Below are positions 1-64,000 of a DNA stretch of 64,000 nt, in pieces; position 1 is the stretch's first letter; the number at the start of each line of letters is the position of its first letter. Origin of the DNA: Zingiber officinale (lineage: Eukaryota > Streptophyta > Magnoliopsida > Zingiberales > Zingiberaceae). The notes under the pieces are model-generated. The model was not told where the DNA came from. It was given only the letters and a program-made list of their open reading frames with translations, and did no database searches. A program made the translations under genes and the position numbers. The stretch spans positions 15,177,317 to 15,241,316 of the forward strand of contig NC_055996.1 of assembly GCF_018446385.1 (NCBI RefSeq). Direction: 5' to 3'.

Positions 1-254
1 CTCACCAATGTGGAAACATCTTGATACAATATTTTCCTCTTTTGTATTGGAATCACATAATGTGAGACTTGAACTTTTTACAGATGGATTTGAGTCATTT
101 GAAAGATATGGATAACAATATTAATACTTGCCAGTTATATTAATAGCATATAACTTACTTCCATGGATGCACATAAAAGATGAATACATGTTTTTTACTA
201 TACTTATTCTAGGTCCTCAGAATTTAAAACGACAAATAGATATTTTTTACAACT

Positions 255-1556
255 TTGATTACTGAGCTAAATCATTTATGGAATGTAGGGTCTGAGACTT
301 ATGATATTGCAAGTAAATCAAATGTTACAGTGCATGTTACTTTGTTATGGATGATTAGTGATTTTCCAGCATACTCAATATTATCAGGATTGACCATGAC
401 TAGTAAATTAGCATGTCCATATTGCATGAGTGAGTCTGATGCATTTTCATTGCCTTGCAGTAGAAAGATATCCTGATTTGATAATCATCAAAAATCTTTA
501 TAAGTTGATCACTCATTCAGAAGAAATAAGAAAATTTTCAAAGGAATGAAATAGTTAGGGAACTTCCTCCGGCATCTAAATCAGGTGAAGAAGTTTTTGC
601 TAAAATCGACAGTTATGGATTTCTACTAATATATCATGTTGATTCTGATGATATAAATAAGTACATTGTTAGAGTGAGCAAGTATGGTGGGAGGAAAAGA
701 AACATATTTTAGGAGTTGCCATATTGGAACTATTTACTCATTCAGTATAATTTAGATGTGATGCATGTTGAAATTTTTTTTCGATAACATCTTCAATACT
801 GTGATGAATGTTCATGGGAAAACTAAAGATACAACATAATCACATGAGGAATTTAGATAATTAGTAAACAGACCTGAGTTGCATCATAATGAAACAATTG
901 GTAAGTATATGAAAACATGTTATACAATAGACAAAGAAAGTAAACAAGCATTATGTATTTGCATGGTTGAAAATAATCAAATTTCTTAATGGATATGCCT
1001 CGAATATGTCTCGTTGTGTTGATATGGACAGGTTAAAATTGTTTGGAATGAAGAGTCACGATTGTCACATGTTTATGCAAAGACTAATTCCAATAGCATT
1101 CTCTAACTTACTTCCTAACAATGTTTGGCAAACACTTAAGTCTCTTTTTCAAAGATTTGACTTCAAGGGTTATTATAATACCAGATATGCTTCAGCTTCA
1201 GATAGACATTCCAATGATACTCTATAAACTTGAACAAATATTCTTACCTAGTTTTTTTTTATTCTATGGAGCATCTACCTATTCATTTACCTTATGAAGC
1301 ACAACTAGGTGGTCCTGTGCAATACAGATGGATATACCCATTTGAAAGATTTCTAAGAAAATTAAAAAATAATGTTGATAACAAAGCAAGAGTTGAGGAA
1401 TCAATATGTAATATATATTTGGTTAAAGAAGTAACTTCCTTCTGCTCTTATTATTTTGTTAATAATGTGAAAATCAAACATCGTAAGTGTCCTCGAAATT
1501 TTGATGATACTCAACCAACAGACTTACAGATGCTTTCTATTTTTCAAGTTTCATAG
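255..1556 (+). pseudogene. TNP2-type CACTA transposase, first half, broken
   Basis: Fragments in several frames match the plant CACTA transposase. At 255-476 there is an ITELNHLWNVGSETYD stretch, then LLWMISDFPAYSILSG and a KLACPYCM motif, as in the catalytic transposase_21 region. At 700-840 the reading includes ELPYW and NLDVMHVE followed by NTVMNVHGKTKDT, also diagnostic. At 967-1227 NGYASNMSRCVDM and GMKSHDCHMFMQRLIPIA match the start of DUF4218. At 1257-1556 HLPIHLPYEAQLGGPVQYRW and ARVEESICNIYLVKE continue DUF4218. The pieces lie in the right order but need several frame changes and cross stop codons, so no functional protein is expected. The product would cut and join element ends in the nucleus. 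Confidence 0.85.
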
Positions 1557-1901
1557 TAAGACAATAGGTGTAACTATTTTTAAACGGTTAAATAAACAAG
1601 AATATCATGCTGCTAGGACATACATACTCTTAAACTGTAAATAGGTTAAATCATACATAAAGTAATAGTTCAAGTATAAATATAATACAGTAATATGTCC
1701 TCAAATTACCTTCTTTGACAGCTTGTATAAATAATAACTACATCTATAAAATCCATCAATAAGTATAAGTGAGGTAAAGACCAAGTTAGAGGATAAATTT
1801 GCATATTGATTTCAAATTTATGTAAGTTAGCAATTAAATTATTTATTATAATGCAACTATATTATATATGCATTTAATTTATATAATTACTATTATTATA
1901 G

Positions 1902-2480
1902 GTGAACAGCTGTAGAATATCAAATGTACAAGATGAAACACTAAAAAATATTACATCAGGACCTCTCCATAATATCATAGTCTACTCAGGTTATTCTGTT
2001 CATGGATTCAGATTTCACATGGCCCAACGCGATTCACAAAGGCTTACGTATAATTCTGGTGTTTGTATAAAAGGATCCATAAACAACAATGATACTCAAT
2101 TTGATTATTATGATAGACTTGAGGAAATCATCAAAATTGAGTATCCGGCTTTACCTTTAAAAATATGTGTATTGTTTAGATGCTTATAGTATGATCCAAC
2201 TCCAAGAACAGGTACTATAATACATCGTTTCTATAATTTAATTGAGGTTAACACAAACAAAAAAATTAATAAGTTTGAGCCTTTCATCTATCTGATACAA
2301 GCTAGTCAGGTATTCCATCTTGAGTACCCAACAAAGAGAAGGAAACCTAGTGAATGGTTAGTAGTGTGTCAAATAAAGCCTCGGTTAATCATAGAAATGT
2401 CGAACGTCATAATTGCCCAAAACAATGGTGCATATAAAAATGAAGAAGTCGAGATATACTCAATTGATTCAGAAATATAA
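1902..2480 (+). pseudogene. TNP2-type CACTA transposase, C-terminal DUF4216 region, broken
   Basis: The translation at 1902-2189 contains YSGYSVHGFRFHMAQRD and TYNSGVCIKGS, followed by a DRLEEIIKIEYP stretch, which is the DUF4216 pattern found at the C-terminus of CACTA transposases. The reading resumes at about 2190-2480 with IYLIQASQVFHLEYPTKR and EWLVVCQIKPR, also typical of this domain. A likely acceptor (ttattatag) lies just before 1902, and 1557-1901 is AT-rich and noncoding, so an intron between the DUF4218 and DUF4216 parts is plausible. At least one frame change separates the pieces. The DUF4216 part probably contributes to DNA binding or complex formation; its precise role is not known. 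Confidence 0.75.
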
Positions 2481-3104
2481 TCTACATCATAATTACTTGT
2501 AGATGTTAATATCACTTACGAGGAAATATATGATAGAGAGATGTTTGGCAGTAAGGAAGTTGATGTACCAATGGAGTCTAGCGATGAAAATTTATAAAAT
2601 GTTAATTTAGTTGATTCAGAATAACATCAGGTGATTAAAAATTATTAACAATATCATGGTATATTGAATGATTTTTCTTTTTATTTTTACATCTCCCTAG
2701 TTAGAAAATAATATTATATCAAATGTGTATATCTTATACTGTGATTTCACATATATAGTCATGCAGCTAACATAGAGACCATGTCGTGACCAAACTGTTT
2801 TGCGAGTTGATGGTGACTTGTAAGTAATTATATATTTAGTAATTATTTCTATACTTTAACTTCTTTTTAATTATCAAGCATATCTAATACATGATTTTTT
2901 TTCATATAGTTTTGTCCCAGATGGTCACTAGGTAACATGATATTTATCAAAAAAGTTTATAGAATGAATGCCCCCTGCTAGTACTACATGGCGGTTCGTA
3001 GACCAGGATATGAAAATTTTTTATTACGATGAATTTTTTATAAGTATTTTAAATAGAAACATATTTTATAGTTAACATGATATTACTTGTCAAAATATAT
3101 TGTT

Positions 3105-4060
3105 CTAGAAGAGATATGTTTGGGAGGAGGGTCAGAAGGAAATGTTCAAGAAAATTTGGAATGTCTACTTCTCTAAATTGTACAGGGATATGTTGTACAA
3201 GTGGAGGCAGAGGAGCACCAGGCCATCTGAGGTCCCTAATATAGTTTGGCAATCTTGGAGAGTTATTTGGATTGCCCAGCATTGGTAAGAAAATTCAGCA
3301 ATTACACACAACAAGCGTAATTCAGAGCTTGCTAGGCCAAACACCAGATCCACAAAGCATATTTCTGGATCCCATTCGATTGTGGAGAATGCCTTTGACT
3401 TGATATGTTTAAAATTAAGTTATATAAATATTTCTTACATATATTTCATTATTAGTTTTAATGTATTTACATTTTTTGTACACAAATTGCTGAATTACAG
3501 AGATGCCCCACTTGTTAGGAGATATTTAATAAAACTCATAAGAAGAAAGATGGATCATTCGTCGATCGACGTTTCTCAGCAATTAATGTAAGAATATTAA
3601 AGTTTGTGAATATATTTGTAGACTTTATGTGGAGGTTAATAAAATCATTATTTTGACATAGGAAATAATGTCTACTAGAGTTGTTGAGGCGTCTCAGCAT
3701 AGGGCAGAGGAAGAGGGGTCACAGTCTCTTTCCACTAATACAGTTAATAACATTTATTATGATATCGTTTGTAGAAGGAAGAAGACATTTCTCTACAGGC
3801 TTAACTCTCAGGCTAAAGTTATGTATAAAGAGGATGAGGGCTTTAGGGATCAGAGGTCGTCCTACTTTCTCCTCCTTATCTAGTGAGGTATGAGTATTAT
3901 GGAAAGAAAATGAGGACTTGCGAACTCGACTATCATCATTGGAGGAGACAATAGCCGAGATGGACGTAGAGATATGGGAGATGTGGCAGCAATAGGCTTA
4001 GACTAAGACGATAGTTCGTCATATGTAAGCATTCACAGCGACATTATTTCCAGATTCACG
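3105..4060 (+). pseudogene. Second CACTA gene (Transposase_24-like), broken
   Basis: Downstream of the TNP2 pieces, 3105-3390 reads as a tryptophan-rich protein with KKIWNVYFSKLYRDMLYKW, then PSEVPNIVWQSWRVIW, a string of basic residues and a ...DPIRLWRMP segment. The region at about 3481-3590 reads KLIRRKMDHSSIDVSQQL, recalling the KDGSFVDERS...I segment of plant Ptta/En/Spm proteins. A possible coiled-coil tail (ENEDLRTRLSSLEETIAEM) lies at about 3905-3960. This order is that of the plant transposase family called Transposase_24, which often follows TNP2 in CACTA elements and may bind subterminal repeats. Frames are interrupted. Assignment rests on motif memory only. Confidence 0.55.
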
Positions 4061-4749
4061 GATATTTGGCTACATCATTTGGAGTCCCAGGACACCCAGG
4101 ATCTGAACCATTCCCTTGCAAAGTAGATTATTTTAAGGTATGTACCATTTATCTTAACTTTTAATTTCAATCCAAAATAATATTTTTTTAATAATTATAT
4201 GCATCTCTAATTGTATTATACATTTCCATGATCATATTTAGATTTGACATATTTTTATAGACATAGGTATGTATTTTTAAAGAATGTCCACTAGTTAAAT
4301 TATTTATTAGTTTAAAATAAGTAGTTATATCTTTCATAATTTAACATCACATTTCTATTCACAACTAATCTCAATGAAATTTCATACAGGATCCTGAGAT
4401 GATTTTGTTTCTTATTTTGATTATGATGTATTGTATTGAATTACTTTGTATTGGACAAACTTTATCTTGCATTAAATTCGAACTTGTGTTTGGATTTACT
4501 ATTATGTATCTATTGTTCATTTTAGTTTAGCTAGATTATTGTGTTGTTTGTGATGTGTTGTGCCTTTATTATATATTGTGAGTTTGTTATGCTGTAATTA
4601 TTGATGTGTAGTGAGTTTGTTGTGAGTTTTATTGTTATGTATTATGAATTTATTGTGAAAATCATTACTTGTGATGGTTGGAGTGATTTAGATTTATATG
4701 TAAATAGGGAAAATAGGAAAACTAAAAAAGGAATTAAGAAATTGTAACA

Positions 4750-5115
4750 TAAAATAGCTACGAAAATTTAATTTTCCGTCAAAAATAGCGATAGATTTTT
4801 AAAATATTCGTCTCTAGTAGCGACGAATTTTTAAAATATTCATCGCTAATAGTGACGAAAAATTAAATTTCAATCGCTATTGGATGAACATTATGATACT
4901 CTTCAATACTGTGGGTTAAGGATTAGCAAAATTTAATAGGGATTTCACGCCATTTGGCTAGTAACAACGAAAATTAAAACATATGTCGCTATATATAGCG
5001 ACGAATATTAAATTTTTATCGCTACAGTGCTAACGATTGATGTCTACGCGATGACACTCTTTCCATCGTTAATATGTCGTAATATGTTTTTAGCAATAGA
5101 ATAACAATGAATATA
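4750..5115. repeat. Subterminal repeat array of the CACTA element
   Basis: Words of the form tagcgacgaa(t/a)tttaaa and their inverses recur about every 30-60 bases from 4750 to 5115 (for example near 4815, 4850, 4960, 5000). In CACTA elements such arrays lie just inside the ends and are bound by the TNPA-type protein. Position, next to the terminus at about 5149, fits. Confidence 0.65.
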
Positions 5116-5149
5116 TTCTATCACTATTTGGTATATTTTTTTTATTGTG

Positions 5150-5900
5150 AAAGTAATTTCTACACGTTATAGAGCTAGTTGTAATTACTACAATAACTCT
5201 AAAAATAAGAAACAATATTGTAGTAATTATTTAATAATTATTAATAACTACTAAGTAACTACTATATGTTATAGTAGCTATCAATACAATAATATTGAAT
5301 AAAAGATATTTTAGTAATAAAATATTTGATGGATATCTTATTAATTATTTTTTAAAAAACAAAATAGACGTTCTTGTGATGGTATTATTTGAAATGTCAT
5401 TTTAATTTTTTATCCTTATTTAATAAATAATATAATTTATATGCCCTTGACCTACCCTACCTTTCTTCTTTGTTAAGAGTCAATTATCAATTCTTGCCTA
5501 ACACGTTTCCCTATCTTCTCATCCATGCACATTTTTCTCCCTTCCAAGTAGGTCTATCCAAATAAATACAATAGCATTAATTGACAATGACATGACCTTT
5601 CACTTGCACCACCATTAACTCCAAAACACACTCACATGACTTTGTCTCATTGTCCATCCTCTCCTCCCATCCTCAATTCAATTTCTTCAACCTTATTCAA
5701 TTTTTCCAATAATAAAATTAATATTTCACTAACATCATTAATATGTACATTTGCAAGGGGCCTCATCTAGAAGTTTGAATTATTCATAACAAAAAGTCCA
5801 ACAAAATCTAGAAAGTCTCCCGATGCATAGATTTCAAAGCCGATACGCAAGCTGTCGTATAATTTTCCAAGCCCCGCGGAGCAATCAAGCGCTTCCGAAC
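5150..5900. other. AT-rich intergenic stretch, no gene seen
   Basis: This lies between the CACTA end and the kinase promoter. It is AT-rich, with short inverted words such as gtagtaatta/taattactac near 5180-5235 that could be a small decayed MITE. Terminal repeats are not clear enough to call. No coding potential is seen. Confidence 0.4.
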
Positions 5901-6042
5901 CAGCAGTCAAACGCGGTGTGCTTATCACGCGGCACGATACGCTATCCTCTCAGACCGCTTTATTCCCCCGCGCGCGTTTAAAACGACAAACGAGAAAGCG
6001 CTACGAGCGACAAATACGTCGCAGCTGTTACCGGTCCCCACC

Positions 6043-6480
6043 CACGTGGCCGGTGGCCTGCTTCCTGCTCCCTGCTCCCGGCCCCGCCCGTAACGTGGCC
6101 GGCTTTCTTACTTTTTTGGTGCCGTACGACTCGCGTCCGGAACGGGCTCGGAGTGCCGTTACAAATTGTGTCGTCTGGCTCCCTCCCTGAGGACGAAATG
6201 ACGAGTGTACGGGTAGGATTCGCGGATTCCAGCCCTCGAGTTCTGATTGACTAATAAAGCGGACACGTCCGACGCCCACCGATAACATTAATTAGCAGGA
6301 GCTTTTATAACGGAAACAACTAGAAGGTCAGATCGTCAGATAACTTATCGGGATAATAAATTGCATTTCGGTAGTTTTATAAAAGTCAGGGGTGATTTTG
6401 GAATTTCACAGTGACGGACCCGACCTAAGAGAAAATCAGCACGGCTTTGGGTGATCTGATAGGATCTGACCGTCCACGTG
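6043..6480 (+). promoter_or_regulatory. PPCK upstream region with two G-boxes and GATA motifs
   Basis: Two CACGTG G-box cores are visible, at 6043-6048 and 6475-6480. Between them lies a GATA cluster: a near-perfect palindrome gataacttatc at 6339-6349, followed at once by ggataat at 6351. In plants G-boxes bind bZIP and bHLH factors, and GATA/I-box motifs are common in light-regulated promoters. PPCK genes are known to be light- and clock-regulated, so the combination is sensible. Use of these sites is an inference. Confidence 0.45.
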
Positions 6481-6530
6481 GTCAAGATGGGATGGGAATA
6501 TTCGGGGAGCGAGGTGGGCATCATTTTTGT

Positions 6531-6538
6531 TTATAAAT
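6531..6538 (+). promoter_or_regulatory. Possible TATA box of PPCK
   Basis: The sequence ttataaat lies 49 bases before the start codon at 6587. If used, it leaves a 5' leader of only about 20 bases, which is short. Alternatives are the TATA-like words near 6305 and 6374, which would give longer leaders. Confidence 0.35.
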
Positions 6539-6586
6539 GGAGGAAGAGGAGGAGAAAGTAGGGTTCTGTATAGGAGAAGGGAAACT

Positions 6587-7840
6587 ATGAGCGAAGGATT
6601 GGCGAGGGAGTACGAGATCGGGGCGGAGATCGGCCGGGGGCGGTTTGGGGTGGTGCGGCGGTGCAGGTCGGCGGAGACGGGAGAGGAGTTTGCGGTGAAG
6701 TCGATCGAGAAGCGTCTCCTCGCCGACGAGTTAGATCGCGAGTGCGCCGAGCGGGAGGGGAAGCGCCACCGCCAGGCCGCAGCGGGAAACCCCTACGTCG
6801 TCCAGATCCACGCCGCCTACGAGGACGGGGAGTGGGCGCACCTCGTTCTTGATCTCCTCGATGCGCCGGACCTTTGCGATCGCATCGCCGCCCGCGGAGG
6901 GACGCCGTTTTCTGAGCCGGAGGCTGCGGTGATGGTGGGTCATCTGGCGGAGGCCGTGGCGGAGTGCCACAGGAGGGGAGTGGCGCACCGCGACGTCAAG
7001 CCGGATAACGTGCTCTTCGACGCGGTGGGGCGACTGAAGCTGGCCGACTTTGGGTCGGCGGAGTGTTTCGTGGACGCCGACGGGGACTGGGTGCCTATGA
7101 GGGGGATTGTGGGGACGCCGATGTATGTGGCGCCGGAGGTTATTAGCGGAAGGGAGTACGGAGAGAAGGTGGATGTTTGGAGTATGGGCGTGGTGATGTA
7201 CATGATGCTGGCCGGAGGGGTACCGCCGTTCTACGGGGAGACTGCGGCTGAGACCTTCGAGGCGGTCGCGCGGGCCAATCTGAGGTTCCCACCGAGGATA
7301 TTCCGCTCGGTGTCCCCGGCGGCCAAAGATCTTATTCGTCGGATGCTCTGCAAGGACGTCTCCAGAAGGTTCTCCGCCGAACAAGTCCTGAGTTAGTACC
7401 ATTCAAACTTCCATCCCTCTTTCTCTCGCTTCTTCGTCTTTTATTTCTGAGATCGGTATTCTGTCGAGATCGACTTTTCACGGTTTTTAGGTCAAGATTT
7501 CTCGATTCTTTTAACCTAGCCGACTAAATTTCATCAAGAAAACCGGAATTTTCCTCCAATTTCTCAAATAAAAAACGCGTCTAATAAAGATTTTTTTTAC
7601 CCAATTTTTTTTTTTTTAAAAAAACCCCGTAATTTCCCTCTCCGCGCTTGCTTTTCTAATGATCTTCTAAATACTTAAGGTAAAGACTTGGATTTTAGAT
7701 CTCTCTCTAACGCGTTTGCTAATCCCTTTGCAGGGCATCCCTGGATCACTAGCGGAGGCATGAGTCCAGTGGACGAACCAAGACGTGACCCTTCCCTCTC
7801 CATGGAGAGGCGAGAAGGCATTTTAAGCCTATGCACATAG
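6587..7840 (+). CDS. PPCK: Phosphoenolpyruvate carboxylase kinase
   Basis: A compact Ser/Thr kinase of 303 aa encoded by exon 1 (6587-7391) and exon 2 (7734-7840). The intron (7392-7733) has GT and AG ends and splits the codon of the Arg in VLRHPWI, giving a smooth join. PPCK phosphorylates a conserved N-terminal Ser of cytosolic PEP carboxylase and so relieves malate inhibition. Visible motifs: glycine loop IGRGRFGVV (15-23), catalytic Lys38 in FAVKS, HRDVKPDN (134-141), DFG (154-156), and GTPMYVAPE (176-184). The protein is almost only a kinase domain and lacks the autoinhibitory region and EF hands of its CDPK relatives. Length and a single late intron are as usual in PPCK genes. The first ATG in frame with good context is at 6587; upstream in-frame sequence has no ATG. 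Coding DNA is very GC-rich. Which PPCK paralogue this is cannot be told. Confidence 0.93.
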
Positions 7841-8440
7841 CGACATAGCGTTGCGCGCTGCATACACCTCAAGCACTAACTACTGAGCACCCGAGAGCTG
7901 GAGGTGCGCCGCTTGAGAGAGAGACATGGAGACGAGGTGCACATCCCGTGTGTAAACATGTAAATCTTCACTACATCCCTGTGTTCTGCCTTTAGGCCCT
8001 TTACTCTTCTTCTTTTTTTTTTTTTTTTAACTTCCGGAGGCACTGTATCTTCAAACGCTTGTTGCATGTATGAAGAGGATGAGAACTGAGGATTTGCATC
8101 CCTCTTGTCAAAATTGCCTTTTTTTATTATTATTTTTTTTTATTTTTTGCTTCTTTGAACTGGGACGAAAGGAATTTGGGCATTTGCATATGGCAGTTTA
8201 TTCACTTCTGAATGACTGTGATAGCTCATGGCTCTTATTATCGCATCCGGAGAGACAAGCGATCTTTGACGCTGGTGTTTACTTGGGTGGATGCTCTTGT
8301 GGACGGAAAGAGACATGCGTTCGTTTGTAATTTGTTTAATAGGCGCCGGCTAAGCGGAGAATGAATGTGATCGTCACCAGTAATTGCCCGCAAGAAGGCC
8401 ACGCCATCTAATTATGAAATAAAGCTATCAGTAAATTATT
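7841..8440 (+). other. Probable PPCK 3' untranslated region
   Basis: Downstream of the stop codon the DNA has T- and A-runs and no conserved frame. A canonical AATAAA lies at 8418-8423 and is the best poly(A) signal in reach. The true 3' end is not determined; a shorter UTR is possible. Confidence 0.4.
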
Positions 8441-9000
8441 ACAAAGGAAATAATAGTGTATATGAAAATATAATATAATTGTATATTTCATAGTATAATT
8501 ACAATGATATGATAATATTTTAATAGATTAAAAAATTGAGTGATACCTCACAGTGTCGGTTCCATTATTTTTATTTTCTTTATTAATTCGTTTGGAAAAG
8601 AACACCGCCTAATACGGAAGTAAATAAGTCAAGTCATTCGTGAACTATTCGAAACTCGATTCAATAAAAATTCATTTGAGCTAGTTTAATGAAGCTCGTT
8701 AAGATAAATAAATTAAGCTCAAGCTTCACAATATTTAACTCGTTAGCTCGTGAACATGTTCCTTAAGTTCATAAATCAATTTTTAAATAAAAATAATAAT
8801 AATTTTGATATTAAATTTATAGATTTTACACTCTACTTATGAAAAACATAAAAAAATATATTAAATTTATTTATTAGAATAAAATTATAAATTTTAACAA
8901 AAATATTATAATTTTTTAAAAATATATAATTTAGTTTTTAATAAATATTTAAATTTATAATTTATATTTATTAAGCTCGTTTAGGCTCGAACTCCGCCTA
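8441..9000. repeat. AT-rich dispersed repeat with 'aagctcg' words
   Basis: The stretch 8620-8990 is AT-rich and carries words such as aagctcgttaag, ttaactcgttagctcgtgaacatgtt and aagctcgtttaggctcgaa. A similar vocabulary of 'gaacaagctt', 'ctcgttta' and 'gttcgtgaa' appears at 27990-28230. Such blocks are widespread noncoding repeats in plant genomes. No family is assigned and no ends are seen. Confidence 0.4.
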
Positions 9001-9235
9001 TGATGACCGGTCATGGCCGGTCCCAAGCCCGGATAAAGGAGGAGGGTTGCGTTAGGTTGTCAGCCAGCGTCAAACTATGACAAATATTCAATGAATGAAT
9101 CCATTAAATTATTGTGCTAATGCTAGGTTGTTCCCCGGAAGGAACGCGTTGCAGGGTCCAACTGTAACGTCTCAGCAAGGACCGCTACATCTCCAGAACG
9201 CGTTGCAGGGTCCAATTGTGATAATAGTTAGGAAA
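9000..9235 (+). mobile_element. Conserved transposon-derived block, possibly LINE (RTE-like) 5' fragment
   Basis: A GC-richer block contains ggccggtcccaagcccgg, then ataaaggaggagggttgcg, and two copies of gaacgcgttgcagggtccaa (about 9143 and 9198). I recall this kind of block from the 5' part of plant non-LTR elements related to RTE. The rest of such an element is not seen downstream, so only a fragment is present. Family assignment is tentative. Confidence 0.35.
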
Positions 9236-10150
9236 TAATTTCCATATTTATTGCTTTTATTTACTGTGATGTGTGTGTATGCATGTGATGTATGCTAGGA
9301 TAGTTTAAAATTCCTCACTTTAAATAACTAAGTGGGAGAGGATTAGTATATTAATCCCGCGGTCTCCATTACTAGTTTGTAAGTGATGCAACAAGCTTGC
9401 GTGTTGGCTCTGAGTGCCTCCCTCCACAACGGATGAGTTTGTTTGCGGATCACTAGATCAAACTTCCTTAATGGATGGTTATAGGAAGTTATTTAGGATG
9501 TGTGTGATCTTCTCCAATTGAAGGGGCACAATTCTATTTAATGGACTTAGTATCAAGTAATGGTATACACTTAGACACATTTAATAGTATCCTCCCCAAC
9601 GGAGTCACTGCTATCACTTGTGTGACCAAAGGGAAACCAACTATTAATTTGTCATAAAACTAGGGTGACAAGATAATAAAATTAATGGGTTAAAACCCCT
9701 CTTACAAATGATTGATTTTGTATACGTCCACACTAACATGACATACAAAATTAACGGTGTTTGAGATAATTTTATTTGTCATACAGTTAGGTTGACAAGA
9801 TAGTTAATGGGTAAAACCCTCCTCTTACAAATGATGATTTTGTATACGTCCACACTAACATGGCATGCAAAATTCACGGTGTTTTGAGATGTTAGTAAAT
9901 TTAAATAGTATTGTTAGAGGAATCAATATTATTTTAAATTTAGAGTCTTGACCAAATATTTGATCAAAGACAAATCAACTATTAATTTTATTTGTCATAG
10001 GTTGACGAGATAATAAAATTAATGGATTAAATCTCCTTTTAGAATTTGTATACGTCCACACTAACGTGGCATACAAAATTCACGGGGATTTTAAGATGTT
10101 GGTCTTAACTAAATATTTTTGTGATTCTTAGGATTTCAAATGTTAGTCAA
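9236..10150. repeat. Noncoding stretch with a repeated ~120-base module
   Basis: Three diverged direct copies of a module with the core ttgtatacgtccacactaac occur at about 9718, 9839 and 10037. Each is preceded by a 'ttgtcat...ggttgacaagat...aatgggttaaa' segment and followed by 'atggcatacaaaattcacgg'. Spacing is about 120 and 200 bases. It lies directly left of recognisable copia gag and protease remnants and may belong to that element or to another one inserted there. No frame is seen. Confidence 0.5.
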
Positions 10151-12267
10151 TCCCCTAGTTGTTATATTATATAATAGACTTAGTAGTCCCAATTGTAATG
10201 ATTGGAAAACTTGGACATTAAGGTAGACTGTCCTCTCAGAACTGAGAACAATAACGGTGTATTTTATTAGTTGTTGAAACATATTTAGTGGTGTTATCTA
10301 CCGGTACCTGGTGTGTAGATACATGAACCACTGATTATGTCTGCAATTCATTGCAGGGGTTTTAGAAAATCCGACAACTATATAAATCACCGTCCACATG
10401 GGCACTCCTGTAAAAGTAGCAGCTGTTGCAGTGGGAGATGTTTATCCTTTGATAGGAATAAAATATGGATTATTAGAAATTGTCTTTACGTACTAAGTTT
10501 AGAAAGAACCTGATTTCAGTTTCTAAACTATTAAAGAATAGATATTCTGTCTATTTTGATAACAAACTTGTTATCAAGAAAAATAGGGAAGTTATCTGTT
10601 CTGGTACGTTGGTTGACAATTTATAATCCAATAACTCCCACGATGCAATAAATGAAAATTAATAACATATTTTCTAACTTTAAGAGAAAGTAACCTTCGG
10701 AAATGAACCAATCATATTTTTGACATCCAAGGCTAGGTTATAAAGGATAATAACCAATGAACCCAAGAGTCTAAGGGATATGGAAGGAAATCTTGGGTTC
10801 ATTGGTAGTGGAAATCTTTCCAACCTGCGAGTCTTATTTGGAAGGAAAAATAACCGAGAAGCTTTTAAGTCTAAGGGATATGGAGCCAAAGATATAATGG
10901 AATTGGTTTATTCTGATTTGTGTGGTCCTATGACTATCCAGATAGAGGTAGTTTCGAATAGTTTATCTATTTTATAGACAACTATTCGAGACACAGATAG
11001 ATTTACTTGATACACAGCAAGTCTAAGTGCTTTGATTAGTTCAAAGAGTACGAGGCTGATGCAGAGAAATGTCAAAGTAAAAATATCGAGACACTACGGT
11101 GAGATCGTAGTAGCAAATACCTCTTGGGAGAATTTAGGAGTAACTTATCAGAAGTAGGGACTCAATCCCAACTAACTGCACTTGGTACATCCCAACAGAA
11201 TGGTGTAGTAGAAAGAATGTATAATGCTCTTATGGAATAATTAGAATGATGATGAGTTATTTAGAAAATTACCAAATTTGTTTTAAGGATATACACTGAA
11301 AACGGAAGTGAACATAGTACCTTCTAAGTCAGAACTCTCTGTTGGGATCTTAGATGGCTAGAGGGGGGGGGGTGAATAGCTCCTTTAAAAACTTAAACGA
11401 AAACTTCTACACAGATAATCGTTAGCACAGCGGAATTGGACAACTAAAGGAGAGAAAAACACAAGCACACTAACACTAGGATTTACGAGGTTCGGGGATA
11501 ACTTGCCCCTACTCCTCGGCGTGTCCGTAAGGTGGACGACTCCTTGATCTTCGGTAGATCGCACCCCGGATAAACTCCGGCTAAAGATCCTCCTTCTCGG
11601 TGGAGTAACCTCTCCACAAAGATCACAAGAGTAGATTTGAAAGTGAAGCACAATTACTTACAGAGTGTGGCTAAAGGATTGAACAGTTTAACTTACAGCC
11701 ACGAAGCAGAAAAACAACGACAGGAGGAATCAGCCAAGAGCTCAACAAAAACGCACAGCCTCTTGCTTGAACGACAGAGAGAGTTTTTCCAGAGTAAGAA
11801 TTCTACCAAACCTCTCTTTTGCCTCCTTCTTATTTCTCTGCTCTCTTGCTATCTTCAGCCAGAGCCAAGCCACTGCATCGAATCACGTCAACCAGTAGCG
11901 TATCACTGTCGCCGAACCAGGCGTCGCCAATCACGCTTCTTCCTCATCTGATTATCTGAGCTCACACCAATACCATCCTTGGTCTTCACTGGTGTCTCTG
12001 AACTCGAACCAATGAGGAAGAGTCAAGCTGATTGCAGCCAGTGAGCCAACTGAACAAGCCAGTGAACGTTGACGCTTCTTTTGCACAATCTGCAGCGATA
12101 ACCAGTGGAAAAACCATTTTGTTTTATTCCTTTGATAGTCATTGATTTGAATTAAAGCATCACCATGGTACCGCAACTGTTACTCAAAAAGCTCCTGGCG
12201 GATGTTAGATCGGACGTATAACAAACGAATCGAAATCGGCCCGGCGGTGTGTGCGGGCGGTGTGGTG

Positions 12268-12692
12268 GATCGGTCGGCGGACCGATCCACACCTTTGAAC
12301 TCGATCGGTCGTGAAGACCGATCAGGGTATCACTGATCGGTCGACGGACCGATCGAGGTTAATAAGTGCGGTTCCTCGCACTCACGAGATCATCACCGAT
12401 CGGTCGGAGACCGATCAGTGATACTCCGGAGACCGATCGGGGTTCATATGGATCGGTCCACGGACCGATCCACCGCCTTTTCCTTCTCGCGACATCATCT
12501 CCCGATCGGTCTACGGACCGATCAGATTACACTCAATGAGCTACGGTGTTTCCTGATGTCTGCAGACCGATCAGGTTACTCGATGTGCTTCTGAGTGTTT
12601 CCTGATCGGTCGCCGGACCGATCAGCAAACATAGTTTCACCAGATCGGTCCGTGCACCGATCGGAAAACAAAATCCCGTCTGTTGACCGATC
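12268..12692. repeat. Palindrome cluster GATCGGTC-n-GACCGATC inside the solo LTR
   Basis: About eight full hairpin-type units of GATCGGTC, 3-6 variable bases, GACCGATC, plus about three half units, are spaced 30-75 bases apart. The arms are conserved while the spacers and loops vary. A shorter cluster of the same word is found in the sister LTR at 59551-59762. Confidence 0.85.
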
Positions 12693-12724
12693 CAACGCCC
12701 ATGTGATATTGGGATTGGTCTTGA

Positions 12725-12900
12725 GAACGAGCTACCGAGCGCCTTCGGCCGGTCCGGAGAGCGAGCTACTGAGCCCTCTCGGGCTTCGTGGGTCCGGAGA
12801 GCGAGCTACAGGCCCTCTCGGCCTAGTCAGGAGGCGAGCTACCGAGCCCTCTCCGACTTCGTCCGGTCCAGAGAACGAGATACCGAGCCCTCTCTGACCA
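12725..12900. repeat. Short tandem repeat in the solo LTR
   Basis: About four copies of a 45-55 base unit with the words 'ggtccggagagcgagctac' and 'gagccctctc'. This is a local expansion within the LTR and is not seen as an array in the sister copy at 58667-60348, which has a different tandem repeat. Confidence 0.65.
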
Positions 12901-15096
12901 CTCCGTGCCAAGTCTCCATACTTGGACTTTTCACCAGATGTCTGGTCAACCTTGACCCATCTGGATTTCCCTTGCCTGGCTTCACTCACCAGGACTTTCC
13001 CTCCCAATGGATCAACCTCGATCAGTAGTCAGTCTGAGTTTGATTAATATCTGATACAAACTTAAATCAGTGTCAACATCAAAACAACAGCCAGGTCAGA
13101 CTGTATCAACACTCTCTACTCCCACAGAATTGCAGAATGAGCGTAAGCCTAGTCTAAAGCATATATTCGGATTTGGGTGGTCTAGCACGTGAGAGACACT
13201 GAAAAGTTGGACATGAGTTCACTTGTTTGTGAGATATCCTAGAAAAATGAAAAGAGGTTTGTAGTCCTTAAAATCGGAAGGTCATTGTCGGCATCAATGC
13301 TCGATTTTAGAAAAGGATTATACTATGAACCATAAGCTCATAAGTAAATTTGTTCTTAAGAAAATAATAAAGGATATGTCTAATCTAGTACCAACTGTAC
13401 AAGATGAAATATCACAATAAACTGCAACACGTATCACAATTGATACACAAACAGTGCCTCGTCGTAGTGGGAGGGTTGTGAGGCAACTTGTAAGATTCAT
13501 GTTTTTGGGAGAATCTTTGGACTTGATCTCGAGTAAATATGAACATGATCCCCAGACATATGACGAAGCACTCCAAGATAAAGATGCAGCATCTTTGCAA
13601 AAAGCAATGAATACAAAATTAGAATATATGTATTCTAATAAAGTCTAGGAGCTTGTAGAATCACCAAATGGTGTAAAAGCCATTAAGTGAAAATAAGTCT
13701 ACAATAGGAAAAGAGGGATAGACAGGAAGGTAGAAACTTTCAAAGCAAAGCTTGTTAGAAAAAGGAAACTTTTTACCGGTAGTCATGCTTAAGTCTATCC
13801 GGATTCTTTTATCTATTATGAGATTTGACAAGTGGATGACAAGACAGCTTTCCTTTATGGAAGTCTTGAAGAATGCATCCATATAAAGCAACCAGAGAGG
13901 TTCATTGCAAAAGGCAAAGAACATCTAGTATGAAATCTCAATCAGTCTATGGACTGAAGTAAAGCTTCAAGGTCTTGGAACATTCGATTTAATAAAGTAA
14001 TCCGGACCTATGGATTTATTTAATAATCGAATGAGTCTTGTGTATACAAGAAGTGTGATGGAAACGTGGTGGTATTTCTTGTACTATACGTAAATAACAT
14101 TTTTGGTTGTTGGAAACAATATCAAAGTGTTGTCAGAAGTAAGGTTATGGTTATCCAAACAATTCGATATGAAGAACTTAGGAGAATGTGCACACATTCT
14201 TGGGATCAAAGTCATAAGGGATCGCAAGAAAAGAATGTTGTGTTTATCCCGAGCTTCATACAATCCTTACTCGTTTAGCATGCAGAACTTCAAGAAAGGT
14301 TTCTTACCTTTTAGGCATGGAGTAGCTTTATCTAAAGATGTCTTCGAAGACATCAAAGGAGATAAAGGACATGAAGGCAGTTCATTATGCTTCGGCTGTG
14401 GGAAGCCTAATGTATGCAATGCTGTGTACGAAACTGGATATCTGTTTTGCCGTGGGCATGGTTAGCAGACATCAAAGTAACCCTGGACAAGGACATTGGT
14501 CTTCGGTAAAGCATATATTGAAGTACCTTAGAGGCACTAGAGATTATATGCTAGCTTACAAGGCAGATAATTTGGTCCCTATACGTTGCACGGATTTTGA
14601 CCTCCAATCATATAAGGATAATAGTAAGTCGACCTCGGGGTTTTATGTTTACTTTAGGAGGTAAAGTCATAACTATGAAAGAATGATAAGCAAAAGTGTT
14701 TTTTCGGACTCAACCATAGAAGCTGAGTAAGTGGCAGCCTCTGAGGCAGTCATAGAAGCTAAATGACTCATTAACCTCAAGATGGACTTAGATATGATTT
14801 CTGGTTTGTCCAAAGATTATTACAATTTATTGTAATAATGGTGGTGTAGTAGTAAACTCGAAGAAATCATGAGTTTATAAGGCAAGGAAACACAAAAGAG
14901 TGCAAGTACCACCCAATACGAGAAATCGTATAAACGAGGAGAAGTTGTTGTCGCCTAGATTGCATCAAATGATAACCTATAGATCCTTTCACTAAGGCTC
15001 TTAAGGCAAGAGCTTTTGATGGGCATGTTGAATGGATGGGAATCAGATGTATGGCAGCATTTATGGCAGCATAGTCTTTTAGTATAAGTGGGAGAT

Positions 15097-17710
15097 TGTT
15101 GGAGTGTATACTAAAAGCATAGCTTTTGTATAAACATTTATAAGAATCACATTGGTCAAATGTCTACATTTATATATACCAAATGTAGATGTTCAATTAA
15201 TTTATATTGTAGATAACATAGTGTGTGGTGTCACACACAGAAGATCGTGTTATCGGTTCTTTATAAATTTAAAACAGTAGCTCATGACCAAGATGGAAAG
15301 GAACAAACCATTGGAAGGTCATAGTGTAATTAGGTATTAGTTTATCTTAACTATATAATTACACTAGTACACTTAGAGTGTATTGAGCAGGACCATTTAG
15401 AAGTCGTTTCTTTTATACTGATTTTATAAAGGAACAAAGACCTCAGTTATTATGAAAGTGTGTGTTCTTAATCCTAATATAATAACAAGCACATATATTT
15501 GATATTTATTTCTTTAATTTATCAATGGGTGAGATTTAGTTTGATAAATCAATAAGCCTGATAAGTTGGGAAATGATATCACTTATAGTGTGTGTTGTTG
15601 ATTATAGAAGGAAACTGTGTCCTAGTGATCTAGGTTGATAATGTCCCCAAGAGGAGCTCATACGGATTGTCATGTTAAACCCTGCAGGTGGACTTAGTCA
15701 GACATGATGATAAGGTTGAGTGGTACTACTCTTGGACTAAGATATTAATTAAATGAGTTGTCAGTAACTCACTTAATTAGTGGACATTCGACATCTTAAA
15801 CACAGGGAGACTAACACACTCATAATAAGAAGGAGCCCAAAAATGTAATTTGGGATTGGTGCGGTAGTTCAATAATAGTTCTTTAGTGGAATGAATTATT
15901 ATTGATAGAATTAAGTTGTGTGTTCGGGGCGAACACGGGAAGCTTAATTTCATCGGGAGACCAAAACCAATTCCTCCTCTCGGTCCCTATCGCAGCCTCT
16001 TGTATATAGAGATTTATATCCACCATATACCCACCTTCTTACCCAACCAATAGGGGATGACCGAGCTAAGCTTAAAGCTTAAGCTTAGGGCCGGCCAAGC
16101 CTAAAGGTTGAGCCTTAAGGTGGCCGGCCAATAACTTGGAGCCCAAGCTTAGGTGGCCGGCCACATCATATTAAAAAGGATTTTTTTATTAAAATTATTT
16201 CTTATGTGGATATCATGGTTTTAAAAGAGTGTTTGAAATTTAAATCTTTCCTTTTATAGCTTTCTACAAAAGATTAAGAAAAGATTTGAAATCTTTCCTT
16301 ATTTGTAGATTGAAAGGTAGATTTTAATTTTGAAAAAACTTTCCTTTTTTTAACCATGTTCATGATTTAAAAGAGAGTTTAAAAATTATATATTCTCTTT
16401 TATAAGTTTCTACAAAAGATTAAGAAAAGATTTGATATCTTTCCTTATTTGTAGATTGAAAGGAGATTTTAATTTTTAGAGATAACTTTCCTTTTTAGAA
16501 ATCATCCACATGTTTAAAAGAAAGATTTTAATTTATAAAATTTCCTTTTTATAATCCACCATGAAGGGAAAAATTATTGGAGAAATGTTTATAAATTTCC
16601 GGAGACAAATTAGGAAGTTTTAATTCTTGTGTTAATTAAAACTTTCCTTGCTTTGGAGATTAGTGGCCGACCATTATTTTAATGAGAAGAAAATTGTTTT
16701 TTAATTAAAATAAATTTTCCTTTTCATGGCAAAAGAATTAAGGAAGTTTTTATTAAAATTTCCTTATTTGCCAAGACCAAGGATTATAAAAGAGGGGGTA
16801 GAGGTGTCTTCATGGTGAACAACTCTATTATTCTTCTCCTCTCTTTTCCTCCTTGGTGGTCAGCCCTAGCTTCTCCCTCTTCTCTTCTTCTTGTGGCCGG
16901 CGGCAACCCCTCTTGGAGCTCTTGATGGTGGCCGGTTCTAGCTAGGAGAAGAAGGAGAGAAAGGAGGTTTTGTTTCTTGCATCCTTTGGAGCTTGGTGGT
17001 GGTGGCCGGACCTCTACTTCTCTTGGAGAATTGTGATGACCGAAACCTAGAAGGAAGAAGAAAGGTGCTTGGTGGTTCTCGTCTCGGAAGATCGTTGCCC
17101 ACACAACGTCCGAGGTTAGAAGAGGAATACGGTAGAAGATCAAGAGGTTATTTTGCTTACAAAGAAAGGTATAACTAGTAATTGTTTTCCGTATTATACT
17201 AGTTTTCTTTGTATAGTTATTTATGGAAATACCAAACACAAGAGGCATATGATTCTAGAGTTTTTGAAATAATTTTTTTTTTTGAGTTTGTGTTTTCTTC
17301 CTTTTCGAATTTGTGATTCGATTGTTCTTTTTAGTTAACCTAGAGTTATTTAAGAAAATAAATATTAGTTTTCCTTAAAAGGCTTTGCCTAGGCGGTGGT
17401 GGTTGCTCCCATATCCAAGAAGGTCATGTGCTTCGCCATGCAGTTCTGGAAGTCAATTTTGGAAATTAATATTTATGAAATTAATAACTTAGGTAGATTT
17501 GAATCAATAGTGTTAAGTTCCGCTTGCGATTCAAATCTAAACCATTAAGAACAGATAAGTTAAATTTGGAATCAATGATGTTAAGTTCCGTCCGCGATTC
17601 CTAATTTAACTTCTAAAGAACACAATAGGTTATTTAAGGAAAGGTTCGACACTTGTACAAAAAAATTTTGTATAGTGGAACCGGTACGATTTTCTTAGGA
17701 CTAACCAACA
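15097..17710 (+). repeat. 3' LTR of copia element A (family 1, about 2.6 kb)
   Basis: It begins TGTTGGAGTGTATACTAAAA right after a polypurine tract and ends ...ctaaccaaca. The same LTR family recurs at 56874-60997 (plus) and at 62686 to the window end (minus). A TATA-like tataaaag lies near 16788, a plausible U3/R start. The long LTR has AT-rich blocks alternating with 'ggccggcc' words, and ends with the shared 'cttgtacaaa...ttttgtac' inverted word. Confidence 0.88.
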
Positions 17711-18504
17711 CCTTAGTGGCCGACCCTTGCTCTTTCTCTCTTCTACTTTGTTTTCCCTCTTGATGGTCGGTGGCATCTTGGTGTGGAGATCTCTTGGTGG
17801 CCGGTTGCTTGAAGGAGAAGAAGAAGATAAGGAAGCTCTCTTGTCTAGCATCCCTTGGAGGAAAGTTGGTGGTCGGATCTTGGAAGCTTTTGAAGAAGCT
17901 TGGGTGGACTACCTCTTGGAAGATCGTCGCTCACACGACATTCAAGATAAGGAGAGGAATATAATAGAAGATCAAGAGGTCTATAAGTTAAGAAAGGTAT
18001 AACTAGTTATTAGTTTCCACATCATGACTAGTTCATCCTTTTGTATAGATCTTGTAAAACCAAACACAAGAGGTTATCGATTTTCGCTTCGATAATGTGT
18101 TTCTATTGAGGTCTCTATAGTTAAACCTTGTTTACTGTAAGAAGTTAAATATCCAATTTCTTTGTGAGGTTTTGTCTAAGAAGTGGTGGATGATCCCATA
18201 CCCAAGAAGGCCTAGTGCCTCGCCATGTTTAACCTGGAAGCCGATCTTAGAAATAGATATTTGATAACTTCTGTAATATGGTTTAACTTAGGAAGATCAC
18301 ATCGGTTGAACTTGGAGTAAGAATGTTAAGTTTCGTTCTCAATCCAAGTTTAACTTCTAAAGGGAAAATTGGATTAATAATGTTAAGCATCGTTTGCAAT
18401 CCAAATTTAAATTTAGTAGAACACATGGGTAGCTAGGATAGTTCTATGCTTGTACAAATTTTTGTACAAGGGAACTAAGATGGTATTCCGAGTAGCAACC
18501 AACA
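17711..18504 (+). repeat. 3' third of a second family-1 copia LTR
   Basis: It directly abuts the 3' LTR of element A and repeats the final third of that LTR in diverged form, including ggaagatcgtcgctcacacg, the aggtataactagt segment, 'cacaagaggt', the 'cccaagaaggcc' block and the terminal 'gtagcaaccaaca'. The junction is best read as element A inserted inside an older sister LTR, which itself lies at the left edge of gypsy gag sequence. The other part of this older LTR is not seen in the window. Confidence 0.75.
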
Positions 18505-21500
18505 CTATACCCTGTTAACGTTCGGAGAATATAATGGAACAACCGACCCCAACGATCACATGGCCAAGTTTGACAATGTAGCCACCCGAACAGCTCTATC
18601 TACAGCTTCAAGGATTTCCAAGCGACATTTCTACTCCACTTTGCTAGTAGCCGCCGCCACCAGAAGACTAGCGTAAATCTATTCTCGCTAAAGCAAGGGC
18701 CCCGAGAGGCCCTAAGGGCCTATATCCAGTGCTTTAATTAGGCGACGATGGATATTCTGGCAATCTCCTCAGATATATTAGTAAACGCCTTCACTCAAGG
18801 GCTCGCCGAGGAAGAGTTCTTCCGATCACTTATTCGGCGACTGCCTAAAGACTTTGGGCACCTCCAAAAGAAGGCCAATGAGTACATTAATGTGGAAAAA
18901 GCTCAAGCGATAAGGAAGAAAGAGACGACCACCGATCCCGCAGCAGCATCTGAGCGGCGTCAATCAAGCAGTCAACAACTGCCAAAAGGGCCCCATATGG
19001 GAGCCCCTTTACACCAGGAGCCTAAGCCACATGTTGTACAGCAAGTGACGGTTGCTCATCCAGGAGGCAAGAGGTGGGCGCCGATGTTTGCACCTTCCAC
19101 CGGTCAACGATGCATAACACCAGGGGCTGCTACAACCTGGCAGATGGCAGGTCGATTCCGCTTGGATACCGCAGACGATCACCACTTCCCAATCGTCGTC
19201 ACCGAAGCCGATCTGCATAACTAAGGAATTCAGGGAGGGTGGCAGGATCATGTCATCACCAACCATAAAGGGACCGAATCTCTGCCCGAACTTCCTCTGA
19301 GCGAGCCAGACCATCCGCAAGGGAAGAAGAGAATCGAAGTAATGCCGCTCGGGGGGAGATAGGAATAATCACTAGCGGGCCGACTGGCGGAGATTCTAAC
19401 TAAGCAAGGAAGTTGCATGCACGGCGGCTCAAGATCCACGTCGTGGGCTGCAGCAAGAAAAAAGATGAGGAACCCGAGTTTATCTTCGACCCTAAGGATT
19501 TGGAGGGAGTGGAGGTCCCCCACAATGATGCATTAATCTTCCGGGAGGTAATCTCTAATTATAAAGTCCATCGCATTTTTATTGATACAGGGAGCTCGGT
19601 AAATATCATATATCGGAAGGCATTCGATCAATTGCAAATTGACCGGAGTGAATTGCTGCCAATGATGACTCCGCTCTACGATTTCACGGGCAACGAAGTG
19701 TTGCCGATCGGCCAGATCAAATTGGTCATCTCACTCGGAGAAGAGCCCCTGAAGCAGATAAGGACAACAAATTTCATAGTGGTAGATGCGCCCTCGGCCT
19801 ACAACGTTATTTTAGGCCGACCAGCGCTCAATGAGTTCTAAACGGTGGTGTCCACCTTCTACTAAAAGATCAAATTCCCAATGGATGGTAAGGTAGGGGA
19901 AGTCAAAGAAGATCAGTTGGCCGCTCGGGGTTGTTACGTTGAGATGGTCATAACGGAAGCATGAGCTGCTTGGAAGACCCCACGCTTGGAGGTGAACGCC
20001 ATCACCGAAAGTCCCCCCACTGGTGTACGAAGAAAAAGAAGAAGTTCAGATCCACCTTGATCGCCTGGAAGCAACCACCTTCATTGTTATCGATTTGGAG
20101 GTCGAGAAAAAGACGGAACTGGTAGCTTGCCTCAGACAGAACCATAATATGTTCGCTTGGTCGACACATGAGCTTCTTGGTATCTCACCGAGTGTGGCCC
20201 AGCATGAACTACACGCCCGACTGGACGCTCGGCCTGCCAAACAAAAGAAAAGGGACTTCAGCGTGGAGCAGAACTTGGTCATCCGAGCGGAGATAGAGAA
20301 ATTGTTGGAGGCCGGCCACATACGAGAGGTACAATTTCTGTGCTGGCTTTATGATATTGTACTGGTCTCCAAGCCGGACAACAAATGGAGGGTCTGCATA
20401 GACTTCCACGACATGAATAAAGCATGCCCAAAGGATTTCTATCCGCTGACCCGGATAGACCAGATGGTGGACTCTACGACCGGCTATAAGCTGATCTACA
20501 TGCTCGATGCATATCAAGGTTATCACCAAGTGTCGCTCGTCCGAGAAGATCAAGAAAAGGTCACCTTTATCACGGTTGATGGAGCATTCTGCTACAATGT
20601 CATGTCGTTTGGACTAAAGAATGCCAGAAACACCTACTAGAGGCTCGTGAACAAGGTGTCTCAATGGTAGATCGGCTGAAACATAGAGGTATCTGTCGAC
20701 AATATACTAATAAAATCCCCAAGCGCTATTAATCTTTGCGCAGACATCAAGTTGACATGTCAAACTCTGAGGGCTTATGGAATAAGGCTGAACCCGAACA
20801 AATGCCTGTTCGGCAACAAGGGCGGCCGATTTCTGGGATACATTGTCACCGAATGGAGGATCGAGGCGAATCCAGGCAATGTCAAAGCTCTGCAAGATAT
20901 GTCATTGCCACGCAACTTGAAGGAAGCCCAACGGTTGACCGGGTGTATTACCGCTCTATCAAGATTCATATCAAAATCATCTGATCAGAGCTTGCCATTC
21001 TTCAAGGTGTTGCGTCGAGCAACAAAATTCCAGTGGGATGCCAAGTGCGACCGGGCATTTGAAGAACTCAAAGACTATCTCAACTCCTTGCCTATACTAG
21101 CTAAGCCGAGCGCAGGAGAGCCACTCTGGATTTATCTATCGTCCACCAAAAATGCGGTCCGCTCGGCATTAGTTAAAAAGAATAGGCAAGAGCAACATCC
21201 CGTGTATTTTTAAGTCATATTAAAAGACGATGAATCCCGCTACACTGGTCTGGAAAAATTAGCTTACGCTTTGGTATTAGTCATTCGGAGACTCCGCTCA
21301 TTCTTCCTCTCCCATTCAATCATGGTGATGACCAACAACACCTTGGGAAGAGTCATCCTCAACCCAGAAGCGTCCGGTCGGCTGATTAAGTGGACCACTG
21401 AGCTAAGTGAGTTTGACATCCAATACTAACCCCGAACGGTGATAAAAGCTCAGGTCTTGGCTGATTTCATCATAGAAGTCCAGAGTGACGATCTAGAAGA

Positions 21501-23319
21501 AACATAAAGAATATATGTTGATGGCTCTTCCACCCAACAAGGCAGCGGGATTACCATCCTGCTCATTTCTCCAAGAGAAAACTGGATGCAATTGTCTGTT
21601 CGGCTAGATTATCGTGCCACCAACAACAAAGACGAGTATGAAGCCTTGATAGCCGACTTGCAAGCAGTGCGGCATGTCGGAGCCACAAGAGTCCTCATCT
21701 ACTCGGACTCCCAGTTGGCCGCCCAGCAGCTGTCGGGAACGTTCGAGATTAGCAATTCTCGACTCAAGTTATATGCAGAAGCCTTGGAGAAATTGAAGAC
21801 AAATTTTCAAGAAGTCACTGTACAGAAGATCCCTCGATCGGACAATCAAGCAGCAAATGAACTGACTAAATTAGCTAGTTCATTATCACCGATCGTGATA
21901 AGTCAGCCGATCGAACAGGTTTCCTTGGTAGCGCATATTGACCGGATGGAAGGAGTTGTCTTTCTGAGCGATGGGAGATCCTCGTTAATCGAATTTCTCC
22001 GATCGAGAAGTACGCCGACCGACCAAGAAGCGGTGCGTCTATTAAAGAAGAGTGTCGGGCGGTTCACTTTGGTCGAAGATTAGCTGTATAAAAGAGCCTT
22101 CTCTAGGCCCTTGCTCAAGTGTGTGGGAGCAGAGGACACAACGTACACTTGCAAGAAGTTCACCAAGGCTCCTACGGAAGCCATCCGGGCGGTCGATCGC
22201 TAGCTCAGAAGATTCTCCTGGCCAAGTACTTCTGGCTAACTCTCTAAGAGGATGCCGCTCGGACGACAACCACCTGCCTGCCCTGCCAAAAGTATCATAT
22301 TTTTTTGCACCACCCGGCCAAAGAGATGAAGTCATCCACGGTAGCTTGCCCGTTCGACCAGTGGGGTATGGACATAGTAGGACCGTTTCCCATGGCAACA
22401 GGTCAGTGAAGGTTCTTGCTCATTGCTCTGGACTATTTTTCAAAATGGGTGGAGGTTGAGCCCTTGGCCAAGATAAGTGAGCAGATGGTCATCAAGTTCA
22501 TCTGGCAGAACATCCTCTGTCGATTCAGCATCCCTCGTCGACTTATCTCGGATAACAGGAGGCAGTTCGCAGGTTAGAAGCTTAGGGAATGGTGCGAAGA
22601 CTATGACATCCAGTAGGCCTTCACCTCAGTCGCCTACCTCCAGAGCAACGGCCAGGCAGAGGTTGCAAACCGAGAGATCCTCAGAGGTTTACGAACTCGG
22701 CTCGACCGTGCAAGGGCTAGCTAGGTCAATCAACTCTCAAGTGTCTTGTGGGCACTCCGCACGACTCTAAAGGAGGCGACCGACATAACACCATTCCAGT
22801 TGTTGTATGGAGGATAAGTTATGATTCCTATAGAAATAGGAGTGGAATCCGATCGAGTACAACTCTACGATGAGGAAAATGGCAAGCGAAGATTAATGGA
22901 GCTCGACTTGGTGGATGAGGCGCGAGATAAAGTAGTTGTTCGGCTAATGGCCTATCGACAGCGGATAAGGCTGAATTACAACAGGAGGGTGATCCCGAGA
23001 TTCTTTCAGGTCGGTGATCTCGTGTGGAAGAAAATCAAGCCGGTCGTCGATGTCACCAAGCTCGAAGCACCATGGGCGGGACCATACAAGGTCATGCAAA
23101 AACTCCACTCGAGGGCATACTACTTGGAGGATGAAAACGAAAAATGGCTCGATCGGCCATGGAGCGTAACTCATCTCCAATCCTACCGGCCCGGATGAGA
23201 GGTGCACAAGCAAACATGAATGTATTTTTTTTGCATATATGTGTTGGTTGCAAGACAGATATGAAATAAAAAACAAAGTTCTCTAGACGATTTAGCCGAT
23301 CGACAACCTTAAACCACAA

Positions 23320-23800
23320 TGATAAAAGTTGTGCGGTGACTATAAATCCCTATCTACATCAACGGACGAGCGGCGACCTTAAACCTTGTCGTCATCAACG
23401 GTCAAGCGGCGACCTTAAACCCTTGTCACCATCAGTGGTTGAGCGGCAACCTTAAACCCTTGTCTCCAACAGCGGTCGAGCGGTGACCTAAAAACCTTAT
23501 CATCATCAGTTATCGAGCGGCGACCTTAAACTCTTGTCGTCGTCATCAGTTGAGCGGCGACCTTAAACCTTTGTCTCCAACAGTGGTCAAGCGGCGACCT
23601 TAAACCCTTATCGTCATCAACGGTCGAGTAGAGACCTTAAACTCTTGTCGTCATCAGCGGTCGAGCGATGACCTTAAATTCTTGTCATCATGAGCGGTTG
23701 AGCGGCGATCTTAAACTTTTGTCGTCATCAGCGGTCGAGCGGCGACCTTAAACCCTTATCTCCAATAGTGGTCGAGCAGCGACCTTAAACCCTCACCTAC
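23320..23800. repeat. 37-bp minisatellite in gypsy element 1
   Basis: About 13 diverged copies of a unit close to cggtcgagcggcgacctta + aacccttgtcgtcatcag lie between integrase and the antisense ORF. Tandem repeats in this 3' region are typical of Tat-lineage elements. The unit differs in length and sequence from the 65-bp array at 42968-43860. Confidence 0.9.
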
Positions 23801-23999
23801 GCTAAATGATCAAACAAAATGGATCGATCGGCCAACTAGGTAAACCGTTGTTGATTGAAAGCCAACATGAGGTCGCATGAGTCTACGCGATGCTCGAAAA
23901 GTGAGTTGCAGAATTAAAATACAAGAAAATAAAGGCTATCCGGACGGACAAAGCATTCATTGAAACTCCAAAAATATTTAAAGGCAACACTCTCAACTG

Positions 24000-26580
24000 G
24001 CTCACTCCAGATAATCTAATACAATGTTAGGCAGCGATGCAGTCAGCTGGTCCCGACTGATGACTTTGCTTGATAGAGCAGCAGAGAGATAGCCACCTCC
24101 CCAGAGTTGGCCGAACGTCCCTTCGATTGGCAAGTCGAATAGACAAAGAGCTCGATCGGCGACCTTGTCATTAAAACCATCCGAGAGAATGTAGGCTTGT
24201 TTCATAAGCTTAAACCTACTCAACTCAACTCCTTATTAAGTCTCTAAGGCTTCTCGGGAGGTCGACAACTCTTCCTTCAATTTGGTCAGCTCCTCATCCT
24301 TGACGTCGAGTTGGGCCTTTGCTGTAGTCTACTCGGTCAGTCATCCATCCCGCTCGGCCTGCACTGTGGTCTTAGCCTCTTTTAGGTTTTCGGCCAACAC
24401 CTTGAACTCCTTGTTTTTAATCTCCAAGTCCTTGATGGCCCGGAGCTTCCTGGTGTTAGCCAAACTCAGCTTCGTCTTAGAAGAGCTAACATGTTTCTCT
24501 AGTCGAGCCAGTTGGATAGCCTACTCAGAGTTTTTCTTTTTCTCGGCCTTCAGTTGCTTGGAGCTTGTACCCAGATCAGCTCTTAATTGAGCCAATTCAG
24601 CGTTCAGTTGTTCCAACTACGCCTAGAAAGCTGATGCCTGGCCGCTCGGAGCACGCAGCTTTTTAACTTCCTCCTCCAAAAAGACAAGTCGTTGGCACAT
24701 GACTAAGCTCTCCACCCAGTACTGCAAGAAAGCGAAGACATTTATTAAGAGCTAAGCGGTGACAATAATAAATACAAAGTAGTTACCCTAGTAGACATCT
24801 GAGTATGACTATTAACGAGCGCCCCCGAGGGCGTGACCGCCGCACGGGCATGAGCGTCAACCCAGATTTGTGCAAGTGGCCCCCGGATGATTATTTGATG
24901 CTTTGGAGCTCGGGACTCAGCGCTTGCAGTGTCGCGCCACTCATCCGTGGGTAGGTGGATGATTGCAATTATGTGGCGTTGGCCACTTGGAACAATTGGG
25001 GCTGAGATTACCCTACCAGTTGTCTGGGACGTTTGCGCCGACCGGATGGAAGATTTCTGAATCTTCGGTGGTATAAAGGGCATGGGCGATGCAATGATTG
25101 TCCCTTTGGGCAACCCAGATAAGGATGGTGTGCGATCGAACGAAGGCGACGTATGTGTTGCGGCCATCGCTTGCTTGGGCACTGGCGTGGAGGTTATGCC
25201 CCGCTCGGATGTAGGACGCGGACTGGTCCTGGATGGAGTCTGTGAAGCTGACGTAGAAGAGCGGGCAATCATCTCCACTCGGCATCTCTTTCGGCTTATT
25301 AATGGCTCCCCAGAAGAAGCCGATTCCGAGCCCTCGCCTACGGCAATTATCGGAGGATGCTCGGGTGGAGGACTCACTACAACCGTTGTCTCACCGCCAA
25401 TCGTATGGTTGGTCGCTCCGCTTCCTTAGGTTGCGGCCTCTGCACTCTCCCCGAGCGGGTCTTCTTGTGAGTCGATCGGTGGTAGACTACAGCTCTCCAA
25501 CTCAGCTATGACTGCCGCGTTTATCTCAGCATCTGTGAGCTTGGCTTTGCCGGCTAAACAAGCGCGCAATATGACTTCGGCTGCGAAAGAAAGGAAAAAA
25601 TCTGTTAGATTCAAAAATTAAGCCAAGAAAGAGCGTACCTAGGCTGCACGGGAGCCTTGTGCGGATCAAGCTCAGACCAAACACGTATAGGACACCCTCC
25701 AACAGCAACTTGTGTATATGATACTTCTAACCGGTCAAACAGGAAGCTGCGTGAAGGTAGTCCGAGCGACTCTTGTATTTCTTGAGCTCTGGAGGATTCA
25801 ACGCCTCTATTTGTCATCTGGTCAGGAAGTCCGACCGCTCGGGAAAGTGAACAAAAAAGTTATATTTCTTCCAATGTTTATTGGAGGATGACATCTTATC
25901 AAAGAAAACAAGGTCCACTCGAGTTTAGAAGAGAAAAGTCCCCAACTCGGACAACTTGAGATAGTAGAAGTAGTGGAAGAGTCGAGGAGTAAAGGGAATG
26001 TCATGCAGGCGGAATAGAACAATGATCCCGCACATTAGCTGAAAGGAATTTGACACCAATTGATGTAAGGAAATACGAAAATATTTACAAACTACCGAGA
26101 AAAAAGGGTTGATCGCGAATCATACATCGACGGTAAATTGGTCCCGGAAGAAACAAAAGAAGACCGGAGGTGGCTCGTTTGAGCAATCAAAAGCTGAAGG
26201 AAGGCCAATTTGGTAGCCAGAGGGAATTTCAAAAACATCTCTTAAACTCTCAGCATCGCCTCCATCAAACCTGGACTCAATGGATGTATATCAGAGTACA
26301 GGGACGGAGGCGGTAGGCTGGGAAGAGCTTGCCATCAGAGTAGTGGTGGGAAATCAAGGAGTTCGATTGAAAGAAACAAAATATGTCATGAACACTAGAC
26401 AAATTCAATGGAGGGAACGTGAAGGCTTACTAGGAAGGCTGCTAGGATCGTCGAAGAAGATACAGGGGGTGGTGGCACTGATGCTCCTTCGCGAAGACGA
26501 AATCGCAACGAAGAAGAAAATGCCAAGTACAGAAAATGACAAAGCAAGCGCGCTTATAAGCCTGCGGCCGATCGACCTCA
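24000..26580 (-). pseudogene. Antisense extra ORF of gypsy element 1, broken
   Basis: On the minus strand this region resembles the protein at 41313-42560: FFxxxSSNKHWK-type and RSDFLT-like segments at about 25800-25930, and a 'GCPIRVWSELDPHKAP' segment at about 25650-25720 matching the 'GLSPIRTPLPS' region. A Ser/Pro-rich stretch (24745-25377) and a possible coiled-coil tail near 24240-24700 follow. A TATA-like cttataag at 26553-26560 lies upstream on the minus strand. It is one of the additional ORFs carried in reverse by Tat-lineage elements. Function is unknown. It is broken. Confidence 0.65.
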
Positions 26581-27098
26581 GTCGTCCGATCTAGCTTCAC
26601 GAAAACCTAGATGAAGATCCGATCATTGATTTTGAAACGGCACACGTCTTGGGACAGGCGAATATTCACCTATCACATCAAGCGTGTGGCGACAGTAGTT
26701 GACATGTGGCATTCAGTCATCAGACGTATTTAATGAGCTTAATTACAAAAGGTATGATCTCGTACTCGACCATAATCATCAAGGATTTGCACGGTCTTCA
26801 AGATATTTGGATGACATCAACCTACTCCGCGCTCACTCGAGGAAAAAGAATTTTTTTCAAGTGTTCGTACTCATCCTCCCGATTGGCGCAAGGAACGAGC
26901 CACAAGATTGAACCCTGCATCAACATAGTGAAACCGAGCGACGTCGGCTATCGGTCCGATCCAAGATTGCAAATCGGGCATAGTTCGATCGGACAATGGA
27001 GCGTTCGGGCCGAGCGGACCTCAAATTCACTAAAAACACATTTTGTCCAGTCAGTCGGATTTGCAGTCTCTTTCGACTAGATTTAAAGGGGAGGCTTG

Positions 27099-27990
27099 TG
27101 ATGCGGTGATAAGAAGAGCCTACCTGGCGCAAGTCAATTGCCACGTTGAAGGAAAGTCAAAGAGGTCAATGCGTAAGGGTAAGCAAGGTACAGTGTGGGT
27201 GCCTTGGCCGATCGGAGGGATTACTGTCCTGTCGGCCAGACGGTTAGCAGCCGATACTCTAATTAATTGACCCGTCGAATGGGCAAGGAGCCTATGCCGA
27301 ACAGGCTTGTAATACGGGTCGATCGGGGCTTCCAATCGTCTCTGAGTACGACATTGGACTTGTACTCATAAACGGATCGTCCGATCGGCGCAAGGAATAA
27401 CACTACGCAAAGAGGGAAAGATAATTAATAAGGGGAAGGAAAAACAAAGAGGAACACGACATCTGTTAATAAATGTGTAGAAGACAAGACAAAGATGTCT
27501 TCGGTTTGTCATTAAACCACACCATTCACACCATTAAATAAGTACGGTGTTGGCATTGTACTCATAAATGGACCGTCCGATCAGCGCAAGGAATAACACT
27601 ACACAAGAGGGAAAGATAATTAATAAGGGGAAGGAAAAACAAAGGGGAACACGACATCTATTAATAAATGTGTAGAAGACAAGACAAAGATGTCTTCGGT
27701 GTGTCATTAAACCACACCATTCACACCATTAAATAAGGAAAGACGAAAGGTCATCCAGAAAGGTATAAAAAGAGTCTACAAGTATGAGGAACATGCAAGA
27801 AAAATATTTCTGAGTTCTACGATTCTCTACTTTCTTATTCTCTTCCCCGACCCTATTTTAACTTGAGTGTCGGAGGACCAACGCCAGGGACCCCTTCCAT
27901 GGTTTTGTTTTGTAGGATCATCGAAGTCTTCTTCCTGTCAGTGGTCACCTCATTCCCGGTTTTCCAGCTTCCTTCATTCGGACAAGATCA
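27099..27990 (+). repeat. 3' LTR of gypsy element 1
   Basis: It starts TGATGCGGTGATAAGAAG right after the polypurine tract and ends cattcggacaagatca. The end resembles the LTR end of the LARD at 39865-45183 (minus: ...ttcggacaggatca), and the start resembles the LTR start of gypsy element 2 at 56068. It contains an internal direct duplication of about 200 bases (27356-27554 and 27555-27738), each with 'ggaataacactac', 'gaacacgacatct' and 'caccattcacaccattaaa'. Confidence 0.85.
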
Positions 27991-28500
27991 GAATATTAGT
28001 AAATAAATTTGGTGTTCAGCTTAGTAAGAGTTTGTTTATGTTCGTTCAATATACATAAGATCAATTAAATGAACAAGCTTGAACAACTCGTTTAATTAAA
28101 TTAACAAACTTGAATACATATGTATTTATCTCGTTAACGTTCCTGAACAACGTTCGTGAATATATTTGTGAATAATATTTATGAATAATACTCATGAATA
28201 ATATTCATAAATAATGTTCATAAATTATATTCAAGGATGGACTCTAGCCCCACCTTAAAAAAAAATTAATAACTATTATATTTATTAATATCTTTTTATT
28301 TAATCCCACGATTAATTTATGGATAGTTTTTTTTCCTTATCTTAAATTTCACTGGTTCAAAATAAATTTATTTTGATTTGAAATAACTAAATTAAAATTG
28401 AATAAAATTTAATGAGTTAACTTAATTATCATTATTTTTTTCTTTTATTTCTTATCCCATCATAACCTACTCCTCATCGAGCAGCACCCTTTACCATCTT
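27991..28500. repeat. AT-rich repeat with 'gttcgtgaa' words
   Basis: The stretch 27990-28230 contains repeated words such as aatgaacaagcttgaac, 'ctcgtttaatta', 'gttcgtgaat' and a local series of 'aataatattcatgaat' units. It resembles the AT-rich dispersed repeat at 8620-8990. 28230-28500 is AT-rich noncoding DNA. Confidence 0.4.
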
Positions 28501-28504
28501 TTAA

Positions 28505-28740
28505 CCACAACAACAGCTAGCTTTTAACCAGCCAATAACTATTCTTCTAAGGTTTTATTATATCAATTATTCTTAGCCTTATCTAAATTTGGATCCTAGC
28601 TACGTCCCTAAATAAAATATTTATGAACTTACTAAATAAATAAACAAAATTCAAAATAAAACCATAACAACAGCTAGCTTTTAACCAGCCAACAACTATT
28701 CTTCTAAGGTTTTATTATATCAATTATTCTTAGCCTTAAT
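28505..28740. repeat. Direct repeat of about 72 bases in AT-rich DNA
   Basis: The segment acaacagctagcttttaacc...attattcttagcctta at about 28508-28580 recurs at about 28669-28739 with one or two differences. About 90 bases of AT-rich spacer lie between the copies. The near identity indicates a recent local duplication. Confidence 0.75.
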
Positions 28741-29590
28741 ATTATCAATTCTAATAACTAATCAAATAAATTTAAAATATAAAAAATTTTAAGTAATTAA
28801 ATAAATTTAAATTGAAAACTCGATAATATCTAAATGAATAATCTCAAACCAAACTTAAATTCATAAAAAGAAATCAAAATCAAATATAACTAATTATTTT
28901 AACAATTTGATTCATTTTAATTTAATTTAGCATAATTTAATTATTTTTTAAATAAATTTAAATATGTTAAAATTTAACTCGGCTAATTTTACTTACAGCC
29001 CTACCAATAACTTTTAAATCAGACCGTTCGAGACCGGGAGTATTTCAGAGCTCAACCACAAGAACCAAAAGGCTTCTCAACTACTATTTTTTTTAAATTA
29101 ATAAAGAGTGATGTCATATTTCTTTTCCACACAAATATCTTTTAATTTATAAATGTGGAAGTTTGACCCGTCAATTATATCGGATTTTGAACTGACAAAA
29201 TTCCTCCCACCAAGTCGCGAATTTCTTTCTGTATTCCCACTCGCGGAACCGGTTACCCTGTTCGCCACATTCCCAGTCTCACCACCTTACGCAGGATCCC
29301 TTACAATCCCACTCGTCGCATAGTTTGTTAGTCCACAATCATGAACCGTCAAGCCGCTTTGCGCAACTAGATGAACGTGTAAGATTTGCGCATTGTGTCT
29401 TCGATGAATTGGTTATTGTAGAGGATCGTGCATAGAAACCGCTTCGCTATGGCACAGCTGTAAGGCGGTGATCGTACCGCAGTGTCGCCACACTATAACA
29501 GCATTGTAACCGTCCGCTTCTCCACCAGATCTGTCGCCGGGCTTCTCTCCCCTGACGGCGGCGGCGGCGATTTTTCTCTGTTCCTCCGCC
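28741..29590. other. AT-rich intergenic DNA and upstream region of the next gene
   Basis: 28741-29160 is AT-rich without features. From about 29180 the GC content rises towards the start codon at 29591, and the region from 29510 is rich in 'cggcggcgg', consistent with a 5' leader. No clear TATA box is seen. Confidence 0.35.
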
Positions 29591-30067
29591 ATGGCATTGC
29601 GTCCACCCGTTGTCGCTCTCATAGTCGTCCTACTTCTACTTTCAGTGGCGGATCTTGCTTCCTCGGAAATCTCGCCGTCGCCCTCGCCGACCGCCGGTGG
29701 CCCGATCCGGTCGCCTCCTGCACCCCCTCCGGTGATTTCTTCCTCACAGACTCCTCTCTCTTCTCCACCGCACAAAACCCCTCTGTCTCCACCTCCCGAG
29801 GCGCCGTCCCAGACCCCGATCCCACCCACGGCAAGGATCCCCGCGCCAGCGCCCAGCGACGCGGTCCCGGGTGCGGCAGCCAGCGAGAGCGCAACGGGTG
29901 ATCAGGGAGGAGGCAGCGATATGGGCGGGAGGAAGAAAGCGGCGATCGCGGTGGGTTTGATACTGGCGGCGGGGCTCCTCGCGGCCGCGGCGGCTGTCTA
30001 CAAGAAACGCCGTGACAACGTCCGGCGGTCCAGGTACAGCCACGCCACTCGCAGAGACATTCTTTGA
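29591..30067 (+). CDS. Proline-rich, AGP-like single-pass membrane protein
   Basis: A 158-aa intronless frame. Residues 1-25 form a signal peptide (ALRPPVVALIVVLLLLSVA core). Residues 27-95 are rich in Ser-Pro, Ala-Pro and Pro-Pro pairs (SPSPSPT, SPPAPPP, SPPP, IPAPAPS), the context in which plants hydroxylate proline and add arabinogalactan. Residues 117-137 are a hydrophobic segment (AIAVGLILAAGLLAAAAAV) followed at once by a basic tail (YKKRRDNVRRSRY) ending in RRDIL. So the chain should enter the secretory path, expose a glycosylated stalk and keep a short basic tail in the cytosol. The hydrophobic segment is followed by charged residues, so it is a membrane anchor rather than a GPI signal. 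Similar small proteins exist in many plants, but no specific function is known to me. The start is the first ATG of the frame. Confidence 0.82.
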   Translation: MALRPPVVALIVVLLLLSVADLASSEISPSPSPTAGGPIRSPPAPPPVISSSQTPLSSPPHKTPLSPPPEAPSQTPIPPTARIPAPAPSDAVPGAAASESATGDQGGGSDMGGRKKAAIAVGLILAAGLLAAAAAVYKKRRDNVRRSRYSHATRRDIL

Positions 30068-30190
30068 GATTCGTAGAACGAAAACCATGGACTCTTCCAG
30101 AAGATTGAGTTTCAATTCTTTTCGTTTTAGATTATGCGAAGATTTTTTTTCTCAGTGTCCCGAGATGCATATATTCACTAGGCATTATAT

Positions 30191-30342
30191 ACATAGTTTG
30201 ATTCGGTTATGTCTTTGCTATAAATTCGTTCTGCGTTCTTTCTGTTCATCGCCTTGTGATGATGATACATAGTTCGATTCGGTCATTTCTTTGTCATAAA
30301 TTTGTTCTGCGTTCTTATTGTTCATCATCTTGTGATGATATT
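30191..30342 (+). repeat. 76-bp tandem duplication in the likely 3' UTR
   Basis: The unit acatagttygattcggt..., which also includes 'aaattcgttctgcgttc' and 'cttgtgatgat', occurs twice in tandem starting at 30191 and 30267. It lies about 125 bases beyond the stop codon of the proline-rich membrane protein, so it is probably transcribed. Confidence 0.75.
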
Positions 30343-31500
30343 TCTAGGAGGATGAAGTAATAGAGGGCTGACTATGAAGTCAATTTTACGTTGATTTTGC
30401 GTTAACTATTGAATCAATCAAACCCCGAAACACATAACTTGTTCATTTAAGTTCTTTGATCTCTTTCTTTGCCATTCATTTGCTATTCTTTATTTAACTC
30501 CGTATGTCATATAAACTATTATGTATCGACTAGGAAAATATCTTTTTAATTTTTACAAGCTTTTGTGTATCGAGTAGATGATGCAAATTGTAATTAAATT
30601 ATCAAAAAAGGAAAAAGAGAGGGAAAAAAAAAGGAAAGAAGTAAAGAAACAACCTGTATGTCATCAAACAATGCTTGACGTGGGTCCGTGAGCTATGCCT
30701 AACATGGGCCCGTGATCTAGTCGAGCTATGCCTGACAATGGGCTGGGCCTGGTTGGCCCATGACTGAGCCCGCTGCACCATTTAATATTTTAAGAAATAA
30801 ATAATTAAATAATTTAAAATAAAAATTTCTTTTAATTTTAGAAATAGAGGAAAATGAGAAATTATAAAAAATATACACAAAAATTATTTGTTTTTTTTTT
30901 CCTTTCCTGATATGATCAATCTATATTTTAACACTTTATCTGCAATTAAAACAAGAATTAAACTCTATTATCTATGCTAAACAAGACACAGTCCCTTTCT
31001 AAGTCTCTCTCCTAACTTACCATCATAAATCTAAAATAGTATTTTTGGTTGGAAGACGGATTTAGTGGGTAAGGTGTTTAATTATTTTTATGAATAAACG
31101 ATAATTTTTAATTAATTAAAAATATTTAACGCTTTTTTATAAAATAAAAATATAAAGTGTATAAAACTCCAACACTATTTACAATTTAATATTTACTATA
31201 CAATTTAACTCCACTGGAGAATCCTGTCGACTCGTTCCTCCATTAAATGCCCATAAGGAAATGGGAAAAAGCTACTGTTAATTAATGGCGGATAAGGAGA
31301 GAGAGGGAGAGCGGCATCAGTTACAGAAGGAGTTGAGAAGTCGACATGCTCTGAAACCACCTGCGTCCTTTTCCTCTTTTTACATCGCACTTATTATTAC
31401 TGCGCCGCGGTTAAAGCACCAGTAGAGGAAACCAGAAGCAGACAAAGCCCTCCGACCACCATCCTCACGCAGAGTGAGTAGAGACAGAAAGGGGGGAGAG
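30343..31500. other. Intergenic DNA, no gene seen
   Basis: AT-rich sequence with A-runs (30605-30645), a short GC-richer patch with repeated gagctatgcctgacatggg-like words (30675-30780), and AT-rich DNA to 31200. From 31270 on, GA-rich sequence (ggagagagagggagag, 31290-31310) and 31480-31545 probably form promoter and leader of the patatin gene. Confidence 0.35.
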
Positions 31501-31715
31501 AGATGGAGAGGTTTCCGTCCCTCCAAGTGGAGTGAAGAAGAAGAGAAGGAGATGGCGCCGATGGAGAAAACGAGTGATTTGCCGTCTCTTATTTAGCATA
31601 GAAAGAGGAGGAGGAGGAGTCCTATTGAGTCGTCGCTCGGATTTCCCAGCCGTCGCCTCTTTGGTGGCTCCCTGCTATTGTTGCTTCTGTGCATATAAAG
31701 AACTGGGAAGAGGGG

Positions 31716-33750
31716 ATGTCGGTGGCGGAGGAAGAGTTGAAGGTGGTAACTCGGGAAGGGATAAATGTTGGTGAGGAGGAGAAGGATGAGGGAGTCGACG
31801 CCGACAAGCTTAGCTATGAGATTTTTTCTATTCTCGAGAGCAAATTTCTCTTCGGCTACGACGACCACAAGCTCTGGGTCCCAAAGGCGCCGCCTTCGCA
31901 GGGCTACGGCACCGGCGATCCGGCGGCGCCAGATGTCAGGAGCCAGAGGGGCAAGGTCTGCTTGCTCTGCATCGATGGCGGCGGCGGCGGCGGCATGAGG
32001 GGGATCCTCCCCGGAAAAGCCCTCGCTTATCTCGAGCAGGCGCTCAGGTCCAAGTCTGGCGACCCGGACGCGAGAATCTCCGATTACTTTGACATTGCAG
32101 CAGGAACCGGCGTCGGGGGCGTCTTTGCCGCCATGCTCTTCTCCACCTGTGATGGCCTCCGTCCGCTCTTCTGCGCGGACGATACTTGGCGCTTCCTCTC
32201 CGACCATGGAAACAGGCTCTTGGGCAAGGCGCCGCCCTCGTCCCCATCTTCCTCGTCCTCGTCTTCTCCTGGTTTTCTCTGCGGCGTCTTCCGCGGCGGG
32301 GGTCGTGGCGGTGGGGCGTCCTCTGCGACGCTTGCCATGGAAAGGGTTATGAAGGAGGCTTTCGGGGAGAAATTGACGCTCCGCGACACTATAAAGCCGG
32401 TGCTGATCCCGTGCTACGACTTGCAGACCTCCGCACCTCTCGTCTTCTCGCGCGCCGACGCATTGGAGAGCCAGAGCTACGACTTCCGGCTGTGGGAGGT
32501 GTGCCGAGCCACATGGGCCATCCCGGGACACTTCGAGCCAGCAGAGATGCAGTCAGTAGACCGCACCACCACCTGCACCGGCGTCGACGGCGGCCTGGCG
32601 ATGAGCAACCCAGCTGCCGCGGCCATCACCCACGTCCTCCACAACAAGCAAGAGTTCCCCTTCGTCCGCGGCGTGGAGGACCTCCTGGTCCTCTCCCTGG
32701 GCTGCGGCGCTGGCGGAACCATCCCTGCAGTCCCCGGAGAGGAGCAGCGCAGAGCACGGCGTTGGAGTAGCAGGGAGTGGGCGCGTCCCGTCGCCCGGAT
32801 CGCCGCCGACGGCGCGGCCGACCTCATCGACCAAGCGGTGGCGCTGGCCTTCGGCCAGTGCCGGAACTCCAACTACGTCCGCATTCAGGTACCGGCCTCA
32901 CTCACATCCTTCCATGCTGGGGACGGGCAGGGTGGAGGACCACCCAGTGCTGCGTTGGCACGTCGCTCAGGTGGCGCCATGGCCACGAGATGCCCTGTTT
33001 CCTTCCTGAATTAGGACAAAATGTGATCTTTAGGTGGGAGAACCACAGATTCCGTCTCCCTTTGTTCTTGTGTATTGTGTTTCTTCAGCAAAGGAGCCAA
33101 CGCCTATGGCGTCGGCGGCGGTGGTGATGGTGGTGGCGGAGGTGTGTGATGGGCAGAGCTCCGCATGATTCGCTATCTTCTGTGGCATCATATCGTTAAG
33201 ATGCCAAGAGCTTTGAATGGCGTTTAACCTGCTCAAACAGTGATTTTTTGGGTCCCTATTTCTGGCATTTTCTTCAGGCTTTTCACTATCCTCTGTTATC
33301 CGGACATTGTTTGCTTGCTCTTTGTCTTAAAGAGGGAAATTATTGATTGGTTTACTGCCCCAATAGTAAACCCTTTAAACCCTAAAGTAAACATGATAGT
33401 TTTCCTATGTTTTTTTTTTGGTTGTTGTGACCACAATTTGATTGTCCTAGAAACTGACTGTTCTTATGGTTTCGATGCAGGCAAATCCATCGACGATGGG
33501 GAAATGCAGAGCGGATGTGGATTCCGAACCAAGTCCTGCAAATGTGAAGGCCCTGCTTGTCGCGGCCGAAGAAATGCTGAAGCAGAGGAATATGGAGTCG
33601 TTACTCTTTAGCGGGAGAAGAATCGGAGAGCAAACGAACATGGAAAAGCTGGATTGGCTTGCGGGGGAGCTTGTGCTAGAGCACCAGAGACGGAGCTCAA
33701 GGATCGCTCCCACGGTCGCATTCAAACAAGCTTCTTCTAAATCGAACTAG
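31716..33750 (+). CDS. pPLAIII: Patatin-related phospholipase-like protein, pPLAIII type
   Basis: A 480-aa protein from exon 1 (31716-32888) and exon 2 (33481-33750), with an intron having GT..AG ends (32889-33480) in phase 0 after NYVRIQ. The patatin domain starts with the oxyanion-type loop CIDGGGGGGMRG (85-96). In place of the catalytic GxSxG it has GTGVG (130-134), and the partner Asp is in VDGGLAMSNP (290-299). Loss of the nucleophilic Ser with a Gly at that place marks pPLAIII proteins, which still show acyl hydrolase activity in other plants and affect cell elongation, cell-wall content and lipid levels. A Ser-rich, then Gly-rich insert (about 174-200) interrupts the usual spacing. The C-terminal exon (VKALLVAAEEMLKQRNMESLLF, split here only by reading) matches the family. 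31716 is the first ATG of the frame. Exon 1 is very GC-rich. The paralogue within pPLAIII is not resolved. Confidence 0.9.
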
Positions 33751-35258
33751 AACTTCGTGCGGCAAAAATAAAAAGTAATCATCTTTTCTTTCATTCCTCT
33801 TGTTTGCTGGATCTTGCTGGTTTTTTCATAGCAGATTAGCATTGATCTCGATAGGATTTGAAGAGAATCAAGGAATTGTCGAATGATTCATGACTATGCT
33901 TGCAATTGATATGTTTCAGATTGTTCCAGGAGCATTTCCATTCCCTTAAAACAAAAGTCACATACCTTGAGATTGCTATATATTCACCAAAGGCTTGTTC
34001 TTGTATCGTATACACTGCATCCTCATTTGCTTATTTATTGTAGACCGACAAAGTTTCGAGCACTTTTAGTACTCTTGGTTCGTCTCTTCGTATCATTTTC
34101 TTGAGGATAATAGTTAAGAACTAAATAGTATAACTGGTTTCTCCATTCTCGAGCAAAGTATCCTTCCTTATGGAGTCCTTTAGTAGGTCTTTGTCTCCAA
34201 AATTCCTTTAGCAATATGAAAGTTTCAGCAAGACCTTGTTCACTCAAAACACAGGCCACTTTGCCAGCTAAACTTACGACTCGACATGCTTTACAAAGAA
34301 CTTGTCCATCTTATTTGGTAATGTTTAACATCCTCCGAAAGAAACCTGTTCATTAGGCCTCTAATGGTCGTGGCATCATGTAGTAGGACTTCATTTTCCA
34401 TGTCTTGTGACTTTTTCTATAGCTTTGCACTGTGGCATTCGAGTGTAGTTCCTTTCTCCTTTTTCAAGTGTTGTTTAACCGATAAGATTCATGTCAGCGA
34501 AAGATGAGATGAAGAGTCTCATTAACTTGAGCTGGAGAAGACCTGTCAAAAGAGACATGGAGAGTTTCTTTACATGACAATTAAGCACCAACTCCTACCC
34601 TCCTTCATTTAACTATGCCATGTATGTGCGAGAAGGTTCTTCGATTCACTGGTCCAATGGTGAACCGGAAGAACGACTGATTCATCGTCTCAAATGTGGT
34701 TGAGCTTTAAGAGTCGTATGCGGTACCTGACTTTTTCATTGTGCTTGAACTTTGAAGACACTGGGGATCACTTTGCTACTGTCATGGCCCATGGGACAGC
34801 TTTAGCAACTTTCACTGGGCTAGTCATGCTTTGCTTTGTAATGTTTTCTTTTGTGTTTTGCTGATTCAAAGTTGTCTTCTCGATACACACTGGTCTGATC
34901 CTGTTAGTCTTTTTATGAAATATTGATGCAAGAGAAAGTGGAAAAGATGAAGACCAGAGTTTGTGAAAACAACACTAAATATTCTAAAAGCAAGCTATAT
35001 ATTGCAAGCCTAAACAACTGCCACATTTATTTTCTTTTTGTATTTTTGCAAATATCAAACATAACTTAAGCAGTTGAATGCAACCATGCAACAAGTGATT
35101 AGCAGACGTCAAGAATATACACACCTGATTTAATCTTTTCAACATGCTACACTGCTCCAAAGAAGCCATTATTCCAATTCTTTCATACTCACAAAACCAC
35201 ACCCAACGAGTAAGGCCTTCACCATCTGGCGGCATCACATCATACATGGAATGAATCA
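33751..35258. other. Region between the patatin and RING genes, no gene recognised
   Basis: The first 100-250 bases should be patatin 3' UTR. The remainder (about 33900-34980) is not especially AT-rich, has no long frame, and no repeat or transposon motif that I recognise. A noncoding transcript or a very old pseudogene could lie here. 34985-35258 is next to the end of the minus-strand RING gene and probably holds its 3' UTR. Confidence 0.4.
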
Positions 35259-38200
35259 TCAACAGCATTGTGCCTCTTCTTGCTCTTCAGAATTGTCGTT
35301 GACCCTGATCTCCAGTAGCCTCTCCACTGGCTGTCTGCATATCGGACATCGATTGGTCTGGTACCTTAGAACCTTTGCACAACCGTTGCACATACACTGT
35401 AACAAAGCCAGAATCAAATTTTGATTACCAAGTGTAGATCGTATTTTTACAACTTTTTACGGTTAAAATATATGGAGGTTAAAGTGATAGCATAAAATCA
35501 TGCATTTCCAATAAAAATCATTCATAAAATCAGATATGATAATATTGTTAAATTACCATTTCTAGTGCATGATTAGCAGTGACAGGCAACCAAACCCAAC
35601 TTTTCCAACAGATAACTAATATATCTTCTTAGGACAATTTGAATTAGCAAATAAAAAGATTGGTAGGACAAAAGTTCAAAGCTTCAAACCATGCATAAAA
35701 TATTTTACGATGAGATAGTACAAGTTCTACAAGATAAAAATATATACTACAAATGAAAATTGTGGTCCTGTGTTTTGGGGAAAACCAATAAAAAATCATC
35801 ATGGGAGGCAAAGGTTACAAACTAACTGTTAAATGTATTATAAAATTGGTATGATGTCTGAAGCTATGCTTAATTAGACAGTTTCACTTTCTACTGGGCA
35901 TAGAAAATGTATCCATTAAGAAATCAACCCACAGCACAAGGACTATAGCAACAGAACATGCCACATGAAATCAGAATATAAAACATTGGGAATGATAACC
36001 AGCAATGCTATAAAATGATGACAATAATAAAGGAAACAAAATGATTTAATGGCCATTATCCATCAAAGCCAGTACTAATCGTGGTATTAAAAGAATTCAC
36101 TATGAAAAAAAAAGTTTTAAGCAAATTTTTTCCAATCTAATGAGCTGATTAGTATCATTTGACTGAAATGGGTCTTGGACAATTGTGTACGGCTAGTCTA
36201 CCTCAGAAAGAAACCATAGGAAAACAGACAAAGCAGATGAGATGATTAAAGTTACAAAGACACCAGCAAATACTAATGTTTCTAACTACCAAACAATTTT
36301 CCTTTCAGATATTGCAAGGATAGTTATCAAAAAAAATTTACACAAGAAACAGACCATAAATGCAAACATATTTACAGATTAAATTAAAGGGCTAACCATG
36401 TGTCTGCAAGGGAGGACAGTGGTATCACGTGGTTCAGATAGACAAATCACACATTCTTTTCCCGGGTCATTTCCATCAGTGTCATTATCAGTTGAGTTCC
36501 CAATGCCATAGATCTCTTGCAGCTCATACTTTGTCTTATTCACCCACAAAATCTGCTTTACTACATGAATGTGATACTCTCCATTCTCTTTCTTCTCAAA
36601 TAGAGCCTGTGTAATCTGAGAGTTTGGAATTATCAACTTCTGGTTTTCACCAGTAGCCACTTGATCCATGGAGGGACAAGCTTCTGCTTTTACAGCAAGG
36701 GGGTATGTATCTAGGTCCATCACTTTCATCAAGTCAACCTCTTCAAAACTAGATAAGTCAATTCCTGCTCCTGAAGGTTGCCTGAACTGCTGACCTAAAC
36801 CTTGCTTGAACTGTACTGTAACTGGTTTAAGAAAATCATCCTTTGTTGCAGTCAACTCAGAGTCTGTACCTTCTTTCGCAAAGAAGAACACAGTGATACT
36901 GTTTGCAGGAAGTACATTAGCAAGGATCAGGCAAACTATTCGAAAAGAACCAATCCTAATAATTCCCTAAAAAAACAGGAAAAAAGAGAAAATATATTCT
37001 TGAAAAAACATTGAAAATATGGGAAGTTCACTTCATGTAGAAAATGGTCCTATATCTATGTTCATAACAAACCATCTCGTAGTAGACCAAAAAAAGCCAC
37101 ATTGTCAATCCTCTTTCTTGTTCCAAGCTTGCAGAAGCTATTACACCAACAATGAGTACCAGTTCTGTCATAGAGCCAAAGGAGGACATCGGGTCTCCTA
37201 GTTGTTCCAAGGTAGATCCGTAGATGAGTCTTGACAGAGATTGGAGGCAAGGGAAAAGACACTATAATCCTCACAAGATGAGAGAGTGAATTGGGGAGAG
37301 GCAATTCTTATAAGTTTGACATTATATAGTTTTTTGAGAAAGAGCTTCACAATCCACGTCGAATCACAATCTTGGTCCTCCATAATTTTATGGTCCAGTT
37401 TACTTGGCTGTTGCTGGCTCGTTCATAAGCTTTATATTCCAATCTTGATCTAGTTCAGGTATATTTAGTTCATTTTGTGAAATTTCTGACTTAAAAACAT
37501 TTTATTTTATGGAACAGTTGATCATAGAGTTACCCACATGGTCTTTAGAGACTAAATTGCTTTAGCAATCAATATGTTAACAAATGAGCAGTATCCTCTT
37601 ACATGATCTTTAATTAAAAAATCAAAATTAGTGCCTGCACTCAGAACATAACCAGATGAAAAATTAGAGGAACAGAGTTGATACTTGGAAGTATCCAATC
37701 ACACTCCCTTTTGAAACTACAAGAAGCTGAATTTGCATGTTATATACTACACAGCTAGTACCGTGAAAGAACATGCATACATCTACTAGATTATACGATT
37801 GGTAAGTTGGACTAAGGATTCATAATTAGAGAAGCTATAGTACCCTGAAAAGCTTAACAAAGAAATAACTTGCGACATGTTAAAGGGAAAGGAATATTGA
37901 AGGAAACCAACGCAGATGAATGCTGTGACTTCTTAGAAGTCCATTTTCTTAGAGACTTGGAAGCTACAAAATTACTTTCGAAGAATTAACAAAAGGAATA
38001 CACTTTGGAGCTTTGAGGAAATGAGCCATCCAGTCTAAGAGGAATCCTAGCAAGTTGACCACGAAAAAAAAAGGTTGATTTTTTCAGTTAATAAAAAAAA
38101 TGCTTGTCATCTTCATAAGCATAGAAAATTTGATTGTGAAACATTGGTAAACATGTGATGTGCGCAGGTGTAAATATAGACGACAAGATTATGATGTTAA

Positions 38201-38861
38201 AAAAAATATAAAAGATTTTAAATCATTATAAAAGAACGCCATCATGCACCTGGACAATTATTTTCTTGTGGGAGGGGGAAAAACAGAAGAACGGAAGAAA
38301 ACAAGCTTACCTTCCTGCGACGGTGGCATCGAAATTGAAAGCGACGAGGAAAAAGCCAGGATTCTCCTCGTCAGGCTCGAGTCGGAGGCTCTCCTTCTTG
38401 ATGTTAACGTCGTTCCTGATGGTGACTGCCGTTTGGTGCTGAACGTAAGGGAGCGGAGGAGGCGAGGGAGCATACGGTGGATACCTCCCGCTTCCCACCC
38501 ATCCAGGGTGCTGGGCCGGGTACTGTCCATGTACCCCGCCGCCTCGGTGGTGGTGGTGGTCGAAGGGAGCCGGGAGGGGAACCGGCATAACCGGCGGCGG
38601 AGGAGGGTAGTAATCGTATTGGTAGTGCTGCGGCGGGTGGTTCGCGGTGGGAAACTGCGACGGGTAAGGGCTTGCCGCCGCGAACACGTAGCGGTTGGCA
38701 GATAACTCCGGCGGAGACTGTTGCTGCGGAGTTGGCTGTGGAGCGGCAGGTTCCGAGCCGGAAGAGGGAAGGGGGTGCTGGTGGCGGCCCGTGCTCCTTC
38801 GCCGGACAAAGCGAAAACCGGCTCTTCCGCCGCCGTTTTCCCTGCTCCATGTGTTACCCAT
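35259..38861 (-). CDS. LUL: RING-type E3 ubiquitin ligase of the LOG2/LUL family
   Basis: Three exons on the minus strand: 38861-38311, 36898-36397 and 35396-35259, with introns of 1412 and 1000 bases and GT..AG ends; joined phases give a continuous 396-aa protein. It starts MGNTWS, an N-myristoylation signal (Gly2), as in LOG2 and LUL proteins, which act at membranes. Residues 30-150 are low-complexity, rich in Pro, His and Tyr. A conserved domain follows ([11 protein letters not shown], then [29 protein letters not shown]-like and [19 protein letters not shown]). The RING finger is C3HC4: ECVIC, then LPCRHMCMCNGC, then RCPICRQP near the C-terminus; the second intron falls just after CRHM. 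It should recruit an E2 enzyme and attach ubiquitin to membrane-linked substrates. LOG2 is known to act with GDU1 in amino acid export; LUL substrates are less clear. Exon 1 is GC-rich, the others are not. Confidence 0.92.
35397..36396 (-). other. Second intron of the RING gene (1000 bases)
   Basis: Donor gttagc is at 36396 on the minus strand and acceptor gttacag ends at 35397. It interrupts the RING domain between CRHM and CMCNGC. AT-rich, with no embedded gene seen. Confidence 0.8.
36899..38310 (-). other. First intron of the RING gene (1412 bases)
   Basis: Donor gtaagc is at 38310-38305 on the minus strand and acceptor aaacag ends at 36899. The content is AT-rich and no inserted transposon or RNA gene is recognised. 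Confidence 0.8.
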
Positions 38862-39532
38862 TGAAAAGAAGTATCGATCGCGATCAACTTGTTGCCGGAG
38901 ATCGAAGAAAAGAACTTAAGATCGTGGCTGGCAAGAGGAGTCGATGCCAATTTGGGGATTTTGTCGAGAGCAAAGAGAGGAAAGGCGAGTGGAGAGAGAG
39001 AGAGAATGGAGAACTATATCGCAACGGAACGGAACAGACATTTTTGCACGAAGTCCTCATTATTATTCAATATTGTCCAAGTCACTCCTTATTCTTGTGT
39101 TACGTCCAGGAAGGTTTCATTTATTAAAGGTAAAATAAAATGCAATACTTATAAATAAAACTGCTCAAAGGTTAATTAAAAGCAGTCTAATATTAGTTAA
39201 AAGTACTCTAATATTAGTTTGAAGGGCTACATATATAATAATAAATATTGCAATGGTAATATGCACTGCAACAAAAATTATGAATTCACGAAATATTTCA
39301 AAAATAAATTTGTGGCGAGGGGCCCACAGGCCACTAGGGAAAAGAAGAGGGCCCCGTCGGCCACTCAGTGAGATTCCAGGTGAGCAAATGAGTGGGTTTG
39401 GACCGCAGCACAACGAGTGGTGGCCAGAGCGTTCCAAATCTTATTTATTTATTTTTCCTACAAAATAAATTACTTAACTGATCAGTGATGATATATAGGC
39501 ATATAGCTCAGTGATGGACTTTATACAAGAGC
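38862..39532. other. Upstream region of the RING gene and spacer
   Basis: 38862-39050 is probably the RING gene leader and core promoter on the minus strand, with a GA-repeat (gagagagagagagaatgg) at 38990-39010. 39130-39300 is AT-rich with a repeated 'tctaatattagttaaaa' word (39185-39225). 39320-39430 is a GC-richer patch with ggggcccacaggccact. No gene is seen. Confidence 0.4.
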
Positions 39533-39608
39533 AATAAAGTGCAATTTTTTTAAAAAAAATAAATAATAATAATAATAAGTAAATAAATAATCATACATCT
39601 TAAGAAAC

Positions 39609-39836
39609 GGGATGAGATTCTCTGATCCGTAAAGACTAGACCAGTCCCTAATCCAGCCTTTGCATTGGTAGGGGCAATGCCCCTCCACCTGTTAACAGGT
39701 GGGGGTCATTGCCTCCTACCAATCTTCTTGTCCTGGTCTAGGAGCGTGTTAACAGGTGGGGGTCATTGTCTCTTACCAATCTTCTTGTCCTGGTTTAGGA
39801 GCGGACCAGGACAAGAGGACCAGAGGATCTCATCCC
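39609..39836. mobile_element. Mutator-like MITE, left copy (228 bp)
   Basis: Terminal inverted repeats: GGGATGAGATTCTCTGATCC at the left and, at the right, sequence whose reverse complement is GGGATGAGATCCTCTGGTCC. A perfect 9-bp target duplication ttaagaaac lies at 39600-39608 and 39837-39845. A 9-bp duplication with about 20-bp TIRs fits Mutator-like MITEs. An internal piece (gttaacaggtgggggtcatt and what follows) is duplicated, making this copy 57 bases longer than its twin at 46529. Confidence 0.85.
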
Positions 39837-39864
39837 TTAAGAAACAAGCCAGGTCAAAGTTAAC

Positions 39865-40667
39865 TGATCCTGTCCGAACGTTGAATCAACGGACGCTGGG
39901 CACGTGGTGCTCTCCGCGTTGCTGACGTAGATCCCCGACCGGTCACACGGAGCTCCGGCGAACCTGCAAAGAAGTCGGGCCGGGAAGGGGTTCCCGTCGA
40001 CGACCCTTCGACGCTCAAGTCAGGCAAGTGGGCAACAAAGAAGTGACTCTCAATATCAGAGAATGCGTGATCTCGTGAATGCGTACCTCCGATGAAGAAT
40101 GAGGACCCTTATATAGAGCCAGGAAGATGCTCACGCACACATATCGAGATGAATACGTGTCCTCAGCCCATACCTTAGTATGGGCTTGTCAGAAGAGCTT
40201 ACCTGACACCATACTGCTACAGTCCGAGCATGTCTTTGATGAGACAGCGGAACTCTCTGTCATCAGATCCTGCGTATGGCCTGATCATCGAACATACTTG
40301 CTGTCAGAGGATGTTCCCTTGTCCTTTTGTCTCCTCTTACCCCATGCCGAGCGTCTGGCCAGTCGGCAGTTCCCTCATGTCCGGCCGGTCGTATGTAATG
40401 GTCCGCTCGGGAGATTCCTGATCGTGCGATCTGTAGACTGTTCGCAGTATTACTTTATGCCTTCGGCCGAGCGGGCTACCCGATCGGCCCGGCGACCTTG
40501 TTCCCCATGAGCGTCGGAGACCCGACCCCCCGTCGGGTTGTTTGTGATCCCGCTGAGACCCCGTTCGGCGACCGGTCTCCCCTTCTCCGATCGGCCGTTT
40601 GACCCTTTGACTCCCACATGGCGTTGACTTCCCTCAGAGGGGGGTCCCTATTCTTACCGCTGGATCA
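39865..40667 (-). repeat. 3' LTR of the LARD (left)
   Basis: Its reverse complement starts TGATCCAGCGG and ends ...ttcggacaggatca. It matches 44396-45183 almost throughout, with small length differences around 40050-40090. Next to it on the right is the polypurine tract. A TATA-like 'ctctatataagg' word is present in both LTRs in the correct minus-strand orientation (about 40114 and 44625). Confidence 0.9.
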
Positions 40668-41028
40668 CTTGCCTCCCCTTCAAGTCTAGTCGAAGGAGGC
40701 GATTAGTCCGACTGACTAGACCATCAGTTGGGCCGAGCAACGTACTGCAACTACCATCCGCTCGGAAACCAGGGGCAGCCAAAACGCCAGTCAACGCCAA
40801 CATTACTCAACATCTCTTCGAAGTTTCCGCCAATCTCCATCATTAAGGTCGAGCACGCGCTCATTAAATGCGTTCCAGTGGCTGGATGCCACATGGCGGT
40901 GCTGCCGTCATTATACGGCGGCGGCGTGGTGTTCTGATGGGATCGAGGCGGCTCGAAATGAACGGCGCGATGCATGCTTCGATTCTCGCGACCTGGATCC
41001 AACGGTGGAGGCCGCTCGGGCTCCACCC

Positions 41029-41036
41029 TATAAAAA
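41029..41036 (+). promoter_or_regulatory. TATA box of the reverse ORF inside the LARD
   Basis: tataaaaa lies in the context ccaccctataaaaacttctc, 277 bases before the ATG at 41313, on the strand opposite to the element's own transcription. It is a strong TATA match, and the pyrimidine-rich leader behind it (41037-41310) looks like a plant 5' UTR. Use is inferred. Confidence 0.55.
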
Positions 41037-41312
41037 CTTCTCTTCTTCCCCTCGCCTCAGTACTGTTATCGCGTGCTCATCGCTTCCTCTCGCGTTCCAG
41101 CTTTCCGACGATCTCGCGCTTCTGTTTTCGGCGATCTCCGGTGCTCTTCCCTCGATCCTCCTCTTCGTTGTAAGGTTCTCCTTCTTTCTCTCTTTGGTTC
41201 TGGCGTTTTCTTTGCATTTCTTTCCCAACTTTTCGTCCTCGGGCTACTGTTTCGTTGCCATTTTCTTCCTTTTATCTTCTTTCATTTTCTTTTGATTTCG
41301 TCCGTTCGGACA

Positions 41313-42560
41313 ATGGCCCATTCCTCTCAACCCGAAGACCAAACCCTCGGCCTATGGTACTTTACCATGGAGTCGCGCTTCGATCGGCGCGACGCCGATG
41401 TTCTGATTAATAGTTTTGACATTCCCTCCGACCTTGAGATCATCCTACCCACAGACTCCGCTCGGCCACACAAACCGCCACGCGGAGATTTTTGTGTTTT
41501 CCGCGACCAGTTCACGGTCGGTCTGCGATTTCCGATCCATCCCTTCTTTGTGGAAGTTTGCAACTTTTTCGACATTCCACTCGGAAGCCTAGTCCCCAAT
41601 ACCTTCCGCCTCCTATGCAGCGTTGTTGTCTTATTCAAGATCCATAACATTCCCCTCCGACCGGAGGTCTTCTATTACTTCTACTACCCTAAACAGTCTG
41701 AGCCGGGCACTTACATGTTCCAGGCTCGGCCCGGCTTCGTTTTTTTCAATAAACTACCTTCTTCCAATAAGCATTGGAAGGAATTCTATTTTTATATTCG
41801 CCTTCCCGAGCGGGCTCCCTTCCGAACCCAATGGCAGGTCGGCCATCCTCTCTCCCCAAAACTCAAAAGATTCAAGACCCGGTCGGATTATCTCCATGCC
41901 GCCAACATGCTTGCTGGTCTGCGGTTTGATATCAACAAATTCCTTCCAGAAGGGGTTATGTACATATTCGGCTTGAGTCCGATCAGAACCCCCCTTCCGA
42001 GCGACTTCGGTAAGAATTTTACTTTCCAAGGCCCTTCGTATGCCGAGCTTCAGAAGGAGCTCAAAAAGACCCAGGATTTGTTGGAGGTCGAACGGAAGAA
42101 GACGGCCGACCAGGCGCACAATCTGGCTGAACTTGATCGCGTGAATAAATCACTGGATCGCAAGATAAGCCTGGCGACCGAGCGGAAAAACACGGCCATC
42201 TCCGATCTGGAGAAGAAGAATGTAGAGGCTCGGGGGCTGGAGCAAAAAGTTAAAGAGCTGATGGAGTGGCTCGATGAGGAGAAGGCGGGCCGCTCGGCCG
42301 ATGCAACTAAGCATAAGGATGAACTGAAAACTCTGCAGGAGTCCCTCGCCGCCTCCCAGGCGGCTTTCAAAGAATATCAAGAGGCAGAGCCTAGCCGAGT
42401 CGCAGCCCTGAGGCTAAACTACATCCGTTCGGCCGAATTTTCAGAGAAAGTCTGCGAACGGATGTACACTGCCTTCGGCCTCGCTATGACCGCCACCACA
42501 ACATATTTGAAGTCCAAGGGTCTTCTTCCCGACTCGGCTCTCATCCCGGCCGCAGATTAA
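41313..42560 (+). CDS. Gypsy-derived antisense accessory protein with coiled coil
   Basis: A continuous 415-aa frame on the strand opposite to the LARD. The N-terminal 230 residues (FDIPSDLEIILP, FPIHPFFVEVCNFFDIPLGSL, SSNKHWKEFYFYIRLPE, INKFLPEGVMYIFGLSPIR) resemble the plant 'putative gypsy type transposon' domain (Transposase_28 type). Residues about 240-365 (AELQKELKKTQDLLEVERKK and what follows) should form a long coiled coil. A short C-terminal segment with several Tyr and Thr follows. The frame looks whole. The start is the first ATG; longer in-frame sequence upstream has no ATG. Known Tat-lineage relatives carry such extra ORFs, whose function is unknown. The homologue in gypsy element 1 (24000-26580) is broken. 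Confidence 0.75.
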   Translation: MAHSSQPEDQTLGLWYFTMESRFDRRDADVLINSFDIPSDLEIILPTDSARPHKPPRGDFCVFRDQFTVGLRFPIHPFFVEVCNFFDIPLGSLVPNTFRLLCSVVVLFKIHNIPLRPEVFYYFYYPKQSEPGTYMFQARPGFVFFNKLPSSNKHWKEFYFYIRLPERAPFRTQWQVGHPLSPKLKRFKTRSDYLHAANMLAGLRFDINKFLPEGVMYIFGLSPIRTPLPSDFGKNFTFQGPSYAELQKELKKTQDLLEVERKKTADQAHNLAELDRVNKSLDRKISLATERKNTAISDLEKKNVEARGLEQKVKELMEWLDEEKAGRSADATKHKDELKTLQESLAASQAAFKEYQEAEPSRVAALRLNYIRSAEFSEKVCERMYTAFGLAMTATTTYLKSKGLLPDSALIPAAD

Positions 42561-42967
42561 GTGGCGCTCCTTGACAACATCCCGAAGGATCTTTACGATT
42601 ATCTAGAATAGAAATTTATATGTAATTCGGCCGCTCGGCTAAAGACTACCCTTTTTGTAATTTGGCCGCTCGGCCTTAGTTTCTTTAATATGATACTTTT
42701 GCTTGCTTTGTCCTTTCGCTAATCAATATGAGTGTTGTCCCGATCGGCTCTTATCACACCTCTTGTGTTCGAAAAGGATTTTTCGCGAAGTATTTTTGCG
42801 TAGCTATTCCGCTCGGCTGAATATGTCTTGCTTCGACAGAAGAAGTTGCTCGCTGGATGTTGACGAAGTACCTTTGGGTACTTAGCCGAGCGGAGCGTAT
42901 AAGTGGTAGAACGGTATTAACGGCGAGTACTTTTGGATACTTGCTCACAAGTCCTCTTTATTGCCTT
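42561..42967. other. Spacer between the LARD ORF and minisatellite
   Basis: It contains words such as 'ggccgctcggc' at 42630 and 42665 and 'gccgagcgga' at 42887, which recur throughout this gypsy family. No frame is recognised. Part is likely the 3' UTR of the reverse ORF. Confidence 0.4.
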
Positions 42968-43860
42968 CGTCCGCTCAGAGGGTTTATAGTCGCCGACTCG
43001 ACTCTCGATATTTAACGTCGGAGCTCGACGGTCTTCCGCTCGGATGATTTATAGTCGCCGGCTCGACTCTCGATATTTAACGTCGGAGCTCGACGGTCTT
43101 CCGCTCGGATGATTTATAGTCGCCGGCTCGACTCTCGATATTTAACGTCGGAGCTCGACGGTCTTCCGCTCGGAGGGTTTATAGTCGCCGGCTCGACTCT
43201 CGATTTTTAACGTCGGAGCTCGACGGTCTTCCGCTCGGATGATTTATAGTCGCCGGCTCGACTCGATATTTAACGTCGAGCTCGGCGGTCTTCCGCCGGA
43301 GAGTTTATAGTCGCCTCGACTCTCGATATTTAACGTCGAGCTCGACGGTCTTCCGCCGGAGGGTTTATAGTCGTCGGCTCGACTCTCGATATTTAACGTC
43401 GGAGCTCGGCGGTCTTCCGCTCGGAGGGTTTATAGTCGGCTCGACTCGATATTTAACGTCGAGCTCGGCGGTCTTCCGCTAGGAGAGTTTATAATCGCCG
43501 GCTCGACTCGATATTTAACGGGAGCTCGGCGGTCTTCCGTTCGGAGGGTTTATAGTCGTCGGCTCGACTCTCGATATTTAACGTCGGAGCTCGACGGTCT
43601 TCCGCTCGAAGGGTTTATAGTCGCCGGCTCGACTCTCGATATTTAACGTCGGAGCTCGACGATCTTCCGCTCGGAGGGTTTATAGTCGCCGGTTCGACTC
43701 TCAATATTTAACGTCGGAGCTCGACGGTCTTCCGCTCGGATGATTTATAGTCGCCGGCTTGACTCTCGATATTTAACGTCGGAGCTTGACGGTCTTCCGC
43801 TCGGAGGGTTTATAGTCGCCGGCTCGACTCTCGATATTTAACGTCGGAGCTCGACGGCCT
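42968..43860. repeat. 65-bp minisatellite in the LARD
   Basis: About 13-14 copies of a 65-base unit: tttatagtcgccggctcgac, then 'tctcgatatttaacgtcgg', 'agctcgacggtcttccgctc', and gga(t/g)ga/g. Middle copies are slightly shorter and more diverged, while the outer copies are nearly identical. Confidence 0.92.
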
Positions 43861-44395
43861 TTAAGGCTAATTTTAACACTGCCGTTTGACGAAGCTATTT
43901 GCCATCTTTTATCATTTTGCTTCCTGCATTACAAGGACATAGGCGACCAAAACATATATAAAATTACACCAGCGCACCTCTCACCCAGCTCGGTACGGCT
44001 GGAGATAATTTGCGCTTCATGGTTGATCCAAGTCCCAATCCATCTTCATCCGCTCGGCGGTGCTCCCCCTTGAATGTCGGTTGGATCTTTGTCTCGGGGG
44101 AGGCGTCCGCTCGGGGAGCCTTGCCTGTTGCAACTTCAGGAGACGTTCGGAATAGGGCCCGATGAAATGCAACCGTGGCAAGCGGTGCTTCCGCTTGGCC
44201 ACCTGATGTTGACGTTGTTTGTTGCTTCAGCCGCTCGGCTTGCGCATTCTATCTCTGTTGCTCCACGAGCTTAGCTACTCTTGCCTTGATTAGAGTGTCG
44301 AGCTCCTTCGTGGAGAGCATCACCGTGTGCGATCGTCCAGCTTCGTCCATTGCTTCCGCTCGGATGCAGGTGCGTTCCCACAGACGGCGCCAAAT
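43861..44395 (-). other. LARD leader region next to the primer site
   Basis: It lies between the minisatellite and the right LTR. It contains the primer-site sequence (minus strand tggcgccgtctgtggg, 44378-44393). This resembles the start of the site complementary to tRNA-Asp used by many plant gypsy elements. No gag frame is recognised. Confidence 0.5.
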
Positions 44396-45183
44396 TGATC
44401 CTGTCCGAACGCTGAATCAACGGACGCTGGGCACGTGGCGCTCTCCGCGTTGCTGACGTAGATCCCCGACCGGTCACACGGAGCTCCGGCGAACCTGCAA
44501 AGAAGTCGGGCCGGGAAGGGGTTCCCGACGACGACCCTCCGACGCTCAAGTCAGGCAAGTGGGCAACAAAGAAGTGGCTTCGAATATCGTAGAATGCGTA
44601 CCTCCGGTGAAGTGTGAGGCCCTTTATATAGAGCTGGGAAGGGGCTCACGCACACATACCGAGGCGAATACGTGTCCTCGGCCCATACCTCAATATGGGC
44701 TTGTCAGAAAAGCTTACCTGACATCATACTGCTACAGTCCGAGCACGTCTCTGATGGGACAGCGGAACCCTCTGTCATAAGATCCTGCGTATGGCCTGCT
44801 CATCGAACATACCCGCTGTCAGAAGATGTTCCCTTGTCCTTTTGTCTCCTCTTACCCCATGCCGAGCGTCCGGCCAATCGGCAGTTCCCTCATGTCCGGC
44901 CGGTCGAATGTATTGGTCCGCTCGGGAGATTCCCGATCGTGCGATCTGTAGACTGTTCACAGTATTACTTTATGCCTTTAGCCGAGCGGGCTACCCGATC
45001 GGCCCGGCGACCTTGTTCCCCATGAGCGTCAGAGATCCGACCCCCCGTCGGGTTGTTTGTGATCCCGCTGAGACCCCGTTCGGCCGACCGGTCTCCCCTT
45101 CTCCGATCGGCCGTTTAACCCTTTGACTCTCACGTGACGTTGACTTCCCTCAGAGGGGGGTCCCTGTTCTTACCGCCGGATCA
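44396..45183 (-). repeat. 5' LTR of the LARD (right)
   Basis: Its reverse complement starts TGATCCGGCGGTAAGAAC and ends ttcggacaggatca, followed by the primer-site region. It pairs with the LTR at 39865-40667. Confidence 0.9.
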
Positions 45184-46267
45184 CTAACTATTCTCCAAAA
45201 CTTGCAAACGGTAAGTTTGTGTAAAGAGTGAATGATCTAATGGGCATATCATAACCTACGTTTGACCATCTTAATTTAGCTGAGCATGAAGAGAACATGA
45301 TTTAGGCATGTTTCTCTGAATGCATCTCAAGATCGATGGCGGGTCAAGGTCGTGCCAGAAAACTCTCACCTTCTATCGACTAAAGCCATGCAATGCAGCT
45401 CGGAGTTAGTGAAGCTGTAGGACAGGAAATGGAATAGGTGAGTATATATTTTTCATTGGAACCAAATCAGTAAGAATAATGGTATCAAGACAAGAACCGA
45501 ATGAAAGCGGATGAGTGTTGAATTTGCTGTGCAAGTGAAACTAGAGTCATGGAACCAACAAATAGGCTGCGAACTTAGCAGAAAGTTTTGTGCATATATA
45601 AGCAACTAATGTAATATTGTGTTCGTGAGATGCTTATCGCTTAGGTTATCCAGTGTAGAGATTAAGAGATTCTAATTCTTCGGGATTTTGGCATCCTCGA
45701 ATGATATCTTGGATAATGGTAATAGATTGTATGCCACTTACAATAACTAGAAGACAATCAGTCTATTGACATCCTAACAAGGTACCATTTATTGGTTGGA
45801 AAAGCTTGCTGCAGTATGTGATAATGACCTAGTGTTCCTCTAGGAATCCCTAGAATTGCATATAAACAGGGCAGAAAGCTTGAAAAGAACTAGCCCTGGT
45901 AGAGCAAAAAATTATTTCAACATTGTGGATGATTAGTTCAATTTTATTTAAAAAAACAACTACTTTACCCAACAAAGTGAACAATACTTTCTGTTTTTTT
46001 CCATCTTGCTCACACAGCTTGCAAGGTATCAATTGGGGAAAAAAACAACAATTACAGAAAGGAAACTGCTTTGGATCAAAAGAAATTAAATATAGTATCA
46101 AATATTAGATAATATCCAAGCTAACAACTAAGGCATCTAGGTATCAGACATAGTCTATTGGTAAATTCTGCTATTCATTTTAGTTTCATTTCAGTTTCGT
46201 TCAGTTGTTTGTGGATTGATAGGATTCTTAAGTTTACTGGAGCAAAAGCTGTGTGCGCATTTGGTAC

Positions 46268-46451
46268 TGTTGGATATTGGGGTCTTAATGGACCAATACG
46301 GTTTTGTGGAAAAATCGGAATGCCATCAATAGATAAAAGTCGTAATTGACTTCAAAATTGAAATCTACGTTTGTGTAGATAAATTTAGACTATTAATTTG
46401 CTCAAAACCAATTAAAGGTGAATGAGAAATTAATTGTTTAAAGTCGGCCCA
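46268..46451. other. Spacer between the two tandem copies
   Basis: 184 bases present once, AT-rich, with no feature recognised. It separates the two copies of the 1.35 kb unit. Confidence 0.6.
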
Positions 46452-47806
46452 AATAAAGTGCAATTTTTTAAAAGAAAATAAATAATAATAATAATAAGTA
46501 AATAAATAATCATACATCTTAAGAAACGGGATGGGATTCTCTGGTCCGCAAAGACTGGACCAGTCCTTGATCCAGCCTTTGCATTGGTAGGGAGCAATGT
46601 CCCCCCACCTGTTAACAGGTGGGGGTCATTGCCTCCTACCAATCTTCTTGTCCTGGTCTAGGAGCGGACCAGGACAAGGGGACCAGAGGATCCCATCCCT
46701 TAAGAAACTAGCCAGGTCAAAGCTAACTATTCTCTAAAACTTGCAAATGGTTAGTCTGTGTAAAGAGTGAATGATCTAATGGGCATATCATAACCTACGT
46801 TTGACCATCTTAATTTAGCTGAGCATGAAGAGAACCTGATTTAGCCATGTTTCTCTGAATGCATCTCAAGATCGATGGCGGGTCAAGGTCGTGCCAGAAA
46901 ACTCTCACCTTCTATCGACTAAAGCCATGCAATGCAGCTCGGAGTTAGTGAAGCTGTAGGACAGGAAATAAATAGGTGAGTATATATTTTTCATTGGAAC
47001 CAAATCAGTAAGAATAATGGTATCAAGACAAGAACCGAATGAAAGAGGATGAGTGTTGAATTTGCTGTGCAAGTGAAACTAGAGTCATGGAACCAACAAA
47101 TAGGCTGAGAACTTAGCAGAAAGTTTTGTGCATATATAAGCAACTAATGTAATATTGTGTTCGTGAGATGCTTATTGCTTAGGTTATCCAGTGTAGAGAT
47201 TAAGAGATTCTAATTCTTCGGGATTTTGGCATCGTCGAATGATATCTTGGATAATGGTAATAGATTGTACGCCACTTACATTAACTAGAAGACAATCAGT
47301 CTATTGACATCGTAACAAGGTACCATTTATTGGTTGGAAAAGCTTGCTGCAGTTTGTAATAATGACATAGTGTTCCTCTAGGAATCCCTAGAATTGCATA
47401 TAAACAGGGCAGAAAGCTTGAAAAGAACTAGCCCTGGTAGAGCAAAAAATTATTTCAACATTGTGGATGATTAGTTCAATTTTATTTAAAAAAACAACTA
47501 CTTTACCAAACAAAGTGAACAATACTTTCTGTTTTTTTCCATCTTGCTCACACAGCTTGCAAGCTATCAATTGGGGGGAAAAACAACAATTACAGAAAGG
47601 AAACTGCTTTTGGATCAAAAGAAATTAAATATAGTATCAAATATTAGATAATATCCAAGCTAACAACTAAGGCATCTAGGTATCAGACATAGTCTATTGG
47701 TAAATTCTGCTATTCATTTTAGTTTCATTTCAGTTTCGTTCAGTTGTTTGTGGATTGATAGGATTCTTAAGTTTACTGGAGCAAAAGCTGTGTGCGTATT
47801 TGGTAC
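46452..47806. repeat. Tandem duplication, right copy (unsplit)
   Basis: A 1355-bp copy of the unit with its MITE (46529-46699) and the unoccupied target site caaagctaactattctc at about 46719-46735, where the left copy holds the LARD. The remainder is noncoding by eye. Confidence 0.92.
46529..46699. mobile_element. Mutator-like MITE, right copy (171 bp)
   Basis: TIRs GGGATGGGATTCTCTGGTCC (left) and the reverse complement of GGGATGGGATCCTCTGGTCC (right), with the perfect 9-bp target duplication ttaagaaac (46520-46528, 46700-46708). It has the same flanks as the left copy, so it was present before the tandem duplication. Confidence 0.88.
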
Positions 47807-47932
47807 AAGTCATCACTAGTGCACAAAGGGCACTAGAGGTTTGAACGACAGTTTCAAATAATCAAAGGTAAAAAAGCAATTGTCAGCTAATTATTATTCT
47901 ATAAAAAGAAAAATATTCACTTGATAATTTAC

Positions 47933-48994
47933 CAGTTCATAAATTTCACTCCTCTAGGTGCAACTTCTTCATTAACTTCTCTGCCTTCTGCTTTCCACAA
48001 CTTCATCATAATCTACCTAAAAAAGAGCCATACTCAAATTTAATGCTACAAGAAAAAGAAAATAGGATGCCATTTGTTAAAGTTGCAACAATGAAAAATT
48101 AATAGTTTGTACTTACCAAAGAAAAATAAATTCAGGAACATGGGTCAACTCCCTGCAATTGTTGTGAATTTTACAACATAAGTAAACTGACTAAAATTAC
48201 TACTGATAAAAGCGGTGATTTATAAAAGTAAGATTCCTTAAAAATCATTATCAATAAGGATATCTACATTTGATGTTTCTTGGCTACTCTGACAAATTCT
48301 TGGCTAGTTAAGTGTTGAGATACTGAACAGTTCGTTAACTTGTACAGATCAATAACATTGAGTAAATGATTAAGAAATAAACTGAATTGCAACTAAGCAG
48401 CAGCAAAAGTATGTTCCAATTTGATGTTTGGTTGGACCAATAAATTGCAACTGATGCATGTCAGTATCACATGTCTAAATCCATGATCATGTTGATAAAT
48501 GAGAAAATGAACCAAATATGAGCATTATAATCCTAACAAAGAAAGAAAAAACAATGATCACTAGCAATGCTTGTGCGCCGTGAGACTGAAAAAAAAGTGA
48601 ACACTTATGGCAAAACGGTTAGGCAATAAGAAATTAAGAATACTGATGCAAATTGATTCTTAATAATTGACAAATATAAGCTAAACGAACTGTAAATCAC
48701 AAGGACATAGATGAATCATACCAGGCGGTCATATCAATGATCAATAGCTACGATCCAAAAAAACGAAAATGACAGCGTCCACAAAAAAAAAAAAATGCCC
48801 TACCAAACGATCACATAAATCATCTCCACGCCACAAGGAAAAAAACTGAGAAACCCAAATCTAAACAGTTTCAGGAAGAAAATGCAATGGATTAGATGGG
48901 CAATCGATCCGACAAAGAACATCAGATCCAGAAAAGTTACTCATTTTAGAGTACCTGAAAAGCCGGAGGTGTGACGGATGGAGAAGGAAGCCAT
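47933..48994 (-). other. Probable 5' end of an unidentified minus-strand gene
   Basis: On the minus strand a GC-rich, pyrimidine-rich leader (49110-48995) is followed by an ATG at 48994 and a short frame reading MASFSIRHTSGFS. It ends at a good donor (cag|gtactc, exon end 48955). Two more candidate exons with splice-like ends are visible: 48152-48117 (36 bases, cag|gga...ttg|gtaagt) and about 48016-47933 (one frame reads MMKLWKAEGREVNEEVAPRG). I could not make one continuous frame through all three. So the first exon is the best supported part, and the rest may be alternative exons or chance. The gene is not recognised; the open point is whether it continues into the duplicated block at 46452-47806. 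Confidence 0.35.
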
Positions 48995-49204
48995 CTAGAG
49001 GCGAGCGGAAACAGAGAACGAGGGGGGAGAAGGAGGAGGAGGCCGGAGATGGGTGGTGAGGAACGGCGAGGAAGCAGCCGTCGCAGTGGAGGGGAGGGCG
49101 GCCGCTTTATTTTTGTCGTCGAATTTATTAACTTGTCGAAGACGAGTTTATTTCTCTTTCTATTATTATTATTATTTAAATACAATAATATTGTTATAAT
49201 TTAA

Positions 49205-49757
49205 CAATAGAGAAAGAGAATTTAAGTGAGGATTGTCTTTATCTTTTATTTCTATCAAAACCCCATAGATAACAATGAAATCAAAATTAATCATCGATCA
49301 TAATACTCCCCTTAAAATGATTGAAGGAGAATTCAATTTTGCCTTCTTAAAACCTCACCAGTCAAACCCAATAAAAAAAAATCTAAACGAACGAAAAAAA
49401 AGTACAATAATTGATATTCCCTTGATTTCAATCATTAAAAAAATTTTAATTGATATATACATATGTTTTGTATCAATTTTTTAAATAATAAAATAAATAA
49501 TACTTTTATGAATAAATCAGCTATATTGTTATTAAAATAAATTTGTTAGACATCAATATTATCTTTCTTATAAAATTCATATGCATAGTAAAATTTTAAT
49601 AAAATATACTTTTTTTTCTATCTCCTTTAATACAACTTTCATTTAGTTGTGTCATATAAATAACATTATCTTTGAATATAATCGTCGGACTATTTTTAAT
49701 TATTATTAGTTCACATGATTCTTAAATATGTTACATCATAGATCTCAACCATATTTA
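49205..49757 (-). mobile_element. Degraded copia remnant, left part
   Basis: On the minus strand this AT-rich DNA reads as traces of a copia RNase H, with a CMTQLNESCIKGDRKK segment near 49640-49690 that is a known signature of that domain in plant copia polyproteins. It continues at 55905-56067 on the other side of the copia element at 49758-55899, which was inserted in it. It is old and has many breaks. Confidence 0.6.
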
Positions 49758-50921
49758 TGTTGAGACTTTTATGGCCAGTTAGAGAAGGTAAATAGTCAAT
49801 CATCCACTTTGATCACTTTCTACAACTTGTTAGTACGCAGCAAAAATACAAACAACACTAATAAGAAGAAAGCTAAACCCTAAAACAAAGACAAGACAAA
49901 CATCAAGCAAACCTTAACACGTTTATGTAACGTGATTCGAAGATAATTTACTCTTACTCCACGGGGTGTCCGTAAGGTGGGCAATCCCTGTGATCTTTGG
50001 GTGAATCAATCCCCGGAAAACCTTCAGCTAGCACCACCTCCTTGTGGGTGGAGAAACCTCGCCACAACCTTAATCACGTACACACAGATCGCACACAAGA
50101 GCTTGAAAGACTGCTAATAAGCGTTAACCACCTCTATTTCATCAACCATGGCCGACCACCCCGAGCTCTATTAAATAGAGCTCGGGAGAAAACACAAACT
50201 ATGTTTCCCGTCACTAGTCGATTGACCTCTATAAAAAGATCCGATCGTTACACATCAACGGATCGATACCAGTCAACTGTCATACTTACTAGTTGACTGG
50301 TCTTTATGGGCTAAGCGAATAGAAACATTCTGTTCGCTACTAGTCGACTAGTATTTCTGCCAATCGACTGTACTAGTTGACTGGTTAGCCTACAACCACA
50401 AATTTTGCATCCTTCTAAGTTGTTGGTTCTCAACCACCAGTCTACTGAGACACATACCAGTCGACTAGTAAACCCTAACTTAGGATTTTACCCCCAAGTA
50501 CAATCACTCATGCACTTATCCTTGTCCACACAACTCTCGACCTTACATTAAGGCTCCTCCATCAGTCTTGCGTCCCTTAGATGTCTCCCCATCCTTCATG
50601 CATTGCCTTCAGAAGCTTCCATCAGCCTTGTCCTTGTTATCGGGTCTTCCTATAACCTTGTCTTCTAGCCTTCTTTATCAGCCTTGCGTCCCTCACATGC
50701 TTCCCTATCCTTAACGCTTTGCCTTCAGAAGCTTCCTTCGGCTTCGGTCTTTATCCTTGCCAAGTCATATTTGGACTTACACCTTTGCCAAGATCACACT
50801 TGGATTTTCCTTGTTCTACCTATATCCTACATACTTACAATGCATATCAAATACCACAATAAACCTAACTTAAACCTTTGCCCAAATATCAAAACCTAGG
50901 ATCACATAGATTGCTCCAACA
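49758..50921 (-). repeat. 3' LTR of copia element C
   Basis: It matches 54686-55899. It contains a cluster of cagtcgactgg-type palindromes (about 50205-50470), the 'ccgtaaggtgg' block shared with family 2, and the start (minus) tgttggagcaatctatgtg. Confidence 0.88.
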
Positions 50922-52066
50922 ATCTCCTCCTTTTTGATGTTTGACAATCTGTTTAAGTTAGGGAAACCATATAGCAATACATATGCAAATAAATATGCAA
51001 ATCAACTCCTGCATAAATAATGAAACCAAAATCCTTAGACTCCCCCTTGAACTAAGCTCCTCCTTGAGTTAGAATTTCTTGCAAAGGTATGTAGGTTTCC
51101 CACTTAAACTAAACACTTCTCCCCCTTTACCATATATTAAAAAGAGATCCAATAATATCCCAATTATTAGACTCTTTAATCTCTAATGACCATAATTATT
51201 ATGTATTAATCTCCTTTAAGATTACATACATATACATCATCCTTTTGGTCATTTTCTATTGATGAAAAATAGTTTTGGACTATATCAATCGACTGTCATA
51301 GGCCCCAGTCGACTGCCCTCATCGAAACAATCTCATAGAATTATTCTTTGTTTGATGAACAGTGTTACCAATCTTCTAGTAACTGTATCAGTCGACTGAT
51401 ATACTATTTCAGCCTCAAATAATATTTTGAACCCAACTTCAAAAATACACTAAAAAATCCATAAATCTTTTAAAATTCATAAATTTTATGGAGAGGTTTG
51501 TTTTACCAATGTCTACTATATTTATCACGGATCCCAAAATTGACACAAAACTCAAAACTATCTAAATGGTTCAATTAAATCTTGACCTAGAGTCCTAGTT
51601 TTGGCTTCCTCTTGATGTATCTGTCCATACTAAACCATAATGACCTCTAGCATTAGTTTATATGACATCTATATATCTAAAATAAATTTTCATGCAATAT
51701 GAACCTCATTTCATATTTTCATGCATGATACTCAATTCAATTATATCAATTCCTTGGATTTGAGACTTAAATCCGTCTCCAAACCACTTTGGCACATTTC
51801 ATGACCGATCTTGAATCTCAGGCATGGTCCACTTGAGATCCATTTACCATATGTCCCAAAAACTCTTTGAGCTCCCCTAGTGCTTTTAACCTTAGCTATC
51901 TCTCTAGATGACTTATCCACTATGGCTAGGCCACTTCAGTGCATCTCAGGTGACACTTGGCCTATAAACCTTACCTTCTTAACCTTAGACACTTTGTCTT
52001 TGGTTAATTTTTCCTTATTCTTAAATGACTTTCCCTTACCATTTTTTGACATCTCTTTGTTATAAT
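50922..52066 (-). other. Internal DNA of copia element C between 3' LTR and nested element
   Basis: AT-rich sequence after the polypurine tract, with further agtcgactg words (51290-51310, 51388-51400) and a lysine-rich frame on the minus strand (about 51936-52060) that continues the gag-like basic region seen right of the nested element. No pol domain is recognised. Confidence 0.5.
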
Positions 52067-53206
52067 TGTTGGTCCCTTTGGAGGCCGACAAGAGGAGAGG
52101 GGTGAATTGCCCTACAAAATAAAACAACCCTTTCTCGGATTTTCAACTAAATAATAGCACTTATAATTAAAATAAAAGAGACTAATAAAAAGCAAACAGA
52201 CACAAGGAAGTTACTTGGTTTGCAATCAAGAGATTGCTAATCCAAGGAAAATATAGCGCACTATCTGATGTCTCCCTTGGGCGGAGTAGCCTCTTACAGC
52301 GTTAACAGCACAGACAGAAAAGTAAAGCACAAAGAAAATGGATTACATGTGAATTAAATAAACTGTGCAGATCAATGTTATATTTATAGCACTGTTCGGA
52401 GCGCCCTGAAGGGTCCGGGCGCCCTGTGGGGGATAAATTTTATCCCCTAACGTTCAGATCGAGTCAAAACTCGATCTGGTCTGGGTCTTTCGCTCCGGCT
52501 CTATTAGCTTGGGTGATCTCTGCCATCCAGAATAGGGCTCACCTGAACCCAAGTTCCGGCCTTCTCCTCGAGCAGCCTTCCTCCCAGGCTTCTCGTCCCT
52601 CGAATGTCACGTACGTTCTTCTCATCCACCGGTGTACTCTTCCGCGGTCACCTCGTCCCTCGGACGCACCGAGCTCGTCAGCTTTCTCTCGTGACGTCCT
52701 TCTCGCTAGCCGCATCTTCCGCTCGACTTCCTGTGCTCCTAAGCTCCTGCACACTTACACACAAGGGTTAAAACAAACAGGATCTAACTTAACTTGTTTG
52801 ATCACATCAAAACACCTTGGGGTTCCAACAATCTCCTCCTTTTTGATGTGAGCAGCCCAAGTTAAGCTAGGGTAAAACAAACATAAAGTAAAAACAATTA
52901 AGTTTTGCAAATAAGTGCAAATATGATTTTTCAATGAAAGTATACCTCCCCCTAGACTTAACATACTTCTCCCCCTTTGATCACATAAAAATTGGGGTTC
53001 CTTAACAAGTCTAAAGTTAACTTGTAAAAAAAATTCTAAGTTAAAAGAAAATTTAATTTTGAAAGGTAAAAATAGATTGTTTGCAACGGAATTAGTAACT
53101 TTAAAAAAAAAAAAATTAAGTTAAATTTCTAAGTTAGAAACATATTTTCAACAGAAAAATAATTTTAAAAAAAAATTCTAAGGCAAAACACCTTGGGGTT
53201 CCAACA
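52067..53206 (-). mobile_element. Small LTR element (family 4) nested in copia element C, broken
   Basis: Flanked by the perfect 5-bp duplication ataat (52062-52066, 53207-53211). The left part (52067-52830) is a full LTR: minus strand starts TGTTGGAACCCCAAGGTG, and a polypurine tract (caaaaaggaggagat) lies next to it at 52831-52845. The right end repeats the first ~25 bases of that LTR (minus). No coding region is seen. Its LTR holds gggcgccc-like words near 52395-52430. It is a broken or non-autonomous copia-type element. Confidence 0.82.
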
Positions 53207-53885
53207 ATAATCGTATGTCACCCTAGCATATTTTTTCATGACCTTTGGATGACACTCCCTTGCCCTTGGTCACTTCTCCCTTACCAATGTCATGTGTCAT
53301 TCTAGCACTTAACCTCCTTTTAGCATTGGAGGGACCCACTTTGACACTTTTGGATCTCTGACCACCCAAACACATATCAAGTCCTCTAGGTCTAATAATG
53401 AACGTATCTAAGCCTTTCTCCATTTCCTCAAGCATTGTCTTCAATGCTTGATTTTTCAATTCTAGGGTTCTAACCCTAGAATCAACATGTCCACCTTGGA
53501 TATTCTTAGACCTATCCTTCTTAGGCATATGTCTTCCCTTCTTGGGATAAATACTTAGGTTTTTAACCACCTTTCTCTCCTTAGTCAAGGTGGATTGTTT
53601 CTTGCTAGGTTTATCATTTGAATATGATTTCCTAGGGTTATCAACAATGTTAACCCTATTCCTATCATTATACTTAAATCTATAATTATGAATGGGTACA
53701 TAATTTTTATTATTCCTAACAAGTACGAAGGAATTTGAAATTGGATTAAATTTTCAATTAGGGATTACCTTCCCTTTTACCTTTGGAGTTCCCTCCTTAA
53801 CTTGAGCTCCACTTCTTCTCTCATTTCTTCAAGTACGCCAATTTCTTGAGCTCTCCTCTCCTAGGGCACTTCGTGTGATAGTGGC

Positions 53886-54410
53886 CTAGCTCACCGCATG
53901 TAAAGCATATAATATGCTTCTTCTCCTTGCATTATCCCTACAACCCACGTTAGTCTTCAAAAGAACTTTACTGGGTTTAAAGTTTACCTCATTTACCTTT
54001 TTGAGCAATGGACACATACTCTTGTAGTATCCTATCTCATCACATTCAAAGCATTTGATGTGTGATTTCCCACTCTTTTCTGTAGTTGAAGTTGAGGGTT
54101 GAACTTCCAAAACTTCTTCTTCATTTGTCTTGGACTCTTCTTCCTCCCTTGAAGATGTGGACGGTTCTACTTCTTCCTCCTCTTCGGATGTTGAGCTCGT
54201 CTCCACATCCGATTGGTCATTCTCCTCCTCTTTGACCAATGAGCCCTTCTCCTTGGACTCCTTCACTTCTTGTTCTTGTGTAGGGTTTTCATGAAGAGCA
54301 ATTACTTTGTTCCATAGTTCATGAGCATACTTGTACTCACCTACATGTGACACAATATTACGAGGTAATAATTTCAACACAATTCTAATTACCTCATTAT
54401 CCATCTCCAA
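53886..54410 (-). pseudogene. Copia gag remnant of element C
   Basis: The minus-strand frame has LLPRNIVSHVGEYKYAHELW and IALHENPTQEQEVKE, typical of the copia gag (UBN2-type) region. A long Glu/Ser linker follows, then the zinc knuckle CFECDEIGYYKSMC. A basic region follows on the far side (53223-53588). It is part of a fossil element and not a host gene. Confidence 0.75.
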
Positions 54411-54685
54411 TTACTCTCTTTGCTCTTTAGTCCAATACTAAGGCCAGAGACGCTCCCCCTTCTTATCCATTAGAACTTCGAAGGGAACTTCTAACATGGT
54501 TTAATAGTCCTAATCCATTTGGAACCAAGTCTCTAACTGCTTTCTCCAATACTCAAAATCATTTTGATCGTATGGGGGTGGGATTCGAATATCCCATCCC
54601 AATGGTCTTTCCAATTCTATCTTCCTCTAGCGCTTTGCTCCCTCGGCGATTAGTCCAACGAAAGCGGCCAAGCTCTGTTACCAAT

Positions 54686-55899
54686 TGTTGTGACCTTTAT
54701 GCTCGGCTATAGGGGGTGAATAGTCGATTACCCACTCTGATCGCTTCCTACAACTTGTTAGTACGCAGCGGAAATAGAAATAACACTAATAATAAGAAAG
54801 CTAAGCCCTAAAACAAAGATTAGATAAACACCAAGCAAACCTTAACATGTTTATGTAACGTGGTTCAAACATAACTTACTCCTACTCCATGGCGTGCCAG
54901 TAAGGTGGATGATCCCTGTGATCCTTCGGTGGATCAATTCTCAAAAAACCTCTGGTTAGCACAATTTCCTTGTGGGTGGAGAAATCTCACCACAACCTTG
55001 ATCACGTACACACAGATCACACACAAGAGCTTAGAAGACTACCAATAGAGGTTAACCACCTCTATTTCGTCAACTATGGCCGACTACCCCGAGCTTTATT
55101 AAATAAACCTCGGGAGAAAACACGAGCTATGTTTCCCGCCACCAGTCTATTGGTAAAGTCACTAGTTGACTGACCTCTATAAAAAATTTGATCGTTACAC
55201 ACCAACGGCTTGATATCAGCCGACTGCCATACTTACCAGTCGACTAATCTTCATGGGCTAAGTGAACAAAAATATTTTGTTCACTACTAGTCAACTGGTA
55301 CTTCTGCCAGTTGACTACATCATTCGACTGGTACTTCTGCTAGTCAACTAGTAACTCTACAACCATAAATTATGCATCCTTTTGAGTTATTGTTCTCAAC
55401 CACTAGTCAACTAAGACACATACCAGTCGACTGGTAAACCCTAACTTAGGATTTTACCCATGAGTACAATCACTTATGCACTTGTCCTTGCCCACACAAC
55501 TCTTGACCTTACCTTCAAGCCTCCTCCATAAGTCTTGCATCCCTCAGATGTCTTCCTATCCTTCACGCCTTGCTTTCAGAAGCTTTCATCGGCCTTGTCC
55601 TTATTATCGGGTATTCCCATGGCCTTGCCTTTTAGCCTCCTCCATCAGCCTTACATCCCTCGGATGTTTCTCCATCCTTCATGCCTTGCCTTCAAGAGCT
55701 TCCTTCGGTGTTGGTCTTTATCCTTGTCAAGCCATACTTGAACTTACACCTTTTCCAAGATCACACTTGGACTTTCCTCATTGTACCTGCATCCTGCATA
55801 CTTACAATATATATCAAATACAACAATAAATGTAACTAAAATTTTTATCCAAAAATCAAAAACCTAGGATCACATAGATAATGATAGATTACTCCAACA
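54686..55899 (-). repeat. 5' LTR of copia element C
   Basis: It ends (minus) just before the tRNA-Met-type primer site and pairs with 49758-50921. A second cluster of agtcgactg palindromes lies at about 55140-55440. Confidence 0.88.
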
Positions 55900-55904
55900 A
55901 TTTA

Positions 55905-56067
55905 TTCTCGACTTTTCTTCATGTATTGTAATAATCTTAGAGTGATTTGATAATGTCACTATTAAAGTTTGTTTGTTGACTTTCATGATTTAGCAGTGTC
56001 TCCTCGTGTAAACAGATAACCTGTTTGAGATTTAACTTTATGTGGATATAAAAGATAACATGCATCT
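55905..56067 (-). mobile_element. Degraded copia remnant, right part
   Basis: AT-rich minus-strand remnant that continues the piece at 49205-49757 across the inserted copia element C. The right edge is set by the LTR start of gypsy element 2 at 56068. Old and broken. Confidence 0.5.
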
Positions 56068-58918
56068 TGATGCGGTGATTAGGCAGGGCCCCACCCTGCC
56101 GCCACGTGATGGTCAAAGTCAAGATGGTCAACGGATGGGAGATCGGGTGGCCGATCCGGCGAGTTACACGTCGATCGAGAGGTTAAGCACCGACCCATCA
56201 TTTTGGGCACAGGGAGTAATCAGACCGACACTCAAGGGATGTGTAGAAGCCGAGCCGAGTGGCTATCTCGCTCGGCCCGATGGCGGATGACACTGACAGA
56301 GGACTTTCAACCGAGCGGCTCTCCCACTCGGCACGACAGTGGACTTTCAGCCGAGCGGTTGTCCCACTCGGCATGACAGCAGATAACGCAGGGATATCAG
56401 AATTCTGGCCAAGTGGTCATTCCGCTCGGCCAAGCAACAGACACATCGAGATATCTTTCGACATCCTTTTGGGAGCTAGTGCCGCTAACAGGCGGCATGG
56501 TCAGACAGAGGATCGTACGGTGGAAATTTTCACTGTCACTTCAGAGATATGCTCGGCCCGTTAAGGTGCTGTGTTAGGGACACTTTACTGACATGTTTCT
56601 TCAGGGAAAGCTTGGGATAACGTGCCCACTTTAAGAAGCGTGCACACACGCTATAGGAGCCCTATATAAAGGGGAGTCCAGGCATCGACGGAGGCCTAGG
56701 CTACATCGTCACCGAGTGGGGCATCGAAGCCAATCCCAGCAAGGTCCACGCTTTGTAGAACATGCCTTCGTCTCGGAATTTGAAGGAAGCTCAGAGGCTG
56801 ACCGGTCAGATCACGGCGTTGTCCCGGTTCATATCCAAGTCATCCGATCGAAGTCTGCCATTTTACAAGATACTGTTAGAGTGTATACTAAAAGTTTAGC
56901 TTTTGTAAACATTTATTTTTGAAATAAAAGAATCACATTGGTCAAATGTCTACATTTATTTGTTAAGTGTAGTTGTTCAATTAATTTATATTGTACATAA
57001 CATGGTGTGTGATGTCACACACAGAAAATCATGTTATCAGTTCTTTATAAATTATAAACAGTTACTCACGACTAAGATGGAAAGGAACAAATCATTGGAA
57101 TAGTCGTAGTGTAATTAGGTATTATTTATCTTGACTAATAAATTACACTAGTACACTCTAAGTGTATTGAGTAGGACCATTTTAGGTAAGTTCTTTTTAT
57201 ACTTACTTAATAAAAGAACAAGACCTTAGTTATTATGGAAGTGTGTGCTCTTAATCCTAATATAATAACAAGCACATATATTTAGTATTTATTTCTTTGA
57301 CTTATCAAAGGGTGAGATTTAGCTCGATAAATCAATAGGCTCGATAAGTTGGGAAATGATATTACTTATAGTGTGTGTTGTTGATTATAGAAGGAAACTG
57401 TGTCCTAGTCATCTAGGTTGAGAATGTCCCCAAGAGGAGCTCATAAGGATTGTCATGTTAAACCCTGCAGGTGGACTTAGTCCGACATGACAATGAGATT
57501 GAGTGGTACTACTCTTGGACTAAGACATTAATTAAAATGAGTTGTCAGTAACTCAATTAATTAGTGGACATTCGATATCTTAAACACAAGGAGACGAACA
57601 CACTCATGATGAGAAGGAGCCCATAATGTAATTTGGGTTTGGTGCGGTAATGCAATAATAACTCTCTAGTGGAATGAGTTATTGTTGATGAACTTGAGTT
57701 GTGTGTTCAGGGCGAACACAGGATACTCAAATTCGTCGGGAGGCCAAAACCAATTTCTCCTCTAGGTCTCTGTCATAGCCTCATTAATGTCTCAAGTCCA
57801 CTTATAAAAAGCTCTTCTTGGTGTCCAAGAGGGGGCCGACCCATGGCTTGGTAACCAAGCCATAGTGGTCAGACAATTCCTTCTCAAAGGGGCATGCCCT
57901 TTGCATGGTGTTCAAGCAAAGAGGGGTCATCCATAATAATTCATAATAGGAGGGGCGTTTTAAAATTTTAAAATATTCTCTTTGTAGATATCTACAAGTT
58001 TTAAAAGAGAGATTTTAAAATTTAAAACTTTCCTTATTTGAATTAGGCCACATAGTTTAAAAGCTTTAAAACTTTCCTTTTTTAACCATCCTCATGGTTT
58101 TTAGAAAAAAGGAAGAGAAGTTTTAAATTTGAAACTTTCTATTTTTGTAACCATGTTAAAAAAGGAAATTTTAGAAGAGAAGTTTTAAATTTTAAAACTT
58201 GGTTTTAATTTTTTAAAAAATTTTCCTTTTTTAACATCCACTTTAGGAAATTAAAAGAAAGCTTGTAAAATTTTATAAGAGCTTTCCTTCTTTGCTCATA
58301 AAATTTTTACAAGAATTATTTTCTTCCTTTTAAGGGGTCAGCTACCCTTGCTTGGTGCCCAAGCAAGGGGCCAGCAAATCAAATCAATGATTGATTCAAT
58401 CAATGATTGAATTAATCAAGAGAAAGGAAAAGGAAAAATAAAAGGGGAAAAGGAAAAACAAGAGGAAGATTTTAATTTTTGTAAAAAGTCTTTCCTTATT
58501 TGTCTTGAGCAAGTAATATAAAAGAAGGGGAGGGGAGACCTCATATATTATCAATTCTTATTCTCTTGTTGAGCTCTCTATTGTGGTCGACCCTCTCTCC
58601 CTTCCCTTTCCCCTTGCTCTCTTTGGTTCCTTGGTAGTGGTGGTCGCCGGATTTTAGAGAAGGAGGTGTTGGTGCAACCTTAGGTCAAGGTTGACCTGGT
58701 TGACCTGACTCGAGTTGACCTGACTCGAGTTGTATTTTGATGTTTGACTTAGGAAGATTGTTGGTGCAACCTTAGGTCAAGGTTGACCTAGTTGAGTTGT
58801 ATTTTGATGTTTGACACTCGTGGAAGAGTTGTATTCTTGATATGGGACAAGAATAGATGTTTGGGAGATTATTGGTGCAACCGTAGGTCAAGGTTGACCT
58901 GGTTGACCTGATTCGGGA

Positions 58919-59065
58919 AAAGTCCAAGTATGGAGACTTGGCACGGGAAAAGTCCAAGCAGGGAGCTTGGCACGCGAAAAGTCCAAGTATGGAGACTTGG
59001 CACGGGAAAAGTCCAAGTATGGAGACTTGGCACTGAAAAGTCCAAGTATGGAGACTTGGCACGGA
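58919..59065 (+). repeat. Tandem repeat of about 28 bases in the solo LTR
   Basis: About five copies of gaaaagtccaagtatggaga followed by cttggcac. The sister LTR at 11340-13111 has only one copy of the unit (about 12905-12935), so the array grew in this lineage. Confidence 0.85.
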
Positions 59066-59550
59066 GAAGTCAAGCGAGGAGCTTGCACGAGGAAAGTCCT
59101 AAGCGGGATGTTAGGCGGTGGAAAGTCCCGTGAGTGAAGCCGAGCGGTGGGAAAGTCCTAACTGGGATGTTAGGCGGTGTGGAAAGTCTGGTGAGTGAAG
59201 CGGACTGGGGAGTCCTAACTGGGATGTTAGGCGGTTGGAAAGTTCAGTGAGTGAAGCGAGGGGAAGTCCTAACTAGGATGTTAGGTGGTGTGAAAACCCT
59301 AGTGAGTGAAGCTAGGTGAAAGTCCGGGTGAGTGAAGCCAGGCAAGGGAAAATCCAGATAGATCAAGGATGATCGGACATCTGGTGTTGAGGAAAGTCCA
59401 AGTAGGTCAAAGGGATTGACCGGACACTTGGCGAGGAATTCTAGCAGGTCAAGGGAGTGACCAGATGCTAGGGATGAAGTACCAATAGGTCAAGGTTGAC
59501 CGGATATTGGTTTGGAAGGTTTGGGACTTGGTTTGGGCAAAAACCAAGCT

Positions 59551-59762
59551 CTGGATCGGTCTGCAGACCGATCCAGTGATACGTTTGTGTATCTGATCGG
59601 TCTGGTGACCGATCAGATAACAAACAGAAGGCTGTGGGCTTACTGATCGGTCTGGAGACCGTTGGGCAACTCTCTGTGAAGCCTTCTGATCGGTCTGGGG
59701 ACCGATCAGCACAGGGCCTGATCGGTCCCCGCGACCGATCAGGCTGAAGCCTGATCGGTCCA
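59551..59762. repeat. Palindrome cluster GATCGGTC-n-GACCGATC, second LTR
   Basis: About five units plus a half unit within 210 bases, just before the TATA box of the LTR. The arms are as in the cluster at 12268-12692, but the loops (such as tgca, tggt, tggg) differ. Confidence 0.85.
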
Positions 59763-62685
59763 GGTTCTAGCCGTTGCGTAGCAACGGCTAGTTTCTGCTG
59801 TGTCTTCTTCGCAGGTATAAAGGGGTCGAGGGTTGCTGCTGCGATGCTACTTCTTCTTCTTTCTTGCTACTAGAACTTCTGTTCTTCTGCTGCTGAAGCT
59901 TCTGCTTCAACTGAGCTTTGATTGTCAGCTGCTGCGTTTGGGTTGTGAAGTTGCTGCTTCACCTCCAGTCGACAAGAAAGCAAGCAATTGGTAGAGTGCA
60001 ATTGTATTCATATTGTATTGCTTTTCTTACTGTTCTTGTACTCTTTGTTTGTTGTTGCAAACGTTTGTGGCGAGGTTTCTCCACCCACAAGGAGTATATT
60101 GTATTAGCCGGTTCTCCGGGGTCTCATCCACCGACGGATTGACTGGACTCGTCCACCTTACGGACACGCCAAGGAGTAGGAGCCCTAATCTCCGAACCTC
60201 GTTACATCGCTGCGTCTAAAGTTTGATCATCTTCGTTTCGTTTCTATTTAGTTATTTCCGCTGCGCTAACCCTAATTGTAGAAAGAAACGGAAGATTTGG
60301 GGCGGCTATTCACACCCCCCTCTCTAGCCGTACGAAGAGATCCTAACAGGAGGAAGAAGACTTTAGGTGGTGTTCAACTTGGAGAATCGTCGCCCACACG
60401 ACGTCCAAGGCGAGGGGAGGAATACGACAGAAGATCTCGAGATTATTAGCATACAAAGAAAAGGTATAACTAGTAATTGTTTTCCGCATCATGCTAGTTA
60501 TTTTTCTTTGTATGAATTCCTAACACAAGAGGCATTAGATTCTAGTTTTTTGACTTTGTTATTCGAGTTGTGTTTTTTTTATTTTTCGAGTTTGTGATTT
60601 GATTGTTCTTTTTGGTTAAATTAAACCTAATGTTATTTTAGGAAATTAAATATTAAATTTCTATTAAAGACTTTGTCGAGGCAGTGGTGGATGATCTCAT
60701 GCCCAAGAAAGCCTAGTGCCTCGCCATGTTTGACCTGGGAGCCGATTTTAGAAATAAATATTTAATTAACTTTATAACATAGGTTGATTTGGATCAATAG
60801 TGTTAAATTTCGCTTGTAATCCAAATCTAAACCATTAAGAACAGATAAGTTAAATTTGGAATCAATAATGTTAAGTTCTGTTTGCGATTCCTAATTTAAC
60901 TTCTAAAGAACACAATAGGTTGTTTAGGAAAGGTTCGACACTTGTACAAATTTTTTGTACAGTAGAACCGGTACGATCTTCCTAGGACCAACCAACAGAT
61001 ACTACGCCGAGCCATAAAATTTCAATGGGACGCCGAGCGCGACCGGGTGCTGGAGGAGCTGAAGGAGTATCTGAGCTCACTACCTATGTTAGTCAAGCAA
61101 GTCGCGGGTGAGACACTTTGGATATATTTGTCATCCAACGAGCATGCCATTAGATCGACTCTAGTCAGGCAGAACGACCAAGATCAACAACCTGTATATT
61201 TTCTAAGCCATATATTGAAGGATGCTGAATCTCGCTACACCAGTCTTGAAAAGTTGGCTTATGCACTGGTACTTGTCGTGGGGAGGCTTCGCCTGTACTT
61301 CCTAGCGCACTCAATAATAGTGATGACCAACAACGCTTTGGAGAGGGTTCTCCTCAATCCTGAGGAGTCTGAACGGCTGATCAAGTGGACGGCCAAACTT
61401 AGCGAGTTCAACATCCAATATCAACCCCGAGTGGCGATCAAAGCTCAAGCCCTGGTGGATTTTGTCATAGAAGTCTAGAGTAACAAGCCGGCGGCAACCT
61501 GGAAGATATATGTGGATAACTCGTCCACTCGGCAGGACAGTGGGATCGACTTAATCCTCATCTCGCCTCAGGAAGATAGGATGCAGCTATCCGTCCGGCT
61601 GGACTACCGAGCTACTAACAACGAAGTAGAGTATAAGGCATTGATAGATGGCTTACAAGCAGCTCGGCACGTGGGAGCGGATAAAGTCCTTATTCACTCG
61701 AATTCCTAGCTCGCCACCCAGCAACTATCCGGGACCTTTGAAATAAGTAGCACACGGCTAAGGCTCTATGCAGAGACTTTTTAAAAGCTGAAGGCCAACT
61801 TCCAGATCCCCCAATTGGAGAACCAAACGATGGATGAGATAGCGAAGCTGGCCAGTTCATTAACGCCGATCGTCATAGGTCAGCCGATCTACCAAGTCTC
61901 ACTAGTGGCCCACATCGACCGTATGGAGGGAATCACCTTCCCGAATGACTGGAGGACAGCCCTGACAGAGTTCTTACGTTTGGGAACTGCACCTGCCGAT
62001 CCGGAGGATGCTCGCTTGATAAAGAAGAGGGTCGATCGGTTCACGTTGATCGGCGACCAGCTCTATAAGAAAGCCTTCTCCCGACCCCTACTCAAATGCG
62101 TCGGATTAGAAGACGTTGATTATATCTTGAATGAGGTGCACCAAGGCTCTTACGGAGGTCATTCGGGCGGTCGCGCATTGGCCCGAAAAATACTTCTGGC
62201 TGAATACTTCTAGCCAACCCTCCAGGAGGATGCCGCTCGGACGGTGGCAAACCTACCTATCTTGCCAGAAGTACCACAACATGCCGCACTGACTGACCGA
62301 GAAGATGAAAGCGTCGACGATATTGTGCCTGTTCGACAAATGGGGTCTGGACATCGTGGGGTCTTTCCCTATGGCAATCGGTCAGCGAAAGTTTCTACTG
62401 GTGGCGGTGGACTACTTCTCAAAGTGTGTAGAGGCCGAGCCACTTGCCAGAATCACCGAGCAGATGGTCACCAAATTTATTTGGCAGAATATTATTTGTT
62501 GGTTCAAAATTCCGCGTCGACTCGTGTCCAACAATGGGAGACAGTTTGTCAGTCAGGAGCTCAAAGAATGGTGTGAAAGCTATGACATCCAACAATCCTT
62601 CGCCTTGGTGGCCTACCCTCAAGGCAATGAACAAGCAGAAGTCGCCAATCGGGAGATCCTCAGAGTCTTGCATGCTCGGTTCAAC

Positions 62686-64000
62686 TGTTGGTTGCTACTC
62701 GGAAAGCCTAGAGGTTCCACTGTACAAAAATTTTGTACAAAGGTCTGAACCTTTTCCTAGTTACCATGTGTTCTTTTAAATTAAATTTTGGATCGCCTGC
62801 GGAACTTAACACGTTTGATCCAAAACTTAATCTATTCGTTCTTTTAGGTTTTGACTTGGGTCTCCTGCGGAACTTAACACGTTCGACCCAAATCACCTTA
62901 AGTTATTAATTCCATTAAATATTAATTTCCATAATTGGTTCCCAGTACTGACGTGGCGAGGCACATGGCCTTCTTGGATATGGGAGCAACCACCACCGAC
63001 TAGACAAAACCTTTTATGGAAAGCTAATATTTAATTTCCTAAAATAACTTTAGGTTAACCGAAAAGAACAATCAAATCACAAGGAAAAGAAAACAAAAGA
63101 ACATAACATCGAAAACAAATTCGAAATACTAGAATCGTATGCCTCTTGTATTTAGTATTATTTCCTAAAATAACTAGTATGATGCGGAAAGGAAAAATAC
63201 TAGTTATACCTTTTAGAAAGACCTCTTGATCTTCTACCGTATTCCTCTTCTAACCTCGGACGTTGTGTGGGCAACGATCTTCCGAGATGAGAAACCACCA
63301 AAGCACCTTCTTCTCCTTTCTTCAAGTTTCGGCCAAGCACAATGCTTCCAAAAGATGAAGATCTTTTTCCACCAACCAAGCTCCAAGGGATGTAAGCTTT
63401 CTCTCCTTCTTCTCCAAGCTAAAATCCGGCCACCACTTGATCTCCAAGGAGGAAGAGAGGTTCGGCCACAAGGATGGAGAGAAGAGAAGGGGAAGGGCCG
63501 GCCACACCAAGGAAGAAAAGAGGGAGAAAATAATAGAGGTTGTTCACCCATGAAGGCTCCTCTACCTCCTCTTTTATAATCCTTGGTCTTGGCAAATAAG
63601 AAAATTTTAATAAAAACTTCCTTAATTCTTTTGCCATGAAAAGGAAAAATTTATTTTAATTAAAATAATTTTTCTTCTCACTAAAACATGGCCGGCCACT
63701 TATTTCCTCAAATCAAGGAGAGTTTTAATTAAACAAGAATTAAAACTTCCTAATTTGTTTCCGGAAATTTATAAAAATTTCTCCAATAATTTTATCCCTT
63801 CATGATTGGTTTATAAAAAGGAAATTTAATAAATTAAAATCTTTCTTTTAAACATGTGGATAAAAAGAAAGTTATCTCTAAAAATTAAAAACTCTTTTAA
63901 TCTACAAATAAGGAAAGATATCAAATCTTTTCTTAATCTTTTGTAGAAACTTATAAAAGAGAATATTTAATTTTTAAACTCTCTTTTAAATCATGAACAT
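62686..64000 (-). repeat. Family-1 copia LTR, minus orientation, runs off the window
   Basis: It begins tgttggttgctactcgg, the reverse complement of the end of the LTR at 17711-18504, and continues through 'ttttgtacaaagg', the 'cccaagaaggcc' block and AT-rich blocks in reverse order to the window edge. It splits the gypsy integrase region. Whether it is a solo LTR or the end of a full element cannot be seen here. Confidence 0.88.

Follow-up and report, generated by a model that had tools for sequence, protein, structure and literature searches.

The window, by which we mean the whole 64,000-nucleotide stretch analysed, contains LTR retrotransposon sequences whose LTRs carry palindromic words: word A (GATCGGTC-N4-GACCGATC) in family 2, word B (CCAGTCGACTGG) in family 3 and word D (GGGCGCCC) in family 4. 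A further word, C (ATCGATC-N4-GATCGAT), is one pair different from A. The features are as follows.

58667..60348, + strand: solo LTR with word A (family 2), sequence read; polyC signal and TATA box detected
58662-58666 and 60349-60353: 5-bp duplication GGAGG flanking this solo LTR
59554..59760, + strand: array of word A palindromes, a Sirevirus repeated motif, within U3 of this LTR
59816..59821, + strand: TATA box of this LTR, the last word lying 55 bp before it
11340..13111, - strand: solo LTR with word A (family 2), CTCTC duplications on either side, sequence read
12268..12692, - strand: word A palindrome array of the 11340 LTR
54686..55899, - strand: 5' LTR of the word B element (family 3), an element without long coding frames
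55142..55434, - strand: word B (CAGTCGACTG-type) array in this 5' LTR
53886..54410, - strand: open frame, presumed gag remnant of the word B element, with a zinc-knuckle-like stretch recognised by eye
51305..51399, - strand: word B palindromes of the internal part, roughly 0.4 kb upstream of the 3' LTR
49758..50921, - strand: 3' LTR of the word B element, sequence read
50269..50468, - strand: word B array in this 3' LTR
52067..52830, - strand: LTR of the word D element (family 4), nested in the word B element
52399-52424, - strand: single word D pair in the 52067 LTR, not above chance alone

Both family 2 copies are thus solo LTRs with 5-bp duplications, and reading of the sequence places the 11340, family 3 and family 4 copies on the minus strand, correcting an earlier reading. 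The 11340 LTR resembles that of an autonomous element and starts as in L068 and L034, the LTR type being judged by eye. The frame at 53886..54410 has no Pfam match at E 0.01.

An initial annotation had proposed that the family 2 and 3 LTRs hold clusters of family-specific palindromes, and comparison to shuffled sequence bears this out, with the coordinates accurate. Allowing up to three mismatches, word A occurs 12 times in the window against an expectation of 0.19, a count reached by none of 100 shuffles, and 11 of the 12 matches fall inside the two family 2 LTRs. Word B, at up to two mismatches, occurs 18 times (1.28 expected; 0 of 100 shuffles); 14 matches lie in the family 3 element, two of them internal (51305 and 51388). 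These internal matches are absent from the initial annotation. The word assigned to family 4 fares less well: word D, at up to one mismatch, occurs 11 times against 8.4 expected, a count reached by 28 of 100 shuffles and therefore not significant on the window alone, yet it recurs in the LTRs L057, L060 and L064 and, as GGAGGCGCCTCC or shorter forms, in L066 and L067. The block said to be common to families 2 and 3 is present at 60156 and, as its reverse complement, at 11521 and 49966, and the family 2 cluster does lie just before the TATA box, as the 58667 LTR demonstrates.

Across the 3.09 Gb genome the exact word A occurs 156,429 times, while the reversed control does not occur at all. Thirty LTR loci picked by the conserved block, and not by the word, comprised 23 with word A, six with word B and one with neither. 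In the sampled LTR loci each family has a single dominant word at a matching place before the TATA box, as had been claimed, and arrays differ between LTRs whose neighbouring blocks align, in keeping with the notion of a swappable module. One apparent mixture of A and B within an LTR (L029) was rejected, a word B element having inserted into a word A LTR. Sampling was narrow: L001-L076 all derive from the first 3.6 Mb of contig C1, L056-L067 being 12 of the 100 junctions listed and picked by eye, and L077-L082 are six places chosen by length class among 150 PF20167 hits.

Bousios et al. (PMC2829016) described repeated motifs (RM boxes) in Sireviruses, placed ahead of the TATA box in the LTR and also ahead of the env-like gene. 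The arrays here are these motifs and, because they were published in 2010, the annotation's statement that no description was known is wrong. The elements carry most of the Sirevirus (Ty1/copia) hallmarks tested. The published polypurine tract (PPT) junction is the octamer AGGGGGAG, then AT, then the TG of the LTR (PMC2829016); GGGGGAGATTGTTG stands at the junction in L054, L068, L034, L077, L079 and L080, a GGAGGAG variant in the window word B element and the word D LTR, and the pattern is absent in L055, L078 and L081. Three to four octamers precede the 3' LTR in the linkers of L054, L068, L055, L077, L078, L079, L080 and L081. The published junction of 5' LTR and primer binding site (PBS), CA-A(T/G)TGG-TATCAGAGC (PMC2829016), appears as CAAGTGGTATCAGAG in L054, L068, L035 and L055 and as the variant CAATTGGTAACAGAG in the window word B element; the sequences L077-L082 stop short of that end. 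A polyC-rich integrase signal of the CTATTCACCCCCC type lies near the 3' end of both window word A LTRs, the window word B LTR, L054, L034, L035, L055 and L077-L081, and none was found in the word D LTR at 52067. Inverted repeats at the PPT/3' LTR junction have arms of 14 bp in L054, 11 bp at the word D junction and 9 bp in L079; none of at least 9 bp was found in L068, L034, L077, L080 or the window word B element, and this repeat is missing in three published Sireviruses (PMC2829016). Pol order in L068 is of copia type, the rve frame lying upstream of the RVT_2 frame, that is, integrase before reverse transcriptase.

RM boxes as published are palindromic, element-specific, in at least eight copies and shortly before the LTR TATA, and in most elements counted the arrays here have this form. 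Strict units in the linker plus one LTR number 12 (5+7) in L068, 14 in L077, 12 in L078, 12 in L079 and 11 in L081; fewer than eight occur in L054 with its 3' LTR (6) and in L080 (3). Boxes also lie upstream of the env-like gene in all six elements fetched by PF20167 (L077-L082, with one strict unit in L080) and in L068. While 12 of 13 published motifs have a CGG-CCG core, here only word A does; words B and C lack it, as does the published Tnd-1 motif (PMC2829016), so that the core does not define all RM boxes.

The loop is 4 bp in 124 of 130 word C units and 125 of 182 word A units, and the arms are near-invariant: among 1456 word A pairs there are 9 paired and 105 single changes, and among 910 word C pairs 6 and 59 (identical unit contexts counted once; 27 word A and 16 word C sources, the word A set leaving out L023, in which no word was found). 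The compensatory arm changes that had been anticipated are accordingly rare inside the word within a family; they are seen between families, and as covariation at the two to three flanking pairs. The first flanking pair of word A covaries in 124 of 182 units against 67 expected; for word C the figure of 97 of 130 is not clean, one slid control giving 82 of 130. Units of A and C are spaced near multiples of 10.5 bp (R 0.41, n=78, and R 0.59, n=61; null about 0.1), whereas 8.25 bp fits word B better, the word B set used for covariation and spacing including L031, actually a word A LTR. Near-invariant arms, the near-fixed half-site spacing of C and the unit spacing of A and C, though not clearly of B, favour the suggestion that these are protein-binding arrays. 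In seven of eight distinct putative LTR pairs the array is less identical than the LTR part downstream of it, and in six of eight it is less identical than the part upstream; the row L013/L014 is the L054 element again, and the target-site duplication was checked in L054 alone, the other pairs being presumed from spacing. Between the two LTRs of L054, identity falls to 79.5% over the array, from 98.7% in the part before it, and is 93.7% in the part after.

Within an element the word of the LTR array matches that of the internal array in 14 of 14 cases where both were read (13 of 13 sampled elements, and the word B element of the window). The shared word in the 13 is A in L068 and L054; B in L055 and L078; C in L077, L079, L080, L081, L069/L056, L070/L058, L071/L059, L072/L061 and L073/L062. 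The agreement in L080 rests on one and two strict units in its two arrays. At 15 PPT/3' LTR junctions on C1, compared by coordinates only, word A was in both places at five, internal only at one, in the LTR only at one and in neither at eight (Fisher p=0.011). In L078 the word B TATA follows the last word by 14 bp (internal) and 24 bp (LTR). Three word D/E elements showed no internal array beyond LTR sequence in the 2.6 kb before the 3' LTR, and the search for word units found none in gag-pol of L068 and none in gag of L054.

The case of L054 separates word from backbone. L054 and L055 are gag-only, each with one sense frame of at least 100 aa, a zinc knuckle and no pol domain. The linker of L054 aligns with five of five word C linkers, each to within 42-46 bp of the array, while its alignment with the linker of the autonomous word A element L068 is confined to the palindromes and a single stretch of 81 bp bordering the array; L054 nevertheless carries word A in both arrays. 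The upstream U3 of L054 and of the window 58667 LTR likewise matches that of the word C LTRs L056 and L059 (77-81% identity, 437-542 bits). The LTRs give a less uniform picture: the short 356-bp upstream part of the LTR in the autonomous word A element matches non-autonomous word A LTRs at higher identity than the word C LTRs do, over less sequence (85-89% identity, 42-44% coverage, 169-220 bits); downstream coverage is understated, the L034 slice extending beyond the LTR end. Different words at two arrays on a common linker backbone lend weight to the annotation's idea of a recognition code, the decoupling of word from lineage being seen in one fully read non-autonomous word A element. An equal word at two separate promoters suggests that a protein reads it, a putative protein perhaps made by the element itself; with only three protein lineages, word and protein may simply be co-inherited. 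LTR-block patterns gave no clear autonomous element for words C and D.

In the three autonomous lineages (A, B and C) a homologous PF20167-like ORF occupies the env position, with an array of its own word upstream. The ORF aligns across the lineages, and PF20167 was matched in seven of seven of its proteins, two other weak matches being found in one member each. Among five word C copies dN/dS is 0.06-0.16, and the ORF is under purifying selection; L080 differs from the other word C copies by dS of 2.2-3.8, with silent sites saturated or nearly so. The word A ORF has no internal stop in 94 of the 97 best-scoring copies (97 scored of 16,327 candidates). An ATG...GT stretch resembling a first exon precedes the basic second exon in L068, L078 and L077, and similarly on reading the sequence of L080-L082; the presumed donor GT is missing in L079. 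The N-terminus of the protein is basic and NLS-like, its coding sequence being split by the presumed intron, and the long C-terminal part might form a helix for dimerisation. A hydrophobic stretch (Kyte-Doolittle over 19 residues: 1.21 in the word A protein, 1.56 in that of B and 1.73-2.08 in those of C) leaves room for the membrane-protein view put forward in the accessible part of PMC3414828. Searches against solved structures gave nothing beyond one meaningless hit (E 0.69), no known DNA-binding family was matched, and AlphaFold2 models of the ORF and its domain (mean pLDDT 39.5 and 41.5) are too poor for use.

Taken together, these data partly support the interpretation first offered. The arrays stand just upstream of two promoters, that of the LTR and, in autonomous copies, the presumed promoter of the env-position gene. 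The reading we favour, which we hold tentatively and at a little under even confidence, is that each palindrome is a double-stranded DNA site, most likely for a dimeric word-specific protein, and that the bound protein would keep both promoters active or unsilenced, a putative promoter protection of the kind ascribed to VANC. The reader would most likely be the env-position product, given its homology in three word lineages, purifying selection, NLS-like N-terminus, possible dimerising helix and own-word array upstream. Lying behind its own word, the gene would close a feedback loop, and since the word is retained in non-autonomous copies, the protein could act on these in trans. A bolder version, possible but on balance doubtful, is that the 'envelope-like' Sirevirus gene encodes no envelope but a nuclear word-specific regulator resembling VANC, that word and protein change together between lineages, and that a non-autonomous element, in following a new autonomous partner, changes the word in both of its arrays.

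It is also conceivable, if rather unlikely, that host transcription factors bind the palindromes as enhancers, comparable to Tnt1 box I and as database matches to stress factors have suggested for RM boxes, with different families using different factors. The promoter-proximal position, near-fixed word C half-sites and 10.5-bp spacing of A and C would suit any DNA-binding dimer, and one factor needed at both promoters would place the same word in both arrays; PLACE matches of RM boxes are mainly to stress factors, no common factor being named in the accessible part of PMC2829016. Host factors alone, however, leave unexplained why internal motif copies are tied to the env gene, being present in nine of nine env-bearing and none of four env-less motif-bearing elements (PMC2829016). 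Nor do they explain why L054 shares the word in both its arrays with an autonomous element whose linker is unrelated. An improbable explanation is that the arrays work as hairpins of RNA or DNA and that, once transcribed, the inverted repeats give rise to small RNAs and host silencing, as a 2016 Genome Research study is said to have argued for maize Sireviruses, in whose LTRs a fast-evolving, hairpin-forming palindrome cluster was reportedly linked to small RNAs and silencing. Predicted RNA folding of the arrays is strong (z -11.5 and -6.4), paired changes reach 2-3 bp beyond the word, the arrays are the less identical LTR part in most putative pairs, and maize palindromes are small-RNA hotspots (PMC10760457, PMC5311732, in the parts available). 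Any hairpin would suffice for silencing, however, which predicts neither a single family word, nor equal arrays, nor near-invariant arms; the LTR array sits upstream of the TATA box, and the G.U asymmetry leans to sense without significance (A 34:26, p=0.37; C 30:17, p=0.08).

Least probable, in our judgement, is a mutational by-product, in which slippage expands the arrays and templated correction during reverse transcription or replication makes them symmetric. The low array identity between the L054 LTRs and the covarying flanking pairs fit such a process, but word C is still recognisable despite the divergence of L080 (though its strict units are few), and units stand before two promoters and not in the coding parts searched. 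The preferred reading, protein binding of the words, and by the env-position protein in particular, remains putative, as does its effect, whether activation or anti-silencing; intron and internal promoter are likewise presumed from the sequence.

The function of both the Sirevirus palindromes and the env-like gene was called open in the 2010 and 2012 papers, in the parts accessible (PMC2829016, PMC3414828). If the two explain each other, then this would be a built-in promoter-protection system with a readable code, in a copia genus accounting for 21% of the maize genome. The named word pairs and protein lineages make the idea testable: three proteins, three DNA words.

As reportedly in the 2016 maize work, a fast-evolving palindrome cluster capable of forming hairpins lies in the regulatory part of the LTR, the difference being the link to small RNAs and silencing that is reported there. 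Tnt1 box I is present in few copies and is not known to have a further array ahead of an additional gene. It is a symmetric U3 element regarded as a cis-acting activator (PMC2829016). With published Sireviruses our elements share the PPT, PBS junction and polyC signal, and with RM boxes the element-specific multi-copy palindromes shortly before the LTR TATA and the extra copies upstream of the env-like gene (PMC2829016, available part). Six env-containing Sireviruses without motifs are reported there, so the env gene does not need motifs everywhere.

Should our reading be right, the closest likeness is to VANC of the VANDAL transposons (Hosaka et al. 2017, PMC5735166, accessible part), a protein encoded by the element whose short motifs form arrays in non-coding sequence, some of it close to the element's own genes, and differ between related families. 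VANDALs are DNA transposons, unlike Sireviruses, and the VANC21 motifs YAGTATTAC and YAGTATTAT are not palindromes. The VANC domains DUF1985 and DUF287 were not matched in the seven env-position proteins, all PF20167; the protein may therefore work like VANC without being filed as VANC. An extra gene between pol and the 3' LTR is also known from Grande, whose gene23 encodes a nuclear protein from its own promoter (Vicient and Casacuberta 2020, PMC7264820), and from Athila, whose ORF has PF20167 and a predicted NLS (PMC11728184). Both are Ty3/gypsy, unlike the elements here, gene23 is antisense, and the accessible text of these two papers mentions no palindromic word arrays. No link between Sirevirus env and anti-silencing was found in the open literature searched, including the available parts of PMC13317346, PMC12844716 and PMC3414828; PMC12844716 asks whether extra ORFs of LTR retrotransposons modulate the epigenetic landscape, with VANC as example. 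The accessible part of PMC2829016 mentions neither different words on a common backbone nor an assignment to PF20167 nor the presumed first intron. To the known systems this analysis adds ORFs of three lineages with own-word arrays, agreement of the word in 14 of 14 elements, the split of word and backbone in L054, and purifying selection on the ORF.

Searched with a conserved LTR block, independently of any palindromic word, the ginger genome (3.09 Gb, 211 contigs) contains 31,494 matching places, 15,605 of them forward and 15,889 in reverse orientation, a count that probably covers two haplotypes. Among the first 30 block loci, up to 900 bp upstream of the block, word A (the palindrome of the family 2 LTRs in the window) was present in 23, word B (that of family 3) in six and neither in one. 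A second search, with the junction between PPT and 3' LTR, found 28,191 places; from the 100 matches listed we chose 12 by eye, away from block matches. Six of these 12 junctions carry word C (ATCGATC-N4-GATCGAT; GATCGATC or AATCGATC type), three carry word D (GGGCGCCC, the word of family 4), two carry word E (GGCGCC, in the context GGAGGCGCCTCC or shorter) and one carries word A. Together the two samples show that at least five words occupy the same part of the LTR, upstream of the TATA box.

The positions of the window LTRs in the initial annotation all proved correct on reading the sequence. The palindromes that it saw in families 2 and 3 are far above the shuffled expectation; the word of family 4 is not. 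In family 2, both copies are solo LTRs flanked by intact 5-bp duplications. Nested inside the word B element is a truncated word D element (window 52067-53210), made up of an LTR and a piece of linker that ends in the start of a second LTR. Word C arrays at two sampled loci (L077, 551-599; L082, 575-625) contain a palindrome whose arms measure 19-20 bp and which includes ATCGATCGGTCGATCGAT; as this contains the word A half-site GATCGGTC, the long-armed palindrome is a possible intermediate between words A and C.

The LTR is not the only location of the words. In an autonomous word A element (L068), whose LTR blocks are 9.6 kb apart, five strict word A units lie between pol and an extra ORF with a weak match to PF20167 (E=0.0014). 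A genome search for PF20167 scored 150 out of 7315 candidates, and six of the 150 were fetched; all six have a homologous ORF and an array upstream of it, of word C in five and word B in one. The match is present in all seven proteins compared from this position between pol and the 3' LTR (the env position), with 35-45% identity among the A, B and C lineages. Over the domain, dN/dS is 0.06-0.16 for the five word C proteins, and among the word A copies of the ORF in the genome, 94 of the 97 with the best scores have no internal stop. A first-exon-like reading, followed by GT and then a basic second exon, is found in L068 (ATGGCTCCAAG before the GT), in the word B element L078 (ATGGAGCGTCG) and in the word C element L077 (ATGCGGACTCAAAACCCTAAACCTAG); the layout is similar in L080, L081 and L082, and in L079 the GT after the presumed first exon is absent from the sequence. 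Read in this way, the env-position gene would consist of a short first exon, a presumed intron and a basic second exon. In the word B element L078 a TATA box follows the last word at 14 bp in the internal array and at 24 bp in the LTR.

The same word occurs in the LTR and internal arrays of all 13 elements in which both were read, and also in the word B element of the window. Two word A units in the 5' LTR slice of L055 belong to the surrounding word A LTR, which hosts an inserted word B element. No word units were found in the gag-pol part of L068 or in the gag part of L054, a non-autonomous word A element. In the 2.6 kb before the 3' LTR, none of the three word D/E elements read has an internal array besides LTR sequence, and their long frames, where any exist (L074, L076), are gag. 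At 15 junctions scored for word A by coordinates only, the internal and LTR arrays tended to occur jointly: both were present at five, the internal array only at one, the LTR array only at one and neither at eight (p=0.011); at the internal-only junction (L017) the LTR holds word A half-sites.

Agreement of the words could reflect common descent, an explanation that is partly testable. The L054 linker aligns with all five word C linkers, up to 42-46 bp from the array, whereas its alignment with the linker of autonomous L068 is confined to the palindromes and, at the edge of the array, a single stretch of 81 bp. The two separated arrays thus differ together, while the remaining backbone is common. 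The LTRs are mosaic, since their upstream and downstream parts align with different sets of LTRs. Upstream of the array, non-autonomous word A LTRs match the word C LTRs of L056 and L059 (54-71% covered, 77-81% identity, 437-542 bits) and L062 (266-341 bits); the short upstream part of the autonomous word A LTR aligns over 42-44% with non-autonomous word A copies at 85-89% (169-220 bits), an identity higher than that of the word C LTRs. On the 3' side of the array, the partners of the non-autonomous word A LTRs are the LTRs of word B and of the autonomous word A element (80-115 bits), and with word C LTRs there is no alignment of at least 40 bits. No other observation points as strongly to a word-specific reader acting in trans as the paired word difference at the linker, seen in one fully read non-autonomous word A element; recombinational transfer of array DNA, with or without selection, could also produce this difference.

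Such a reader could bind the arrays as DNA sites, as the initial annotation had suggested; it is also possible that the arrays are hairpins. Compensatory change between arms, which had been proposed as a check, is rare inside each family, where the arms are near-invariant and changes are mostly unpaired. Outside the core, two to three pairs covary above composition, and clearly above slid controls except in one word C case. The arrays have strong predicted RNA folding, and a G.U asymmetry test on word A and C units was not significant. Shuffled sequences gave 2-7 units, compared with 182 for word A and 130 for word C; a 4-bp loop is found in 125 and 124 of these, respectively. Unit spacing for words A and C pooled clusters at about 30-32, 41-42, 53-55 and 83 bp, a pattern that word B lacks and whose strength is uncertain because the units are related by descent. 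In seven of eight distinct putative LTR pairs the array is more divergent than the LTR sequence downstream of it, which agrees with the rapid array evolution reported for maize (PMC10760457 / PMC5311732). The two LTRs of the single L054 insertion differ by about 20% in the array and by 1-6% outside it; hairpins that mutate fast, undergo conversion or are misassembled could each account for this.

Other palindromes flank the word arrays. In U3, 5' of the array (window 58900-59540), is a second series of hairpin-like units of about 30 bp, of AAGTCC..GG type, with arms that vary in pairs (e.g., CCTGGTGAGTGAAGCCAGG and CCTAGTGAGTGAAGCTAGG); the series was found in elements with word A as well as in those with word C (the window; L056, L058, L059, L061, L063 and L065). 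A 25-bp palindrome, CTAGCCGTTGCGTAGCAACGGCTAG (window 59767-59791), separates the last word from the TATA box, close to which L054 (word A) and L055 (word B) have related CCGTT...AACGG pairs. MYB3R proteins bind the mitosis-specific MSA element, whose core is AACGG; word A and B LTRs with these pairs may therefore be cell-cycle driven.

Taken together, the association of the env-position protein with the word and a second array, and the paired word difference, point to a word-specific reader. That this reader is the element's own protein is a tentative proposal, to which we give somewhat less than an even chance.

Of the published Sirevirus hallmarks that were tested, the elements show most, namely the PPT octamer with its junction, multiple PPT copies, the PBS junction and the polyC signal; an inverted repeat around the PPT was found in some of them only. 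The initial annotation knew of no description of the arrays; they are, however, a published Sirevirus feature. Bousios et al. 2010 (PMC2829016) describe such arrays in 13 elements, with extra motif copies before the env-like gene in 9/9 env-bearing and 0/4 env-less elements of these 13. The ginger families are accordingly new members of a described Sirevirus hallmark. A CGG-CCG core is usual in the published motifs and is present in word A, whereas words B and C of ginger lack it. To the published account the ginger elements add the connection of the env-position protein to the word and the second array, as well as a paired difference in word on a common backbone.
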